Part shown: positions 1 to 64,000 of the stretch, piece by piece | Layout of the letters: every line of letters starts with the position of its first letter | How positions within the stretch are numbered: position 1 is the stretch's first letter | DNA from: Antarcticibacterium sp. 1MA-6-2 | GTDB taxonomy: Bacteria > Bacteroidota > Bacteroidia > Flavobacteriales > Flavobacteriaceae | NCBI RefSeq assembly: GCF_021535135.1 | Contig: NZ_CP091036.1 | Location: 2,976,001 to 3,040,000 of the forward strand | Length of the DNA stretch: 64,000 nucleotides | Reading direction: 5' to 3' | Notes under the pieces: model-generated | Databases searched by the model: none | Told to the model about the DNA's origin: nothing | The model's input: the letters and a program-made list of their open reading frames with translations, nothing else | Position numbers and translations under genes: made by a program

Positions 1-545
1 TCAAAGGAACCGCTCAAATGCCCTATACTGAAGAGGATAAAACACAGCCACTGAACGTTTATGGTGATTCCAAATTAAAAGGAGAAGAGCACATTAAGAA
101 AATTCTGGATTCTTTTTTTATTTTTAGAACCTCCTGGTTATATTCACAATATGGCCATAACTTCTATAATACTATCCTTAAAAAAGTAAAAGAAGGAGCA
201 CAGCTTAATATTACCACCTCTCAAACTAGTTCGCCCACGAATGCCAATCATCTTGCTCAATTTGTTGTAAATCTAATTATAGAAAATAACTCCAGGTATG
301 GTTTATATCATTACAGTAATGCAGGGGAGACTACCTGGTATGGATTTGCGAGAGAGATCTTAAGAGCATCCGGGAACCTGGATGAGGTAAGTCTTATAGA
401 GGATAATTCATATAAGACTATAGCTACAAGGCCCGCCTATAGTGTCCTGGATAAAACCAAATTAAAAAATACTTTTAATTATCCGGTTGCTTCCTGGCAA
501 ATGGCACTGGAGGAATTATATCAAAGTGAAGTTAATAAAAATTGA
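1..545 (+). CDS. rfbD: dTDP-4-dehydrorhamnose reductase, C-terminal part
   Basis: Final enzyme of dTDP-L-rhamnose synthesis, an NADPH-dependent short-chain reductase acting in the cytoplasm. The frame is open from base 3, so the N-terminal Rossmann glycine motif lies outside the window. Visible are the catalytic Y-x-x-x-K (YGDSK) shortly after the entry point, the RTSWLYS strand that follows it, and the family's C-terminal RPAYSVLD motif. The remaining length fits a family size near 290 residues. It stands 45 bp upstream of a UDP-glucuronate decarboxylase and a glycosyltransferase, so it is the tail of a nucleotide-sugar and surface polysaccharide cluster. Confidence 0.85.
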   Translation, partial: KGTAQMPYTEEDKTQPLNVYGDSKLKGEEHIKKILDSFFIFRTSWLYSQYGHNFYNTILKKVKEGAQLNITTSQTSSPTNANHLAQFVVNLIIENNSRYGLYHYSNAGETTWYGFAREILRASGNLDEVSLIEDNSYKTIATRPAYSVLDKTKLKNTFNYPVASWQMALEELYQSEVNKN

Positions 546-590
546 TCCTATAATATTTTGGCTATTTTTAGTCGATGTAAATTATTTTAA

Positions 591-1580
591 ATGGCAAAAA
601 GAATACTAATCACGGGAGCAGCCGGATTTTTAGGTTCTCATTTGTGTGATCGTTTCATAAAAGAAGGTTTTGAGGTTATAGGCATGGACAATCTTATAAC
701 CGGAGACATGAAAAACATAGCTCACCTTCTTAATAATGAAAATTTTGAATTTTTCAATTACGATGTTACTCAGTTTGTCCATGTAAGAGGAGATCTTGAT
801 TACATTCTCCACTTCGCATCTCCTGCAAGCCCAATAGATTACCTTAAAATACCAATTCAAACCTTAAAGGTAGGTTCTCTTGGGATATGGCATTTACTGG
901 GACTGGCAAAGGAAAAAGACGCGAGAATTCTTATTGCATCTACTTCTGAAGTATATGGAGATCCTCTGGTGCATCCTCAAACCGAAGAATACTACGGAAA
1001 TGTAAATACCATTGGCCCAAGAGGGGTTTATGATGAGGCAAAACGGTTTCAGGAGTCAATGACAATGGCTTACCACCGCTTTCACGGAGTAGATACCAGG
1101 ATAGCCAGGATATTTAATACTTATGGTCCCAGGATGCGGCTTAACGACGGGAGGGTAATTCCCGCTTTCATTGGACAGGCTTTAAGAGGACAGGATCTTA
1201 CAGTTTTTGGAGACGGTTCCCAAACCCGCTCCTTTTGTTATGTAGATGATCAGGTTGAAGGTATATACAGGCTGCTTTTGAGTGATTATACCAATCCCGT
1301 TAATATTGGGAATCCTGATGAGATTACTATTAAAGATTTTGCTGAAGAAATCATTAAACTTACCAATACCGATCAAAAGATTATTTACCAACCTCTACCT
1401 GAGGATGATCCAATGCAACGCCAGCCGGATATTACCCGTGCTCGTGAAGTATTAGGTTGGGAGCCGAAGGTATCCCGCCAGGAAGGGATGAAGATCACTT
1501 ATGAATACTTCAAAGGTTTGACAGAAGAGGAATTGCATAAAAGTGAACACAAAGATTTCTCAAAACACATAAAAAGATAA
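591..1580 (+). CDS. uxs: UDP-glucuronate decarboxylase (UDP-xylose synthase)
   Basis: Extended short-chain dehydrogenase that converts UDP-glucuronate to UDP-xylose using bound NAD. The 329 residues are full length for the family. The glycine motif GAAGFLGSH lies at residues 9-17, the serine/threonine region STSEVYGDP near 117-125, and catalytic Y147 and K151 in YDEAK. The RSFCYVDD segment near 208 binds the sugar nucleotide. The frame is intact from an ATG directly after the upstream stop. With rfbD before and a family 2 glycosyltransferase after, it probably supplies a donor sugar for extracellular polysaccharide. dTDP-glucose 4,6-dehydratase is a relative, but the sequence follows the UXS branch. 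Confidence 0.9.
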
Positions 1581-1588
1581 ATTCCCGA

Positions 1589-2372
1589 ATGCAACTTACG
1601 CCAAAGGTTTCAGTTATTATGCTTAGCGTACAATGCGGCCTGGTTTATTAAAGATTCTATTGCGTCAGTTATCAGTCAGACTTATACTCACTGGGAACTT
1701 TTTGTTATTGATGATGCCTCGACAGATGGAACTGTGTCCATAGTTCAAAATTTGGAGGAAACAAATCCACAGATTACTCTTCTTCGGCTAAATCAAAACC
1801 AGGGTACAGGAGCTGCCCGTAATAAAGGCATTGAAGCAGCAACAGGGACTTTTATTGCCTTTTTGGATGCCGATGACCTTTGGCTACCGGAAAAGCTGGA
1901 GATCCAGGTGAATTTAATGTTGGAAAAAGATTTGGTAATGACCTATTCCAGCTACTATTTAATGGCTGAGGATGGAAAAAGACTCAGAAATTATGTAGAA
2001 GCGCTACCTGTCCTTACCTATGGGAAACTTCTTAAATCAAATTATGTAGGGAACCTCACCGGAATATACAATGCCCGTAAAACGGGTAAAATGTACTCTC
2101 CCGTTTTCAGAAAAAGACAGGATTGGGCATTGTGGCTTAATTTGATGAAAAAAGCGGGTCCAGTAGAGGGAATTTTAAAGCCTCTCGCAGTATATAGAAA
2201 AAGGAGCAATTCTCTTTCCCGTAATAAAACTGCTTTGGTATCTTATAATTTTAATATTTATCATGAATTTCTTCAATTCAGCTTCCTTAAAAGCTGTAGG
2301 TATTTAGCAGTATTTCTTTGGGAGCACTTCTTTATAAAAAATTCGCAGGTAAAATCCTGCTCCAAAATTTAA
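1589..2372 (+). CDS. Family 2 glycosyltransferase, frame broken near 1622
   Basis: Inverting GT-A glycosyltransferase of the polysaccharide cluster. The start ATG at 1589 gives MQLTPKVSVIM. The frame then fails at CTTAG (1622-1626), and one base over it continues as AYNAAWFIKDSI. Reading M-P-A-Y-N there restores the canonical GT2 N-terminus. The metal-binding region FLDADDLW, Q-G-x-G-A-A-R-N and the late R-Q-D-W motif are all present, giving about 260 residues. The last 30 residues are hydrophobic and basic. The acceptor cannot be deduced. A hairpin follows 22 bp after the stop. Confidence 0.8.
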
Positions 2373-2394
2373 TAATTCACAGATAATCAATAAT

Positions 2395-2422
2395 TCTCAT
2401 CGATTCTAAATTTTCGATGAGA
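2395..2422 (+). terminator. Hairpin after the glycosyltransferase
   Basis: A perfect 9-bp stem (TCTCATCGA at 2395-2403 with TCGATGAGA at 2414-2422) encloses a 10-base AT loop. It lies 22 bp past the stop of the polysaccharide genes. The T-rich tail is irregular, so termination is plausible but not certain. Confidence 0.5.
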
Positions 2423-2708
2423 GATTGTTGGTGGTTTATTTTTATTGCTAATTATTTTTTAATAATTGCGATTTTTAAACTCTTTTTAATAAGAAAGAGC
2501 CAAAATCCTCTCCTATAAAGCCCTTATTATCCTTTTCCACCTGGCATTTTTATAGAAACATCGTATAAATTGATATTATTTATAATGACCCCTATAAAAT
2601 TAGGGGGTATATTTTATTTATTATATAAAATTTGAAGATTAACCCCCAAAATTATGTAGCATTTAACTTTTTATTATATTTTTACTCGAGTTCAAATCTT
2701 AATATTTT
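2423..2708. other. AT-rich spacer before the PII-ammonium transporter genes
   Basis: No coding frame here resembles a protein. The spacer is very AT-rich and contains one conspicuous C/G-containing inverted repeat (2588-2608). I found no convincing TAnnTTTG promoter element with a -33 partner. It must nevertheless contain the promoter of the PII-amtB unit, because a hairpin closes the upstream operon. Confidence 0.6.
2588..2608. promoter_or_regulatory. Inverted repeat upstream of PII-amtB, possible operator
   Basis: The half-sites ACCCCTA and TAGGGGGT face each other across an AT spacer, about 100 bp ahead of the PII start. GC-rich half-sites in otherwise very AT-rich DNA suggest a protein-binding site. 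A nitrogen-responsive regulator would suit the downstream genes, but that is inference from position only. Confidence 0.35.
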
Positions 2709-3048
2709 ATGAAAAAAATTGAAGCCATTATTCGGAAAGCAAAATTTGAGGAGGTGAAAAATGCTCTTCACGAGACCGAGGTGAATTTCTTTAGTTACTG
2801 GGATGTCATTGGAATTGGGAATGAAAAGGAAGGACATGTGTATAGGGGGGGTCTCCTATAGTACCAGTGAAATTCAACGTAGGATGATCTCCATTGTAGT
2901 ATCGGATGCTTTTGTTGAGAAAACTGTTGAAATTATTCTTCAAACCGCCTACACAGGATCGGTAGGCGATGGGAAAATATTTATATCGCCCATAGAGGAA
3001 ACATACAGGATAAGGACGAAAGAAAGAGGGAACGATTCTTTAAAATAA
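2709..3048 (+). CDS. glnK: Nitrogen regulatory protein PII, frame broken in a G7 tract
   Basis: PII signal protein of about 112 residues that binds ATP/ADP and 2-oxoglutarate and gates the ammonium channel encoded next. The start is ATG 2709 (MKKIEAIIRKAKFEEV). The frame breaks in a run of seven G at 2845-2851; six G would join it to RGVSYSTSEIQ. The T-loop tyrosine is conserved (VYRG), the ATP-binding TGSVGDGKIF motif is present, and the C-terminus RIRTKERGND is typical. The gene lies 25 bp before amtB, the classic glnK-amtB arrangement. The extra G could be a sequence error or a slippage variant. Confidence 0.85.
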
Positions 3049-3073
3049 TCTATAAATATTTAAAATAATTTAA

Positions 3074-4327
3074 ATGGAATTACTTACTACTAATAATGTT
3101 TGGATGATGATATGTACCGCCCTGGTATTTTTCATGCACCTTGGTTTTTCACTACTTGAAGTGGGACTTACCCGTCAAAAAAACGCCATTAATATTCTCT
3201 TTAAAAATGTCTTTATTATATGCACAGGGCTTCTCGTCTATTGCATAATAGGATTTAATCTTATGTATCCCGGCACCTTTATAGCAGGGATAGTTCCTGA
3301 TTATTTTTTCGGTCTTTTTGGGTTACACCCTCCAATGGTGGATGGTTCTTTAGATTTGGCCTATAATGAAGGATACACTTACTGGACAGACTTCCTTTTT
3401 CAGGGTATGTTTGCCGCCACTGCCGCCACTATTGTATCTGGAGCAGTAGCCGAGAGGATCAAACTGGGAAGTTTTATGTTGTTTTCGTTAATATATATAG
3501 CCATTGTCTACCCAATTGCCGGATCCTGGAAGTGGGGCGGCGGTTTTCTGGACGAGTTAGGCTTTTATGATTTTGCAGGTTCCACACTGGTACACTCTGT
3601 AGGAGGATGGGCTGCATTAATAGCTATTTCCCTTTTAGGAGCAAGACTTGGCAAATTTGGAAAAGATGGAAGCTCTCACGCCATTCCTGGACATAATATT
3701 CCTTTAGCCACTGCGGGTGTGTTCATACTATGGTTAGGCTGGTTTGGCTTCAATGGAGGTTCTGTTCTTTCGGCCGATCCCTCCCTCACTTCCATAACTC
3801 TGGTTACCACATGCCTCGCAGCAGCAGCAGGTGGAATTTCTGCCTTTGTTGTCTCTACCCTCAAATATAAAAATTACGATCTTACAATGTTCCTAAATGG
3901 TATTCTTGGTGGCCTTGTGGGGATTACTGCTGGAGCCGACGTAATGGCGCCTTTAGATGCTGTAATCATAGGGCTTATAGCAGGTGTTCTCATTGTTTTT
4001 GGAGTTGCATTAATCGACAAATTAAAACTTGATGATCCTGTAGGAGCTGTTCCCGTGCACCTTATCTGCGGAATGTGGGGAACCCTGGCTGTAGGTATCT
4101 TCGGAAGTCTGGCAGGAATCGATCAATTCCTTTATCAACTGGCAGGTGTTGGGATTATAGGCGCTTTCTGTTGTATTTCAGCATTCATCATTCTATACGT
4201 GATAAAATCTACCATGGGACTTAGAATGGGAATGCGGGAAGAAACTGAAGGTCTTGATATCCACGAACATGGTATGGATGCCTATGCCGAATTTGGGATA
4301 GAGGAAACTCCTGTAAATCATTATTAA
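3074..4327 (+). CDS. amtB: Ammonium transporter
   Basis: Inner-membrane trimeric channel of the Amt/Mep/Rh family, 417 residues with about 11 hydrophobic segments. The paired pore histidines are visible as H174 (LVHSVGGWA) and H329 (VPVHLICGMWG). The phenylalanine-gate region and the conserved W-x-W-G-G-G-F motif near 152-158 are also present. There is no obvious cleaved signal peptide. The cytoplasmic C-terminal tail (GMREETEGLDIHEHGMDAY) is the part that contacts PII. The frame is intact. The PII gene directly upstream indicates nitrogen-limitation control. Confidence 0.95.
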   Translation: MELLTTNNVWMMICTALVFFMHLGFSLLEVGLTRQKNAINILFKNVFIICTGLLVYCIIGFNLMYPGTFIAGIVPDYFFGLFGLHPPMVDGSLDLAYNEGYTYWTDFLFQGMFAATAATIVSGAVAERIKLGSFMLFSLIYIAIVYPIAGSWKWGGGFLDELGFYDFAGSTLVHSVGGWAALIAISLLGARLGKFGKDGSSHAIPGHNIPLATAGVFILWLGWFGFNGGSVLSADPSLTSITLVTTCLAAAAGGISAFVVSTLKYKNYDLTMFLNGILGGLVGITAGADVMAPLDAVIIGLIAGVLIVFGVALIDKLKLDDPVGAVPVHLICGMWGTLAVGIFGSLAGIDQFLYQLAGVGIIGAFCCISAFIILYVIKSTMGLRMGMREETEGLDIHEHGMDAYAEFGIEETPVNHY

Positions 4328-4334
4328 AGGAAAA

Positions 4335-4358
4335 AGGAGCACTTGGCGGAGTGCTCCT
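4335..4358 (+). terminator. Hairpin between amtB and the porin gene
   Basis: A perfect 9-bp stem (AGGAGCACT with AGTGCTCCT) encloses a 6-base loop, 8 bp after the amtB stop. No T-run follows, so it may act as a transcript-stabilising or partial-termination hairpin rather than a full terminator. Confidence 0.5.
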
Positions 4359-4412
4359 AAACATAATCCTTTCAAAAAATCCTAGTTAAGTTCAATTAAA
4401 TAAGACTTCTAT

Positions 4413-5507
4413 ATGAAACGAATTACATTTACAAATATCAGATTTTTTTTACTTATAGCCTTTCTTGGTTCTGCTAATAATCAACTTTTTTCACAGGAAA
4501 CAGAGACTCCTGCTGCTGTGGAAGGATTTCTTTCCAATTTAAGCATTAGTGGATCTGTAGATGCTTACTTCCGAACCAATTTTAACGGATATAATAAATA
4601 CGATGAGGAGGAAGGATCACCTCAGGCTCCGGCTACGTCTTTTGCCAATGACCCGGGTTTTGCTTTGGGAATGGCCAATGTAATCCTGAGTTATGAGGGT
4701 GAAAAGGCAGGTTTTGTAGCTGATATGGTCTTTGGTCCCCGGGGAGAGGATGCGGTATTCTTATCAGAAGGTTCTTCTAATATTGTAAATCAACTTTACG
4801 CCTTTTACAATGTTACCGATAAGTTTAGGTTGACCCTCGGAAATTTCAACACCTTTTTAGGTTACGAGGTCATTTCCCCGGCTGCAAATTTCCACTATTC
4901 AACATCGTACATGTTTTCCTACGGTCCCTTCTCTCACACAGGATTGAAGGCTGACTTTGCATTGACCGATAATTGGAGTGCAATGCTGGCAGTAATGAAT
5001 CCTACAGATTTTACTGAATTTAATCCATTTGGTCTATATACGTTTGGAGGACAACTGGGATACACTAATGATGCAGGAAGCGCTTTTTTAAACCTTATCT
5101 ATGGAGAACAGGCTCCGGGTCTTGATGCGACCTTTCAAATAGATCTTACGACTGGATGGGACCTTTCCGATTCTTTCTACCTTGGATTGAATACCACATA
5201 CAACACTACAGACGGTGAAGGTTTTTACGGGGTAGCTTTGTATCCTCAAGTAAAAACTTCAGAAAATTTCGCTTTAGGCTTAAGAGCTGAATATTTTAAA
5301 GAATTGGAAGATGGAGAAGGATATGTGTATGGAGCCGATGTGAGAGCTCTTGATTTTACGCTAACCGGAAGCTATACAGTAGGTAACCTGATAATTAAAC
5401 CGGAATTAAGATTGGATTCAGTTTCTGAAGATGTTTTCCTTGATAAAGATCTTGCTCCTATAGACAACTTGTCCTCTTTTGTACTCGCAGCTATCTATGC
5501 TTTTTAA
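4413..5507 (+). CDS. Outer-membrane beta-barrel porin, putative
   Basis: A 364-residue exported protein. Residues 1-27 form a signal peptide ending near LFSQE. The rest consists of alternating aromatic and polar strands typical of an outer-membrane barrel and ends in a C-terminal phenylalanine (AAIYAF). It resembles the Bacteroidetes beta-barrel porin-2/OmpL-like group, with segments such as NVILSYEGEKAGF and LGNFNTFLGYEV. Its position after PII-amtB suggests passage of a nitrogen compound across the outer membrane, but specificity cannot be read from sequence. The frame is intact. Confidence 0.75.
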   Translation: MKRITFTNIRFFLLIAFLGSANNQLFSQETETPAAVEGFLSNLSISGSVDAYFRTNFNGYNKYDEEEGSPQAPATSFANDPGFALGMANVILSYEGEKAGFVADMVFGPRGEDAVFLSEGSSNIVNQLYAFYNVTDKFRLTLGNFNTFLGYEVISPAANFHYSTSYMFSYGPFSHTGLKADFALTDNWSAMLAVMNPTDFTEFNPFGLYTFGGQLGYTNDAGSAFLNLIYGEQAPGLDATFQIDLTTGWDLSDSFYLGLNTTYNTTDGEGFYGVALYPQVKTSENFALGLRAEYFKELEDGEGYVYGADVRALDFTLTGSYTVGNLIIKPELRLDSVSEDVFLDKDLAPIDNLSSFVLAAIYAF

Positions 5508-5597
5508 ATCTACCCTGAATAGAATCGGGGGAAGTTTAGAGTTCTGACTTTTTTAAAGAAAGGGTTTTTAAATTTTTCCCGATTTATTATTATAGCT

Positions 5598-6906
5598 TTA
5601 AACCAGGGAAGTGAATTGCTTCAATTTACCACTGATATTTCTTTGAAGAATGAGTTTCCTCTCAAATTGTACTTTTAAATCTTTTCCCACAAAAGTTTCT
5701 ATAGCCTCAAGGATTTTTTGAATTTGTGCAGGGGAGAATTCATAGTCGCTCACGTACTCAATTTTAAAAGTATCCATACCCGTTTGAATAATAATGAATT
5801 CCTTTATACTCCCTGCGTCTTCTATAATTGACTTTGTGACATAATAAAAAGTAAGACCGGGAACTACTTTTCCATTGGCAAGTCTTGCCACGTCATTTGT
5901 GCGGCTTAGTGAGTTTTTTTAAAATAGGTCTTTTACAGGTGCTGTTTGGGGTAAGAGTACCTGTATCTCCAATATCATAGCGAATCATGGGATGAGCCTT
6001 GTTGTAGAGAGATGTAATAACAATGCGTCCCTCTTCTCCATGTGGAAGAATCCGGTTGTTTTCATCCAGGATTTCAATAAATAAACTTTCAGAATTAACT
6101 ATCCATTCCCCGGCTGCATTTTCAAAAGCTATTAAGCCCACTTCGCTGGCTCCATATTCATTTACTACTAGTACTCCAAAAGACTTTTCTATAAGCTCCT
6201 TATCATCCTCAAAAAGTTTTTCTGAAGTAACTATACAAACCTTAAGGGAAGGGCACAGATCCTTCAGTATAATTTCCTTCTTTTTGAGGTATTTGGCGAA
6301 GAGTACAATTGCGCTGGTATAACCATTAACATAGTCAAAGTTGGACTTTTTAAACCTTTCCAGAAAACCCAACATTTTCTTCTCACTTAGGTCAAAGACG
6401 TTAAACCTTCGTCGAAGACTCACTCTATCTTTAAAGCGTTCAAAAGCATTTCCATAGAAGTCTAAAGGAATTCCGTAAAACCTTGCCTGCAGAGATTGAT
6501 TTAAATTAATATCAATCCAGTGATAACGGTCAATAAATTCTGCCCAGGTTAACGCATGACAAAAGCGGTCTTTTGCAAAAATAAAAGGGTGACCGCTGGA
6601 ACCTGAAGTCTTTCCTATATAACTATTATTTTTACTACAAGAGTTACTGAGACGTTGGTCTAAAGGTCTTTGTAAATGTTTTTTTTGCATCACAGGCACC
6701 TTTTCCCAGGAGGTAAACTGGGCATCACCAAAGAAATCCCGGTAAAATAAGTTGTGTTCTAAATGATATTCTACAATACTTTGGCAGCTTTCCTGCACGT
6801 ACTGTTCGTAATTTTCCTCTGGAATATTCTGTATTTCCCACAACTTTTGTTGTGCCCTGTTAATAGGGAACCTGTTAAGCTGAAGGGAGATCTTAAACCA
6901 GTTCAA
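5598..6906 (-). CDS. CapK/PaaK-like adenylate-forming enzyme, frame broken near 5905
   Basis: Member of the phenylacetate-CoA ligase/CapK family of adenylating enzymes, often found with surface polysaccharide genes. The AMP-binding loop appears as KTSGSSGHP near residue 100, followed by NEYGASEVG and the hinge RYDIGDTG. The frame fails at CTTAG (5905-5909 on the plus strand). Reading L-T-G-R-T-N-D across the gap, a conserved family motif, joins the body (from 6906) to the C-terminal lobe (VARLANGKVVPG, to 5598). The whole is about 435 residues, normal length. The true substrate is unknown. Confidence 0.8.
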
Positions 6907-6961
6907 GGGGAAATTAGTTTTATTTTATTCGAAATTATTAGTGCTTCAATTTACAAACATT

Positions 6962-6969
6962 TAATTTTG
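6962..6969 (+). promoter_or_regulatory. Possible Bacteroidetes -7 element before purD
   Basis: TAATTTTG matches the Bacteroidetes TAnnTTTG -7 consensus and lies 28 bp before the purD start. A clear -33 TTG element is not visible, so support is modest. Confidence 0.35.
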
Positions 6970-6996
6970 GCACAAGAAAATTAAAACAACTTCCGG

Positions 6997-8276
6997 ATGA
7001 ATATTTTGATATTGGGTGCAGGTGGTCGCGAACATGCTTTTGCAACAAAAATTAAAGAGAGTAAAAATTGTTCAAATCTCTTTGTAGCTCCCGGAAATGC
7101 AGGGACTGCCCAAATCGCTAAAAATGTTGATTTGAAGTTAAACAATTTTGATGCAATAAAGGATTTTGTACTTACCGAAAATGTAGAGATGGTGGTTGTG
7201 GGCCCCGAAGATCCCCTGGTTGAAGGAATTACTGATTTCTTTAAAGAAGACGATTCCTTAAAGGAAGTCTTAGTAGTTGGTCCTTCAAAAAGAGGAGCTT
7301 TGCTGGAAGGCAGTAAAGAAAGGGCAAAAGAATTTATGCTGATTCACGGGATACCTACTGCCGCTTATCAAAGTTTTACTGCCGAAAGTCTTGACGCCGG
7401 AAAATCCTTTCTCGAATCTCTTCAGGCTCCATACGTTTTAAAAGCTGATGGCCTGGCGGCAGGGAAAGGTGTACTAATTCTGGATGATCTGGATGAAGCA
7501 AAGCAGGAGCTTGAGAAAATGCTTATCGATAGTAAATTCGGGAGTGCGGGATCAAAAGTTGTAATTGAAGAATTTCTTAAGGGAATAGAGCTTAGTGTGT
7601 TTGTACTTACAGATGGAGAAAATTATAAGATCTTACCCACTGCAAAAGATTACAAGCGAATAGGCGAAGGGGATACAGCCTTAATACGGGCGGAATGGGC
7701 GCTATTTCCCCTGTTCCTTTTGCAGACAAAGAATTTATGCAGAAGGTAGAGGAAAGGATAATTAAGCCTACTATAAAAGGTTTTAAGGATGAAAATATGG
7801 ATTACAAAGGATTTGTCTTTATCGGATTGATGAAGGTGGGTGATGAGCCTTATGTAATTGAGTATAACGTAAGAATGGGAGATCCTGAGACAGAAGTTGT
7901 TTTACCAAGAATTCAGACAGATCTGGTAGAGCTATTGAAAAAAACCGCTGAAAAAAAGCTTAATGAGGTTGAGGTGAGTATAAGTGAGGAATCTGCAGTG
8001 ACTGTAGTGCTCGTTTCGGGAGGATACCCAGAGGATTACGAGAAAAGCAAGGAAATTACAGGCTTGAATAATATAGAGGGTTCAATTGTATTTCACGCAG
8101 GTACAACGCAAAAGGATGGAAAGGTAGTAACCAGTGGAGGAAGAGTCCTTGCTGTTACTTCCTTTGGGGCAAATTACAAAGAGGCACTAAAAAAATCCTA
8201 TCAAAATATCGAAAAACTTCATTTTGACAGGATGTATTATAGAAAAGATCTTGGATTTGATTTATCCCAGGAATGA
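6997..8276 (+). CDS. purD: Phosphoribosylamine-glycine ligase, frame broken near 7678
   Basis: GAR synthetase, second step of purine biosynthesis: ATP-dependent joining of glycine to phosphoribosylamine. The N-terminus MNILILGAGGREHA is canonical. The ATP-grasp segment VLKADGLAAGKGV lies near residues 147-159. At 7676-7680 the sequence reads CAGCC; restoring one G (CAGGCC) gives G-L-N-T-G-G-M-G-A, a diagnostic PurD motif, and joins the two halves into about 425 residues. EYNVRMGDPETE follows in the second half. The gene is normally essential for purine prototrophy, so the break is probably not real. Confidence 0.9.
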
Positions 8277-8492
8277 GTGGGCGGTAGGATCTCTGTCTTC
8301 CTCGTCGTTGTCATTAAATTTCTTAAGTTGCTTCATCCAAAAAAGGAAAGCAGCAAAAGCAATAATTACAAAAAGGAAGTTAATTATATTGGCTAAAAAC
8401 CAGGAGTTCTGTTCCAGATCATATAACCAGTTTAGAGGCAGAAATAAAATTTCCTCAAAAACATATGCGATCCCCTCAAATAAATCTCTCAT
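8262..8492 (-). CDS. DUF6341-like small membrane protein
   Basis: A protein of about 76 residues starting MRDLFEGIAYVFEE. It has one strong hydrophobic helix (FLANIINFLFVIIAFAAFLFW) followed by MKQLKKFND and an acidic tail ending TAHSFLG. This matches the pattern of the flavobacterial DUF6341 family; function is unknown. A longer in-frame start at 8546 exists, but the family starts at the internal ATG. Its 3' end overlaps the end of purD by 15 bp, convergently, and it is divergent from the DUF6427 gene. Confidence 0.7.
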   Translation of the reverse strand: MRDLFEGIAYVFEEILFLPLNWLYDLEQNSWFLANIINFLFVIIAFAAFLFWMKQLKKFNDNDEEDRDPTAHSFLG

Positions 8493-8536
8493 TTTTTCAG
8501 TTTGAAAATTATTCCACAAAAATATAAAAAACGGCA

Positions 8537-9463
8537 ATGCTAACAAGCTTTTTTAGCAAATCAAAACCTATTAATTTTCTTGCTGTCGCTTTTTTTATGG
8601 CGATTTTTTACTTGCTCGCCAACGCTCAGGCAATGTTTTCTTCTTTTAGTTTTTATACTATTGCTTCCCGGGTGGGGGTTTTAATTCTTTTTATTATAAG
8701 CATTTCAGTTCTTAATTTTATTGCCAAGAAAAATGAACTTACCAAGCGCAGTGCCTATAAGATCATCATATTTGCGGTTTTTGCCGTTTCCTTTCCCGAA
8801 ATTCTGCGGAACGGGCCTGTAATAGTAGCAAATTTATGTATTCTACTGGCTTTGAGAAGAATAATAAGCCTGCGGTCGCAAAAAGATATTCAAAAGAAGA
8901 TTTTTGACGCCACCTTCTGGATTTGTATTGCGTCTTTATTTTATTTCTGGTCAATTCTCTTTCTGATTATCGTGTATACAGGAATACTGCTACACGTGGG
9001 AAGCTATTTCAAGAATTGGTTAGTGCCTCCAATTTCATTTTTTGCAGTTCTGGCCCTGGTAACATCCTTTGATATTATTGTCTATGGCAACTACTATACT
9101 TTTTACGATTGGTTTCAACCCAGCAATTTTGATTTTAAGCATTACAATGATGCAGAAATTCTCATTCCGTTAAGTGTTATACTAGCCTTAATGATTTGGA
9201 CTATATTTTACTACTTTGGGTTGCTTCAAAAGGCAAGTATAAATTCACGTCCTACTTATATCCTGGTATTGATAACTTTGGTCTTATCGGTTGGAGTAGC
9301 TTTGTTTTCTCCTGTAAAAGATGGGAGCGAATTCCTCTTCTTTTTTGTTCCCTTATCTATTATCGCTTCAAATTATTTTGAAGGAAAAGGAGAAAAATTA
9401 TTTAAAGAGATCCTGTTAATAGGTTTGGTGCTGATGCCAATTTTAATTCCAATTTTGTTTTGA
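8537..9463 (+). CDS. DUF6427-like polytopic membrane protein
   Basis: A 308-residue integral membrane protein with about eight to nine hydrophobic segments, starting MLTSFFSKSKPINFLAVAF. It resembles the flavobacterial DUF6427 family, whose function is unknown. The frame is intact. Its TGA overlaps the TTG start of the next gene, so the two are translationally coupled. I infer no enzymatic activity. Confidence 0.7.
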   Translation: MLTSFFSKSKPINFLAVAFFMAIFYLLANAQAMFSSFSFYTIASRVGVLILFIISISVLNFIAKKNELTKRSAYKIIIFAVFAVSFPEILRNGPVIVANLCILLALRRIISLRSQKDIQKKIFDATFWICIASLFYFWSILFLIIVYTGILLHVGSYFKNWLVPPISFFAVLALVTSFDIIVYGNYYTFYDWFQPSNFDFKHYNDAEILIPLSVILALMIWTIFYYFGLLQKASINSRPTYILVLITLVLSVGVALFSPVKDGSEFLFFFVPLSIIASNYFEGKGEKLFKEILLIGLVLMPILIPILF

Positions 9464-10023
9464 AGCAGGAAGAGCTGGATAAGATTGAAAATGAACTAAA
9501 AAAGCGCTGGGATTTCCCATATGAATGGGGACGAATTCAAAATGATGTTTGGGACAGGCATTCTTCTTTCATCTACAGTACTTCAAGTTGGGATATACTT
9601 CGTCAAAAATGTGAAGATGCTGTAAAAAGCAATGGACTCAACAGGAGAGAATTTCTAAATTACGCTTTCAACCGCTGGTATAACTACTGGAGTGCTGTAG
9701 CCGTGGAAAAAATTTTTACTACTCTTCCCGGAATTGTCCCTGAGTTTAATAAAACGAACAGACTTGTTGACTTTAATTTCTTCGGAAAGGATTTTGACTT
9801 GAAAACTTCTGTTTTTCCGAAAGGCTTTGGGAGAGATCTTACATATTGCAGGGAGCATCCGGAAGAACTGATTCTATGGCTTTACAAAAATCAGAGTGCT
9901 CAACAAAGACAGCATTATGCCAACCGTTTGTTTCTTATAGTTTTTTCTGAAGCGGGTAATCACTGGAAGCTGAAGGCTGAGATCTCCTGGTTAAAACAAA
10001 TCGTGACTGAATATGTTGCATAG
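9460..10023 (+). CDS. Uncharacterised protein, possible PD-(D/E)XK nuclease fold
   Basis: A 187-residue soluble protein starting at a TTG that overlaps the upstream stop. I do not recognise a named family. The central segment LVDFNFFGKDFDLKTS has the D...D-x-K arrangement of PD-(D/E)XK nucleases, and aromatic residues surround it. It lies 78 bp upstream of a D12-class DNA methyltransferase, so it could be the cognate restriction nuclease of a small system or a partner of unrelated function. The nuclease idea rests on one short motif and the neighbour. Confidence 0.5.
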   Translation: MKQEELDKIENELKKRWDFPYEWGRIQNDVWDRHSSFIYSTSSWDILRQKCEDAVKSNGLNRREFLNYAFNRWYNYWSAVAVEKIFTTLPGIVPEFNKTNRLVDFNFFGKDFDLKTSVFPKGFGRDLTYCREHPEELILWLYKNQSAQQRQHYANRLFLIVFSEAGNHWKLKAEISWLKQIVTEYVA

Positions 10024-10101
10024 GTTTGATCACTCCCGGTTACATAAATTTAATTTTGATAATCAAAAAACCACTTTTTCAGATATAATCTGGGCAATAA
10101 G

Positions 10102-11105
10102 ATGAATTATATAGGTTCTAAAAATAGATTAACCGATTTCATAAAATCCAACGTAAAGGCTGTCGTTCCGGGAGATCTTTCAGCAAAGATATTTTGTGAT
10201 CTTTTTGCGGGAACCGGAATTATTGGGCGAAGTTTTAAGCCGGATGTAAAAACTGTTATCGCAAATGATATCGAATTCTACAGCTATGTGCTGTTGCAAA
10301 ATTATATTGGAAACCATCAACAGCTGGATTATCAGCAATATTTGGATGAGCTGAATAATCTTCAGGGCAAGAAAGGGTTTATCTATGAGTTTTATTCTGA
10401 AGGGGGGAAAGAAAATAGGCTCTATTTTTCTTCTGAAAACGGGCAGAAAATAGATGCGGCGAGGATTCAGCTGGAAACCTGGAGGGAGAATGGGATCATC
10501 ATTATGAATCTCTATTACTTTTTGTTAGCCTCAATTATTGAGAGTGCAGATAAAGTTGCTAATACAGCATCGGTCTACGGGGCTTTCCTGAAAAATTTAA
10601 AAGCATCAGCAAAAAAGGAACTTGAAATCCAGCCCGCCAGTTTTGATATTACGCAAAATCCCCACGAGGTTCATAGGGAAGATGCGAATAGCCTGATCTC
10701 AAAAATTGAAGGCGATATCCTGTACCTTGATCCGCCATACAATGCCCGGCAGTACGGAGCGAATTACCATCTACTTAATACTATTGCAAAATATGATACC
10801 TTTGTACCTCAGGGAAAAACGGGACTGAGAGACTACTACCGCTCGTCTTACTGCAAGACAGGAGAAGTCAGGGAAAGTTTTGAAGCTCTCCTGCGAGAGG
10901 CAAAGTTTCAGTACATTTTTCTCAGTTATAATAATGAGGGTTTAATGCTTAAGCAGAGGAGATAAGGAAACTGATGGAGCAATTTGGAAAATACGATCTG
11001 GCCACTACAGAGTACCAAAGATTTAAAGCCGATAAAACAGAGAGCCGAAATCACACTGCGACTGCCACCACCGAATATTTACACATTTTAGAAAAAAATC
11101 AATAA
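10102..11105 (+). CDS. D12-class DNA adenine methyltransferase, frame broken near 10948
   Basis: N6-adenine DNA methyltransferase of the D12/Dam type. The N-terminal YIGSKNRL (motif X) is followed by DLFAGTGIIG (SAM-binding motif I, residues 29-38) and DPPYNARQYG (catalytic motif IV). The frame fails at CTTAAG (10948-10953). Two bases over, it continues as EEIRKLMEQFGKYDL and ends at 11103-11105 after LEKNQ, for a total near 334 residues. The target sequence cannot be deduced. The preceding gene may be its restriction partner. Its modification could also bear on the systematic breakpoints in this window. Confidence 0.8.
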
Positions 11106-11107
11106 GC

Positions 11108-11716
11108 ATGTTTTCAGATAAAGCCAATCAAATATTTCAGGAAGTAATTGAAAAATACCACGAATTAGATACTGTAGATCAGCCTTTTCATAATCCGTAT
11201 GACCGGGATTCGCAGTTGCTGGAGCACCTGTTGTACCGCAAATGCTGGATTGATACTGTGCAGTGGCATTATGAAGATATCATTCGTGATCCTAATATTG
11301 ATCCCGCAGCTGCGCTGAAACTGAAAAGACAAATTGATGCTTCCAATCAGGACAGGACAGATACTGTAGAATACATTGACAGTTATTTTCTGGAAAAATA
11401 TAAAGATGTAACTCCTAAAGAAGATGCTACTATAAATACTGAAAGCCCGGCCTGGGGAGTAGACTGATTGTCAATACTGGCACTTAAGATTTTCCATATG
11501 AATGAGGAAGCCAATAGAACTGACGCGACTCAGGAACACCAGATGAAATGCCAGGCAAAGCTGGACGTACTGCTGGAGCAAAGAGTTGATCTTTCCACCG
11601 CTATTAATCAGCTTCTGGAGGATATATCAATTGGAGATAAATATATGAAGGTGTACAGGCAAATGAAGATGTACAATGATGATGAACTCAACCCTGTTCT
11701 AAGAAGCAAGCAGTAA
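11108..11716 (+). CDS. DUF4254 family protein with an in-frame TGA
   Basis: Flavobacterial DUF4254 protein of about 202 residues, function unknown, predominantly helical and soluble. It is commonly found next to family 9 glycosyltransferases, as here. The first part ends SPAWGVD at a TGA (11465-11467), and the same frame continues as LSILALKIFHMNEEA to 11716. The family reads arginine at the stop, so a CGA-to-TGA change or a sequencing error is likely. The gene starts 2 bp after the methyltransferase stop, suggesting one transcript. Confidence 0.75.
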
Positions 11717-11728
11717 TTAAGATTTGAA

Positions 11729-12831
11729 ATGGATGCTTAGGTTCTTCTAAATTAAAAACGCAATTTGACCGGGAAGCTGGTGGAAAAAAACATTTCCGGC
11801 ATATTCTGGTCATACGCCTTTCGGCTATGGGAGATGTGGCCATGCTGGTGCCTGTGCTGCGGGTAGTGACTTCTACTTATCCGGCTATTAAAATTACCGT
11901 ATTAACCAGGAAATTTTTTTCCCCGCTTTTTAAAGATATTCAAAATGTGCAGGTTTACCCTGCCGATGTCAAAGGCCTTCATGCGGGAGTAATGGGTCTG
12001 AGCAGGCTCGGGAGAGAACTACGGGACATTGGAGTGGACGCGGTTGCAGACATGCACGATGTATTAAGGAGTAACGTGCTGAAAACAATTTTTTGCTTCT
12101 ATGGAATTCCGGTAAAGCAACTCGATAAAGGGAGAAAAGAGAAGAAAGAACTAACAACAGCCCATAATAAAGTTTTTAAACAACTTAAGACGACTCACCA
12201 ACGATATGCCGATGTTTTCAGACAATTAGGATATCCCATTGATCTCAAGAACCACAAATTTCCACCAAAGCAGAAATTATCACCGGGTGTTCTTACCCTT
12301 ACAGGTAATGCTCCTCATAAATGGATAGGAGTGGCACCTTTTGCGAAACACGATTCTAAAGTCTATCCTGCCGATCTACTGGAAGAGGTCCTTAAAGAAC
12401 TGAACAGGGAAGCAAAAACTAAAATATTTCTCTTTGGAGGAGGTAAGGCAGAAGAAGAAAAACTGGAGCTGTACGCAACCAAATTTGAAAATGTTGTCTC
12501 TGTTGCAGGAAAGCTAAAGTTTGAGGAGGAGCTGGAACTCATCTCCAATCTGGATGTTATGCTTTCCATGGATAGTGGGAATGCTCATCTTGCCGCGATG
12601 TATGGTGTCCCAGTAATAACAATATGGGGTGTTACCCATCCCTTTGCCGGATTTAAACCTTTCAATCAGCCAATAGAGAATTGCCTTTTGCCGGACCTTC
12701 ATAAATATCCTGCCATTCCCACTTCTATTTATGGAAATAAATTTCCTGAAGGTTACGAAGATGTGATGCGTACAATCCCGCCCGGGAGAGTTGTGAATAG
12801 GATTAAAGTGATTTTAGCCGCAAAGGATTAG
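11729..12831 (+). CDS. Family 9 glycosyltransferase (heptosyltransferase-like)
   Basis: GT-B lipopolysaccharide core glycosyltransferase, related to ADP-heptose:LPS heptosyltransferases and acting on the inner face of the inner membrane. Recognisable are HILVIRLSAMGDVAM, the central linker, and the C-terminal donor-binding stretch with SMDSGNAHLAAMYGVP. The open frame lacks a start of its own upstream of the conserved RLSAMGD. Two ATGs (11729 and 11733) lead into CTTAGG at 11736-11741, and repairing this by one or two bases fuses a short leader to the body. About 360 residues. The DUF4254 neighbour is conserved in the family. Confidence 0.75.
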
Positions 12832-12855
12832 GGAATAACCTGTTTTTCGATTATC

Positions 12856-12882
12856 TCAGCCTACTGTGACTAGACAGGCTGA
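12856..12882 (+). terminator. Terminator-like hairpin after the GT9 gene
   Basis: A 7-bp stem (TCAGCCT with AGGCTGA) encloses a 13-base loop, and a weak T-rich tract (TTTCCGTTTTTAT) follows. It sits 25 bp after the stop. Confidence 0.55.
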
Positions 12883-13287
12883 TTTCCGTTTTTATAACAA
12901 GTAAATCTGCGTCTATTTTTCCTAAAATTAGCCTTAAAATAAACCATGGAAATTTTTACGCACCAGATTTTCTATGTAGCACATTACGCCGCTCCTACGG
13001 AGCTTCAAATCATCGGCGTCATAATTTCTATAAATATGCCGCCTCTCTGAGGCTGAGTAAGAAATGAAGTTCAGAAAAGAATTATTTCAGCTCCGTAGGA
13101 GCGGAATATTATAGGAAAAATGTAACCTACCAAATAATGAGCCCCGTAGGAGCGGGATGTCTTCCGCAGCTATAGAGAAGATTTCTTTAGTAAATCCATT
13201 TCAATATCAGATTGTCCTCAATAGAACAAGGACTTTTTGATGCTTTTAGAAATCCTATCAATCCCAATATTCTTCTTTGCAAAAAGC
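12883..13287. repeat. Intergenic spacer with REP-like CTCCTACGGAG units
   Basis: This non-coding stretch carries at least three copies of a short palindromic unit built on CTCCTACGGAG/CTCCGTAGGAG, flanked by GC, at about 12988-13005, 13089-13110 and 13140-13156. The first is in the opposite orientation to the other two. A fourth, diverged unit (GCCGCCTCTCTGAGGCT) lies near 13037. Such units are scattered between genes in many Flavobacteriia and resemble REP elements. I see no gene in this interval. Confidence 0.7.
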
Positions 13288-14334
13288 CTATACGTCGTCG
13301 TAGTTTACTCTTAACGTAGGGGTTGTAGCCTGTGCCTGGCAGGTAAGAATGAGACCCTCTTCAATTTCACTATCGGTTAAAACCTGGTTTTTTCGCATTG
13401 TGGCTTTTCCTTCTTCAATTCTTGCGACACAGCTGCTGCAAATACCACCCTGGCAGGAATACGGTACATCAAGATCATTTTCTAGTGCTGTTTCCAATAC
13501 CGTTTCTTCACTATCCATGGTAAATGTGCTTTCTTCATCATCTACAATAATAGTGAGTTGTACTCCTCCTTTAATCTCAGTTTCTACAGGTCCTGAATCT
13601 TCAGTGGTGAAAAGTTCAAACAGGATGTTTTCTGCTGCAACTCCATTCTGCTGAAGAATACTTTTAACCGTGTTGATCATTTCTTCAGGACCGCACAAAT
13701 AAAACTTATCTATAGTAGATTCCTTAAACTTGTTCTTGAGAACATAATTAACCGTGCTGGTTTCAATCCTTCCGAAGTGGGCATTTTCTTCCCTGCTACG
13801 GCTGTATACGAATTCTATAAATAGTCTCTCTGAATATTTACTCTGAAGCTGAAGAAGTTCTTTAAAAAAGATGGTGTTTTCTACTGTTTTGTTTCCATAG
13901 ACCAGGATGAAATTACTTTCCGGTTCTTCAGTTAAAACAGTTTTTAATATTGAAAGCACAGGGGTAATACCACTTCCAGCAGCAAAAGCAGCATAAGTTT
14001 TGCCTCCTTTTCCCGGTTCAAAAATAAATTTACCCTCCGGAGGATGCACTTCCAAAGTATCTCCGGCTTTAAGTACATTATTTGCAACAACAGAAAAAGT
14101 TCCGCCTTCTACTTCTTTAACAGTTACTTTAAATTCACCAGATCCCGGAGAGGAGCAAAGGGAGTAGGCTCTTCTAATTTCCTCACCTTTTACGTTGGTT
14201 TTAATAGTGATATATTGGCCCGCTTTGTAGTTGAAGGTATCCTGTAGGTTTTCAGGAATTTCAAAAGATAAACTTACAGCTTCCGGTGTCTCCCGAATAA
14301 CTTCTTTTATCTTTAAAGCATAAAATTGACTCAT
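13288..14334 (-). CDS. paaE: PaaE-type ferredoxin:NAD(P)H oxidoreductase
   Basis: A 348-residue flavoprotein with a C-terminal plant-type [2Fe-2S] domain. The FAD-binding motif RAYSLCSSP lies near residues 55-63, the NAD(P)-binding region FAAGSGITPVLS near 115-126, and the cluster cysteines are C294, C299, C302 and C332. The architecture is that of PaaE, the electron-transfer subunit of phenylacetyl-CoA epoxidase. The other paa genes are absent here, so it may serve another oxygenase, for instance a desaturase. Frame intact, transcribed against the flanking genes. Confidence 0.8.
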   Translation of the reverse strand: MSQFYALKIKEVIRETPEAVSLSFEIPENLQDTFNYKAGQYITIKTNVKGEEIRRAYSLCSSPGSGEFKVTVKEVEGGTFSVVANNVLKAGDTLEVHPPEGKFIFEPGKGGKTYAAFAAGSGITPVLSILKTVLTEEPESNFILVYGNKTVENTIFFKELLQLQSKYSERLFIEFVYSRSREENAHFGRIETSTVNYVLKNKFKESTIDKFYLCGPEEMINTVKSILQQNGVAAENILFELFTTEDSGPVETEIKGGVQLTIIVDDEESTFTMDSEETVLETALENDLDVPYSCQGGICSSCVARIEEGKATMRKNQVLTDSEIEEGLILTCQAQATTPTLRVNYDDV

Positions 14335-14426
14335 GTTCTAAAATTTAGGCACAAAAATACAAAGTCTCCGCTTTTTAGAATGTAACAAATTGGTAAATTT
14401 CAACACTCGTTAATAAAGACAGAGGT

Positions 14427-15914
14427 ATGATCAAGCGTTTTATTTCGCTGGAGTGGAAGTCATTTTTTAGATCGGCCAGTGTAGGAAAAAGCATCGGACT
14501 AAAAATTTTGATGGCATTACTGGCGGTGTACTTCGCTACTATCTTTCTTTTGGCGGGAATTGGACTTTACCCTTTTTTAAAGAATTATTTCCCCAATGAG
14601 GATCCTTTACTGGTCGCTAACAGGTTTGTTCTCGTATGGCTATGCCTTGAGCTTTCCCTAAGGTTTTTTCTGCAGACCTTACTGTTCTGGATGTGAAGCC
14701 GCTGCTTATTTTGCCTGTACGAAAAAGAAAAATTGTCAATTTTGTTTTGCTGAAGTCTCTTTTTTCCTTCTTCAATTTTCTGCCGCTTTTAATAATTCTT
14801 CCCTTCGGAATATTTAATATTTATAAGAGCGATTATTCAACAGAATTAATAGTCGTTTGGATGATAGCAATGCTGGGGCTGACGTTATCAATTAACTACG
14901 CTAATTTCATTATCAAAAAACAATTTACTGAAAATTTAAAGGCATTAATTCCCGTAGTTACTGTAGTAATAGTAATGGCTCTACTGGATTATCTGCAGAT
15001 CTTTGGAATTACATCCTGGTTTGGAAATTTACTTAATCTTATTTTTATATATCCCTATTTGGCTTTAGTTCCTCTGGCTATTCTTATATCACTATTCTAT
15101 TGGAACAGAAAAAATCTGGAAACCAGGTTCTATCTGGATGGAACCCTCCAGGAACGTTCAAGAGGCGTAGATACTAATGAATTTTTATGGACCAGAAAAT
15201 TTGGTGATTTGGCTCCTTACCTGCAGCAGGATCTAAAAATGCTTTGGAGGAATAAACGTCCAAAGGCGACACTTTATTTATCCTTGCTCTTTTTAGGATA
15301 TGGTCTAATTTTCTATCCCAATGAAGCCTACCACGATACACCTAAGCATTCCTGATATTTGTAGGAATTTTTATTTCGGGAGTTTTTATGATCAACTTCG
15401 GCCAGTTCATTCCTGCCTGGGACGCATCTCATTATCCTATGATCATCTCCCAAAATATTCCGCTTAATAAATATTTAACTGCTAAAGCCTCTCTTATCAC
15501 CTTTAGCATAATCGCACTTACAATACTGGCAACTCCTTATATTTACTTTGGATGGCGCATATTTGTAATTAATCTGGTTTGTGCAGTTTATAATATTGGA
15601 GTTAATATTCCTATACTTTTATATGCTTAGGCTCTTTTAACAGAAAACGTATAGATTTGGATAGAAGTCCCTTTATGAATTACCAGGGAATGGGAGCTAT
15701 ACAGTGGCTGGTGGCATTACCGCTTATAGTTATCCCTGTCCTCCTTTTCTGGCTCTTTAATAGATTTATATCCTATGAAAGTGGGGTGGCATTTTTATTT
15801 ATGTTAGGACTTCTGGGATTAATTTTTCGTAGCCACATTATAAATTTTATTGCACAGGTTTACAAGAGGAACAAATATGTAATGATTCAAGGATTTAAAG
15901 AAAAAGGAGAATAA
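14427..15914 (+). CDS. DUF5687 ABC-2-type permease, three frame breaks
   Basis: Integral membrane protein of about 490 residues in the DUF5687 family, the permease partner of the ATPase encoded next. Four open pieces read as one protein. Near 14681, CTTACTG needs an extra C to give L-P-V-L-D. At CCTAAG (15341-15346), reading T-P-A-F-L-I-F rejoins the frame. At CTTAGG (15626-15631), reading Y-A-[G]-S-F-N does so. About 11 hydrophobic segments are spread over the joined length. The cargo is unknown. Spacing to the ATPase start is 16 bp. Confidence 0.75.
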
Positions 15915-15930
15915 AATTGATTGTACAAAA

Positions 15931-16644
15931 ATGATTACGGCTACTAATTTATCAAAGGCTTATAGTGGAGCAAAAGTTCTTAATATAGAACATCTTGATA
16001 TTCCTGAAGGCCAGAGTTTTGGTTTGGTGGGAAATAATGGAGCAGGAAAAACAACTTTTTTTAGCCTTTTGCTGGACCTTATCCAACCCACCACCGGAAG
16101 CATTTTCAACAATGAAATTACCGTAAACCAAAGTGAGGAGTGGAAAACCTTCACCTCCTCCTTTATCGATGAAAGTTTTTTAATAGGGTATCTTACTCCC
16201 GAAGAATACTTTTATTTCATTGGAGAAATAAGAAAGGAGAATAAAGCCGATGTGGACGCTCTCCTTAGTACTTTTGAAGATTTCTTTAACGGTGAGATCA
16301 TTGGTCGGAAAAAATATCTCAGGGACCTGTCAAAGGGAAATCAGAAAAAAGTAGGAATAGTTGCTGCTCTCATAGGTAATCCAAAAGTTGTAATTCTGGA
16401 CGAGCCATTTGCAAACCTTGATCCTACCACACAAATAAGATTAAAAAAAATAATTAAAGACATGGCGGCTGCAAAAGACACAACTTTTCTAATCTCCAGC
16501 CATGACCTTATTCACGTTACTGAAGTCTGTGAGCGTATAGTGGTGCTTAATAAAGGGGAAGTGGTAAAAGATATTATTACTTCTGAAGCTACACTTAAAG
16601 AACTGGAGACTTACTTTTCAGGGGAAACGCAGATGGAGGTTTAA
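15931..16644 (+). CDS. ABC transporter ATP-binding protein
   Basis: A 237-residue nucleotide-binding subunit. Walker A is GNNGAGKT at residues 34-41. The signature loop is LSKGNQKKV, a variant of LSGGQ with lysine replacing the second glycine. Walker B is VVILDEPFA, followed by the D-loop NLDP and the switch histidine in SSHDL. It pairs with the DUF5687 permease upstream as an ABC-2 type exporter. The frame is intact. Confidence 0.85.
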   Translation: MITATNLSKAYSGAKVLNIEHLDIPEGQSFGLVGNNGAGKTTFFSLLLDLIQPTTGSIFNNEITVNQSEEWKTFTSSFIDESFLIGYLTPEEYFYFIGEIRKENKADVDALLSTFEDFFNGEIIGRKKYLRDLSKGNQKKVGIVAALIGNPKVVILDEPFANLDPTTQIRLKKIIKDMAAAKDTTFLISSHDLIHVTEVCERIVVLNKGEVVKDIITSEATLKELETYFSGETQMEV

Positions 16645-16747
16645 TCTTCTCTCTTGTCTAATACGGTAGAAAATCAAAAAGAAATGTACTTTAGCATACT
16701 AAATCAGCCGTATCAGAGTTATTTATTTTATCCGGAACTTATTGATT

Positions 16748-19316
16748 TTGAATAAAAATACCATTGGGATCTCCTGCATTCTTTTGTTGATAATCTTTTC
16801 GGGTTGTTCCCGAAAGAAAGATAAATTCGTCAACAGGAGCTGGCACGCAGTTACTACCGAATACAATACCCTCTACAATGGAGGACTTGCCCTGCAGCAG
16901 GGAAAAGAGCAAATCGCACAGACTTACCTGGATAATTTCTGGCAATTGCTACCTGTTGAGAGGATGCAGATTTCTGAAGAAATCCGTTTACCGGGTGCTG
17001 AAACAAATGAATTTTTTAAAGTTGCTGAAGAGAAAGCCACCAAAGCAATCCAGAGACATTCCATGCTTAAAGAAGGACGCGAAAAGAATCCTCAAATTGA
17101 TGAGGCTTACCTCCTCCTGGGAAAAGCAAGGTATTATGATCAGCGTTTTATTCCGGCACTGGAAGCTTTTAATTACATCCTCCATAAATATCCTGCAAGC
17201 AACACGATCAATCACGCTCAAATCTGGCGCGAGAAGACTCATATGAGGCTGGAAAATGATCAATTGGCGATCAAAAACCTGAAAAAACTGATTAAGAACG
17301 GAGAAATGGATCGGAAGGATGTGGCTGATGCCAATGCCATCCTTGCCCAGGCTTATATAAACATCGGTTCTCTTGATAGTGCGGTGGCACCTATTAAAAC
17401 TGCTGCTGTTACTACAAAAGATGAAGACGAAAAAGGCAGGTATTTTTATATCCAGGGGCAGTTATACAATTACCTCCAAAAGCGGGACAGTGCAAATATG
17501 GCCTTTGACAAGGTTATTGAACTAAACCGTAAAACTCCCAGAGAATATTTGATTAACGCCCGCCTTGCCAAAGTTAGAAACTTCAATTTTTCTGAAGGTG
17601 ATCCAAAGCTGTTAGAAGATTATTTGCTGGAATTGGCTGAAGACAGGGAAAACAGGCCGTTTCTGGACAAGATCTATTTTCAGCTCGCGGAATACTACAG
17701 CCACGTTGATTCTACTGCACTGGCAATAGATTTTTATAACGTCTCTCAGAATTCCTTCAGGAGATAATTTCCTGCAATCGGTGAATTACGAGACCCTCGG
17801 GAACATCTACTTTGACAATGCTGAATATCGGGTTGCTTAAGTGCTTACTATGATAGCACCCTCACTAAAATACCCAATACTACCCGGGATTATTTTGTGA
17901 TTAGGCGAAAAAGAGATAACCTCCAGGAAGTTATTATGTATGAAGAGATCGTTGAGAAGAACGATAGTATTCTAAGATTAGTGGAAATGACTGAACCTGA
18001 AAGACTCGAATATTTCACCGAATATACCAATGGGCTTAGAGAAGTAGCCATAGAAGAGGCGAAACTGGGTGCAATGGCAGAACCTGTTGCGGAAATGCCA
18101 ATTGCTCGACGACCAGCTGGCCCTCCCAGACTGGGGAATGCAGGTGCTCCGCCCGCTCTTGGCGCTCCTGTAAGCAACACCTTTTACTTTTACAACCCCG
18201 CAAGAGTAGCTACGGGAATGAGAGAATTTCTGGCTATTTGGGGGCCAAGGGAACTTCAGGATAACTGGAGGATAGAATCGGGCAATATAGCTCGTGGAGT
18301 AGAAGGGGGAATTGATGAGGTTTCAGAATTAATTATTGCCAATAACCCTCAGTTTAATCCGCAAACTTATCTGGAAAGAATTCCGCAGGATAAAAGAGTT
18401 GTTGACAGCCTTCAGGCACAACGAAACAATTCCTACTATAGGCTTGGACTTATCTACAAAGAAAAATTTAAAGAAAACAGGCTGGCTGCAGAAAGGCTGG
18501 AAGGACTTTTAGATTATACTTCCGAAGAAAGACTTGTTTTGCTTAGCTTCATACTACCTCTATCAAATTTATACTGAAGAAGAGGATTTGGCCGAAGCTG
18601 AAAAGTATAAAAGTTATGTCCTTAAAAATCACCCTGACTCCCGTTATGCCGCCGGAATAATAAATCCCGGAAAGGCTATTGACATGGAAGACACCGCTGA
18701 AAATAGCTACAAAAGATTATATGCACTATTTGAAGCAGGTGAATTTGAACAGGTATTACAGCTGGGGAAAAATTTCGCGGAGCAGTTTAATGATGACGAT
18801 TTACTTCCAAAAATAGAATTGCTCACAGCTACTGCTACAGGGAGGTTGTATGGCTTTGAAGCTTATAAGAAGCAGCTTAATGAAGTTGCTCTCAATTATC
18901 CTCAAACAGAAGAGGGTAAAAAGGCTCAGGACTTATTGACAACCGCTTTACCACGCCTTGAAAGTGATAAATTTAATTTTAGTGGAAAGCCTGCCAGTGT
19001 AAAACTTTTATATTCCTTTCCGGCTTCTCAAAAGGATGTGGCTCTTCAGCTTAAGCAAAAAATTGATTCAGCAATAACCTCCCTTAACTACAAAAATTAC
19101 AGTACTTCCCTAGATGTTTATAATATAGATACTACTTTTGTGGCTGTTCATGGATTAGAGAATCCTGAACGCGCAGGAGGTTTTGCAGAACTGCTTCAGG
19201 TAAATAAATCTTACGAAATTGAGAAGGAACCTGTAGTTATTTCTACGGAAAATTATCGGGTGCTTCAGCTGCACAAAAATTTTCAGGCCTACCTGGAACA
19301 ACAAAATAATCCTTAA
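16748..19316 (+). CDS. sprE: SprE/PorW-like TPR lipoprotein, three frame breaks
   Basis: Large outer-membrane TPR lipoprotein needed for gliding and type IX secretion in Flavobacteriia, about 855 residues. A TTG start gives a lipoprotein signal with lipobox FSGC followed by SRKKDK. TPR-like helices run through the first third, and a proline/alanine-rich linker lies near 18100-18170. Breaks: near 17761 (TTCAGGAGATAAT, one base off), CTTAAG at 17836-17841 (reading R-V-A-[G]-A-Y-Y-D-S joins it) and CTTAG at 18542-18546 (reading A-S-Y-Y-L-Y-Q). The C-terminal FSGKPASVKLLYSF region follows. Exact start uncertain; TTG 16742 is an alternative. Confidence 0.75.
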
Positions 19317-19328
19317 AACCAACTACGG

Positions 19329-19739
19329 ATGTTTAACAACCCTACAAAGCCAAAATCGTCTTCAGAAACAAGCAAGGAACAAAACAGGATTTCTGCGGGA
19401 ACTGTGATTACTTATGATATTGTAGCCAAAGGCGGTTTTCGGGTAGAAGGAACAATTAGAGGTAATGTAACTACTGCAGGAAAAGTTGTAATTAGCAAAG
19501 GCGGACTAATTGACGGCACTTTGATTTGCCAAAATGCCGATTTTGAAGGAAAATTTTCAGGAAAGCTAACCGTGCAGGAAACTCTTACCCTTAGATCTGC
19601 CGCTGTTATTGAAGGAGAAGTTACTGCGGGTAAACTGGCCATAGAACCGGGAGCTACGTTTAACGCTACCTGTGAAATGAAAGGAAATTTGAAAACTCTT
19701 CCTAAAGATGGCTCAAAACAAAAAGAACGCTCCGCCTGA
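19329..19739 (+). CDS. Bactofilin (polymer-forming cytoskeletal protein)
   Basis: A 136-residue bactofilin with a central right-handed beta-helix of about 90 residues, recognisable by periodic glycine-valine-isoleucine turns (GGFRVEGTIRGNV, VVISKGGLIDG, AAVIEGEVTAG). Polar, disordered tails flank it. Bactofilins form membrane-associated filaments that guide shape and localisation. It starts 12 bp after sprE and its end overlaps the next gene by 32 bp, which suggests one operon. Confidence 0.9.
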   Translation: MFNNPTKPKSSSETSKEQNRISAGTVITYDIVAKGGFRVEGTIRGNVTTAGKVVISKGGLIDGTLICQNADFEGKFSGKLTVQETLTLRSAAVIEGEVTAGKLAIEPGATFNATCEMKGNLKTLPKDGSKQKERSA

Positions 19740-19935
19740 TAAGTACCTGGAGTTCGTCAACATTGCGATCCAAATGGGCATTATTATAGCTGCCGGAGTT
19801 TTTATCGGCATTTGGCTGGACAAAAAATATCCTAATGAATACTCGGGCTTTACGATAGGAATATCTCTTCTAGGAGTGTTTATTGCACTTTATCAGGTAA
19901 TTAGAAAAGTAACACAAATGAGTAAAGACGATTAA
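19708..19935 (+). CDS. atpZ: AtpZ/AtpI-type ATP synthase accessory protein
   Basis: A 75-residue protein with two transmembrane helices: IAIQMGIIIAAGVFIGIWL, then GISLLGVFIALYQVI. This matches AtpZ-type assembly or ion-uptake accessories of F1Fo ATP synthase. The LDKKYPNEYSGFTIG loop between them is typical. The start overlaps the end of the bactofilin frame, so translation is probably coupled. Confidence 0.8.
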   Translation: MAQNKKNAPPDKYLEFVNIAIQMGIIIAAGVFIGIWLDKKYPNEYSGFTIGISLLGVFIALYQVIRKVTQMSKDD

Positions 19936-19944
19936 AATAAATAG

Positions 19945-20328
19945 ATGAAGCAGCAATTCCTAAGGTTCGTTGTCAAATTAATTCCTTTAACTCTTGTTCT
20001 CTTCCTCATCCAGTATGTTTTAATAAATTATTTTCTAAAGGAAACCAGTCTCTACTATTCGACTTATTCTATTTATCTCTTCCATTTTTTTTCAACTTTA
20101 ATTATTTATGGATTATTGATCCTGGTTCATCATCATTTTAAGGATAAGACAGGTTTTGCTTTTATGGGAGCAGGCCTTATTAAAATGTTTGCTGCCATTG
20201 TTTTTCTGCTGCCAATGTTACTTAACAATACTAGTAGCGCCTTTTTCAATCTTCTCACTTTTTTCATTCCTTATTTCCTTTACCTGGTCTTTGAAACTTT
20301 TTATGCCGTAAAACTCATAAATTCTTAA
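19945..20328 (+). CDS. DUF6168-like membrane protein of the ATP synthase locus
   Basis: A 127-residue protein with four hydrophobic segments and no catalytic motif. Its position between atpZ and atpB is characteristic of a flavobacterial family (DUF6168) that takes the place of AtpI. A role in Fo assembly is inferred from position only. Confidence 0.7.
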   Translation: MKQQFLRFVVKLIPLTLVLFLIQYVLINYFLKETSLYYSTYSIYLFHFFSTLIIYGLLILVHHHFKDKTGFAFMGAGLIKMFAAIVFLLPMLLNNTSSAFFNLLTFFIPYFLYLVFETFYAVKLINS

Positions 20329-20415
20329 TAACTGTTTGTCTTTCAATAAGCTTCATAAAAAGGGGAAATGAGGCAAAAAAAATAATTCGGGGCTTTTAGA
20401 TAAAAATTAAAAGCA

Positions 20416-20423
20416 TACCTTTG
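20416..20423 (+). promoter_or_regulatory. Bacteroidetes -7 promoter element before atpB
   Basis: TACCTTTG matches the TAnnTTTG consensus exactly and is followed by a purine-containing start region 42 bp before the atpB ATG. A TTTTAG tract about 20 bp upstream could serve as the -33 element. This would start transcription of the main ATP synthase operon. Confidence 0.65.
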
Positions 20424-20464
20424 CACCGAAATTTTGAGCCCACAATTATAAGTTTAACAGGACT

Positions 20465-21550
20465 ATGACAGCACAAAAATCTTTTAAGATTATAGTGATA
20501 TTTGCACTGGCGATGCTTCCTTTTTTATCTTTTTCTCAGGAAGAAGGCAGTGCCGTAAAGGAAACTGCAGAAGCATTTAATGCCACAGATATGATCATGC
20601 ATCACATTGGTGACGCTCACGAGTGGCACTTTTTTGGTGAAGGTGATCACTCCTATACTTTACCTCTTCCTGTTATTCTTTTTACGGATAATGGTTTGGT
20701 GACATTCATGTCAAGTGAATTTCATCACGATACTGAAGGTGAGCACATCGTAGAAAAGGACGGAATGAGTTTTGTGAATTACCACGAAAAGATCTACCAA
20801 CTTGAAGATGGCGCGACAGAAGTTCGGTTTGATGAAGAACACCATCCTGTTAATGCTACTACTCCCTGGGATTTTTCAATAACCAAGAATGTTGCTGCTA
20901 TGTTTATAACAGTAATATTGATGCTGTTTTTATTCTTTAAACTTGCAAATTACCATAGAAAAAACTCGCAGGCTCCTAAAGGAATGAATAATATTCTTGA
21001 AACATTGGTGTTGTTTGTAAGAGATGATATTGCAATTCCACAAATAGGTGAGAAAAAATATATGAAGTTTATGCCATTCCTCTTAACGGTATTTTTCTTC
21101 ATCTGGATCACGAATTTATTGGGTCTTTTACCAGGAGCTGCTAACGTTACAGGTAATATTGCGGTAACTGTTTCCTTAGGTCTTTTTACTTTGGCGTTGA
21201 TCCTTATTAACGGAAACAAAGATTTTTGGAAACACACCTTCTGGATGCCTGGAATTCCAACTTTTGTAAAACCTATTCTTGCAATAGTTGAGGTGATGGG
21301 CTTATTTATAAAACCTATTGCACTTATGATACGTTTGTTCGCTAACATAACTGCAGGACATATTATCATCTTAAGTTTACTCGCATTAATATTTATACTG
21401 GAAAGCGCCGGGGTAGCAGGTATTTCTGTTCCGTTTGCACTTTTCATTACAGTATTGGAATTGCTGGTTGCATTCCTACAAGCGTTTATTTTTACAATGC
21501 TGTCTGCCCTGTTTATAGGGATGGCGGTTGAGGAACATGAACATCATTAA
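20465..21550 (+). CDS. atpB: F1Fo ATP synthase subunit a
   Basis: Proton-channel subunit a, 361 residues. As in other Bacteroidetes, it carries a cleavable signal-like N-terminus (FALAMLPFLSFSQ) and a periplasmic histidine-rich extension of about 110 residues before the five membrane helices. The essential arginine is in MIRLFANITAGH, and the final helix holds FIFTMLSALFIGMA. The extended N-terminus makes it about 100 residues longer than the E. coli protein. Frame intact. Confidence 0.9.
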   Translation: MTAQKSFKIIVIFALAMLPFLSFSQEEGSAVKETAEAFNATDMIMHHIGDAHEWHFFGEGDHSYTLPLPVILFTDNGLVTFMSSEFHHDTEGEHIVEKDGMSFVNYHEKIYQLEDGATEVRFDEEHHPVNATTPWDFSITKNVAAMFITVILMLFLFFKLANYHRKNSQAPKGMNNILETLVLFVRDDIAIPQIGEKKYMKFMPFLLTVFFFIWITNLLGLLPGAANVTGNIAVTVSLGLFTLALILINGNKDFWKHTFWMPGIPTFVKPILAIVEVMGLFIKPIALMIRLFANITAGHIIILSLLALIFILESAGVAGISVPFALFITVLELLVAFLQAFIFTMLSALFIGMAVEEHEHH

Positions 21551-21573
21551 TTTTAATTTTTAATTTAATTACT

Positions 21574-21804
21574 ATGGAGTATTTACACATTGGACTTGCA
21601 GCATTAGGAGCTGGTCTTGCAGTTATTGGAGCTGCTATTGGAGTTGGTAGAATCGGTGGATCTGCAATGGATGCTATCGCACGCCAGCCAGAGGCTTCTG
21701 GAAAAATCCAGACTGCAATGATTATTGCTGCGGCTCTTGTAGAGGGTGTTGCCCTTTTTGGAGTTGTTGCTGCATTACTTGGGGTACTTACTGTACCTGC
21801 TTAG
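21574..21804 (+). CDS. atpE: F1Fo ATP synthase subunit c
   Basis: A 76-residue ring subunit with two helices. The polar loop is ARQPEASGKIQ, and the proton-carrying glutamate is in AALVEGVALFG. The first helix has the glycine repeat GAGLAVIGAAIGVGRIGG. The lack of the sodium-ligand pattern around the glutamate fits a proton-driven enzyme. It ends VLTVPA before a strong hairpin. Confidence 0.9.
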   Translation: MEYLHIGLAALGAGLAVIGAAIGVGRIGGSAMDAIARQPEASGKIQTAMIIAAALVEGVALFGVVAALLGVLTVPA

Positions 21805-21815
21805 TCCTAAGAAGT

Positions 21816-21852
21816 TAAACCTGTTCGTAACGGTTGGTTGCGAACAGGTTTT
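21816..21852 (+). promoter_or_regulatory. Strong hairpin between atpE and atpF
   Basis: A perfect stem of about 11-12 bp (AACCTGTTCG with CGAACAGGTT, extended by A-T pairs) encloses a 13-base loop. TTTTAATTAAAG follows. Lying inside the operon right after atpE, it probably adjusts stoichiometry by partial termination or by protecting the 3' end of the highly translated atpE message. Confidence 0.65.
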
Positions 21853-21891
21853 AATTAAAGTTATTGATTAAAACCTTTATATATAAATACT

Positions 21892-22386
21892 ATGGATTTA
21901 ATAACTCCTGAAATTGGCTTGTTTTTTTGGCAGACCATCGTTTTCCTGGTCTTAATCTTCTTAATGGCAAAGTTTGCCTGGAAACCAATTCTTGGTGCTG
22001 TAAAAAAGAGAGAGGATTCGATTAATAATGCATTGACTTCAGCTGAAGAAGCCAGAAGAGAAATGCAGAATCTACAGGCTGATAACGAAAAGTTGTTACA
22101 GGAAGCCCGCGTAGAACGTGATTCTATTTTAAAAGAAGCACGCCAGATAAAGGAAAAAGTAATTGCCGATGCTTCTGCTGAAGCTCAGAAGAAAGCCAAT
22201 GAAATAGTTGCACAGGCACAGGTTACGATCCAGAATGAGAAAAATGCTGCTATGGCTGAAATTAAAAATCAGGTAGCTTCTTTGTCTCTTCAAATTGCAG
22301 AAAAAGTAGTTCGTGGTGAATTATCCAACAAGGACAGGCAGGAAAAGCTTGTAGAGGAAATGTTGGAAGATGTTACTTTAAACTAA
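21892..22386 (+). CDS. atpF: F1Fo ATP synthase subunit b
   Basis: A 164-residue peripheral-stalk subunit with one N-terminal membrane helix (GLFFWQTIVFLVLIFLMAKF) and a long charged alpha-helix with the usual right-handed coiled-coil composition. KPILGAVKKREDSIN is the conserved hinge. Frame intact. Confidence 0.95.
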   Translation: MDLITPEIGLFFWQTIVFLVLIFLMAKFAWKPILGAVKKREDSINNALTSAEEARREMQNLQADNEKLLQEARVERDSILKEARQIKEKVIADASAEAQKKANEIVAQAQVTIQNEKNAAMAEIKNQVASLSLQIAEKVVRGELSNKDRQEKLVEEMLEDVTLN

Positions 22387-22390
22387 GAAT

Positions 22391-22949
22391 ATGATAGGAA
22401 CCAGGGCGGCACAGAGATATGCCAGGGCAATTTTAGATCTTGCAAAAGAACAAAAGGTGTCTCAGTTGGTGGTTAAAGATATGGAGACTATCTCCAAAAC
22501 GGTTACATCCAGTAATGAACTACAGGATGTGCTTGCAAGCCCGGCTGTGAAAAATCAGCTAAAAAAGAATGCTCTTAGGGAAATTTTTAAGGACGCCTCA
22601 TGCTGTAACTTTGGGTGCATTTGATCTTTTGTTAGAGAATAATAGAATTTATCTTCTTAAATATGTAGCTCAACAATATATTCAGCTATATAACGAAGAA
22701 AATAATATTCAGCTGGCCACAGTAACGACTGCTATTCCATTAGATACGGTTATTGAGGCTAAGATTCAGAAGAAGATCCAGGAGTTAACTTACAATAGTG
22801 CAAAGATCACTAATGTAGTAGACCCTGATATAATTGGAGGTTTCATCCTTAGGATCGGAGATCTTCAGTACAATGCCAGTGTTGCACGCAGCCTGAAGAA
22901 TTTAAAACGAGAGTTAAAAAACGATACATACATTTCAAAATTAAATTAA
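22391..22949 (+). CDS. atpH: F1Fo ATP synthase subunit delta, frame broken near 22598
   Basis: Delta subunit (OSCP), about 185 residues. The N-terminal six-helix domain starts MIGTRAAQRYARAIL. The frame breaks in GACGCCTCATGCTG (22592-22605), and one base over it continues A-V-T-L-G-A-F-D-L-L-L-E-N. The C-terminal domain IIGGFILRIGDLQYNASV is intact. It is an essential part of the operon, so the break is more likely error than mutation. Confidence 0.85.
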
Positions 22950-22990
22950 AACGGGTGTGCTGTTAAGCATACCATTTTATTCTAAATATT

Positions 22991-24572
22991 ATGGCCGAAG
23001 TAAATCCTGCTGAAGTTTCAGCAATATTAAAAAGACAACTTTCAGGTTTTGAAGCAAAAGCTTCTCTTGATGAGGTAGGAACTGTTCTTACTGTAGGGGA
23101 TGGTATTGCCCGTATCTACGGATTGGGAAATGCACAGTACGGTGAACTTATTGAATTTGAAAGCGGAATTGAAGGAATCGTTCTAAACCTTGAAGAAGAT
23201 AATGTTGGGGTAGTAATTCTTGGAGCTTTTAAAGAAATAAAAGAAGGATCTACTGCTAAAAGAACTGAGCGTATCGCTTCTATTAGAGTAGGAGAGGGTA
23301 TAACAGGAAGGGTTATTGATACTCTTGGAACTCCTATTGATGGAAAAGGTCCTATTGAAGGCGAAACTTTTGAAATGCCTTTGGATAGAAAAGCACCCGG
23401 AGTAATTTACAGAGAACCTGTAACTGAGCCATTACAAACCGGAATTAAGGCTATTGACGCAATGGTGCCCGTAGGTAGAGGTCAAAGAGAACTTGTAATT
23501 GGTGACCGTCAAACAGGTAAAACAGCTGTTTGTATTGACACCATCCTAAACCAGAAAGAATTTTATGATGCAGGGGAACCTGTATTTTGTATATATGTTG
23601 CAATTGGGCAAAAAGCCTCTACTGTTGCTGTATCGCAAAGGTACTTGAAGACAGGGGTGCTCTTGCCTATACTACAATAGTTGCTGCAAACGCATCAGAT
23701 CCTGCTCCTATGCAGGTATATGCACCGTTCGCGGGAGCTGCAATTGGTGAATATTTTAGAGACACTAGTCGTCCTGCATTAATTGTTTATGATGATTTGT
23801 CTAAACAAGCTGTTGCTTACCGTGAGGTGTCTTTGTTATTACGTCGCCCACCGGGACGTGAAGCATATCCTGGTGACGTTTTCTTCCTTCACTCAAGATT
23901 ACTTGAGCGTGCTGCGAAGATCATTAACGATGACAAGATTGCAAGCGAAATGAACGATCTTCCGGATTCTATTAAGCACCTCGTAAAAGGTGGCGGATCT
24001 TTAACAGCTCTTCCGCTTATTGAAACTCAGGCTTGAGTGACGTTTCTGCATATATCCCGACAAACGTAATTTCGATTACAGACGGACAGATATTCCTTAC
24101 TTCCGATTTATTTAACTCCGGGGTACGTCCTGCAATTAATGTAGGTATTTCTGTATCGCGTGTGGGTGGTAACGCTCAGATTAAATCAATGAAGAAAGTA
24201 GCGGGAACGTTAAAACTTGACCAGGCGCAATACCGCGAGCTTGAAGCTTTTGCTAAATTTGGATCTGACCTTGATGCTGCTACACTAAGTGTTATTGAAA
24301 AAGGTAAGAGAAACGTGGAGATCTTAAAGCAGGCTGAGAATGACCCTTACCCTGTAGAAGATCAAATCGCTATCATTTTTGCAGGATCTAAAAATCTTTT
24401 GAGAGCTGTTCCCGTGGACAGAATAAAAGAATTTGAAAGAGAATATCTGGAATTCCTTAATATGAAGCACCGTGATACGTTAGATGGTCTTAAGGCCGGA
24501 AAACTGACTGACGAGATTACAGATACGTTAACCAACGTAGCTAAGGAACTTTCAGCGAAGTATAAGAAGTAG
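22991..24572 (+). CDS. atpA: F1Fo ATP synthase subunit alpha, two frame breaks
   Basis: Alpha subunit, about 526 residues. The first piece has the P-loop GDRQTGKT. The frame loses a base near 23630 (GCTGTATCGC; restoring one gives T-V-A-V-I-A-K-V-L). A second break, CTTGAG at 24032-24037, replaces what should read E-T-Q-A-G-D-V-S-A, a motif that is nearly invariant in alpha subunits. The C-terminal part [19 protein letters not shown] follows. The protein is indispensable to the enzyme, so the two breaks are strong evidence for sequence error. Confidence 0.9.
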
Positions 24573-24688
24573 TATTGAGTATAGAGAATTGAGTATTAAG
24601 TAACTCTTTTTCTGTTTCAAAAATCGAATTTTAAGTATTGAGAATTAGATCTAACGTCTAATATCTCAATACTCAATACTAATAAAAA
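24573..24688. repeat. Inverted repeat between atpA and atpG
   Basis: Copies of the motif AGTATTGAG or its variants near 24575-24600 are mirrored by CTCAATACTCAATACT at 24665-24680, so the spacer can fold into a long imperfect hairpin. The same motif recurs within each arm (GAGTATTAAG, AGTATTGAG). No coding potential is seen. Confidence 0.6.
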
Positions 24689-25547
24689 ATGGCAAACTTA
24701 AAAGACTTACGCAGCAGGATTACCTCCGTTTCTTCAACGATGCAGATCACCAGTGCCATGAAAATGGTTTCTGCTGCGAAATTGAGCAGAGCGCAGGATG
24801 CTATTACTGCAATGCGTCCTTATTCTGAAAAATTGACGGAATTGCTGCAGAATCTTAGCGCGACTCTGGAAGGTGACGCCGGAAGTAAATATTCAGAAAA
24901 AAGAGAGGTAAACAATGTTCTTATTGTGGCTATTTCTTCTAACCGTGGATTGGCAGGTGCTTTCAATACCAACATAGTTAAAGGTGTAAGGCAAATGATC
25001 GCCAATCAATATGCTTAAAAATGTGGAGGTATTAACCCTTGGGAAAAAGGCAAATGACGTTCTGAAAAAGGAGTATAAAATTTCTGAGAACAACACTGCC
25101 ATTTATGATAATCTGGATTATGACCACGTTTCGGAAATAGCGGAAGCTTTAATGAAAATGTTCGTAGAGGAAAAATATGATGAAATAAGGATTATCTACA
25201 ATCAGTTTAAAAATGCAGCGACGCAAATTGTTACTACCGAACAGTTCTTGCCAATTGAGCAATTTGAAGCTGATGAAAATGTTACTTTAGAATATATCTA
25301 CGAACCTTCAAAAGAGGAAATTGTAAAGGACCTTATACCAAAATCATTGAAAATGCAGCTGTTCAAAGCAATGAGTGATTCTCTTGCTGCGGAACACGGG
25401 GCACGTATGACTGCGATGCACAAGGCTACTGATAATGCTACTGAATTGAGAAATTCTCTAAAGTTATCTTACAACAAAGCAAGGCAGGCATCTATCACAA
25501 ACGAAATTCTGGAAATCGTTGGTGGTGCTGAAGCTTTAAATAATTAA
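24689..25547 (+). CDS. atpG: F1Fo ATP synthase subunit gamma, frame broken near 25014
   Basis: Central-stalk gamma subunit, about 286 residues. The N-terminal helix LKDLRSRITSVSSTMQITSAMKMVSAAKL is diagnostic, and SSNRGLAGAFNTNI follows. The frame breaks at GCTTAAAAATG (25013-25023), where reading Y-A-(G)-K-N-V-E-V-L joins the pieces. The C-terminal helix ASITNEILEIVGGAEAL is intact. The terminator lies 31 bp downstream, making this the last gene of the operon; atpC and atpD are not in the window. Confidence 0.9.
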
Positions 25548-25578
25548 CGGGAATTATATTCCCCTCATATAATTGAAG

Positions 25579-25604
25579 ACCCTGCTTTAAAGAGCAGGGT
25601 TTTT
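25579..25604 (+). terminator. Rho-independent terminator of the ATP synthase operon
   Basis: A perfect 8-bp GC-rich stem (ACCCTGCT with AGCAGGGT) encloses a 6-base loop, directly followed by a T-run. It lies 31 bp after atpG. Confidence 0.85.
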
Positions 25605-25651
25605 ATTTGGCAGGCTATTTGGTTTAAAGGAACCAAATAAGAATGTTTCAA

Positions 25652-26102
25652 ATGAAAAAATACTACTATACTTTCGGATTTGTTTTTGCTGCTCTACTCA
25701 TAATCCTATTGTGCAGGATATAAAGGATTTGAAAAAGATGCTCCCGCCGAGTTTCAACCTGCTTATTATACTGAAGACGCAGCCTCCCTGCAGTTGTTTA
25801 TTCCCATGAGCGTAGTTCCCACAAAGGACGTTACTTTCAATAGCGTTTACTTTAGAGGAAGAAAAGCAGGCCTTCAGGAGGATCCTAATCGGCCGGGATC
25901 CTATATGGCCAATTTCGACAAAGGAAAAGCTGATTATGTAATGCATTCAGATCCTAAAAAAGAATACGGCAACAAAATGCACGAAGCTGTAGAAAAGATC
26001 CCATTTGAACTGGAGAAAGATGAGGCAGTAATAGTCTTTTCTGAAGGAGGAAAAGAAAAGTTTTACAAGCTCCTGGGGATAAAGGATCGTTCACCTCAAT
26101 AA
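25652..26102 (+). CDS. Putative exported or lipoprotein, frame broken near 25711
   Basis: A protein of about 149 residues with an N-terminal hydrophobic segment (MKKYYYTFGFVFAALLIIL). A cysteine-containing stretch then runs into a frame break at CTATTGTGCAGG; one base over, it continues AGYKGFEKDAPAEFQP. The mature part is soluble and lysine-rich, with VYFRGRKAGLQEDPNRPG and an EKDEAVIVFSEGGKEKFYKL C-terminus. I do not recognise the family. The break falls at the likely lipobox, so lipidation cannot be decided. Confidence 0.55.
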
Positions 26103-26179
26103 AAGATAAAAAGCAGGACAGTTTTAGTTTAGTTTGTTTAGAAATTAGGATATTTATCCCCTAAACCAAAACTCCCTCT

Positions 26180-27618
26180 TTGAGTACCTTAAAACGGTTT
26201 TTCCAGGATACCATTATTTACGGTTTTGCAACGGTCTTGCCGCGGCTCATGAATTTCATCCTGGTGCCATTGCATACGGAATATTTAGGTCCCGCAGGAT
26301 ATTCTATTAATACTACATTCTACGTTTGGGCTACTTTTTTTAATGTGGTACTTACATTTGGAATGGAAACTGCCTTCTTCAGGTTTTTCAGTCATTCTGA
26401 AGAAAAATCTAAAGTTTTTTCAACCTCATTTATTACCCTTACCATTACCACTGTCATTTTTTTCTTTCTGGTTTTTATTTTCAGGGAGAACATTACGGCA
26501 CTGGTAGACCTGGAGCCTGTTTATTTTAATTATCTATTGGGAATTCTTGCCCTGGATACACTTGTTGTAATACCCTTTGCATACTTAAGGGCTACTAATC
26601 GACCAGTAAAATTTGCTATAGTTAAAGTACTCAACATTGCGGTTGTAGTAATACTCAATTTCTATTTTTTCTGGTTTGTCACAGAATATCCTCAGTTATC
26701 ACCAGATCTTATTCTTGCTAATTATTCTCAGGAGGATAAGGTGGGATATATTTTCATAGCCAATCTTGTTGCAAGCTTAATCACTTTTTTGATTCTGCTT
26801 CCTTATTTCTTCAGAACTAAAATTGATTTCAGCATAATTATTTTAAAACAAATGTGGAAGTACGGCTGGCTTATTATGGTTGCTGGTCTGGCCTTCTTTG
26901 TAAATGAGAACCTGGATAAGTTGCTGATTAAAGAAATGATTTCTGATGAAGTAATGGGAGCATACGCGGGATGTTATAAATTGGCGGTGTTTATGATTAT
27001 CTTTATACAGGCATTTCGAATGGGTGCAGAGCCTTTCTTCTTTAACCATTCCAAAAATGAAAACGCAAGGGAAACTTATGCTGTAATTCTCCAATATTTC
27101 GTGGTATTGGGAAGTTTAATTTTAGTGATCCTAGTAGTTTATATTGATTTCTTTAAAAGATTATTGATAAGAGATGAAGAATACTGGATTACCATTGCAA
27201 TTGTTCCTGTTATTCTGCTTGCAAACCTGTTTTTGGGAATTTATCACAACCTTTCAGTTTGGTATAAGCTTACAGACAAGACAAGAATAGGAATGTATAT
27301 TTCTATCGTGGGTGCTGTAATAACTATTCTTTTAAATATATTTTTAATACTGTAATAGGCTTTATGGCGGCAGCCTGGGCAACTTTGGCCGCGTATGGAA
27401 GTATGATGTTAATTTCCTATTTTTTGGGAAAAAAATATTATCCCGTACCTTACAATATAAAAAAAATAGGGCTGTATCTTTTAACCTCAATCGCTATTTC
27501 CTTTATTTCATTTATTTTCTTCCGTGAAGACTATATAGCAGGAACAGCTTTTGTAGTTTTGTTCCTCGCAGGGATCATCATAATTGAAAAAAAGGATCTA
27601 AAGAAAATGTTGACCTAA
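26180..27618 (+). CDS. Oligosaccharide flippase (Wzx/MATE-like), frame broken near 27350
   Basis: Polysaccharide export flippase of the MOP superfamily, about 479 residues, with 13 to 14 membrane helices. A TTG start gives STLKRFFQDTIIYGFATVLPRL. ACTGTAATAGG at 27349-27359 needs one C (ACCTGT) to read I-P-V-I-G-F-M-A-A-A-W-A-T, which joins the last two helices. Conserved YGWLIMVAGLAFFVNENLDKLLI is present. It heads a run of envelope genes, so it likely moves a lipid-linked sugar across the inner membrane. Confidence 0.8.
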
Positions 27619-27628
27619 AACGTGGAAA

Positions 27629-28258
27629 ATGAAGAATAACGCGATTCAGATTAAGGTGGTACTTAAGAATTCCAAACCTCCTATTTGGAGAAGGATCCTG
27701 GTTAATAGCTCCATTACATTTGAAGAACTTCATTATACCATTCAAATTGCAATGGGTTGGGGAATTTTCCATTTATACGAATTTGCTGTAGATGATTACA
27801 GGATTGGGGTAGTGAATGACGAAATGGAAGACTATGGCTTTGGAAGTTCAGATATAATTGATTCAGCTGATATAATTCTGGAGGAAGTGTTGGCAAAGGA
27901 CTATAAAAAGATCGTTTACGAGTATGATTTTGGTGACGGATGGGTTCATAACCTGGAAATTGAAAAGATCTTGCCTTTAGATGAAAAATCCTATTATCCC
28001 GTTTGTCTTACCGGAAGCAGAAATTGCCCTCCCGAAGATTGTGGTGGAATTCCCGGTTTTTATAACCTGTTGGAGATAATTGATAACAAATGGCATCCCG
28101 AATATGAGGAGATGATGGAGTGGCTTGGAGGTTCTTATGATCCATCGGAATTTGATCTGGAAGAAACCAATCTTTTCCTAACAGAGATCAAGGAAATCAT
28201 GGATGAAGATGAGGATGAATATGAAGAGGAAGACGAGGACGAAGAAGATGAAATTTAA
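27629..28258 (+). CDS. Plasmid pRiA4b ORF-3-like protein
   Basis: A 209-residue protein of the IS1096/pRiA4b ORF-3 family, recognised by PPIWRRILV near residue 18, the HLYEF segment and the [14 protein letters not shown] motif. The function of the family is unknown; the fold is a small cysteine-containing beta domain (CPPEDCGG here). It ends in an unusually acidic tail of alternating Asp/Glu over the last 20 residues. It lies 4 bp before dut and is probably co-transcribed. Confidence 0.85.
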
Positions 28259-28262
28259 AAAT

Positions 28263-28697
28263 ATGAGAATAAAAGTTATTAATCAATCTGCTCACAAATT
28301 ACCCCATTACGAAACGATAGCTTCGGCAGGAATGGACATTAGGGCCAATATTTCAGAGCCTGTTACGTTAAAACCTTTGCAACGTTCATTAATAAAAACT
28401 GGATTGTTTATTGAACTCCCAGTGGGATATGAAGCGCAGGTGAGGCCAAGAAGCGGTCTTGCTTTAAAAAAAGGAATTACTGTTCTTAATACACCGGGAA
28501 CTATTGATGCCGATTATCGCGGAGAAATAGGAGTTATTCTTGTTAATCTTTCCAATGAAGAATTTACGGTTGAAAATGGTGAGCGTATCGCTCAACTCAT
28601 TATTGCCCAACACGAGCGGGCAGAGTGGGAGCAGGTTGAAGTGCTGGAGGAAACTAGCCGTGGCGCCGGAGGTTTCGGCAGTACAGGAACTGTCTAA
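28263..28697 (+). CDS. dut: Deoxyuridine 5'-triphosphate nucleotidohydrolase
   Basis: Trimeric dUTPase of 144 residues that hydrolyses dUTP to dUMP. Its five motifs are visible: [40 protein letters not shown] and the C-terminal [10 protein letters not shown], which closes over the active site. The start ATG 28263 is preferred to an upstream in-frame ATG inside the previous gene. Frame intact. Confidence 0.95.
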
Positions 28698-28810
28698 TTA
28701 ATAATAACAAAAAAGGAAAAGCGGAGAGCTAAGTCGAAGTAAAAGACAATTTCTATAATCTGTAGTAGAGAATTGCTGCTCCCTCTAATTTAATATTCAA
28801 TACAACAACA

Positions 28811-29823
28811 ATGAAAATTATAGTACCTATGGCAGGACGCGGATCGCGACTGCGCCCTCATACTTTAACAGTACCTAAACCTTTAATTCCTATTGCCGGA
28901 AAACCTATAGTCCACCTAGGTTGGTAGAAGATATTGCTAAAGTCCTTGACGAAAAAATTGATGAAGTAGCATTTATTATTGGGGAAGACTTTGGAGTAAA
29001 AGTAGAAACTGATCTAAGGCATATTGCTGAAACTTTAGGAGCCAAAGCCAGTATTTATTACCAGGATAAACCTTTAGGAACAGGGCACGCTATTATGTGC
29101 GCCAAAGATTCGCTGGAAGGCCCTGCAGTTATTGCTTATGCCGATACACTTTTTAAGGCGGATTTTACGTTAGATAAAGAGGCTGATAGTGTTATCTGGG
29201 TAAAGCAGGTGGATAATCCTTCTGCTTATGGAGTGGTTAAACTTAATGAGAAGCGGGAAATCACAGACCTTGTTGAAAAGCCTCAGGAGTACGTATCAGA
29301 TCTTGCGGTAATAGGGATCTATTATTTCAAAGATGTGGCAGTGCTAAAAGAGGAGCTTCAAAATGTTCTTAATCAAAATATTACAAGAGGAGGAGAATAC
29401 CAGATCAATGATGGTATTGAAGCTTTGAGAAGGAATGGACACAGGTTTGTTCCGGGGAAAGTGGATGAATGGATGGACTGCGGAAACAAAAATGTTACTG
29501 TAGAAACCAATGGCAGAATGCTGAAATTTCTGCATCAGGATGGAGAACAGCTGATTGCAGAGAATGTAAAGATCAGGAATTCTGAAATTACCGAGCCTTG
29601 TTTTATAGGGGAAAACGTGGAGCTTATCAATGCCAAAATTGGTCCGAATGTTTCTATTGGTAACGGAACCCGGATTATAGATGCTTCAGTGAAAAACAGC
29701 CTCATTCAGGAATTTTCTGAAGTAAGAAATGCCAGGCTGGAAAATGCGATGATTGGAAATTTTGCTGTTTTTGATGGTAACTTTACCCAGATTAGTATTG
29801 GGGATTATTCTGTTTTGGAATAA
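28811..29823 (+). CDS. Sugar-1-phosphate nucleotidyltransferase, frame broken near 28915
   Basis: Glucose-1-phosphate thymidylyl/uridylyltransferase-like protein of about 336 residues. The N-terminal [32 protein letters not shown] contains the nucleotide-binding GxGxRxxPhT signature. The frame breaks at CCTAGG (28915-28920); reading I-V-H-[R/L]-L-V-E-D-I joins the pieces. A left-handed beta-helix tail ([22 protein letters not shown]) follows the catalytic domain. The exact nucleotide and sugar are not determined. It belongs to the envelope operon with the flippase. Confidence 0.8.
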
Positions 29824-29868
29824 TTTCAGGACCGGAAGAGACGGCAGGAACCCGTTATATTATTAAAG

Positions 29869-31254
29869 ATGAAGATGAAGGCGCTTATTTTTTCTTCCTG
29901 TTTGGCAGTGGCTTTTACCACTTCTACAGGTATGCTCGCGCAGGAAAATGGCCTTCCAATACAGGTGGTGCAGGGAAATGAAGACGACCTTGGAAATGTG
30001 ACCGACGAATTTCAGGAAAATTTCTTTGAAGCTTTAAAGCAAAAAGCAATTGAGAACTACGAAAAGGCAATTGTAGCTCTGCAAAAATGTGAAAAGCTTC
30101 AGCCGGAAAATCCTGTGGTTCCTTTTGAAATGGGCAAAAATTATAAGCTTCTGGAAAATTATGAAGCTGCAATTAGTAGCCTGCAAAAAGCCAACAGGTT
30201 AAAACCGAACCAGCAATGGGTCCTGGCAGAATTAATGGAATCATTTTATGAAAATAAAGATTACGAAGAAGCCATTATAATTGCAAAGAACCTGGTGCCA
30301 ATAGATGCTGGATATTATAACAACCTGGCAGATCTTTATTTCAAAACCCAGAAATTCGATGAGCTCCTGCAACTTTTAGACAGGTTGGATGCTGAATTAG
30401 GTGTGGATGAGTTCAGGCTCGGGCTTCGACAACAAATTTTTGCAATCACTAATAATACACCTGCGCGAATTGATGTAGTGAAACAGGCCATCAAGGCCAA
30501 TCCCGAAGATCAGGCTAACTACTTAAATCTTATTTACATCTACAGCGAGGAAGGAATGGAAGCAGAAGCATTTTCCGCAGCCGAGGATATGAAGATCAAA
30601 TTTCCTAATTCCCGGATAGTTCATCTGGCTCTGTATAAATTTTATCTCAACGATAATAAGCCGGAGAAAGCATTGGAGTCTATGAAGATCATTCTTGCTG
30701 CTGAAGAAATTGACGCTGAATCGAAATTTAAAGTCTTAAATGATTTTCTGCTTTTTGCCGCACCACGACCAGAATATCAGGATGATTTAAATGAGGTAAT
30801 AGCGCTTTTTTCAACTTCAGAAAATAGTCCACAAATATATCAGAAGTTAGGAGAATATTTTTTGATCAAAAATGAAAAGGAGCAGGCATTATCTTATTTT
30901 GAACAGGGATTAACCAAAGATCTGGACAATTTTGAATTGATAAGAAACACTTTGTTGCTTCAGCTGGATCTCGGCCGTTTTCAGGAAGCATCTGTGTTAA
31001 GCGAGAAAGCTCTTGAAATTTTTCCTGCACAACCAGTTCTATATCTGGTAAGAGGTGCTGCACTAAATCAACAGCAGGAATTTAAAGAAGCAGAGGAAGC
31101 TCTCACCTTTGGCCTGGATTATGTAATAGACAATGAAAATATGGAAGTTGACTTTTTTGAACAGCTTTCTATAACTTATCTCGGCTTGGGGAATGAGAAG
31201 AAATCTTCTGAATTTTTACAACGGGCTAAGGAAAAAAATAATAAACTGAAATAA
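29869..31254 (+). CDS. Exported tetratricopeptide-repeat protein
   Basis: A 461-residue periplasmic or outer-membrane-associated protein with a signal peptide (FSSCLAVAFTTSTGMLAQ) and about ten TPR or TPR-like units, e.g. NYEKAIVALQKCEKLQPENP and NYEAAISSLQKANRLKPNQ. It ends one base before a DUF4292 lipoprotein start. The conserved TPR-DUF4292-EnvC order in Flavobacteriia suggests a cell-envelope assembly role, but the molecular task is unknown. Confidence 0.8.
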   Translation: MKMKALIFSSCLAVAFTTSTGMLAQENGLPIQVVQGNEDDLGNVTDEFQENFFEALKQKAIENYEKAIVALQKCEKLQPENPVVPFEMGKNYKLLENYEAAISSLQKANRLKPNQQWVLAELMESFYENKDYEEAIIIAKNLVPIDAGYYNNLADLYFKTQKFDELLQLLDRLDAELGVDEFRLGLRQQIFAITNNTPARIDVVKQAIKANPEDQANYLNLIYIYSEEGMEAEAFSAAEDMKIKFPNSRIVHLALYKFYLNDNKPEKALESMKIILAAEEIDAESKFKVLNDFLLFAAPRPEYQDDLNEVIALFSTSENSPQIYQKLGEYFLIKNEKEQALSYFEQGLTKDLDNFELIRNTLLLQLDLGRFQEASVLSEKALEIFPAQPVLYLVRGAALNQQQEFKEAEEALTFGLDYVIDNENMEVDFFEQLSITYLGLGNEKKSSEFLQRAKEKNNKLK

Positions 31255-32025
31255 ATGTATAAGAAAATACTGATTCTTTTTGCTGTTACCCTGTTTCTAA
31301 CCTCCTGCGGAAGCAAAAGGGAAAGTCTGGAAATTGAAGATGCCGCGACTTCCAAAGTAATTGCAAGCCACTACAGCAACGAACCCGATTTTAAAACCAT
31401 GAGCAGCAGGATGAGATTAAATTATCAGGATGCTGAAAGATCTCAGGCCGTAACGGTAAGCTTTAGAATGCAAAAGGATGAGACGATATGGATGAGTGCC
31501 CAGGTTCTTGGAATTCCTTTGGCGAAAGCTCTCATCACAAGAGACAGGGTGAGTTATTTTGAAAAAATTGGAAAAACTTATTTCGATGGAAATTATAGAC
31601 TCCTTAGTGAATGGGTGGGAACTCCTCTTGACTTTGAAAAGCTTCAAAACCTTTTGATGGGCCAGGCCATTTACGATCTAAGGGAGGACAGATATGTACT
31701 GGCAGAATCTTCCCGCGGATATCAATTAGTACCTGCAAATGCTGCAGGAGAAGCCATTAAAAAAATGTTCCTTATCGACCCGCAGAACTTTAAAGCTTCG
31801 GCCCAGCAATTGGGCCAGGAAAGAGAAAACAGAAATGTTACTGTCACCTATCCCAAGTATCAAAATGTAAGCGGAAGACTTATTCCGGAGGAGATTAAGA
31901 TTGTTGCGAACGAAGGTGGTACAGGTACAAACATTGACATCTCCTTTAAATCGGTGAGCTTTAATGAGGATGTAAGCTTTCCGTTTGAAATTCCTTCTGG
32001 TTATGATGAAATCGTAATTGAATAA
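31255..32025 (+). CDS. DUF4292 lipoprotein
   Basis: A 256-residue lipoprotein with lipobox L-T-S-C (LFLTSCGSKRES). The mature part resembles the LolA/LolB-like fold assigned to DUF4292: strands such as MRLNYQDAERSQAVTVSFRMQ and QVLGIPLAKALITRDRVSYFEK. Its start directly follows the stop of the TPR gene, and its stop TAATG overlaps the EnvC start, so the three are tightly coupled. A role in lipoprotein or LPS handling is inference. Confidence 0.8.
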   Translation: MYKKILILFAVTLFLTSCGSKRESLEIEDAATSKVIASHYSNEPDFKTMSSRMRLNYQDAERSQAVTVSFRMQKDETIWMSAQVLGIPLAKALITRDRVSYFEKIGKTYFDGNYRLLSEWVGTPLDFEKLQNLLMGQAIYDLREDRYVLAESSRGYQLVPANAAGEAIKKMFLIDPQNFKASAQQLGQERENRNVTVTYPKYQNVSGRLIPEEIKIVANEGGTGTNIDISFKSVSFNEDVSFPFEIPSGYDEIVIE

Positions 32026-33249
32026 TGAGAATACCACAAATCTTAAAAACTGTTTTTGTACTTCTGATCTTTGCTGCGCCTGCATTTCAGCTTCAGGCTC
32101 AGAATACCCGGGAAGACCTTGAACAAAGAAGACTCGAACTTCGGGAAGAGATCAAGAAGATCAATTCGCTCCGCAGTTCGAATAAACAGCGTGAGAAATC
32201 GGTCCTTACCCAGGTGGAGGATCTTGACAGGCAAATTCGTACTACCGAGAACCTTATTAAAGTAACCAATCAGCAAGCCAATCTTCTTACCAGGGATATC
32301 AATTCGAATACCAATAAAATTCAGTCCTTGCGAAAGGAACTTGAAAAACTTAAAGAGGATTACGGCCAGATGATTGGCAAATCTTATAAAAGTAAGTCCC
32401 AACAAAGCAGGATCATGTTCCTGTTGTCGTCTCAGAGCTTTTTACAGGCATACAAACGACTTCAATACATGAAACAGTATGCCAACTATAGAAAGACACA
32501 GGGAGAAGAGATAAAACTGCGTACAGAAGAATTGCAGACGCTAAATAGTAACCTCATTAGTCAAAAGAAACAAAAGGACCAGCTTATTGCTGAAAACAGG
32601 CAAACCAGGGCACAACTGGAGAAGAACAGGCAGTCCCAGCAGGTACTGGTTAAGAGCATCAGGCAGAAAGAGGGGGAATTTGCGGCACAAATTAACAAGA
32701 AGCAACAGGAACTTAGCGCTATAGATAAAAAGATAGATGAAATCATTAGAGCATCTATTGCGCGGGATAACAAGGAAAGCGGTTCCAGTTCCCGTGATGT
32801 TTATGAATTAACCCCAGAGGCAAAAGCTCTGGCAGCAAATTTTGCCAGTAATAAAGGAAAGTTACCATGGCTAGGTCCGTTCAGGAGTGGTCGTTAGGCG
32901 ATATGGATCCCAACCACATCCTGTTGTTAAGACGGTTACTGTAGAAAGTAACGGGGTGCATATTGAAACCGAAAAAGGGAGCAACGCCCGTGCAGTATTT
33001 GGAGGAACAGTAAGTGAAGTACAGGCTGTTCCCGGAGCTAACAAGGCTGTTATGGTAAGACACGGAGATTATATCACAATCTATAACAATCTTGGGAAAG
33101 TATTCGTAAAACGTGGGGACGTAGTTTCTTTAGGTCAGGACCTGGGCGAAGTGGCTACTAATAGTAGTTCGGGTAAAACCACCTTATACTTCCTTGTCTA
33201 TAAAAACATGGATAAAATGGATCCTGCCGATTGGATCCTGAGGATGTAA
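32025..33249 (+). CDS. envC: Murein hydrolase activator EnvC-like, frame broken near 32871
   Basis: Periplasmic coiled-coil protein with a C-terminal LytM (M23) domain, about 408 residues. Signal peptide to LQAQN, long coiled coil to about residue 255, then LPW. The frame breaks at CTAGG (32871-32875), and LPW-P-V-R-S-G-VVVRRYG rejoins it. The LytM domain lacks the usual zinc ligands: HIETEKG replaces HxGxD, and LYFLVYKN replaces the HxH motif. This fits EnvC, which activates amidases and does not itself cut. Confidence 0.8.
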
Positions 33250-33272
33250 GACTTTTCCACAACAAATATTTT

Positions 33273-33313
33273 AAAAACAAAAATGGAGGAAATATGCCTC
33301 CATTTTGTTTTTA
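33273..33313. terminator. Bidirectional terminator between envC and the thioesterase
   Basis: A perfect stem of about 15 bp (AAAACAAAAATGGAGG with CCTCCATTTTGTTTT) encloses a 7-base loop. It has T-runs on both strands and serves the convergent genes on each side. Confidence 0.85.
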
Positions 33314-33331
33314 ATATAATTTATAAAGCTG

Positions 33332-33844
33332 TCAATCTTTAAAAAGCGCCTTTAACTCGGTTGCATCATTTGGTTTCATTTTTCCTGCAAGTACAAGACT
33401 TAATTGCTTTCTTCTTAAAGCAGCGTCAAATCGTTCTTTTTCCTGTTCAGTTTCAGGTTCCAGAGGTGGTACAGCTACGGGTGCCCCGGTTTCATCTACC
33501 GCAACAAAAGTGTAAATAGCCTCATTTGCCTGGGAACGCTTTCCGCTTTCCCTGTCTTCCACCCACACATCAATAAAGATTTCCATGGAACTTTTAAAAG
33601 CTCTTGAAACGACAGCCTCCACCGTTACCACACTGCCTAAAGGGATAACTTTATTAAAGGCGACATGATTAACAGAAGCCGTTACTACTATCCTGCGGCT
33701 ATGACGTCTGGCAGCAATACTGGCCGCACGGTCCATTCGTGCCAGCAGTTCACCACCAAAAAGGTTGTTTAATGGATTAGTCTCACTGGGAAGGACCAGA
33801 TCGGTAAGTATAGTACGGGAATCTTTAGGATTTTTTGCCTGCAT
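33332..33844 (-). CDS. Acyl-CoA thioesterase (hotdog fold, YciA/ACOT-like)
   Basis: A 170-residue single hotdog domain that hydrolyses acyl-CoA. Visible are the family opening SRTILTDLVLPSETNPLNNLFGGELLARMD and the long helix DRAASIAARRHSRRIVVTASVNHVAF. The C-terminal extension is basic (KMKPNDATELKALFKD). Frame intact. A good -7 promoter element precedes it. Confidence 0.85.
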   Translation of the reverse strand: MQAKNPKDSRTILTDLVLPSETNPLNNLFGGELLARMDRAASIAARRHSRRIVVTASVNHVAFNKVIPLGSVVTVEAVVSRAFKSSMEIFIDVWVEDRESGKRSQANEAIYTFVAVDETGAPVAVPPLEPETEQEKERFDAALRRKQLSLVLAGKMKPNDATELKALFKD

Positions 33845-33857
33845 GCCAAATTTTTGG

Positions 33858-33865
33858 CAAAGGTA
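33858..33865 (-). promoter_or_regulatory. Bacteroidetes -7 element before the thioesterase gene
   Basis: On the minus strand TACCTTTG matches TAnnTTTG exactly and lies 13 bp before the ATG, implying a very short leader. Confidence 0.5.
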
Positions 33866-33900
33866 AGTTGCAGGATTTCCAGCTACAAGTTAAAGGACTA

Positions 33901-34833
33901 TTAAAGTTCCTGTACCAATAGCCAGGCTCCGTCGTTAGACTTCTTTACCTGGTATAACATATTTATTGCCTCTCTCCTTGTTTCATGACTGCTGTAGACT
34001 ACCTGGTGTAAACCATAGCGATTTTCTCCTATATAACGAGCTTTGTGCCCTTCGGCCCTAAGTTCCGTCACCTTTAAGTGAGCATTTTCTTCTACTCTAT
34101 AAGCCCCTGCAACTACGTGAAAGTCACCACTTTGCTTTGTTACTTTAAGAGTAATTTCGGGCAGCGGATTATCAATAATAAAAGTTGCTTGTTGAATTTT
34201 TTGCTGTAGTTGAGATTCCGCAGCCTGTTGTTCAGCAACATTATGTTCAGTTACCTGGTTACTATAAATATTTAAGCCTGTAAGACCCGATAGGCCTAAA
34301 GCCAGAACCGCGATAGCAGCATATTTTAAATAAGGCCTGCTTTCTCTTCTTTCGGGAGTGAAATGGATAGGAGCTTTTTCCTCCAGTTGCTCTGCCTGCT
34401 TTTTGTATACTTCTCGTTTAACTGCAGTAGCAGGGACATGACTAAGTCCAAATGCTTCAGTTAAAAAGTTGGTTTCCTTCACAGGTTCAAATTGTAGAAC
34501 GTCTTCAGAATTAAGAGAAAAGATTCCAAGATTCTCCAATTCAACATGACTTTCCTTCTGAAGTTGAATTTGTAGCTTTTCCACATATTCCTGAATGCTG
34601 TAAACTGCGGCAGGATAACTTAATTGTTCGGCATCTGCTATATAATTCGCCAGAAGGCCATCATTCTTTTTTAGCTGTCCATTAAACGAAATAAGCTTTT
34701 TAGGAGGATAAAACGCCTGTGTTTTTTCATCGTAATTTGCAGATTGTCTATGGGTCAAAAATGCACCAAAACCGGGAAGAATAACGCATTCGTAACGGTA
34801 CAATAAATCGGAGATGTGAGAAGCTACGGTCAT
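33901..34833 (-). CDS. HU-like plus SPOR domain membrane protein
   Basis: A 310-residue protein. The N-terminus (SDLLYRYECVILPGFGAFLTHRQSA) is the prokaryotic HU/CCDC81-like domain, near residues 1-135. One membrane helix (YAAIAVLALGLSGLTGLNIY) follows, then a periplasmic SPOR domain ending in DGAWLLVQEL that would bind denuded peptidoglycan. This architecture is common and conserved in Bacteroidetes and suggests a link between the cell interior and the division site. Frame intact. Confidence 0.85.
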   Translation of the reverse strand: MTVASHISDLLYRYECVILPGFGAFLTHRQSANYDEKTQAFYPPKKLISFNGQLKKNDGLLANYIADAEQLSYPAAVYSIQEYVEKLQIQLQKESHVELENLGIFSLNSEDVLQFEPVKETNFLTEAFGLSHVPATAVKREVYKKQAEQLEEKAPIHFTPERRESRPYLKYAAIAVLALGLSGLTGLNIYSNQVTEHNVAEQQAAESQLQQKIQQATFIIDNPLPEITLKVTKQSGDFHVVAGAYRVEENAHLKVTELRAEGHKARYIGENRYGLHQVVYSSHETRREAINMLYQVKKSNDGAWLLVQEL

Positions 34834-35053
34834 AATAGCAAAAATAAGATTTTAAGGAACAGCATAAAATTAGATAAAGATATGTTATTAACAAATCTTT
34901 TTTTTGAGACTTTTTAACAGAGATATCAACGTTGAGTTACTGAAAATTAGTTACATATTTCTTACAGTTTCCAAAAAATTTCAGATATTAAATGGAATTT
35001 TCTTTTATAGATTCTTTAGAAAAGAAAAGATTGTAAAAATCGAATAATAGTTC

Positions 35054-36155
35054 ATGGACAAATCAGAACTTCACTATCTATTAGCGCTTCAAAATATGCC
35101 CAATTTAGGAGATAGTACAGCAAAGAAGCTGCTTCGCCACCTGGGAAGTGCGGTTGAGATCTTTAAGACCAAAAAGCAGGTTCTTCTGAAAATTGATGGA
35201 GTAGGGGATGCTAAATTAAAAGGATTCGATGATCCGGCACATTTAAAGCTGGCAGAGGAGGAAATAAGATTTATTGAGGCCAACAATATAGATTTTTGCT
35301 ATTACCAGGATAAAGAGTATCCAGAAAAACTTAAACATTGTCATGATGGCCCAATTCTTCTTTTTTCTAAAGGAAATATCGATCTAAAAAATAAGAGGAT
35401 CATAAGCATAGTGGGAACGAGGAATATAACCACACAGGGAATAGCATTTTGCGAGCAGTTTGTTGAAGACATCTCTCCTTTAGATCCTGTTATAATTTCC
35501 GGTTTTGCTTATGGAGTAGATATTACAGCTCAAAAGGCTGCCGTAAAACACGGGCTACAAACCATAGGCTGCCTTGCTCATGGCTTGAACCAGGTATATC
35601 CAAAGGTTCATAAAAAATACGTCGCTCAAATAGAAACTAACGGAGGTTTTTATACCGACTTTTGGAGTAGTCATCCCTTTGATCGCAATAATTTTTTGAA
35701 ACGGAACAGGATAATTGCTTAGTCTTAGTGAAGCTACAGTAGTAATAGAGAGTGCAGAAAAAGGAGGCTCTTTAGTAACTGCCGATATTGCTAATTCTTA
35801 TAACAGGGAAGTTTTTGCAGTTCCCGGACGACCTGTAGATTCACAAAGCAGGGGTTGTAATAACCTTATAAAATCTCAAAATGCGCATCTGCTTTCCAGT
35901 GCGGCAGATTTGGTGTACATTCTTAACTGGGATACCAAACCTTCACCGTCTCCTGTTCAAAAGCAACTATTCGTTGAGTTGGAACCACAGGAGCAGGAAC
36001 TTTACGACTATCTGCAACGTGAAGGTAAACAACAGCTCGACGCCATTGCACTTGGCTGCAGCCTGCCTACCTACAAAACCGCAGGCCTGCTGCTGGAGAT
36101 GGAATTAAAGGGAGTTGTAAGACCGCTGCCGGGAAAATTGTTTGAAGCTATTTAA
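35054..36155 (+). CDS. dprA: DNA-processing protein DprA, frame broken near 35718
   Basis: Recombination mediator that loads RecA on incoming single-stranded DNA, about 366 residues. The Rossmann-like domain shows IVGTRNITTQG and the SGFAYGVDITAQKAA motif. The frame breaks at CTTAG (35718-35722); reading N-R-I-I-A-[G]-L-S-E-A-T joins it to VVIESAEKGGSLVTADIA, both highly conserved DprA motifs. A C-terminal winged-helix domain (EQELYDYLQREGKQQLDAIAL) completes it. Confidence 0.9.
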
Positions 36156-36223
36156 CACCTGAATTTGAATTCATGTCTTTTTTTATCCGATTTTTGGTGT
36201 ATTAACTTAACAATCTGGTAAGT

Positions 36224-36655
36224 ATGAAAAATTTCAGATTTATTTTTGTATTCCTGGCCTTTGCAGGAATTGCTTCCTGCAGTAATGACGATGACGGTAA
36301 TTCTAATGTGCCGCCGGATAATGACAAAATTTTGGGAACGTGGAAGATCCAGAATCAATTTTTCGACGGAGAGGAAGAACCATTAACTGATTGTGAAAAG
36401 CAAACAACAGTAGAATTTATGGCAAATGGTACTGTTAAGAGTACCGATTATTTTGCAGATTTTGACACAGAAGAATGTGTTTCTGAAGTTAGTACCCAAA
36501 AATGGGAAAATAGAGGGAATAACGTTTACCGAATCACCGAAGGAGAACAGGTTGATGACGTTACTATTACTTTTTCTAACAACAATAATACCTTTACAAT
36601 CACTGCAGAGGATGAGGATGGAACTTATTCCACATCCTTTATTCGGGTTAATTGA
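36224..36655 (+). CDS. Lipocalin-like lipoprotein
   Basis: A 143-residue lipoprotein with lipobox IASC followed by an Asp-rich linker (SNDDDGN) typical of Bacteroidetes surface lipoproteins. The rest (ILGTWKIQNQFFDGEE, TTVEFMANGTV, WENRGNNVYRI) matches the lipocalin-like beta-barrel group with two internal cysteines. Ligand unknown. Confidence 0.8.
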   Translation: MKNFRFIFVFLAFAGIASCSNDDDGNSNVPPDNDKILGTWKIQNQFFDGEEEPLTDCEKQTTVEFMANGTVKSTDYFADFDTEECVSEVSTQKWENRGNNVYRITEGEQVDDVTITFSNNNNTFTITAEDEDGTYSTSFIRVN

Positions 36656-36677
36656 TTGAATCTGATCCTTCAGAAAT

Positions 36678-36730
36678 AAAAAGTCACAGGTTAAAATGGA
36701 AAATTTATTTCTTTAACCTGTGACTTTTTA
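36678..36730. terminator. Bidirectional terminator between the lipoprotein gene and trpS
   Basis: An 18-bp near-perfect stem (AAAAAGTCACAGGTTAAA with TTTAACCTGTGACTTTTT) encloses a 17-base AT-rich loop, with T-runs on both strands between convergent genes. Confidence 0.9.
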
Positions 36731-36767
36731 TTTAGTACACCGCCAATAAAGTAAGGATTTTCTGTTC

Positions 36768-37740
36768 TTAGTACCCCAATTTGGTACGAACTCTTTCCAG
36801 GACTTTATTTGCCACTGCTTCGGCCTTTTTCGCTCCTATTTGTAAGGCAGCATCAATTTCTTTAGGATTTTCCATATAATAATTATACTGTTCCCTTTCA
36901 TTTTTGAACCTTGTGATCAAAACCTCGTAAAGTGCCTGTTTTGCATGTCCATACCCATATCCTCCGACCTCATAATTTTTCCGCATCTCAGCAGTTTGCT
37001 CCTTACTTGCAACTAACTTATAGATGTTGAAAACATTATCATTATCCGGATCCTTTGGCTCCTCCAGAGGTGTGCTATCTGTTTGGATTGCCATGATCTG
37101 TTTTCTCAATTGTTTATCTGGCAGAAAAAGATTAATTATGTTTCCTTTGGATTTACTCATCTTTTCTCCGTCTGTACCGGGAACATACATTGTATCTTCA
37201 GAAACCTTGGCATCGGGCATAACGAAGGTTTCTCCCATTTTTGCGTGAAAGCGTGCAGCAACATCACGGGTCATTTCCAGGTGCTGCAATTGGTCTTTTC
37301 CCATAAGCACAATTTCCGCGTCATAGAGAAGAATATCTGCCGCCATTAACATAGGATAGCTAAAAAGGCCAGAATTTACATCTTCAAGTCTGTCAGCTTT
37401 ATCTTTAAACGAATGTGCAAGAGTTAACCTCTGGTAAGGAAAAAAGCAACTTAAATACCAGGTGAGTTCCGCCGTTTGCGGAACATCACTCTGCTTAGTA
37501 GAAAACGGTTTTATTAATATCCAGTCCAAAAGCAAGCCAGGTTGCCGCCGTGGAGTAAGTATTTTGCTTTAATAATTCTGCATCTTTTATCTGGGTTAAA
37601 GTATGCAAATTGGCAATAAAAAGAAAAGATTCATTTTCTGGTCTATTGGCCATTTCAATTGCTTAAGTGATAATTGCGCCAAGAAGGTTTCCAAGATGAG
37701 GAGTTCCTGTACTTTGAACCCCTGTAAGTATTCTAGCCAT
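36768..37740 (-). CDS. trpS: Tryptophan-tRNA ligase, two disruptions
   Basis: Class I aminoacyl-tRNA synthetase, about 322 residues. MARILTGVQSTGTPHLGNLLGAII contains the HIGH-like signature TPHLGN. An in-frame TAA follows, inside CTTAAG (37662-37667 on the plus strand), where the family reads I-I-P-A-I-E-M. A second break at CTTAG (37494-37498) separates DINKTVFY from QSDVPQTAEL. The KMSKS loop is present in GEKMSKSKGN. Essential, so the disruptions are likely errors. Confidence 0.9.
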
Positions 37741-37759
37741 TGACTTTTTTATATTTTGA

Positions 37760-37767
37760 CAAAGGTA
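37760..37767 (-). promoter_or_regulatory. Bacteroidetes -7 element before trpS
   Basis: The minus strand reads TACCTTTG, an exact TAnnTTTG match, 19 bp upstream of the trpS ATG. Confidence 0.5.
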
Positions 37768-37814
37768 CTTCTTTTATAGAATTCACTTAATTCATTTTAC
37801 TATTTTTACCTGCT

Positions 37815-38555
37815 ATGGGAGTATTGAGATCTTTTATAACTATAATCTGGAGAATCTGGTTTTATATTCTTTTAGGTCTTCCAATTGTAGTTATGTTTCC
37901 CTTTCTTATCATTTTTACTTCTTCTGAAAGATTTTATCCGCAATATTTCGTTTGTGCCAGGATTTGGGCAAAATGTATATTATACGGCATGGGTTTTATT
38001 CCAAAGAAATGTTCATCAGCAAAGCTTGAAAAAGGAAAGAGTTATATGTTTGTCGCCAATCACACTTCCATTACAGACATTATGTTGATGTTGGCAGTTA
38101 TTGATCATCCTTTTGTTTTTTTAGGAAAAGTGGAACTTGCCCGTATTCCCTTATTCGGCTATTTCTACCGTAGAACTTGCATACTGGTAGACAGGGGCTC
38201 TCAAAAAAGCCGCCTGGAAGCTTTTGCTGAAGCCCAAAGACGACTAAGGCAGGGAAACAGTATCTGTATTTTTCCTGAAGGAGGAGTGCCCGAAGATAAA
38301 TTTATAGTAATGGCACCTTTTAAAGATGGGGCTGTAAGACTGGCAATTGATCATCAAATTCCCATTGTACCTATTACCTTCCACGACAATAAAAGGAGAT
38401 TTTCATATACTTTTTTATCTGGTAGTCCGGGAATTATGAGGGCGAAAATTCATCCTGTTGTTCCAACTAAAAATAAAACGCAAGCCGATAAACGTGAAAT
38501 TAAAGATGAAGTTTTTGAGGTAATTCTTAAGGAGCTAAAAAATCCGACTATTTAA
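37815..38555 (+). CDS. plsC: 1-acyl-sn-glycerol-3-phosphate acyltransferase
   Basis: Membrane-bound acyltransferase that makes phosphatidic acid, 246 residues. The HX4D catalytic motif is H83/D88 in NHTSITD, and the substrate motif FPEGG lies at 152-156. An N-terminal hydrophobic region (residues 8-35) anchors it. Frame intact. Confidence 0.9.
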   Translation: MGVLRSFITIIWRIWFYILLGLPIVVMFPFLIIFTSSERFYPQYFVCARIWAKCILYGMGFIPKKCSSAKLEKGKSYMFVANHTSITDIMLMLAVIDHPFVFLGKVELARIPLFGYFYRRTCILVDRGSQKSRLEAFAEAQRRLRQGNSICIFPEGGVPEDKFIVMAPFKDGAVRLAIDHQIPIVPITFHDNKRRFSYTFLSGSPGIMRAKIHPVVPTKNKTQADKREIKDEVFEVILKELKNPTI

Positions 38556-39896
38556 CTAGAATTTAAAGCTGAATCCCGTATATACACCAAAGTAGTAGGG
38601 ATTAAGATCGGTATTATTGGTGTAGGTGTTTATTTGATATTTAAAAATGGGCTCCAGGTTTATTTGAAATTGTGGAGAAATTTCATAATCCAGGCCAACC
38701 CCCACATTTGTACTAAAACTCACCTGGTTCAGGTTGTTTGACTCCCCAAGATCTGTTGAAAAATTAGAGGAGTTGAGGGAGATCATATTTTCATCCAGGA
38801 ATAACGTACTTCCACCTCCTATTAAGTTAAAACCTACACGTTTGTCAATAATGACATACTCCAGTTCAACTAAGTATTTCAATAAATCCTAATTTTTGGT
38901 TTAGGTAACCTGCCGCCGGAGACGCAATGCTGGAGCGATTAAATTCTGAAGAAGCACTTATATTGCTGAAGGGTCTTGAAATAGTGTTTTCTATTCTATA
39001 CTTAGGAATTTCACCTCTATAGTCTATTCCGGTAAGTGCACTGGGATTAACGGTAGCTCTAAAGGCAATATCTTTTGTGTTATAACTAAGATCTACTTTA
39101 CTAATCCCGGACCTTATTTTAATTTTATCTGAAATTTTGTAAGCAAAGTTCACCCCGTAAGCCATAGAGATCTCGCCGCTGCTATTGTTGTTGGCAAACC
39201 TGGAGTCTATAGAGTTTCCATTGCCCAGATTGTCAAAGTAAACAGGTGCAGCCACTGTTGAAACCCTAAGCTTCTTTTCGGCATGGCATGTTTTCCTTTT
39301 AATTCTTCGGTAAAGCCATTTTCCGGCGGTGTGGGAAGTGCAATTTTTCTTATTTCAGTCACCTGTTTCACCTCATTCTCCTGTTGGAGCTCCTCATAGG
39401 TAAGCGCACTTAGAATAGAAAAGGACGAAAGCCCCGGCTTAAGATTTTTTGCTGAGATAGTTTCTCTTTGTTGAGCCAGTTGTGATCCTCCTGAAAACGA
39501 TTGAGTACTTAAGGATGCTTCAAATGCTTCCTGTTTTTGTCTATTTTTTGTGTCCTGCATCAAAGCCTGTAATATAATTGCAGACCTTGTCATATTCTCA
39601 TTATAGGAATTTGAAATAAGAGTGAGTTCCCCAAAGTTTCTTTGCTGTTTTGTAGTAATTGAGGCAGTATTATTAGAACTGCGGGACGTTTTAAACAAAT
39701 CATTGGCGAAATTAACGAGCAAAGCAAGGACTGCAGCGATACCTGCCATCCTGTACCACAATGGAATAGCGTATTTTTTACGCTTTTTTTCCTGAAGCCG
39801 CGAAGAAATATTATTCCATACTGCCTCTCGTGGCGCAGCCTCGAAATCCTTAAATTTCTCCTGAAAGAGCCTGTCTATGTGCTTTTTTTCTTCCAT
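38556..39896 (-). CDS. Outer-membrane-barrel-like protein with cytosolic N-terminus, two breaks
   Basis: Protein of about 445 residues. The N-terminus (KHIDRLFQEKFKDFEAAPREAVWNNISSRL) is a cytosolic segment as in anti-sigma-like Bacteroidetes proteins. A single membrane helix (AGIAAVLALLVNFAND), a disordered region and a C-terminal barrel-like domain ending VYTGFSFKF follow. Breaks: CCTAAG (39265-39270, plus strand), rejoined by V-S-T-V-A-A-P-V-Y-F, and CTAAG (38870-38874), rejoined by F-I-E-I-P-V-E-L-E-Y. It starts one base after the sigma factor stop. I infer a regulatory partner of that sigma factor. Confidence 0.7.
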
Positions 39897-39897
39897 T

Positions 39898-40440
39898 TTA
39901 CGACGAACTTACCGCCTTTGTTTCCTGGTTGATTTCTATTTTTTCTTTTAAGATCATCCGCGCCCTTGCAAGGTTAGATTTAGATGTTCCTGTACTTATT
40001 TGCAGCATTTCTGAAATTTCCTTGTGGGAAAATCCGTCAAGTGCGTATAAATTAAAAACCTGCCTGTAGCGGTTAGGTAACTCCTGAATAATTTCTAACA
40101 GATAATCTACTGTTAGTATTTCCTCATCAATTTCTAAAGCAGGCTCTTTTAAAATATCTTCATTATAAATTTCAAAGACGGTTTGTTTTCTGTACTTCTG
40201 TAGCGTAGTATTAATCATTATCCGCTTCATCCATCCTTCAAAAGAACCTTTGTCCTGGTACTGCTTTATTTTATCAAATATCGTCATAAAGCCATCCTGC
40301 AGGTTATCCTCAGCCTGTTGATAGCTTCCGGAATATTTTAAGCACACTGCGAAAAGCTTATTGGCATAAAGCCTGTAAAGCTGTTCCTGTGCTTTTATAT
40401 CCTGTTTTTTACAATTGTGTATGAGTTGATCTAAACTCAA
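39898..40440 (-). CDS. ECF-type RNA polymerase sigma factor
   Basis: A 180-residue sigma-70 family factor with region 2 (LYANKLFAVCLKYSGSYQQAEDNLQDGFMTIF) and region 4 (LPNRYRQVFNLYALDGFSHKEISEMLQISTGTSKSNLARAR, a helix-turn-helix). It lacks regions 1 and 3, as usual for ECF factors. The adjacent membrane protein likely controls it. Targets are unknown. Confidence 0.9.
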   Translation of the reverse strand: MSLDQLIHNCKKQDIKAQEQLYRLYANKLFAVCLKYSGSYQQAEDNLQDGFMTIFDKIKQYQDKGSFEGWMKRIMINTTLQKYRKQTVFEIYNEDILKEPALEIDEEILTVDYLLEIIQELPNRYRQVFNLYALDGFSHKEISEMLQISTGTSKSNLARARMILKEKIEINQETKAVSSS

Positions 40441-40461
40441 GTGCTTAGTAGTATTAAGTTA

Positions 40462-40896
40462 TTAATCTGTGCCTGGCGGGGTAACTGGTATTTCAAAAAT
40501 TAAAAATTCGTCTCTTCCTGCCGCGTTACGTCCTTTCCAAAACCGAAAGATATAAAATTCCTCCTGTTCTGCAACAAAATTAATGGTCGCTGTAGCCTGT
40601 AAATTTCCGGTATCCACACAGTTAAGATTGTTATTGGTAAGAAAACTGGTAACCACCCCAATAGTCATTTTGTTTCCTTCTTCACTTATGTCAAGACCAC
40701 TAAACGTATGGCAACTTGTAGGACGTTCATAAACGATATGCAAATCATATCTTGAACCTTCCTCAAATTCCTCCGGCATTTCTACAGACACCACGGCCGC
40801 CAGGTTTTGCATAATGTCGCCGGAATCATCATCACCCGAACACCCCGTAATCAAAAACGAAGTAAATACGAGCAGTAATATTTTAATTCTTAACAT
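40462..40896 (-). CDS. Hypothetical lipoprotein
   Basis: A 144-residue lipoprotein with lipobox ITGC and the SGDDDSGD linker. The mature part has three further cysteines (TSCHTF, LNCVD) and beta-strand character. No family recognised. It is 22 bp upstream of the sigma factor on the same strand and could be co-transcribed. Confidence 0.6.
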   Translation of the reverse strand: MLRIKILLLVFTSFLITGCSGDDDSGDIMQNLAAVVSVEMPEEFEEGSRYDLHIVYERPTSCHTFSGLDISEEGNKMTIGVVTSFLTNNNLNCVDTGNLQATATINFVAEQEEFYIFRFWKGRNAAGRDEFLIFEIPVTPPGTD

Positions 40897-40970
40897 AATC
40901 CTGGAGTAATTGGTAGGTTGTCACTTATCAGATGCACAAATACCTGAAGGGTTGCGTGCCTATACCATAA

Positions 40971-40995
40971 AAAAATCCCGCGTCGGCGGGATTTT
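40971..40995 (-). terminator. Terminator after recA
   Basis: A 10-bp stem (AAAATCCCGC with GCGGGATTTT) encloses a short CGTCG loop region. On the minus strand it ends in a T-run, 20 bp after the recA stop. Confidence 0.8.
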
Positions 40996-41015
40996 GTAAG
41001 AAATAAACGTAAAAC

Positions 41016-42032
41016 TTACGCTGTTGCTATCTTTATAGCATTTTTTATTTTTTCCTCGAGTTCATCCATTAGGTCGGGATTATCTTTTAAAACTAGTTTT
41101 ACAGCATCACGTCCCTGTCCTAATTTGGTATCTTCATAGCTAAACCAGGAACCACTTTTCTTGATAATTTCGTAGTCAACCCCAATGTCAATGATCTCAC
41201 CAATTTTCGAGATTCCTTCCCCATACATAATATCAAATTCAGCAGTCTTGAAGGGAGGAGCTACTTTATTCTTTACTACTTTAACTCTGGTCTTATTACC
41301 TGTAACATTGCTGTTGGCATCTTTAATTTGGGTAGACCTTCTAATATCCAGCCTTACTGAAGCGTAAAATTTTAAAGCGTTCCCATAAGTTGTAGTTTCC
41401 GGGTTTCCAAACATTACACCAATCTTTTCACGTAACTGGTTAATAAAAATTACCGTACAATTGGTTTTGCTAATGCTTGCAGTAAGTTTTCTTAAGGCCT
41501 GAGACATCAATCTTGCGTGAAGCCCCATTTTTGAATCTCCCATTTCACCTTCTATTTCACTCTTAGGTGTTAGGGCTGCAACAGAATCTATTACAATAAT
41601 GTCAATTGCTCCAGAGCGTATAAGATTATCGGTTATTTCCAGGGCCTGTTCCCCATTATCGGGTTGAGAAATAATGAGATTTTCAAGATCTACTCCAAGA
41701 TTTTCAGCATAAAATCTATCAAAAGCATGTTCAGCATCAATAAAAGCCGCAATCCCTCCATGTTTCTGTGCTTCAGCAATAGCATGCAGCGTCAATGTAG
41801 TTTTTCCTGAAGATTCAGGTCCATAAATTTCAATTACTCGCCCACGAGGATATCCACCTACTCCCATTGCAATGTTTAAACCTACAGAACTAGTAGAAAT
41901 GGCTTCAACATCAGAAACTGACTGGTCACTCATCTTCATTACAGTCCCCTTTCCATAGGTTTTATCCATCTTGTCCAGGGTAAGCTTTAGAGCTTTTAAC
42001 TTTGCTTCTTTCTCTTTATTATCGTTGCTCAT
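41016..42032 (-). CDS. recA: Recombinase A
   Basis: RecA recombinase, 338 residues, full length and intact. Walker A is GPESSGKTT at 71-79. The L2 loop region around [35 protein letters not shown] and the C-terminal acidic lobe are normal. An unbroken frame of over 1 kb shows that not every gene here is affected. Confidence 0.97.
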
Positions 42033-42155
42033 AATTATTTAAGATCATTTAAATGCGTGCTGCTAAAATACTATAAGTTTTCCATCACTACAATTTCCCA
42101 CGCAACCTTTTCCAAATATCTGCATCTAATAAATAATTAAAAGAACCAAAATACT

Positions 42156-42248
42156 ATGAGGTTTCTTAAAATAAGTTTGATCCTGAATCAATTCGGCTCT
42201 GCCACTACAATTTTGTTGAGTTGTGGTAGCAGAGTTGATGGAGGCTAA
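42156..42248 (+). CDS. Possible 30-residue leader peptide or small lipoprotein
   Basis: A short frame encodes MRFLKISLILNQFGSATTIL plus LSCGSRVDGG, resembling a signal peptide with a lipobox-like L-L-S-C. It lies between recA and trhO and is followed by an inverted repeat that overlaps its stop and then by a strong terminator, so a transcript probably ends here. No family is recognised and there is no clear promoter. It could be a small RNA instead. Confidence 0.3.
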   Translation: MRFLKISLILNQFGSATTILLSCGSRVDGG

Positions 42249-42303
42249 TCGTTGTTTTTATTTTTATGATAGTAAGTAAAAAATAATAATAACGAATTAG
42301 CCA
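42243..42303 (+). ncRNA. Long inverted repeat overlapping the small frame's stop
   Basis: GGCTAATCGTT at 42243-42253 pairs with AACGAATTAGCC at 42292-42303 (one bulge) across a loop of about 38 AT-rich bases. With the terminator just downstream, this suggests a structured small transcript. Function unknown. Confidence 0.35.
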
Positions 42304-42306
42304 TTC

Positions 42307-42345
42307 AAAAAATGCCCTGGGAACGATTTTCAGGGCATTTTTTTG
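42307..42345 (+). terminator. Rho-independent terminator upstream of trhO
   Basis: AAAAAATGCCCTG pairs with CAGGGCATTTTTTT across an 11-base loop, and a T-run follows on the plus strand. No annotated plus-strand gene precedes it within 3 kb, so it implies a small transcript between recA and trhO. Confidence 0.8.
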
Positions 42346-42360
42346 TTTTATTGAAAGGCT

Positions 42361-42368
42361 TATCTTTG
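42361..42368 (+). promoter_or_regulatory. Bacteroidetes -7 element before trhO
   Basis: TATCTTTG matches TAnnTTTG, 37 bp before the trhO ATG and directly after the upstream terminator. Confidence 0.6.
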
Positions 42369-42404
42369 CCAAAAATTTTCTTTAACTTAATAAATTAGTA
42401 TAGC

Positions 42405-43437
42405 ATGCAACTGTACAATAAATTAAGCGCAAAGGAAAGAGCAGCATTAATACAGGAAGCAGGTGAAGACTTAGCTTACTCTTTCTTTTTACGCCTATGC
42501 CAAGATTGGCAACCCCAAACTTTTTAGAAATTACCTTTTTATAGCCTGGGACCAGATGGAGGTTCTGGGGAGAATATATATTGCCCACGAAGGTATTAAT
42601 GCACAACTCTCAATTCCCGCTAAAAGATTTGCTGAATTTAAGGACTTTCTGGATTCGATTTATTTTCTGAAGGATGTAAGGCTGAATATTGCCATAGAAC
42701 ACGATTTAATGTCCTTCCTAAAGCTGAAGGTAAAAGTTAGGGACAAAATTGTAGCCGATGGTCTTAACGATTCCACATTTGATGTTACCAATAAAGGTGT
42801 TCACGTAGATGCTGTTCGTTTCAATGAATTAATAGATGATCCCAACACTGTACTGGTAGATATGAGGAATCATTATGAGAGTGAAATCGGGCATTTTAAA
42901 GGAGCAATAACTCCCGATGTTGATACTTTTAGAGATTCACTTGATATTATTGAGGAAGATCTTAAAGATCACAAAGAAGATAAGAATCTTGTGATGTACT
43001 GCACCGGGGGAATTAGATGTGAAAAAGCCAGCGCTTATTATAAACATAAAGGTTTTAAAAATGTATTTCAGCTTGAAGGCGGGATCATTGAATATGCCCG
43101 ACAGGTTGAAAATCTAAAGCTGGAAAACAAGTTTTTAGGAAAGAATTTTGTTTTTGATCACCGCAGGAGCGAGCGAATCTCTGAGGATGTGATCTCCTGC
43201 TGCCATCAATGCGGGAAAGCCTGTGATACTCATGTGAACTGTGCAAATGAAGCCTGTCATTTACTCTTCATACAGTGTGAAGAATGTGCAGCAGCTATGG
43301 ATAATTGTTGCTCGACCAGTTGTAAGGATGTAAATGCCTTACCTTATGAAGAGCAAAAGGCTCTAAGGAAAGGTATACCCAATAGCAATAAAATTTTTAA
43401 AAAGGGAAGATCCGAGGTGTTAAAGTTCAAGCAATAG
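42405..43437 (+). CDS. trhO: tRNA uridine-34 hydroxylase (rhodanese-like), frame broken near 42470
   Basis: UPF0176/TrhO family, which hydroxylates uridine 34 of certain tRNAs, about 343 residues. The ferredoxin-like N-terminus (MQLYNKLSAKERAALIQEAGED) is separated from the rest by CTTAG (42470-42474); reading L-T-L-S-F-Y-A-Y-A-K-I-G-N joins it. The rhodanese loop is YCTGGIRCEKA with the catalytic cysteine. The C-terminus is cysteine-rich (CCHQCGKACDTHVNC and CCSTSC) and likely binds metal. Confidence 0.85.
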
Positions 43438-43549
43438 AGAATAATTTGCTTATCTATACGTACCAATAAATATTGGTATCTTTACTTTTTATTATCAGCA
43501 ATCAAATTCAGCGGGTGATAGGCCTGCTAGAATTTTCAATATATAATAT

Positions 43550-44710
43550 ATGGGATGTACAAGTTGCTCGACTTAAGCAAGGACGGTCAGCCAAAGGGAT
43601 GTAAAAATAATGGCACCTGTGGAACAGATGGTTGTAATAAACTTACTGTTTTTGATTGGTTAGCCAATATGTCCTTACCAAATGGAGTTGAACCTTTTAA
43701 TTGTGTAGAAGTTCGTTTTAAGAACGGAAGAAAACATTTTTTTAAAAATCCGGAGAATTTAACTTTAAGCATTGGAGATGTAGTCGCGACAGAGGCTTCC
43801 CCGGGTCATGATGTGGGAATGGTAACACTTACTGGAGAACTGGTAAGGGTTCAAATGAAGAAGAAAAGGGTAAGCGAGGACAGTGACGAAGTTTTAAAAA
43901 TATATAGAAAAGCCACACAACGGGATATAGATGTATGGCAGGAAGCCCGGGACCGGGAGGATAAAATGAAGGTGCGTGCAAGGGAAATAGCCATAAGGCT
44001 CAACCTACAAATGAAAATTAGTGATATAGAATTTCAGGGAGACGCATCTAAAGCAACTTTTTATTATACTGCGGAGGAACGGGTAGATTTTAGGCAGCTC
44101 ATCAAGGAATTTGCAAGGGAATTCAATACCCGTATTGAGATGCGGCAAATTGGGTTTCGGCAGGAGGCTTCCCGCCTGGGAGGTATTGGTTCCTGCGGAA
44201 GAGAATTATGCTGTTCTACCTGGTTAACAGATTTTCGATCAGTAAATACTTCAGCAGCAAGATATCAGCAATTATCGTTGAATCCCCAAAAGCTGGCAGG
44301 GCAGTGTGGAAAACTTAAATGCTGCCTGAACTATGAATTGGACACTTATCTTGACGCATTAAAAGCTTTTCCGAAGACAGAAGTAAAGCTGAACACGAAA
44401 AAGGGAACCGCTGTTTGCCAAAAAATTGATATTTTTCAAGGTTTACTTTGGTATGCCTATGAAGGTGACTGGATGAACTGGCACAAATTAACTGCTGAAC
44501 AGGCAAACAAAATAATAAAGGCTAATACCGATAAAGAACTTAGTTGCAAGCCTTGAAGAGTACGAAGTACTTGCAGAAGTAGAAACTAAAGATTTTAACA
44601 ATGTTGTAGGCCAGGACAGCCTTACCCGTTTTGATACACCTAAGAGTAGTACAGGTAAAAAACGTAGAAAGAACAAACGTCGTAAAGGAAAACCGTCAAA
44701 GAATGCATAA
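43550..44710 (+). CDS. ricT: RicT-like PSP1-domain protein, two frame breaks
   Basis: PSP1/RicT family protein of the Fe-S RicAFT-type complex, about 386 residues. The real start is MGCTSCST, carrying conserved cysteines. CTTAAG (43572-43577) then breaks the frame before KDGQPKGCKNNGTCGTDGCNKL. The PSP1 core holds GSCGRELCCSTWL and GQCGKLKCCLNYE. Near the end CTTAG (44539-44543) breaks it again; reading K-E-[P/L]-V-A-S-L-E-E-Y continues to a very basic tail (KKRRKNKRRKGK). It overlaps the gldH start. Confidence 0.8.
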
Positions 44711-45190
44711 ATTTTTTTTCTGGTTTTACTTGTTGCTGTCGCTTGTTTAGTGTCCTGTGATAAGAATAGGGTTTTTGATGAGTACACTTCAATTCCTGAT
44801 GCATGGAATAAAGACTCTATTGTTACGTTTAATTTAAAGAATATAGATTCGGTTCAGGCATATGATTTGTTCATAAACATCAGGAACAATAACAATTTTT
44901 CTTACAGTAATTTGTTTTTAATAGCGCAAATCCAGTTTCCACAAGGAAAGGTGATCACAGATACTCTTGAATATCAAATGGCTACTCCGGGTGGTGAGTG
45001 GCTTGGCACAGGTTTTGGAGACGTGAAGGAGAATAAACTTTGGTATAAAGAAGACGTTCGGTTTACAGAGCCCGGTCAATACAAAGTAAGTATACAGCAC
45101 GCTATGAGAAAGAGCGGCAGTGAAGAAGGAATTGAAGATCTTGAAGGAATAACCGAAGTAGGATTTCGCATAGAGAATACCCAAAATTAA
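44703..45190 (+). CDS. gldH: Gliding motility lipoprotein GldH, N-terminal frame broken in a T-run
   Basis: Lipoprotein required for gliding and type IX secretion, about 162 residues. The lipobox L-V-S-C lies in FLVLLVAVACLVSCDKN. An ATG at 44703 overlaps the ricT end but is one base out of frame across an eight-T run (44712-44719), so a T is probably missing. The mature part (RVFDEYTSIPDAW, ATPGGEWLGTGFGDV) is typical. The ricT-gldH-PBP1a order is a flavobacterial signature. Confidence 0.85.
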
Positions 45191-45203
45191 TGCATTTGCA
45201 CCA

Positions 45204-47511
45204 ATGGCAAAACCATCAAAAAACACAAAAAAATCAAATTATCGTAAATACATCATTGGCTTTTGGACACTGTTTTCATTAGGTATACTGGCCATAGTAT
45301 TTCTCTTCCTTCTTGCTGGTTGGGGTGCCTTTGGAAAGATGCCGAAGTTTGAAGAACTGGAAAATCCTGAAACCAATCTTGCCACCGAAATTTTTTCGGC
45401 AGACGGTGAAACCCTGGGGAAGTATTATAGCGAAAACAGGACCCCAATAAAATATGAGGATCTTCCAGATCATCTTGTGCAGGCATTGGTAGCGACTGAG
45501 GATGAACGGTTCTACGAACATTCCGGTATTGATGCGAGGGGAACTATGAGGGCAGCCGTTTACCTTGGAGAAAGAGGTGGTGCAAGTACTATCACTCAGC
45601 AGCTCGCAAAACAGCTATTTACAGGCAACGCCTCCACAAATTTTGCTTAAGCAGGGTCCTTCAAAAGTTTAAGGAATGGATCATTGCGATAAGGCTGGAG
45701 CGCCAGTACACCAAGGAAGAAATTATTACAATGTATTTTAATAAATATGATTTTGTGTATCAGGCGGTAGGAATACGTTCAGCAGCAAAAATCTATTTTA
45801 ATAAAGAAGCAAAGGATCTTAATATAGAAGAATCGGCAGTTTTGGTAGGGATGCTGGTGAATGCCGCTTACTACAACCCCATGCGACGTCCTGAACTTGT
45901 GGAACAGCGAAGAAATGTAGTGCTTTCCCAAATGGAAAGAAATGATTTTCTTACTCCCGAAGAAACAGATTCCCTTCAGGCGATCCCAATGAAGATTGAA
46001 TTTTCACCTCAGGGTCATGATGAGGGAATAGCTACCTATTTCAGGGTTTATCTACAGGGATTTATGAGAGACTGGATTGAAAAAAACCCAAAGCCAAACG
46101 GGGAAAACTACAATATTTTTCGGGATGGTCTAAAGATCTATACCAGCCTGGATTCCAGGATGCAAAAATATGCTGAAGCAGCAGTGGAAATGCATATGGC
46201 TAACCTTCAGAAGGAATTTGACAAACAGAACAAGAACAATAAGACAGCACCATTTAGAGACATTGAAGCTGAGGAAATCGAAGGCATAATGAATAGTGCA
46301 ATAAGGGCTTCTGACAGATGGCGCATAATGTCTGAACAGGGGAAATCAAAAGAACAAATATTAAGTTCTTTTGACAAGGAGACAGATATGAGAGTCTTTA
46401 GCTGGAGTGGAATTAAAGACACTGTGATGACTCCAAGAGATTCTATTAGATATTATAAATCTTTTCTCAATGCTTAGCCTTATGTCTATGACTCCACAAA
46501 CCGGAGAAGTAAAAGCCTGGGTGGGGGGAATAAATTTCAAACATTTTAAGTATGAACACGTAAAGCAGGCAAAGCGGCAGGTTGGTTCTACATTTAAGCC
46601 TTTCGTATATGCGACGGCTATAGATCAACTTAAACTTTCTCCCTGTGACACCTTACCAAGAAACCATTTTACTATAGAAGCAGGCAAACATGGAAACCAA
46701 AACGACTGGGCTCCAAGAAATAGCGATGGTAAATATGAAGGGATGATGTCTCTTAAAGATGCTTTAGCCAATTCTGTAAACACCATTACTGCCAGGTTGA
46801 TCGATAAAACCGGAACAGGACCTGTAATAGAGATGCTGAACAAGTTGGGTATAGATACTCGAAATGTTGATAAAGGACCTGCAATTGCTCTTGGAACAGC
46901 AGATATGAGCCTGTTTGAAATGGTCTCTGCTTACAGCACCTTTGCTAATGAAGGGGTATTTGTAAAACTAGGTAATTGTTACAAGAATTGAAGATAAAAA
47001 CGGAACAATTTTGTATCAGCACGTTCCTGAAACCCGGGATGTAATAAGCAAAGAAACTGCTTATGTTACTGTAAATCTCCTGGAAGGAGTAACGCAGTAT
47101 GGATCGGGTACAAGATTAAGAGGTAATTGGGGTGTAAATAATCCTTATTATAAAGCTGTAATGACTGGTTATCCTTATGATTTTAAAAATCCTATTGCCG
47201 GAAAAACAGGAACAACCCAGAATCAAAGTGACGGCTGGTTTATGGGTATGGTGCCAGACCTGGTTAGCGGGGTTTGGGTAGGAGGAGAAGACCGGGCAGT
47301 ACATTTTCCCACAATTACCTATGGTCAGGGTGCTGCAATGGCATTGCCTATATGGGGAACATATATGAAAAAAGTTTATGCCGATAAATCTCTGGAGATT
47401 TCGTCCGGGGCTTTTTCCAGGCCAGATCATCTTTCTATTGAGATAAATTGTAATAATTATGGTCGCAACAGTGAAGATTTTCAGGAACTGCCGGATGAAT
47501 TAGAATTTTAA
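45204..47511 (+). CDS. mrcA: Penicillin-binding protein 1A, three frame breaks
   Basis: Bifunctional peptidoglycan glycosyltransferase and transpeptidase, about 768 residues, anchored by one N-terminal helix. Glycosyltransferase motifs: EDERFYEHSG and RGGASTITQQLAKQLF. Transpeptidase motifs: STFK in GSTFKPF, SVN and KTGTT. Breaks: CTTAAG (45646-45651), CTTAG (46473-46477; reading L-N-A-[G]-L-M-S-M joins) and CTAGG (46968-46972; reading V-K-P-V-I-V-T-R-I joins). All catalytic motifs are preserved across the pieces. Confidence 0.9.
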
Positions 47512-47550
47512 TGAAAATTTAAATAGCTGAATTTCAGATAAAAAAGGAAG

Positions 47551-47583
47551 CCTCGCCAGTGATAAACTTGCGGGGTTTTTTTA
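47551..47583 (+). terminator. Terminator-like hairpin after PBP1a
   Basis: CCTCGC pairs with GCGGGG (one G-T pair) across a 13-base loop, followed by a run of seven T, 40 bp after the stop. Confidence 0.6.
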
Positions 47584-47674
47584 TTTCTTCGGGGGATAGA
47601 CTTTTGATTTCCTTTTTTCTGAAAACGTTGTAGTAGCCTCAATATTTTCGTAATTTTCGGGAAAGAATTTTTCA

Positions 47675-48374
47675 ATGATCAAAAAAACTGTAAATAACGT
47701 AGAAGAAGCTGTTAAGGGTGTGAAAGATGGAATGACCATGATGCTTGGAGGTTTCGGACTTAGCGGAATACCTGAAAATGCTATTGCTGAGCTGGTACGT
47801 CTTAATATAAAAAATTTAACCTGTATCTCCAATAACGCCGGGGTAGACGATTTTGGATTGGGGCTTTTACTTCAGAAAAAACAAATTGACAGGATGATCT
47901 CGTCTTATGTAGGGGAAAATGCCGAATTTGAAAGGCAGATGCTTAGTGGAGAACTGGATGTTATATTAACCCCCCAGGGAACACTTGCAGCAAAGTGCCA
48001 GGCTGCTCAACAGGGATTTCCCGCAGTTTATACAACAAGCGGGATATGGTACTGAAGTTGCTGAAGGAAAGGAGACCAGGGAATTTGACGGTAAAATGTA
48101 CGTTTTAGAGGAAGCCTACAAGGCAGATTTTGCTTTTGTGAAAGCCTGGAAGGGGGATGAAGCAGGAAACCTGATCTTTAAAGGAACTGCGCGCAATTTT
48201 AATCCTTTAATGTGTGGCGCGGCCACTATTACTGTTGCTGAGGTGGAAGAACTGGTAAAACCGGGAGAACTGGATCCTAATCATATTCACATCCCGGGGA
48301 TTTTCGTTAAAAGGATTTTTCAGGGACAGAATTATGAGAAGAGAATAGAGCAAAGAACAGTGAGAAAGAGATAA
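47675..48374 (+). CDS. scoA: 3-oxoacid CoA-transferase subunit A, frame broken near 48040
   Basis: Alpha subunit of succinyl-CoA:3-ketoacid CoA-transferase, about 232 residues. The N-terminus [27 protein letters not shown] is typical. ACAACAAGCGGGATATGG (48033-48050) carries one base too many; without it, Y-T-T-(A/S)-G-Y-G-T-E-V-A-E-G joins the halves. [21 protein letters not shown] follows. Subunit B lies 438 bp downstream, separated by a four-helix-bundle gene. Confidence 0.85.
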
Positions 48375-48411
48375 TTTGAGGATTAGGTGATTTAAGGATT
48401 TGAAAATTGAT

Positions 48412-48727
48412 ATGGTTATGGGAGACGATAGAGAAAATTTTATAGTAAATACAACTTCTGATTTTGCGCAGGAAGGAATTAATACTCAAAAAATCTCAGA
48501 TTTCTTCATAAATATGAAATGGCTTCTCAGTTATTCGGAAGCGGGGCTTCAATTGGGCCAATGTTTGGGAATCGCAAAATGCTGAAAGTCCTGCAGGTTT
48601 CATTTACAAATTTAAGATTACTGCGAAAGAGGCTGATGAAACGAACTACTGGTTCAGACTTTGCAAAGCCTCCTCTCACTTTCCCGATCCACACCTAAGA
48701 ACATTTGCGGAAGTAGAATATAAGTAA
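48412..48727 (+). pseudogene. Four-helix-bundle protein (23S IVP-like), multiple frame breaks
   Basis: A protein of about 106 residues related to the 23S rRNA-intervening-sequence (S23/IVP, avd-like) four-helix-bundle family. The reconstructed pieces read NFIVNTTSDFAQE, FLHKYEMASQLFGSGASIG, then ANVWESQNAESPAGFIYKFKI and NYWFRLCKASSHFPDP, in three frames. Single-base losses are likely near 48497 (T) and in the G-run at 48552-48554. It separates scoA from scoB. With three frames in 316 bp it may be a genuine pseudogene or repeated sequence error. Confidence 0.6.
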
Positions 48728-48812
48728 ATTTATATCAAAAATTATTAGCTCCAGTAGAAAGAATGAATAGCGAGAGGAATTGCAGAACCTTCAAATTTTC
48801 AAATTAAATAAA

Positions 48813-49469
48813 ATGTTAGACAAAAACGGAATTGCAAAAAGAATAGCACAAGAAGTAAAAGATGGATACTACGTCAATCTTGGAATAGGTATTCCAACCC
48901 TGGTTGCAAATTTTGTTCGGGATGATATTGAAGTTGAATTTCAAAGTGAAAACGGGATATTAGGGATGGGGCCCTTTCCTTTTGAAGGAGAAGAAGATGC
49001 GGACCTAATAAATGCCGGAAAACAAACTATTACAGCACTTCCCGGCGCCAGCTTTTTTGATTCGGCTATGAGCTTTGGAATGATCCGTGGGAAGCATGTA
49101 GATCTTACTATTCTTGGAGCTATGGAAGTAGCAGAAAATGGAGATATTGCCAACTGGAAGATTCCCGGAAAAATGGTCAAAGGAATGGGAGGAGCCATGG
49201 ATCTCGTTGCTTCAGCTGAAAATATTATAGTGGCTATGATGCATACCAACAGAGAAGGAGAATCAAAGTTATTGAAGAGATGTACTCTTCCTCTCACAGG
49301 TGTGGGCTGTGTTACGCGGATTGTAACGAACCTTGCTGTTATAGAAGTTACAAATAAAGGATTTAAACTACTCGAACGAGCCCCCGGAGTATCTGTTGAA
49401 GAAATTAAAACAGCAACAGAGGGCAACCTAATTGTAGAAGGAGAAATTCCTGAGATGCAGCTCAATTAA
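48813..49469 (+). CDS. scoB: 3-oxoacid CoA-transferase subunit B
   Basis: Beta subunit of the CoA-transferase, 218 residues, intact. The catalytic glutamate lies in [12 protein letters not shown] (SENG motif). [26 protein letters not shown] is also typical. The ATG at 48813 is chosen because the family starts [18 protein letters not shown]; the open frame extends further upstream without support. Confidence 0.93.
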
Positions 49470-49505
49470 AGGCAGATGTTTTACCTAATATGTAATAACA
49501 TTCCT

Positions 49506-49868
49506 TTATTCAATAATAGATGTGGAATGTTTTTCGAGATTTATAAGATTATCTATTGCCTGATCTAATGGAATTATTTGACCTCTGGCATTCACCTGGG
49601 AAAAATAATTGTGCCATCCTGCATCAGCCACAGCTCTTTCCAGGGTTTCCACAAGTTCCAGAGAGGGGATTTTCCAAACTGCCATATACCTGTAGTCGCT
49701 GCGGTATGGAGTATGTTCATCGTTCATAGCCCAACCCGTTACTTCTACTCCTTTATCCATTAATTTTTGAATTTCGGGGCCAACTTTGTTAAAAAAGTCT
49801 TCTCTTTCCTGCTTTGATAAGTCCATACATTTTTGAATAACATTCCAAAGTTCTACATATATATACAT
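49506..49868 (-). CDS. DUF6616-like small protein
   Basis: A 120-residue soluble protein without signal peptide (MYIYVELWNVIQKCMDLSKQERE). Short conserved-looking blocks are RSDYRYMAVWKIP and AGWHNYFSQVNARGQ. It looks like a dimeric alpha-beta barrel related to small stress or antibiotic-monooxygenase-like proteins. Assignment to DUF6616 is from memory and tentative. Frame intact. Confidence 0.6.
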   Translation of the reverse strand: MYIYVELWNVIQKCMDLSKQEREDFFNKVGPEIQKLMDKGVEVTGWAMNDEHTPYRSDYRYMAVWKIPSLELVETLERAVADAGWHNYFSQVNARGQIIPLDQAIDNLINLEKHSTSIIE

Positions 49869-49968
49869 AATTTAAATTTTAAGGATTACTTTGACTTCTG
49901 TTAAAAATATTAAATTATTGATTATAAGCAAAGTAGCGAGCCATGGGATGATTTAGTTATATCAGCTT

Positions 49969-51114
49969 TTAATGTGCAGAGATTATTTTTTTAAAATTGG
50001 AAGGATCTGTAGCTCCTTCTGTACTGTAACAGAGAATCCTGGTGTTGGAATTAATATTTAGAAATTCTTTTACTTCAGCAAAACGTTCATCATTCATTAT
50101 TGCCAGAAAACCTGCAAAACCTCCTGCGCCGGATTCCCCTGAAATAACCTGCGGATCATCCTGGCTGGGCGAAAACAATGTTCTTATTGCGGCTTCCATA
50201 AATTTGTCTTCAATAGCTATAGAAACATCTATAGTATTTTTGAGGATTTCCCAGGCAGTGCTGGAAGGTATTCCGCAATTTAAACCTGCCATCATGGTTT
50301 TAAAGCTTCCCGAAGGGCTACAACGTTCTCCTTTAATAAGAGATGCAAGCATTCCTGCAGCTTCCTTAGGTTCAACAATTACCAGTTTAGGTCTTTTTAA
50401 GCTATAACGACTCGTATAATACCAGGCCGCCGCCGCAGGCCAACTGCCCACACCCGATTGTAAAAAAACCACATCTACATTAGGTTCAGGTAATTGATGC
50501 AGGCCGTCCTCCAGTTCCTTGAAATGAGTAAAATATCCTGCCATGATATGAGCAGGTATTTCTTCATAATCTTCTGTTGCAGTATCCTGTAAAAGTGTCC
50601 AGCCATACTCAAGGCTCCTTTTCTTTGCAAATGCACAGGTTTCTTCATAATTCCCAATGATCTTTTCCACCACGGCACCTTCAGCTCTAATTGCATCTAT
50701 TCTTGCAGTAGTAGTGTCGCTGGGAACAAAGATTCTTGATTTCTTATCAAATATTCTCGCAGACCAGGCTACTGCACGACCGTGATTCCCATCAGTAGCT
50801 GTACAAAAGGTTTCAATTTCAGGGTTTTTCTCCAGGATCTTGTGTATGGCATAAGATGCTCCTAATGCCTTAAATGCATTTAATCCGAAGCGATAAGACT
50901 CATCCTTAATATAAATTTCCCGCACTCCAATTTTCTTTGCCAGGTTCTTAAGTTCCACCAGGGGAGTGGGTTTATATCCGGCGAGAGAATTATGAAAACT
51001 TAAAGGATCACTTGCCCTGAAAATTGAATCGGTGCAATTGGTTACTAATCTATTATCAGGATTATTTATATAATGAAATGGCGTGCCATGGAATTGTTCA
51101 TTTATTTCCGCCAT
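49969..51114 (-). CDS. dpaL: Diaminopropionate ammonia-lyase
   Basis: PLP-dependent fold-type II lyase of 381 residues that breaks 2,3-diaminopropionate to pyruvate and ammonia. The PLP lysine is in NAFKALGASYA; the phosphate-binding glycine loop is ESGAGGFAGF near residue 325. N-terminal YKPTPLVELKNLAKKIG is typical. Related threonine dehydratases are shorter in this region. Frame intact. Confidence 0.85.
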   Translation of the reverse strand: MAEINEQFHGTPFHYINNPDNRLVTNCTDSIFRASDPLSFHNSLAGYKPTPLVELKNLAKKIGVREIYIKDESYRFGLNAFKALGASYAIHKILEKNPEIETFCTATDGNHGRAVAWSARIFDKKSRIFVPSDTTTARIDAIRAEGAVVEKIIGNYEETCAFAKKRSLEYGWTLLQDTATEDYEEIPAHIMAGYFTHFKELEDGLHQLPEPNVDVVFLQSGVGSWPAAAAWYYTSRYSLKRPKLVIVEPKEAAGMLASLIKGERCSPSGSFKTMMAGLNCGIPSSTAWEILKNTIDVSIAIEDKFMEAAIRTLFSPSQDDPQVISGESGAGGFAGFLAIMNDERFAEVKEFLNINSNTRILCYSTEGATDPSNFKKIISAH

Positions 51115-51163
51115 ACAATAGTTTTTATTTAAAGTTTTTAATAGTTAACAATGTGTCTATACT

Positions 51164-53161
51164 TTATTTGACATATGTGTCGAACCAATTGAGATAACGT
51201 TCATATCTGTCCTTTACAAAAGAGGGACGTGAGATCCCGTGAAATTCACCCGGATATACAATAAGTTGAGTTTCCACTCCAAGACGTTTCATTGCCTGGT
51301 ACATTTGTTCAGAATTTATGATTGGAACATTCCAGTCATCGCTACCGCCTATCCACAGTGTAGGGGTGGTAATTTTATCCACATCATTAAAAGGTGAGAT
51401 TCTTTCCCAGGCTTCAGCATTTTCCCACGGCAATCCAAGTTCTTTTTCCCAAAGCAATTGATAATGATCATGTCCATAGTTTGTTCTGTAAAGGGCTTCA
51501 CTGGCCCCTGAAATTGCACCCTTAAACCTGTTAGTTTTTGTAATTACATGATTGGTGAGAACGCCCCCATAGGACCAGCCGCCTACTCCCAATTTTTCAG
51601 GATCTACATAGCCTTCCTTAATAACGTGATCAACTCCTGCCATAATATCCTGAAAATCCAGATTTCCCCAGTCGGCAAAAATAGCCTGAGAAAATTCCTG
51701 TCCGTACCCGCTCGATCCCCGTGGATTTATAAGTAAGGTTACATATCCATTAGCAGCAAAAAGTTGGGCAGTAGCGTGAAAAGAGTGTTCATATTGTGCC
51801 ACAGGTCCACCGTGGATCCATACTATTGCGGGATATTTTTTGGATTTGTCAAAATCCACTGGTTTAACAACAAAACCCTCTACATCTGTCCCATCTTCAC
51901 TTTTAAAACTAATCTTTTCAATTGACGGGTTTTTAATGTCCTCCAGAAATTCCTTATTTATATTTGTCAATTTAATGAAATTGTCCTTCTGAAGAGTATA
52001 AATTTCAGAAGGCTCGAGGAGATTTCCTACTAAGGCTGCAGTTACACCTCCTGCAACAGAAAAATCGTCTACTGTAGTCTCTCCTTTTGCATATCTTGTA
52101 ATATTTCCTCCTGATGGATTTACAGAAGCGAGCATTGTTGATCCCTGTTCCTCCAGAATAAAGAAAATAGATTTACCATCAGCTGAAAATTCGGGATTTC
52201 GAACATTTCTGTCGAGCTCCTTAGTTAATATTTTAGGTTCTTCCCCGGATGCAGAAATTACAGCTAGTTTTTCTGTAGCATACCATATGGCGTCTCCATC
52301 TGTTACCGTAGTGTAAGTAATATATTTTCCATCTGGACTCCAGGAAGGTGCAGAATCGGCATTTTCATTTTTCGTGACCTGGAAAGGAGATTTTTCTTTA
52401 CCTGGGTTAATTGCAGGAACTATCCAAATATCTGAATTTGTATTTCCATCTGGTTCCTCGGTTCTGTTGCTAACAAAAGCTATAGAAGATCCATCGGGAC
52501 TCCAGGCGGGGCTGGAAGCATCAAAGTCTCCAAAAGTAATTTGTGTGGCAGTGGAATCTCCCGGAGTGAAAGTATAGAGATGGGTTCTGTATCTGTCAAG
52601 GTAGCCCACATAGTCACGTTTAAATTGCAATCTGTCGATGACGTATGGCTTTGGTTTTTTATCATCTTCTTTGTCTTTGGTAAGATCTTCGGGCTTTGGA
52701 TCCCGCAACAACATTAATAATTTCTTTCCGTCCGGCGACCATTCGTAATCAGAGACACCTTGTTTAATTTTTGTGAGCTGTTCTGCCTCTCCTCCCATTC
52801 TATTGAGGGTCCATACCTGGGCTTTTCCCCCGTCTCTGGAAGCAATAAAAGAAAGATATTTGTTATCAGGGCTCCATCTGGGAGAGTTGGCGGTATAACC
52901 TTTTCCAGTCATAGGAATAGGTTCTCCTCCTTTGGCAGATATCATCCAGATCCTTGTATCATTCTTATCCTTAACAATGTCAATTTCTCTTACAGTAAAT
53001 GCTATCCATTTCCCGTCTGGACTCACACGAGGATTAGCCACTGTTTTTAAGCTGAGAAGATCATCAATTTCAATTGCCTCTTTGGTAGTTTGTGAAAAGG
53101 TTTCAGAAACCAAAAACAACAGGACTATTGCCTGAAGGAGCAGGAGTTTTTTTAATATCAT
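51164..53161 (-). CDS. S9 family prolyl oligopeptidase-like peptidase
   Basis: Exported serine peptidase of 665 residues. Signal peptide to ETFSQ, then TolB-like WD40/PD40 propeller repeats (PRWSPDNKYLSFIAS, YEWSPDGKKLLML, PAWSPDGSSIAFVS) to about residue 400, then the alpha/beta hydrolase domain. Nucleophile serine in GGWSYGGVLTN, aspartate in GGSDDWNV, histidine in PGEFHGI. Probably periplasmic peptide degradation. Frame intact over 2 kb. Confidence 0.9.
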   Translation of the reverse strand: MILKKLLLLQAIVLLFLVSETFSQTTKEAIEIDDLLSLKTVANPRVSPDGKWIAFTVREIDIVKDKNDTRIWMISAKGGEPIPMTGKGYTANSPRWSPDNKYLSFIASRDGGKAQVWTLNRMGGEAEQLTKIKQGVSDYEWSPDGKKLLMLLRDPKPEDLTKDKEDDKKPKPYVIDRLQFKRDYVGYLDRYRTHLYTFTPGDSTATQITFGDFDASSPAWSPDGSSIAFVSNRTEEPDGNTNSDIWIVPAINPGKEKSPFQVTKNENADSAPSWSPDGKYITYTTVTDGDAIWYATEKLAVISASGEEPKILTKELDRNVRNPEFSADGKSIFFILEEQGSTMLASVNPSGGNITRYAKGETTVDDFSVAGGVTAALVGNLLEPSEIYTLQKDNFIKLTNINKEFLEDIKNPSIEKISFKSEDGTDVEGFVVKPVDFDKSKKYPAIVWIHGGPVAQYEHSFHATAQLFAANGYVTLLINPRGSSGYGQEFSQAIFADWGNLDFQDIMAGVDHVIKEGYVDPEKLGVGGWSYGGVLTNHVITKTNRFKGAISGASEALYRTNYGHDHYQLLWEKELGLPWENAEAWERISPFNDVDKITTPTLWIGGSDDWNVPIINSEQMYQAMKRLGVETQLIVYPGEFHGISRPSFVKDRYERYLNWFDTYVK

Positions 53162-53408
53162 AAAAAGAAGTTGTTAATGAGGGATTTTTGCCAGTTGAAG
53201 ATAACTTATAAAGATTAGATCTTAAAGTTAAGAATTTCTGGTTCACAGCCACTAATATTTCTTTCCTGTAGGAATGAAGTCGGAAAGATATTACGATAAA
53301 ACCACTGCCTGAAAAAAGGTTAAAAATTAGCAAAACCAGGTTGAAGAGATGGAATTTCTTCTAACATCGGAATCATTTTTAGTACCTTATGTTTTAACTT
53401 GAATTACT

Positions 53409-54186
53409 ATGAAAATAGCGACTTATAATGTTAATGGGGTAAACGGCCGATTGCTTAGGTCTTACTGCGATGGCTGGAATTGGCCAAACCAGATGTAGTT
53501 TGTTTACAGGAATTAAAAGCCCCTAATGAAAAATTTCCCGAAAAGGCTATAGCAGATGCGGGATATAATGCCCTATGGCATGGACAAAAGCAATGGAACG
53601 GAGTCGCCATTCTCACCCGTAACCTCGAGATCAATGAAATTGGACGTGGTCTCGCCGGAGATCCTGAAGATGAACAGAGCAGGTATATTGAAGCACTTGT
53701 AGAGGATGTATTAATAGCTTGTCTCTACCTCCCCAACGGTAATCCTGCTCCCGGGCCAAAATTTGATTATAAACTCCGGTGGTTTGAAAGACTTACAGCG
53801 CGCGCTCAGGAGCTTCTGGCTCTCGATTCACCTAGGTTATACTGGCAGGGGACTTTAATGTAATGCCTACAGAGCTGGATGTTTACAAACCCGAAAAATG
53901 GAAGAACGATGCTCTCTTTAGACCAGAAGTGCGTTCAGCTTTTGAGAATCTTGTAGATCAGGGATGGACAGATGCTATACGTAAACTTTATCCCAATGAA
54001 ACGATCTATACCTTCTTTGACTATTTCAGAAAAGCTTATGAACGTAATACAGGTTTACGAATAGATCATTTTTTGCTGAGCCCGCATTTGGAAAAGAATC
54101 TCGTGAATGCGGGAGTAGACCTTGAGGTACGTGGCTGGGAAAAAACCAGTGATCACTGTCCTGTCTGGATAGAGCTAAAGCGTTAG
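53409..54186 (+). CDS. xth: Exodeoxyribonuclease III / AP endonuclease, two frame breaks
   Basis: Base-excision repair AP endonuclease of the ExoIII family, about 258 residues. MKIATYNVNGVNGRL is followed by CTTAGG (53454-53459); reading P-V-L-L-R-W-L joins it to KPDVVCLQELKAPNEKFP. A second break at CCTAGG (53831-53836) precedes I-L-A-G-D-F-N-V-M-P. C-terminal RIDHFLLSP and SDHCPVWIEL carry the active-site aspartate and histidine. Every catalytic motif survives. Confidence 0.9.
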
Positions 54187-54231
54187 CAGGATTTTACATC
54201 AGCAAAAATCTGAAGCTACCCTAAAAGAAAA

Positions 54232-54260
54232 ACCCCGCTCCTGGAAGGAACGGGATTTTT
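54232..54260 (+). terminator. Terminator after xth
   Basis: CCCCG with inner TCC pairs with GGA and CGGG, followed by a T-run; the convergent desaturase gene ends 18 bp beyond. Confidence 0.65.
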
Positions 54261-54278
54261 ATATATTTTTTTAGCGAT

Positions 54279-55283
54279 CTATAGTCTTCCGTTTGCCTCC
54301 ACCCACTTAAATTGGTGTTGGTCCTGCGGTACTGCAATCCGGTTAGCAATCCGGGTCATCCTGTCTGGCAGGGCCATAAGATAATCTCTTGCTTTTTCGG
54401 CTTCATCTGTTAGGGAGGTATACTTATCAATTTCCCAATAGTCATTCAACTTTTGTAAAATATCTATGTAATCGTATGTGGTATAAACCCCAAGGCGCTG
54501 AGCTGCGTTTGAAAAATTTTCAAAAGCTTCAGCAATTCCCTGGCCGCTTTCTCTTATAAATTGGGCGGGCATAACTATTTTCTTCTTCATCATATCATTG
54601 AAAGCCAGCATCATTTCGCTGGGATCATACTCAAAAATAGTCTTTACAAATTCCCTGTAGGCAAGGTGGTGTCTCATTTCGTCCCCCGCTATAATACTAC
54701 ACATCTTTGCTAGCATCTTATTTCCTTTCTTCTTTGCAAGTTGCCCAACTCTCTTGTGGGAAATATTTGTAGCAAGTTCCTGGAAACTGGTGTAAACGAA
54801 ATTTTTATAGGGATCACGTCCTGTACCAATGTCAAAACCATCATTAATAAGGTATTGAGTGGTTTTTTCGATCTCGCGCATATCTACCCTTCCGGAAAGA
54901 TATAAATACTTATTTAAAGTGTCACCGTGCTAGGTTTCTTCACCTGTCCAGTGCCGTATCCATTTCGCCCATCCATTTTGCTGGCCACTGCTTGCGCCGT
55001 GTTGCTCTACGCCTTCCATATCCATTAACCAGGATTCATAAGTTGGTAAAGCTTCTTCAGTAACCATGTCGGCTACTAAAACAACCCAAAAGTCATATCC
55101 AAGTTCTTTTGCCTCTTCTCTTATTTGAACAATTTCGTCCATATAATTTTCATTCTGGAGGTTTGGAAGCAGGTCAGTAGGTTGCCAGATGTCTTCCACA
55201 GGGATAAGGTATTTTTCCACAAATTGATCAATGGATTTCTCCACCGTTTTCATGACTTCTAATCTAATATTATCTAAGGCCAT
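54279..55283 (-). CDS. Acyl-[acyl-carrier-protein] desaturase with an in-frame TAG
   Basis: Soluble di-iron stearoyl-ACP-type desaturase, about 334 residues. The iron-ligand motif WTGEE...HGD is interrupted by a TAG (54930-54932 on the plus strand, within GCTAGG), where the family has ExxRHGD, so one residue is replaced by stop without a frameshift. KYLYLSGRVDMREIEKTTQYL and the second motif DEMRHHLAYREF follow. N-terminus MALDNIRLEVMKTVEKSIDQF is typical. The site of damage lies at an active-site motif, so the stop is most likely not real. Confidence 0.85.
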
Positions 55284-55436
55284 AGCTTTTTTTATTAGGG
55301 ACCAAACAATACAAAATATGTTTCTGTAAAGCGCTGGCTAATTTCGTTTTTAAAGTTGCACTAATCAAGAATGATGCTAAAAATGATTTTGCACCAAATA
55401 TACTAAGTAATTAGGGCTTAAGGGTATAAAAAAATC

Positions 55437-56173
55437 TTAATTTCTCCCTTCTTCTTCCGGATAAAGCTTGTAAACATGGTCACTTTGCCATATTTCTTTG
55501 GAATTTATATCCAGTGCAGATAATTTTCCTTTGAATGCTGCACCTAAGTATCTATATTCCAAACATTTCCCGCATTTACGGGCTCCTCTTTCCCAATTCG
55601 TGTGGTAGGAGTGTGTCCAATAAAGATTTCCCTAAATAAACCCAGACGCTTAGGGTAATAATCGTGAGAAGGAGATAATCCCGGGTTTAAGGAAAGTGCT
55701 GTTTCCCAAAGTGTACGATCCCAATAATAACCTGTGTTGTGGTATTCCTGCTTCGGGCCGTGTAAGTTTGTAAAACCTGCGTGTACGAAGAGTCGTTCTT
55801 CTTTATCAATATAATAATTAACCATTTGATCAAAAAACTTTATATGGGCTGCAATTTGTTCTTCTGAAAAATTTCGATAAGCGTCCATACTGGACTGGCC
55901 TCCATGCTGAAGCCATTGTTCATTTAACTCCCCTGTTTTTAACCATCTGTGAGTAAGGTCATCATGATTTCCTCTTAAAAATACACAGGTGTTTTGTTTT
56001 CCAAGTTCAATAAGGTAACTCACAACATTTGCACTGTCGCTCCAGCCATCAACATAGTCTCCCAGAAAGATCAATTTATCATCTGTCGTTACCTGTATTT
56101 TCTTTAATAATTGAACAAGGGCTTTTAACCCCCCGTGTATGTCTCCTATTGCTATTGTTCTTCCTTTAGACAT
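55437..56173 (-). CDS. Metallophosphatase family protein, frame broken near 55543
   Basis: Calcineurin-like phosphoesterase of about 245 residues, related to serine/threonine protein phosphatases and ApaH-like enzymes. Metal motifs: GDIHG, GDYVDGW, GNHD; a later HAGF and GHTPT complete the set. The C-terminus continues after CCTAAG (55543-55548, plus strand), where reading N-I-D-T-G-A-A-F-K-G-K-L-S-A-L-D restores the family's terminal strand and ends EEEGRN. It overlaps no neighbour and follows the AlbA_2 protein by 2 bp. Confidence 0.8.
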
Positions 56174-56175
56174 TT

Positions 56176-57310
56176 TTAGCTGTATTTCATTTTTCTTAAA
56201 ATTCTCATAGTCTCTTTGTACGATTGATAAACTTTCTCACTATAATCCCGCAGCACATCTTTAGCAGCTTCAAGTATCTCTATAGCCTTATCAAAATTAT
56301 TTAAATAACAGATTAAATAAGTAGGTGCCAAATTTAAAAGGTCTTTTTCTTCTCCGGGAGTTAATTTATTCCCATTTTTCAATTTCGTTATAAGCGCATT
56401 GTTAGAATTATAGATATGGTACAGGATTTTTTTATCAAACTGCGGCGGATTAAACAATAATTTAGTGGTAATGTCATAGGTCGCATTCTCTTTGAATCTT
56501 ATATTAACTTCCTCTAAAGGGTAATACTGGAATTTATCCTGAAGACCCAGATTTACATATTCAATTATAGTAAACCTGTCACTGTCAATATTAATACTCA
56601 CCTCATCAAGATCTGAGTAAAATAATTTTACCTGTTCATTTATCAATTCAATATCTACCCGGGAAAAATAAACTTCATTTTTATTCTTTTTTACCTTACT
56701 ACCAGCAAACCACGAAATATTCTTTAAAAACTTTATAGGTGGGATGAAAATCTTTTCTCTTCTTCATAAAGTCAAAAACTCCCCCCAGGGTGAGTTCAAT
56801 GTTGTTATGAGAATGGTTTTCTATAGCAGTAACTATGGCAGAATTTACGTCTTTCATCTTTATGTCAAAGACTTTAGGCATGCTTATGCTGCCTTCCCTA
56901 AAAAAAACAGCTCCCCCATAATATTTCCAGATGTTCTTTCGCAGGGAACATATTTCACCACTGTTTGGTCTAATTGTGACCAGGCCAACCACCAGATCGT
57001 CGGGCAGGTGAGGAAAGGGAATATTCTCATAAGAAACCAGGGGAGGATTTGAAAGGTAAGCGTTAACAAGATTCTGGATCTTACTGTCATCAAAAAAATC
57101 CACGCTTATTATGCTGTTGTCTTCATCTTCAACGCCAATTACTATGTATGAATTATTATTGGGATTTGAATTGGCCAGAGCACACACGTGCTTTAAAAAT
57201 TTTGCTTTACCTTCTTTTTGATCAATGTTAAGCCTTCGCTTTTTGTCATAAAAGCTGTTCTCATCATTATGAGCCAGGAGGTTCTTAATCAGGAGACGTT
57301 TATTGATCAT
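56176..57310 (-). CDS. AlbA_2 (Schlafen-type) putative DNA-binding protein, frame broken near 56701
   Basis: A protein of about 377 residues with an N-terminal AlbA_2/divergent AAA-like domain, recognised by KEGKAKFLKHVCALANS and SYIVIGVEDEDN. The frame stops at a TAG after FVVCW and resumes as KVKKNKNEVYFSRVDIELI; a CTGG motif lies at the join, and a five-base collapse of tandem GCTGG would fit. Domains of this kind occur in transcriptional regulators and defence-associated proteins; the function here is unknown. Confidence 0.6.
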
Positions 57311-57413
57311 TGAAGTTATTTTATTCTTTATTTCTATTATTTATTATTAGTTCTCTGTTTTATACAATTAGTACGTCTCTGTTAATCGCTTTAGAACCTT
57401 TCTTTTTTGAGCT

Positions 57414-57760
57414 CTACGGGTAATTATTAAATTTTAATATTTGTTCCTTCAAATTTTCTGACTCTTTATAAAGAAGCCGGAATTTTTCTTCAGAAATTTG
57501 TTTTCTATCAAAGGCTCTTTCTAATGGGACCCGGGTTTCAATATTTGAACCACGGAAAACCCAAGGAACTGAATTAATTCTTTATTTCCACCTCTTCCAA
57601 ATCCTTCAGCAATATTGTCCATAGAGGTTCTATTAATTTGGTCCCGTAACTTATAATCCCGCTCAAGTGGTGCAGAGGCAATTAGATTCCGAACATTTTT
57701 ACATTTTATTCTGGCCACTTGGTAAATCCCAGGATCTTCAAAATTTTGGATTTTAGCCAT
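57414..57760 (-). CDS. Four-helix-bundle protein (23S IVP-like), frame broken near 57551
   Basis: A protein of about 115 residues of the S23/IVP-like four-helix-bundle family. MAKIQNFEDPGIYQVARIKCKNV and INRTSMDNIAEGFGRGGNKELIQFL are diagnostic. One base is missing near 57551 (TCCGTGG, likely TCCCGTGG), after which SNIETRVPLERAFDRKQIS continues to 57414. Function unknown; related proteins bind RNA or serve diversity-generating systems, and no reverse transcriptase is nearby. Confidence 0.7.
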
Positions 57761-57842
57761 TACTCAAAATAAACATAAGTAGAATTAATATAGAAAAAAT
57801 TGGATTTGAATTTGCTCCGGTAAGTAATGAATAATATTGCAG

Positions 57843-58591
57843 TTATTTCCGATTAACTATCGTACTACTAGCTTGTGCCGAGGGCATTACAGTAAGATCT
57901 GCAATATTAACGTGTTGCGGAACTGTGACCATAAAAGAAATAATTTGGGCAATGTCTTCCGGCATTAAAGGTTCAAAACCTTCATAAACCTTTTCTGCTC
58001 TATTGTCATCTCCTTTAAATCTTACGTTGCTAAAACCCGTTTTTGTAAGTCCCGGGTTCACTGCTCCAACTTTTATTCCGGTTTTGTTGAGGTCTATACG
58101 CATTCCCTGGTTAATTGCATCTACAGCAAACTTGCTGGCGCAATAAACATTTCCATTTGGATAAACTTCTTTTCCGGCAGTAGAGCCCACGTTGATTATA
58201 TGCCCTCTTTTTCTTTCAATCATTCCGGGAATAACAGCTTTGCTCACATAGAGCAGTCCCTTAACATTGATGTCCAGCATAGCGTCCCAATCGTCTATAT
58301 TTCCTTTCTGAATGGGTTCCAGGCCGTGGGCATTGCCTGCGTTGTTTACGAGGATATCTATATTCTTAAATTCCTGAGAAAGGCTGTTTATTTGCTCAAA
58401 AACTTCAGATCTGTTTCTTACATCAAATTGCAGGGTGGCAACTTTAACTTCAGTGCCCACTTCAGCTTTTAGCTGTTCAAGTGCATCTTTTCTTCTTCCG
58501 CAGATAATAAGGTTATAACCTAATTTTGAAAAGGCAATTGCGGTGGAGCGGCCAATCCCACTGGTTGCGCTGTAATTAGTGCTGTTCTCAT
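57843..58591 (-). CDS. SDR family NAD(P)-dependent oxidoreductase, frame broken near 58570
   Basis: Classical short-chain dehydrogenase, about 249 residues. The start MRTALIT runs into ACAGCGCAACC, where one G is missing (ACAGGCGCAACC). With it the cofactor motif reads T-G-A-T-S-G-I-G-R. NNAGNAHG and catalytic Y-C-A-S-K (in VYCASKFAV) are present, with NVGSTAG before it. Resembles YdfG-type 3-hydroxy acid dehydrogenases. Substrate not established. Confidence 0.85.
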
Positions 58592-58766
58592 GTGTGTTAA
58601 ATATTGTCTAAGTGATATATTTTATATTTCATTAAATCCTCTGCCTCTAAGGTAGTTATAGTTTTATCCATCATTTAGGGATTGTTAAAAATTGTTAAAC
58701 CCGTAGTTTCACTAAAATGAATGTACAATTACTGCGTTTTGAGGTCAAACTTAAATCAATTAAAAT

Positions 58767-59591
58767 ATGAAAATGTTTTCTGGAAAACTAAAACTTAGAA
58801 AATTTGCCGGGTTACTTTTAGCCGTTGTAGCTTTAACTTCATTTGCGAGCTGTAGCGATGATGATGACAAAATGAATGAAGACACCGCCAGGTTAATGAT
58901 AAGGCTTACAGATGCCCCTGGAGATTTTGAGTCAGTTCTTATAGAAGTAAAAGATGTTAGAATAAAACGCGATGCCTCAGCTGGAGAAGAGGAAGGATGG
59001 GTAAGCCTTCCAGGTGTTAAAACAGGAATATATGACCTTCTTGAACTTACCGGAGGTATAACTGAGCTTTTAGCCGATGCTGAAGTACCTGCTGGACCCC
59101 TTACTCAAATCAGGTTGGTATTAGGTGAAAACAATACAGTTGTTATTGATGGTGAAAGCCAGGCTCTAAGTACACCAAGTGCGCAACAATCTGGGTTAAA
59201 GCTTCAGGTGAATGAAACTCTTGAAGCAGGTGAAGAATATGAATTTCTGTTAGATTTTAATGTAGACCAATCTATAGTGTCTGCAGGATCTGCTGGAGGA
59301 TATTCTCTTAAACCAGTAATTAGAGTGACTACTATGGAAGCTACCGGAACAATTATGGGAGAGATACAGCCATCGTTAACTCAAAGTGTAGTGAAAGCTA
59401 AAAATGCTACTAATGAGATTTCTGCTTATACAGATGCTAACGGTACTTTTTCTTTAAACGGAGTTCCTGCAGGAACCTACCAAATTACTGTTACTCCTGA
59501 TGCTACTACAGGTTATGAGGCAAAAACTCTTAATAATATTGTGGTAACTTCCGGGCAAACGACAGATCTTGAAACTATCTTTTTTGAATAA
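58767..59591 (+). CDS. DUF4382 lipoprotein with carboxypeptidase-like regulatory domain
   Basis: A 274-residue lipoprotein (lipobox region FASC, then SDDDDKMN). DUF4382 spans about residues 35-190 (RLMIRLTDAPGDFESVLIEVKDV is its hallmark). The C-terminal 80 residues form a carboxypeptidase-regulatory-like beta domain (ANGTFSLNGVPAGTYQITVTPD). Probably a surface lipoprotein. Frame intact. Confidence 0.85.
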   Translation: MKMFSGKLKLRKFAGLLLAVVALTSFASCSDDDDKMNEDTARLMIRLTDAPGDFESVLIEVKDVRIKRDASAGEEEGWVSLPGVKTGIYDLLELTGGITELLADAEVPAGPLTQIRLVLGENNTVVIDGESQALSTPSAQQSGLKLQVNETLEAGEEYEFLLDFNVDQSIVSAGSAGGYSLKPVIRVTTMEATGTIMGEIQPSLTQSVVKAKNATNEISAYTDANGTFSLNGVPAGTYQITVTPDATTGYEAKTLNNIVVTSGQTTDLETIFFE

Positions 59592-59608
59592 AAATGTTTA
59601 AGTAAAAT

Positions 59609-59636
59609 TAAAAGGTCGCTTCGGCGGCCTTTTTTA
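59609..59636. terminator. Terminator after the DUF4382 gene
   Basis: AAAAGG-T-CGC pairs with GCG-G-CCTTTT across a stable TTCG tetraloop, ending in a T-run; the A-run on the other side makes it potentially bidirectional. Confidence 0.85.
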
Positions 59637-59727
59637 TTTTAGAGCTTTTTCTATTCTTTGCCAATATTTTTCTATTTGCTTCGTTGGTAATTTGTGAATA
59701 TCTTCACGTATTTTAAAATAAATATTT

Positions 59728-60733
59728 ATGATAGAAAACAACGCTTCTATAGACATATCCAGCCTGAATGAGAAAATTGAAAGGGAGAGCGCTTTTGTAG
59801 ACCTGCTTATCAATGAAATTAACAAGGTGATTGTGGGTCAAAAGACAATGGTAGAACGTCTGTTAATAGGTTTGTTGGGTCAGGGTCACATCCTGTTGGA
59901 AGGGGTTCCCGGTCTTGCAAAGACACTTGCAATAAATACTTTGTCTCAAGCTGTTCACGGTAGCTTCAGCAGAATTCAGTTTACGCCAGACCTTTTACCC
60001 GCAGATGTCGTGGGTACGATGATCTACAATATGAAGCTCAATGACTTCAGTATAAAGAAAGGTCCTATTTTTGCCAATTTCGTACTTGCCGATGAGATCA
60101 ACCGGGCACCCGCAAAAGTCCAGTCGGCACTTCTGGAGGCGATGCAGGAAAAACAGGTAACCATAGGGGATGAAACTTTTAAGCTCGACTTAGCCGTTCC
60201 TGGTTATGGCGACTCAAAACCCGGTGGAGCAGGAAGGAACATATCCTTTGCCAGAAGCTCAGGTTGACCGTTTTATGCTGAAAACTGTTATTAAATATCC
60301 TCAAATGGCCGACGAACAATTAATTGTAAGGGCAAATTTGAGAGGTGGATTTGAAAAGGTAAACCAGGTAGTGACACTTGAGCAGATTGCACGGGCGCAG
60401 GCAGCAGTACGGGAGGTATACATGGATGAAAAGATTGAAAAATACATTCTTGATATAGTATTTGCAACACGTACGCCAGATAAATATAAACTTTCTGATC
60501 TGGCTCCATTAATTAATTTTGGTGCTTCACCAAGAGGAAGTATTAATCTTGCAACCGCAGCAAAATGTTACGCATTTATTAAGAGAAGGGGATATGTTAT
60601 TCCTGAGGATGTACGGGCAGTAGTATATGACGTATTGCGACACAGGATTGGACTTACTTATGAGGCCGAGGCTGAAAATATTACTTCTGAAGATATTATA
60701 AGTAAAATCATAAACGAAGTAGAAGTCCCATAG
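59728..60733 (+). CDS. moxR: MoxR family AAA ATPase, frame broken near 60189
   Basis: AAA+ chaperone of the MoxR type, about 334 residues, that usually acts with the DUF58 and VWA proteins encoded next. Walker A is GVPGLAKT, Walker B is LADEINRAPAKVQSALLEAMQE. The frame breaks at CTTAG (60189-60193); reading L-D-[Q]-P-F-L-V-M-A-T-Q-N-P joins it to VEQEGTYPLPEAQVDRFMLK, all canonical. A lid domain follows. Confidence 0.9.
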
Positions 60734-60867
60734 AATCCTTTGTACCCCGAAAAGAAACATCTCCGATTAAAAAAATCACCACAAGTTTTTCTGAAATGAA
60801 AAATTAAAATTGCGAAGACCTCATAAATTTCTCTGCTTTTGAGAGAGGATTAGCGAGGGAGCTTAAT

Positions 60868-61734
60868 ATGGATACTAAAGAGCTACTTAAGAAGGTTAGG
60901 AAAATTGAGATCAAAACCAGGCGTCTCAGTAATAATATATTTGGAGGAGAATATCATTCCAGCTTCAAAGGCCGTGGTATGACTTTTAGTGAAGTTCGGG
61001 AATATCAATTTGGGGATGATGTACGAAATATAGACTGGAATGTCACTGCCCGCTATAATGAACCTTTTGTAAAGGTGTTTGAAGAGGAAAGGGAGCTCAC
61101 GATGATGCTCGTGGTAGATGTATCAGGATCTGAATTATTTGGTTCAAGAGAACAATTTAAAAAAGAAGTTATAACTGAAATTGCAGCTACTCTCGCTTTT
61201 TCTGCAACTCAAAATAACGATAAAATCGGTCTTTTGCTTTTTTCAGATCAAATGGAATTGTTTATTCCTCCAAAAAAGGGAAGGTCCCACGTTTTGAGGA
61301 TCATACGTGAATTACTGGAATTTAAGCCAAAAGGGAAAGATACTAATCTCGCTGAAGCTTTAAAATATGTTTCCAACGTAATTAAGAAAAAGGCTATCAT
61401 CTTTGTGCTTTCAGATTTCCTGGTGGATGATTACCGTCAAACTTTAAAGATCATCAGTGGAAAACACGATGTGACGGGAATTAGAGTTTATGACGAACGA
61501 GAAGAAAGTATTCCAAATGTGGGTCTGGTACAAATGTTGGACAGGGAATCTGGTGAACTTATAATGGTGAATACAGGCTCCAAATCTGTAAGAAGATCTT
61601 ATGAAGCTTATTTTAAGGAGAGGGAAGATTACTTTAGGGAAAGTTTTTCTAAAAGTGGAGCAGGAATGTTGAGTACACGCGTGGGAGAGAGCTACGTGAA
61701 GAAATTATTGGGTTATTTTAAAACAAGAGGATAA
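60868..61734 (+). CDS. DUF58 domain protein
   Basis: A 288-residue protein with the DUF58 signature (FGDDVRNIDWNVTARYNEPFVKVFEEERE) followed by a VWA-like fold with a metal site (VDVSGSE). It forms part of the bat operon with MoxR. Frame intact. Confidence 0.9.
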   Translation: MDTKELLKKVRKIEIKTRRLSNNIFGGEYHSSFKGRGMTFSEVREYQFGDDVRNIDWNVTARYNEPFVKVFEEERELTMMLVVDVSGSELFGSREQFKKEVITEIAATLAFSATQNNDKIGLLLFSDQMELFIPPKKGRSHVLRIIRELLEFKPKGKDTNLAEALKYVSNVIKKKAIIFVLSDFLVDDYRQTLKIISGKHDVTGIRVYDEREESIPNVGLVQMLDRESGELIMVNTGSKSVRRSYEAYFKEREDYFRESFSKSGAGMLSTRVGESYVKKLLGYFKTRG

Positions 61735-61743
61735 GATAGTATA

Positions 61744-63429
61744 ATGAAAAACAGTTTTATAAGGTACAGTGCTATTTTTTATATACTTATTCTGCCTTTC
61801 TCTGTGATCTTTAGAAGGGACTACACCCGGTCCAGCTAGCTTTTCTTATTTGCTCTGTCGTTCCTATTTTGTTTTGCTGCTTATTCCCAGGATGCAAAAG
61901 TTGAAGCAAACATTGATACTACAGCAATTAAAATTGGGGAGCAAATTTCCTATAAGATTAGCGTAGAAACAAATCCTTCCAGTCTTGTGGTTTTTCCTGA
62001 AGGCGAAACCTTTAATCCTATGGAAGTTGTAGAGTCTTTGGCAGCAGATACTTCCAGACAGGACAACGGGTACAGGCTTATCAAAGAATATTTACTTACA
62101 CAATTCGATTCAGGGAGTTACACTATTCCATCCCAGCGGGTACTTATTAATGAAAATCCGTTTTATACAGATTCTCTTCTGGTTGAAGTTAATGATGTTG
62201 TTGTAGATACCACCAAACAAAAGATGTATGCTATAAAACCTGCGATGGAAGTACCCTCAGGTTTTTCATTTTTTCCGTGGATCTGGATAATCCTTGCAGT
62301 ATTAGTCCTTGCTGCCCTGGTATTTTTCTTGCTACGCAGGAGGAAAAAGAGGCAGGAAGCAGCCAAACAATTACCGCCATATGAGCGGGCGCTGTTTGAA
62401 CTTCAACAACTGGATGAATCCCACCTACTCGAGAACAGGCAAACCAAAGAATATTATTCTAAATTAACTGAAGCCGTGCGAAGGTATATTGAGGATGAGG
62501 TGCATTTAAGGGCAATGGAGAGCACCACTTCTGAACTTATTCTGGAACTTGAAGAAAAAATGAAAAGCGGTGAATTAAAACTTAGCCGCCAGACCATAGA
62601 TGATCTTAAAATCATTTTACAACGGGCAGATCTTGCCAAATTTGCAAATTCCCGGCCAGATATAATTACGGCAAAAGGAGACAGATCTAAAATCGAATTT
62701 GTAATTAAAGATACTAAAGCTGCAATTCCTGAACCTACTGAAGAGGAGTTATTAAAGGATGAGGAATACAGGCAGGCACAGCTAAGGAAAAAGAAACGCC
62801 GTAAGATCATAATGGCTTCCACCGCAGGAGCTGTCATAATTGTAATTGCGATATCAGTAATTATCTCTACACGCGGCTTTACCTACTTAACTCATACTGT
62901 ATTTGGAAATCCTACGAAAGAGTTGATGGAAGGAGAATGGATAAGCAGTGAATATGGTGATCCTGCAGTTGCTGTAAACACGCCCCGGGTCTTAAAAAGA
63001 GGAGAAATAGAGCTTCCTGATGATGTAAAAGCAATGATGGTTGGCAGCGAAACTTTTAAAGATGGTGATCTGGCCGAGGATCTTTACGTTGTTCTTACAA
63101 CGATGAAATTTAACCAGGGTGCAAAATTTGATCTTGATAAAGCGGTAGAAGGAATTTATACAAATCTTGAGCAACAGGGAGCCAGAAATATCATAGTTAA
63201 AGATGAAGAATTTACCACGCTGGAAGGAGTAGAAGGTGTAAAGGTTTTTGGGACTTTAGAAATGGAGCATCCTCGCAAGGAAGGAGAATATATAAGTAAG
63301 GAGTATAGTATTCTAAACTTCTCTGTAGGTGGAGGTTTTCAACAGATTACTGTTATTTATGATGAGCAGGACGAGTTTGCTGAAGAAATCGCTGGCAGAA
63401 TAATTAATTCTGTAGAATTTATAAAATAA
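61744..63429 (+). CDS. BatD-like/DUF4381 membrane protein, N-terminus interrupted by TAG
   Basis: About 560 residues in all. From an ATG at 61744 the frame encodes a hydrophobic leader, then meets TAG (61837-61839, within CAGCTAGC), and the same frame continues into a second hydrophobic core (FALSFLFCFAAYSQ) and mature VEANIDTTAIKIGEQISYK. Residues after FSFFPWIWIILAVLVLAALVFFLL form a membrane anchor, then a DUF4381-like helical region, a second anchor near ASTAGAVIIVIAISVII and a C-terminal domain. The true start is uncertain. Confidence 0.7.
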
Positions 63430-63438
63430 TATAAGACA

Positions 63439-64000
63439 ATGCTGACAAATTTCACGTTTGAAAATCCCGGGTTTTTCTGGCTTTTGGCGATCCTGCCATT
63501 TGTAGCTGCCTGGTATTTCTGGAAGAGGAATAAACAGCAGGCAGAGCTAAGAATTTCGAGTGTAAAAGGATTTAAAACCCGCAAAAGCATTCTTCCCGCC
63601 TTAAGACACGGTTTATTTTTGCTGCGTCTACTGGCCCTGGCATTTATAATTGTAGCAATGGCAAGGCCGCGTACTACAGATGTCTCCAGCAGGACTACCT
63701 CTACACAGGGGATCGATATAGTCCTTTCCATAGACATTTCTGCAAGTATGCTGGCGCGGGATCTAAAACCAAACCGTCTCGAGGCATTAAAAGAAGTAGC
63801 AGCAGAATTTATTGAGGGAAGGCCTACAGACAGAATAGGACTTGTTGTGTATGCTTAAGCGAAAGCTTTACCCTTACCCCTGTAACCAGCGACAAGGCAG
63901 TTGTACTTAATGCTCTTGAGGATATTGAATACAACAATGTTCTCGAAACTGGAACAGCAATAGGGATGGGGTTGGCAACATCTGTAAATCGACTAAAAGA
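63439..64000 (+). CDS. batA: BatA-type VWA membrane protein, frame broken at 63854, cut by window end
   Basis: The aerotolerance operon BatA protein: two N-terminal helices (FFWLLAILPFVAAWYFW, GLFLLRLLALAFIIVAMA) followed by a VWA domain with MIDAS motif DISASM and a T-G-T-A-I-G later. CTTAAG (63854-63859) breaks the frame; reading V-V-Y-A-[G]-E-S-F-T-L-T-P joins the pieces. The frame is still open at the window end. Confidence 0.9.

What the first reader, a model, noticed from the sequence alone, without database searches (positions are those of the whole stretch)
1622..63859. Most broken reading frames share one short signature at the break
Seen: at 28 positions a gene with well-conserved halves breaks at a string of the form CTTAG, CTTAAG, CTTAGG, CCTAAG, CCTAGG, CTAGG, CTAAG or CTTGAG. 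Starts: 1622, 5905, 10948, 11736, 15341, 15626, 17836, 18542, 24032, 28915, 32871, 35718, 37494, 37662, 38870, 39265, 42470, 43572, 44539, 45646, 46473, 46968, 53454, 53831, 54929, 55543, 60189, 63854. Known: conserved residues at several joins are diagnostic (A-G-D-V-S-A in AtpA, M-P-A-Y-N in GT2, P-V-I-V-T-R in PBP1a, L-T-G-R-T-N-D in CapK, Y-A-G-E-S in BatA). Inferred: in nearly all cases CCTG or CTGG (or the complement) fits the expected protein, so A, AA, AG, TA, TAA or TGA appears inside CT^G, sometimes with loss of a neighbouring base. Most such strings create a stop. Random error would not choose one motif. The best explanation is a systematic consensus error, for example at a modified motif in long-read data, or an assembly or polishing artefact. 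If raw reads confirm it, it would mean widespread micro-insertions needing recoding or bypass.
Basis: partly seen in the sequence, partly recalled or inferred. Interest (0 to 1): 0.78.

Follow-up and report, generated by a model that had tools for sequence, protein, structure and literature searches.

The report
Sequencing errors at methylated RCCGGY sites
The broken genes in this bacterial genome are very probably not broken in life: the assembly misreads one six-letter DNA word (RCCGGY), which the bacterium appears to methylate, as strings such as CTTAG, so this is an artefact that reveals a restriction-modification system rather than new biology.

Summary
Of 28 listed sites, 22 are breaks supported by at least 4 of 7 same-genus genomes, and one more by 2 of 2. 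The signature is not CCTG/CTGG: 27 of 28 strings have a purine before and a pyrimidine after, against 15 of 90 other copies in the window. That flank marks RCCGGY. The window holds 158 CCGG but 0 RCCGGY; a 400 kb sample of the genome holds 4 RCCGGY among 986 CCGG; GCCGGC occurs once in 4.38 Mb, against 81-739 times in 15 same-genus genomes. The genome has one detected C5-cytosine methyltransferase, beside a restriction enzyme and Vsr, and it is about 53% identical to methyltransferases beside Cfr10I-type nucleases. Three genomes with the same gene pair keep RCCGGY, which argues against restriction avoidance. Best reading: native long-read (nanopore-type) data in which methylated RCCGGY is miscalled as CTTAG, CTAAG, CTTAAG, CTAGG and so on. 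No raw reads were available. Micro-insertions with recoding or bypass are not supported.

The parts
1622..1626 (+). R-CTTAG-Y break (GT2-like gene)
   Evidence: +1 in 6 of 7 relatives; relatives read MPAYN (6) or MPCYN (1) here
5905..5909 (-). R-CTTAG-Y break (gene on - strand)
   Evidence: +1 in 7 of 7; relatives read LTGRTND; 5 of 7 carry CCGG
10948..10953 (+). R-CTTAAG-Y break
   Evidence: +2 in 2 of 2 relatives
11736..11741 (+). R-CTTAGG-Y string; break hardly supported
   Evidence: one relative with an in-frame stop at 11725; flanks R..Y
15341..15346 (+). R-CCTAAG-Y break
   Evidence: +2 in 7 of 7
15626..15631 (+). R-CTTAGG-Y break
   Evidence: +2 in 7 of 7
17836..17841 (+). R-CTTAAG-Y break
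   Evidence: +2 in 7 of 7
18542..18546 (+). R-CTTAG-Y break
   Evidence: +1 in 7 of 7
24032..24037 (+).
   Evidence: +2 in 7 of 7
28915..28920 (+). R-CCTAGG-Y break
   Evidence: +2 in 7 of 7
32871..32875 (+). R-CTAGG-Y break
   Evidence: +1 in 7 of 7
35718..35722 (+). R-CTTAG-Y break
   Evidence: +1 in 7 of 7; 4 of 7 relatives carry CCGG
37494..37498 (-). R-CTTAG-Y break (gene on - strand)
   Evidence: +1 in 7 of 7
37662..37667 (+). R-CTTAAG-Y string; break not supported by relatives
   Evidence: flanks R..Y; no event there
38870..38874 (-). R-CTAAG-Y break (gene on - strand)
   Evidence: +1 in 6 of 6
42470..42474 (+). R-CTTAG-Y break
   Evidence: +1 in 7 of 7; 5 of 7 relatives carry CCGG
43572..43577 (+). 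R-CTTAAG-Y break
   Evidence: +2 in 7 of 7; 7 of 7 relatives carry CCGG
44539..44543 (+). R-CTTAG-Y break
   Evidence: +1 in 7 of 7
45646..45651 (+). R-CTTAAG-Y break
   Evidence: +2 in 7 of 7
46473..46477 (+). R-CTTAG-Y break
   Evidence: +1 in 7 of 7
46968..46972 (+). R-CTAGG-Y break
   Evidence: +1 in 7 of 7
53454..53459 (+). R-CTTAGG-Y string; weakly supported break
   Evidence: +2 in one relative; flanks R..Y
53831..53836 (+). R-CCTAGG-Y string; weakly supported break
   Evidence: +2 in one relative; flanks R..Y
54930..54934 (-). R-CTAGG-Y, in-frame stop without frame change (gene on - strand)
   Evidence: stop in 7 of 7 alignments
55543..55548 (-). R-CCTAAG-Y break (gene on - strand)
   Evidence: +2 in 7 of 7
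60189..60193 (+). R-CTTAG-Y break
   Evidence: +1 in 7 of 7
63854..63859 (+). R-CTTAAG-Y break
   Evidence: +2 in 5 of 5
7675..7679 (+).
   Evidence: -1 in 7 of 7; such short strings lie near 13% of random positions
11463..11468 (+).
   Evidence: stop in 7 of 7 alignments
14681..14685 (+).
   Evidence: -1 in 7 of 7
23627..23631 (+).
   Evidence: -1 in 7 of 7
27349..27353 (+).
   Evidence: -1 in 7 of 7, 5 of 7 under the strict anchor

Best explanation
The breaks are consensus errors at one DNA word, RCCGGY. Shown: RCCGGY is nearly absent from this assembly while CCGG in other flanks is present; the break strings carry the matching R..Y flanks; relatives are enriched for CCGG at the breaks; and the genome encodes a C5-cytosine methyltransferase of the group found beside Cfr10I. 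Inferred: the enzyme methylates RCCGGY on both strands; in native long-read (nanopore-type) data the basecaller misreads the modified site on each strand; the consensus merges C-to-T calls from one strand with the complementary G-to-A calls from the other, giving CTAG-like strings, often with an extra or lost base (CTTAG, CTAAG, CTTAAG, CTAGG, CCTAGG, perhaps CTG or CAG); and no modification-aware or short-read polishing was done. In the living cell the genes would be intact.
For: CCGG 158 but RCCGGY 0 in the window; 0 of 105 in the 40 kb of flanks; 4 of 986 in 20 sampled 20-kb stretches; seven relatives have RCCGGY at 0.24-1.38 per kb. Of 9,899 short cores tested for flank bias against relatives, CCGG is the most extreme (Fisher p = 5.5e-99). 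Of 2,080 hexamer classes, the three forms of RCCGGY are the most depleted by ratio among those seen at least 30 times in relatives (by z, ACCGGC ranks 1st and ACCGGT 3rd, GCCGGC is not in the first 8). Whole genome: GCCGGC 1 versus 81-739 in 15 same-genus genomes, reversed control 199; ACCGGT 42 versus 392-1244 in 8 other genomes of the phylum, control 904. At the 30 signature breaks (window and flanks), CCGG is the most enriched 4-mer in aligned relatives (47 of 194 strings, 8.5 expected), and 21 of 30 breaks have it in at least one relative, against 487 of 3000 control positions (first done with a narrower window). At 229 places where a relative has RCCGGY the assembly keeps it at 0 and is broken at 22; for RCCGGR, YCCGGY and YCCGGR it keeps the motif at 41 of 294, 13 of 186 and 32 of 205. 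One C5 methyltransferase match in the genome and no N6_N4_Mtase (PF01555) match; nuclease and Vsr beside it. It is 53% identical over 372 residues to a Moraxella enzyme beside a Cfr10I/Bse634I-family nuclease, which matches the Cfr10I crystal sequence at E = 7.1e-96, and 53% to a Nostoc enzyme beside a gene annotated Cfr10I. Modification-linked nanopore errors are in print (PMC10687267, part 1 of 5 read; PMC11610573, passages read).
Against: No reads, platform record or methylation data could be seen. 14 of 35 strict breaks lack the long strings: by context 4 look like alignment edges, 7 have a short RC(TG|AG|TGA)Y string that also lies near 13% of random positions, and 17741, 25016 and 56701 have neither. 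In 9 of 30 signature breaks no relative has CCGG nearby. Breaks also occur at relatives' RCCGGR, YCCGGY and YCCGGR places (9 of 294, 8 of 186, 2 of 205), though less often. In PMC10687267 the low-quality strains did not differ in 5mC counts from good ones and showed mismatches, not indels, so plain 5mC with insertions is not what that paper describes. The methyltransferase specificity is by homology only; methyltransferase families other than PF00145 and PF01555 were not searched for.
Confidence: 0.95

Rival explanations
1. The micro-insertions are real, in the DNA, and are passed by recoding, frameshifting or bypass during expression.
For: Breaks fall in conserved genes whose halves both align well.
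Against: Net changes of +1, +2, -1, -2 and 0 with a stop would all need bypass. Real insertions would not by themselves remove RCCGGY, which is gone from the whole window, non-coding parts included, and nearly gone genome-wide.
Confidence: 0.01
2. RCCGGY has really been lost by evolution (restriction avoidance, or decay of methylated C to T), and the breaks are a separate assembly fault.
For: Restriction sites can be avoided and m5C is mutable (recalled); a Vsr gene is present.
Against: Three genomes with the same methyltransferase-nuclease pair (nuclease 76-80% identical) keep RCCGGY: 36 of 141, 90 of 491 and 24 of 125 CCGG in the stretches read. Decay gives substitutions, not insertions, and would not put R..Y flanks at 27 of 28 sites.
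Confidence: 0.02
3. Systematic error at a CCTG/CTGG motif.
Against: CCTG 326 seen, 257 expected; CTGG 326 seen, 279 expected: not depleted. The depleted word is RCCGGY, and CCGG is the top 4-mer in relatives at the breaks.
Confidence: 0.02

Closest known systems
Modification-mediated systematic errors in Oxford Nanopore assemblies (PMC10687267, part 1 of 5 read; PMC11610573, passages)
   Same: Errors recur at modified positions and survive consensus; C/T and A/G ambiguity in reverse-complement motifs with strand bias; amplification lowered the error count in PMC10687267 (one strain 5670 to 16 mismatches).
   Different: Those reports stress mismatches; here most detected events are insertions that break frames, and the motif is RCCGGY. 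The platform of this assembly is unknown.
RCCGGY m5C methyltransferases (Enterococcus faecium EFSG_00659, said there to resemble M.AvaIX and Vibrio enzymes, PMC6328761; VchM, PMC13201069; passages read)
   Same: C5-cytosine methyltransferase, here of the group found beside Cfr10I; in the E. faecium paper 748 of 750 passing RCCGGY motifs were modified, at the first C.
   Different: Here specificity is inferred from homology and from the missing word, not measured, and no direct comparison with these enzymes was made.
Cfr10I/Bse634I restriction-modification systems
   Same: Methyltransferase 53% identical to ones beside Cfr10I-type nucleases.
   Different: The neighbouring nuclease here shows no meaningful similarity to the one Cfr10I-family nuclease compared and no significant Pfam match; it matches a PADLOC type II model at 6.9e-132.

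Membership tests
Modification-mediated long-read consensus error | Errors concentrate on one short motif genome-wide | tested here: met
   RCCGGY missing in window and all but missing in the sample and the whole genome; breaks themselves were mapped only in the window and its flanks
Modification-mediated long-read consensus error | A modifying enzyme for that motif is present | tested here: met
   C5 methyltransferase of the Cfr10I-partner group; by homology
Modification-mediated long-read consensus error | Genomes with the same enzyme but other data keep the motif | tested here: met
   G212, G156, G103 keep RCCGGY; their platforms are unknown
Modification-mediated long-read consensus error | Native reads show strand-specific miscalls that amplified DNA lacks | not testable with these tools
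   no reads held
RCCGGY m5C methyltransferase | C5-methylase family | tested here: met
   PF00145 at 5.9e-48, TIGR00675 over its cut-off
RCCGGY m5C methyltransferase | Sequence, recognition region included, shared with enzymes paired to Cfr10I | tested here: met
   near full-length alignment; the two Cfr10I-paired enzymes are 55% and 53% identical; conserved block at residues about 256-322; that this block is the recognition region is recalled from the family's layout
RCCGGY m5C methyltransferase | Methylates RCCGGY in cells | not testable with these tools
   needs bisulfite or protection assay
Cfr10I/Bse634I nuclease | Sequence match to PF07832 or to a Cfr10I relative | tested here: not met
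   no PF07832 match in G000 (whose 14 control genomes did not ring either); best BLASTP to one relative 15.8 bits, E 1.4; no PF07832 match
Programmed frameshift or bypass | One fixed signal and one fixed frame change | tested here: not met
   +1, +2, -1, -2 and in-frame stops at variable strings

The most novel reading that the evidence does not exclude
The cytosine in RCCGGY carries something other than plain 5-methylcytosine, a larger modification made or extended by an unknown enzyme. That could explain why the word is misread so completely and with insertions rather than simple C-to-T calls.
Probability: 0.05. Interest if true: 0.6.

Novelty: not a real feature. Interest (0 to 1): 0.27.

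Why it matters
It removes a claim of unusual genetics and shows that many predicted proteins of this genome are falsely split. It also illustrates a simple test: a palindrome missing from an assembly, with error strings that keep its outer letters, points to the modified motif and the likely methyltransferase without any reads.

Tried and rejected
CCTG/CTGG as the target (not depleted) and plain CCGG as the target (present 158 times in the window) were rejected. A preference of the window for R-CTTAG-Y over R-CTAAG-Y (16 to 5) did not hold in the wider sample (56 to 69). Site-by-site counting of CCGG in relatives used a five-codon window that was off-centre at some sites (1619 counted 0 although one search shows CCGG in two relatives); it was repeated with seven codons and fresh controls. 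Ranking flank-bias odds ratios gave rare-word noise and was replaced by a Fisher test. In one search, four genomes of other families also have few GCCGGC (4-8), but their control string is rare too (13-21), unlike here (1 against 199). The search for the Cfr10I-type nuclease family in 16 genomes of the genus found nothing, but its controls did not ring either. Papers: searches (13 papers, 10 listed; 3; 6; 3; 3); in the listings I saw no title or abstract start on nanopore errors at RCCGGY, and I read passages of two of the three papers (PMC6328761, PMC13201069). PMC10687267: part 1 of 5 of the text. PMC9262707 and PMC11610573: passages. All others: listing only.
Full report
SOURCE. The window is bases 2976001-3040000 of a single-contig assembly of 4,383,004 bases (97.25% complete, 3.7% contamination). 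RecA places it among Flavobacteriaceae: named matches include Zunongwangia pacifica 90%, Haloflavibacter putidus 89% and Psychroflexus salarius 88% (a capped list); genomes of its own genus reach 93-95%. Seven genomes of the genus align to the parts of the window sent (15000-54800) at about 65-82% DNA identity in long blocks, and their stretches were fetched.

OBSERVATION. The 28 strings are present (54929 is displaced by a base). ORFs of the seven relatives were aligned to the window and its flanks with a frameshift-aware method. 22 of 28 sites coincide with a break supported by at least 4 relatives and 10948 with one supported by 2 of 2; 53454 and 53831 have one relative each, 11736 one relative with a stop 11 bases away, 37662 none, and at 39265 four of six relatives place a loss 12 or more bases away. 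Across the window 40 breaks are supported by at least 4 relatives and at least 70% of those aligned there; 22 lie on a signature string with R before and Y after, none on a signature string without these flanks, and 1.45% of random positions would. With a stricter anchor (at least 7 of 15 identical residues on both sides, at least 3 relatives and 60% of those aligned) there are 35 breaks, 21 with the signature: 20 of 22 insertion-type breaks, 1 of 3 in-frame stops, 0 of 10 losses.

THE REAL MOTIF. At several of the breaks that one search printed, relatives have codons such as ACC GGA or CCG GCG. The window has 158 CCGG, none of them RCCGGY; the 40 kb of flanks have 105 and none; twenty 20-kb stretches spread over the genome have 986, of which 4 are RCCGGY. 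About a quarter would be expected: the seven relatives together have 350 RCCGGY among 1,419 CCGG. Of 9,899 cores compared with relatives, CCGG is the most extreme; of 2,080 hexamer classes the three forms of RCCGGY lead the depletion by ratio among those seen at least 30 times in relatives. In the whole genome GCCGGC occurs once, against 81-739 times in 15 same-genus genomes, while the reversed control string occurs 199 times (some genomes of other families also have only 4-8, with a rare control). ACCGGT occurs 42 times against 392-1244 in eight other genomes of the phylum, control 904.

LINK BETWEEN MOTIF AND BREAKS. In relatives, CCGG is the most enriched 4-mer at the 30 signature breaks of window and flanks (47 of 194 strings, 8.5 expected); 21 of 30 breaks have it in at least one relative, against 487 of 3000 control positions, and 9 have it in none; at the 20 breaks without the signature it is at 12 of 128 strings, 5.6 expected. 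At 229 places in window and flanks where at least one relative carries RCCGGY, this assembly keeps it at none and is broken at 22; at 294, 186 and 205 places with RCCGGR, YCCGGY and YCCGGR it keeps the motif at 41, 13 and 32 and is broken at 9, 8 and 2. The other RCCGGY places of relatives are taken to be ordinary divergence; this last point is inference.

THE ENZYME. The genome has one match to the C5-cytosine methylase family and none to the N6_N4_Mtase family PF01555, whose controls rang in 11 of 14 genomes. The C5 gene (394 aa) has a 359-aa nuclease gene directly downstream, a Vsr gene upstream and a phage-type integrase nearby, at about 3.944 Mb, outside the window. Vsr genes go with m5C methylation (recalled). 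The methyltransferase is 53% identical over 372 residues to one on a Moraxella osloensis plasmid, whose neighbour nuclease matches the Cfr10I crystal sequence 1cfr at E = 7.1e-96 (that 1cfr is Cfr10I is recalled, the listing calls it restriction endonuclease); a Nostoc relative (53%) sits beside a gene annotated Cfr10I. The alignment is strong through the likely recognition region. That Cfr10I cuts RCCGGY is recalled. In Enterococcus faecium an RCCGGY methyltransferase modifies the first C at 748 of 750 passing sites (PMC6328761, passages). The specificity was reached from the missing word first and from homology second.

NOT AVOIDANCE. Of 395 genomes of the phylum searched, 6 including this one have a methyltransferase match at E <= 1e-60. 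Three of them (63-66% identity) carry the same nuclease beside it (76-80%) and keep RCCGGY: 36 of 141, 90 of 491 and 24 of 125 CCGG in the stretches read. So possession of the system does not by itself remove the word from a genome.

MECHANISM (inferred). CTAG is what CCGG becomes if the inner C is called T on one strand and, through the other strand, the inner G is called A. CTTAG, CTAAG, CTTAAG, CCTAAG and CTAGG look like the same with a base kept or doubled when the two strand-specific versions are merged; the short strings may be the same with a base lost. Published work on nanopore assemblies describes C/T and A/G ambiguity in reverse-complement motifs with strand bias at positions put down to methylation; PCR-based resequencing was evaluated there as a remedy (PMC11610573, passages). 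Another paper reports large error loads from modifications the basecaller was not trained on, strongly lowered by amplification, though 5mC counts did not differ between its good and poor genomes and its errors were mismatches (PMC10687267, part 1). The methylated base reported for other RCCGGY enzymes is the outer C, one base from the apparent miscall; I take this as signal spread in the pore, which is not tested.

WHAT DOES NOT FIT. Fourteen of the 35 strict breaks lack the signature: 6916, 14338, 20448 and 42050 look like alignment edges by their context; 7678, 11465, 14682, 22595, 23630, 27350 and 48032 have a short R-CTG/CAG/CTGA-Y string nearby (chance 13% each); 17741, 25016 and 56701 have neither. 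Site 39265 is not flanked by R..Y. In the 400 kb sample the signature strings are only mildly enriched, so they are only part of what RCCGGY turns into.

VERDICT. The breaks are very probably assembly artefacts caused by a methylated RCCGGY motif in native long-read data. The cell's genes are expected to be intact; the relatives' reading frames are open across these sites (they were chosen as open frames, so this is no independent test).

Noticed in passing
L174:381-1460 (-), G000 about 3943900-3944979: The 359-aa nuclease beside the RCCGGY-type methyltransferase shows no meaningful similarity to the one Cfr10I-family nuclease compared and no solved relative by sequence; it may be an RCCGGY-cutting enzyme of another sequence family. 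It is 76-80% identical in three other genomes of the phylum.
   Followed up: partly
L174:2996-3974 (-): A Vsr gene and a phage-type integrase lie beside the restriction-modification genes, suggesting a mobile island.
   Followed up: no
window, whole: CTAG is strongly under-represented (26 seen, 106 expected), as in relatives G011 and G003 and more weakly in the other five, so this looks like a trait of the group rather than part of the artefact.
   Followed up: partly
window 17741, 25016, 56701, 22595, 48032: Well-supported breaks (7 of 7 relatives) without the long signature; they may be further RCCGGY products or ordinary indel errors.
   Followed up: partly
G000 whole genome: 42 copies of ACCGGT survive but only one GCCGGC; whether the surviving copies cluster was not looked at.
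   Followed up: no
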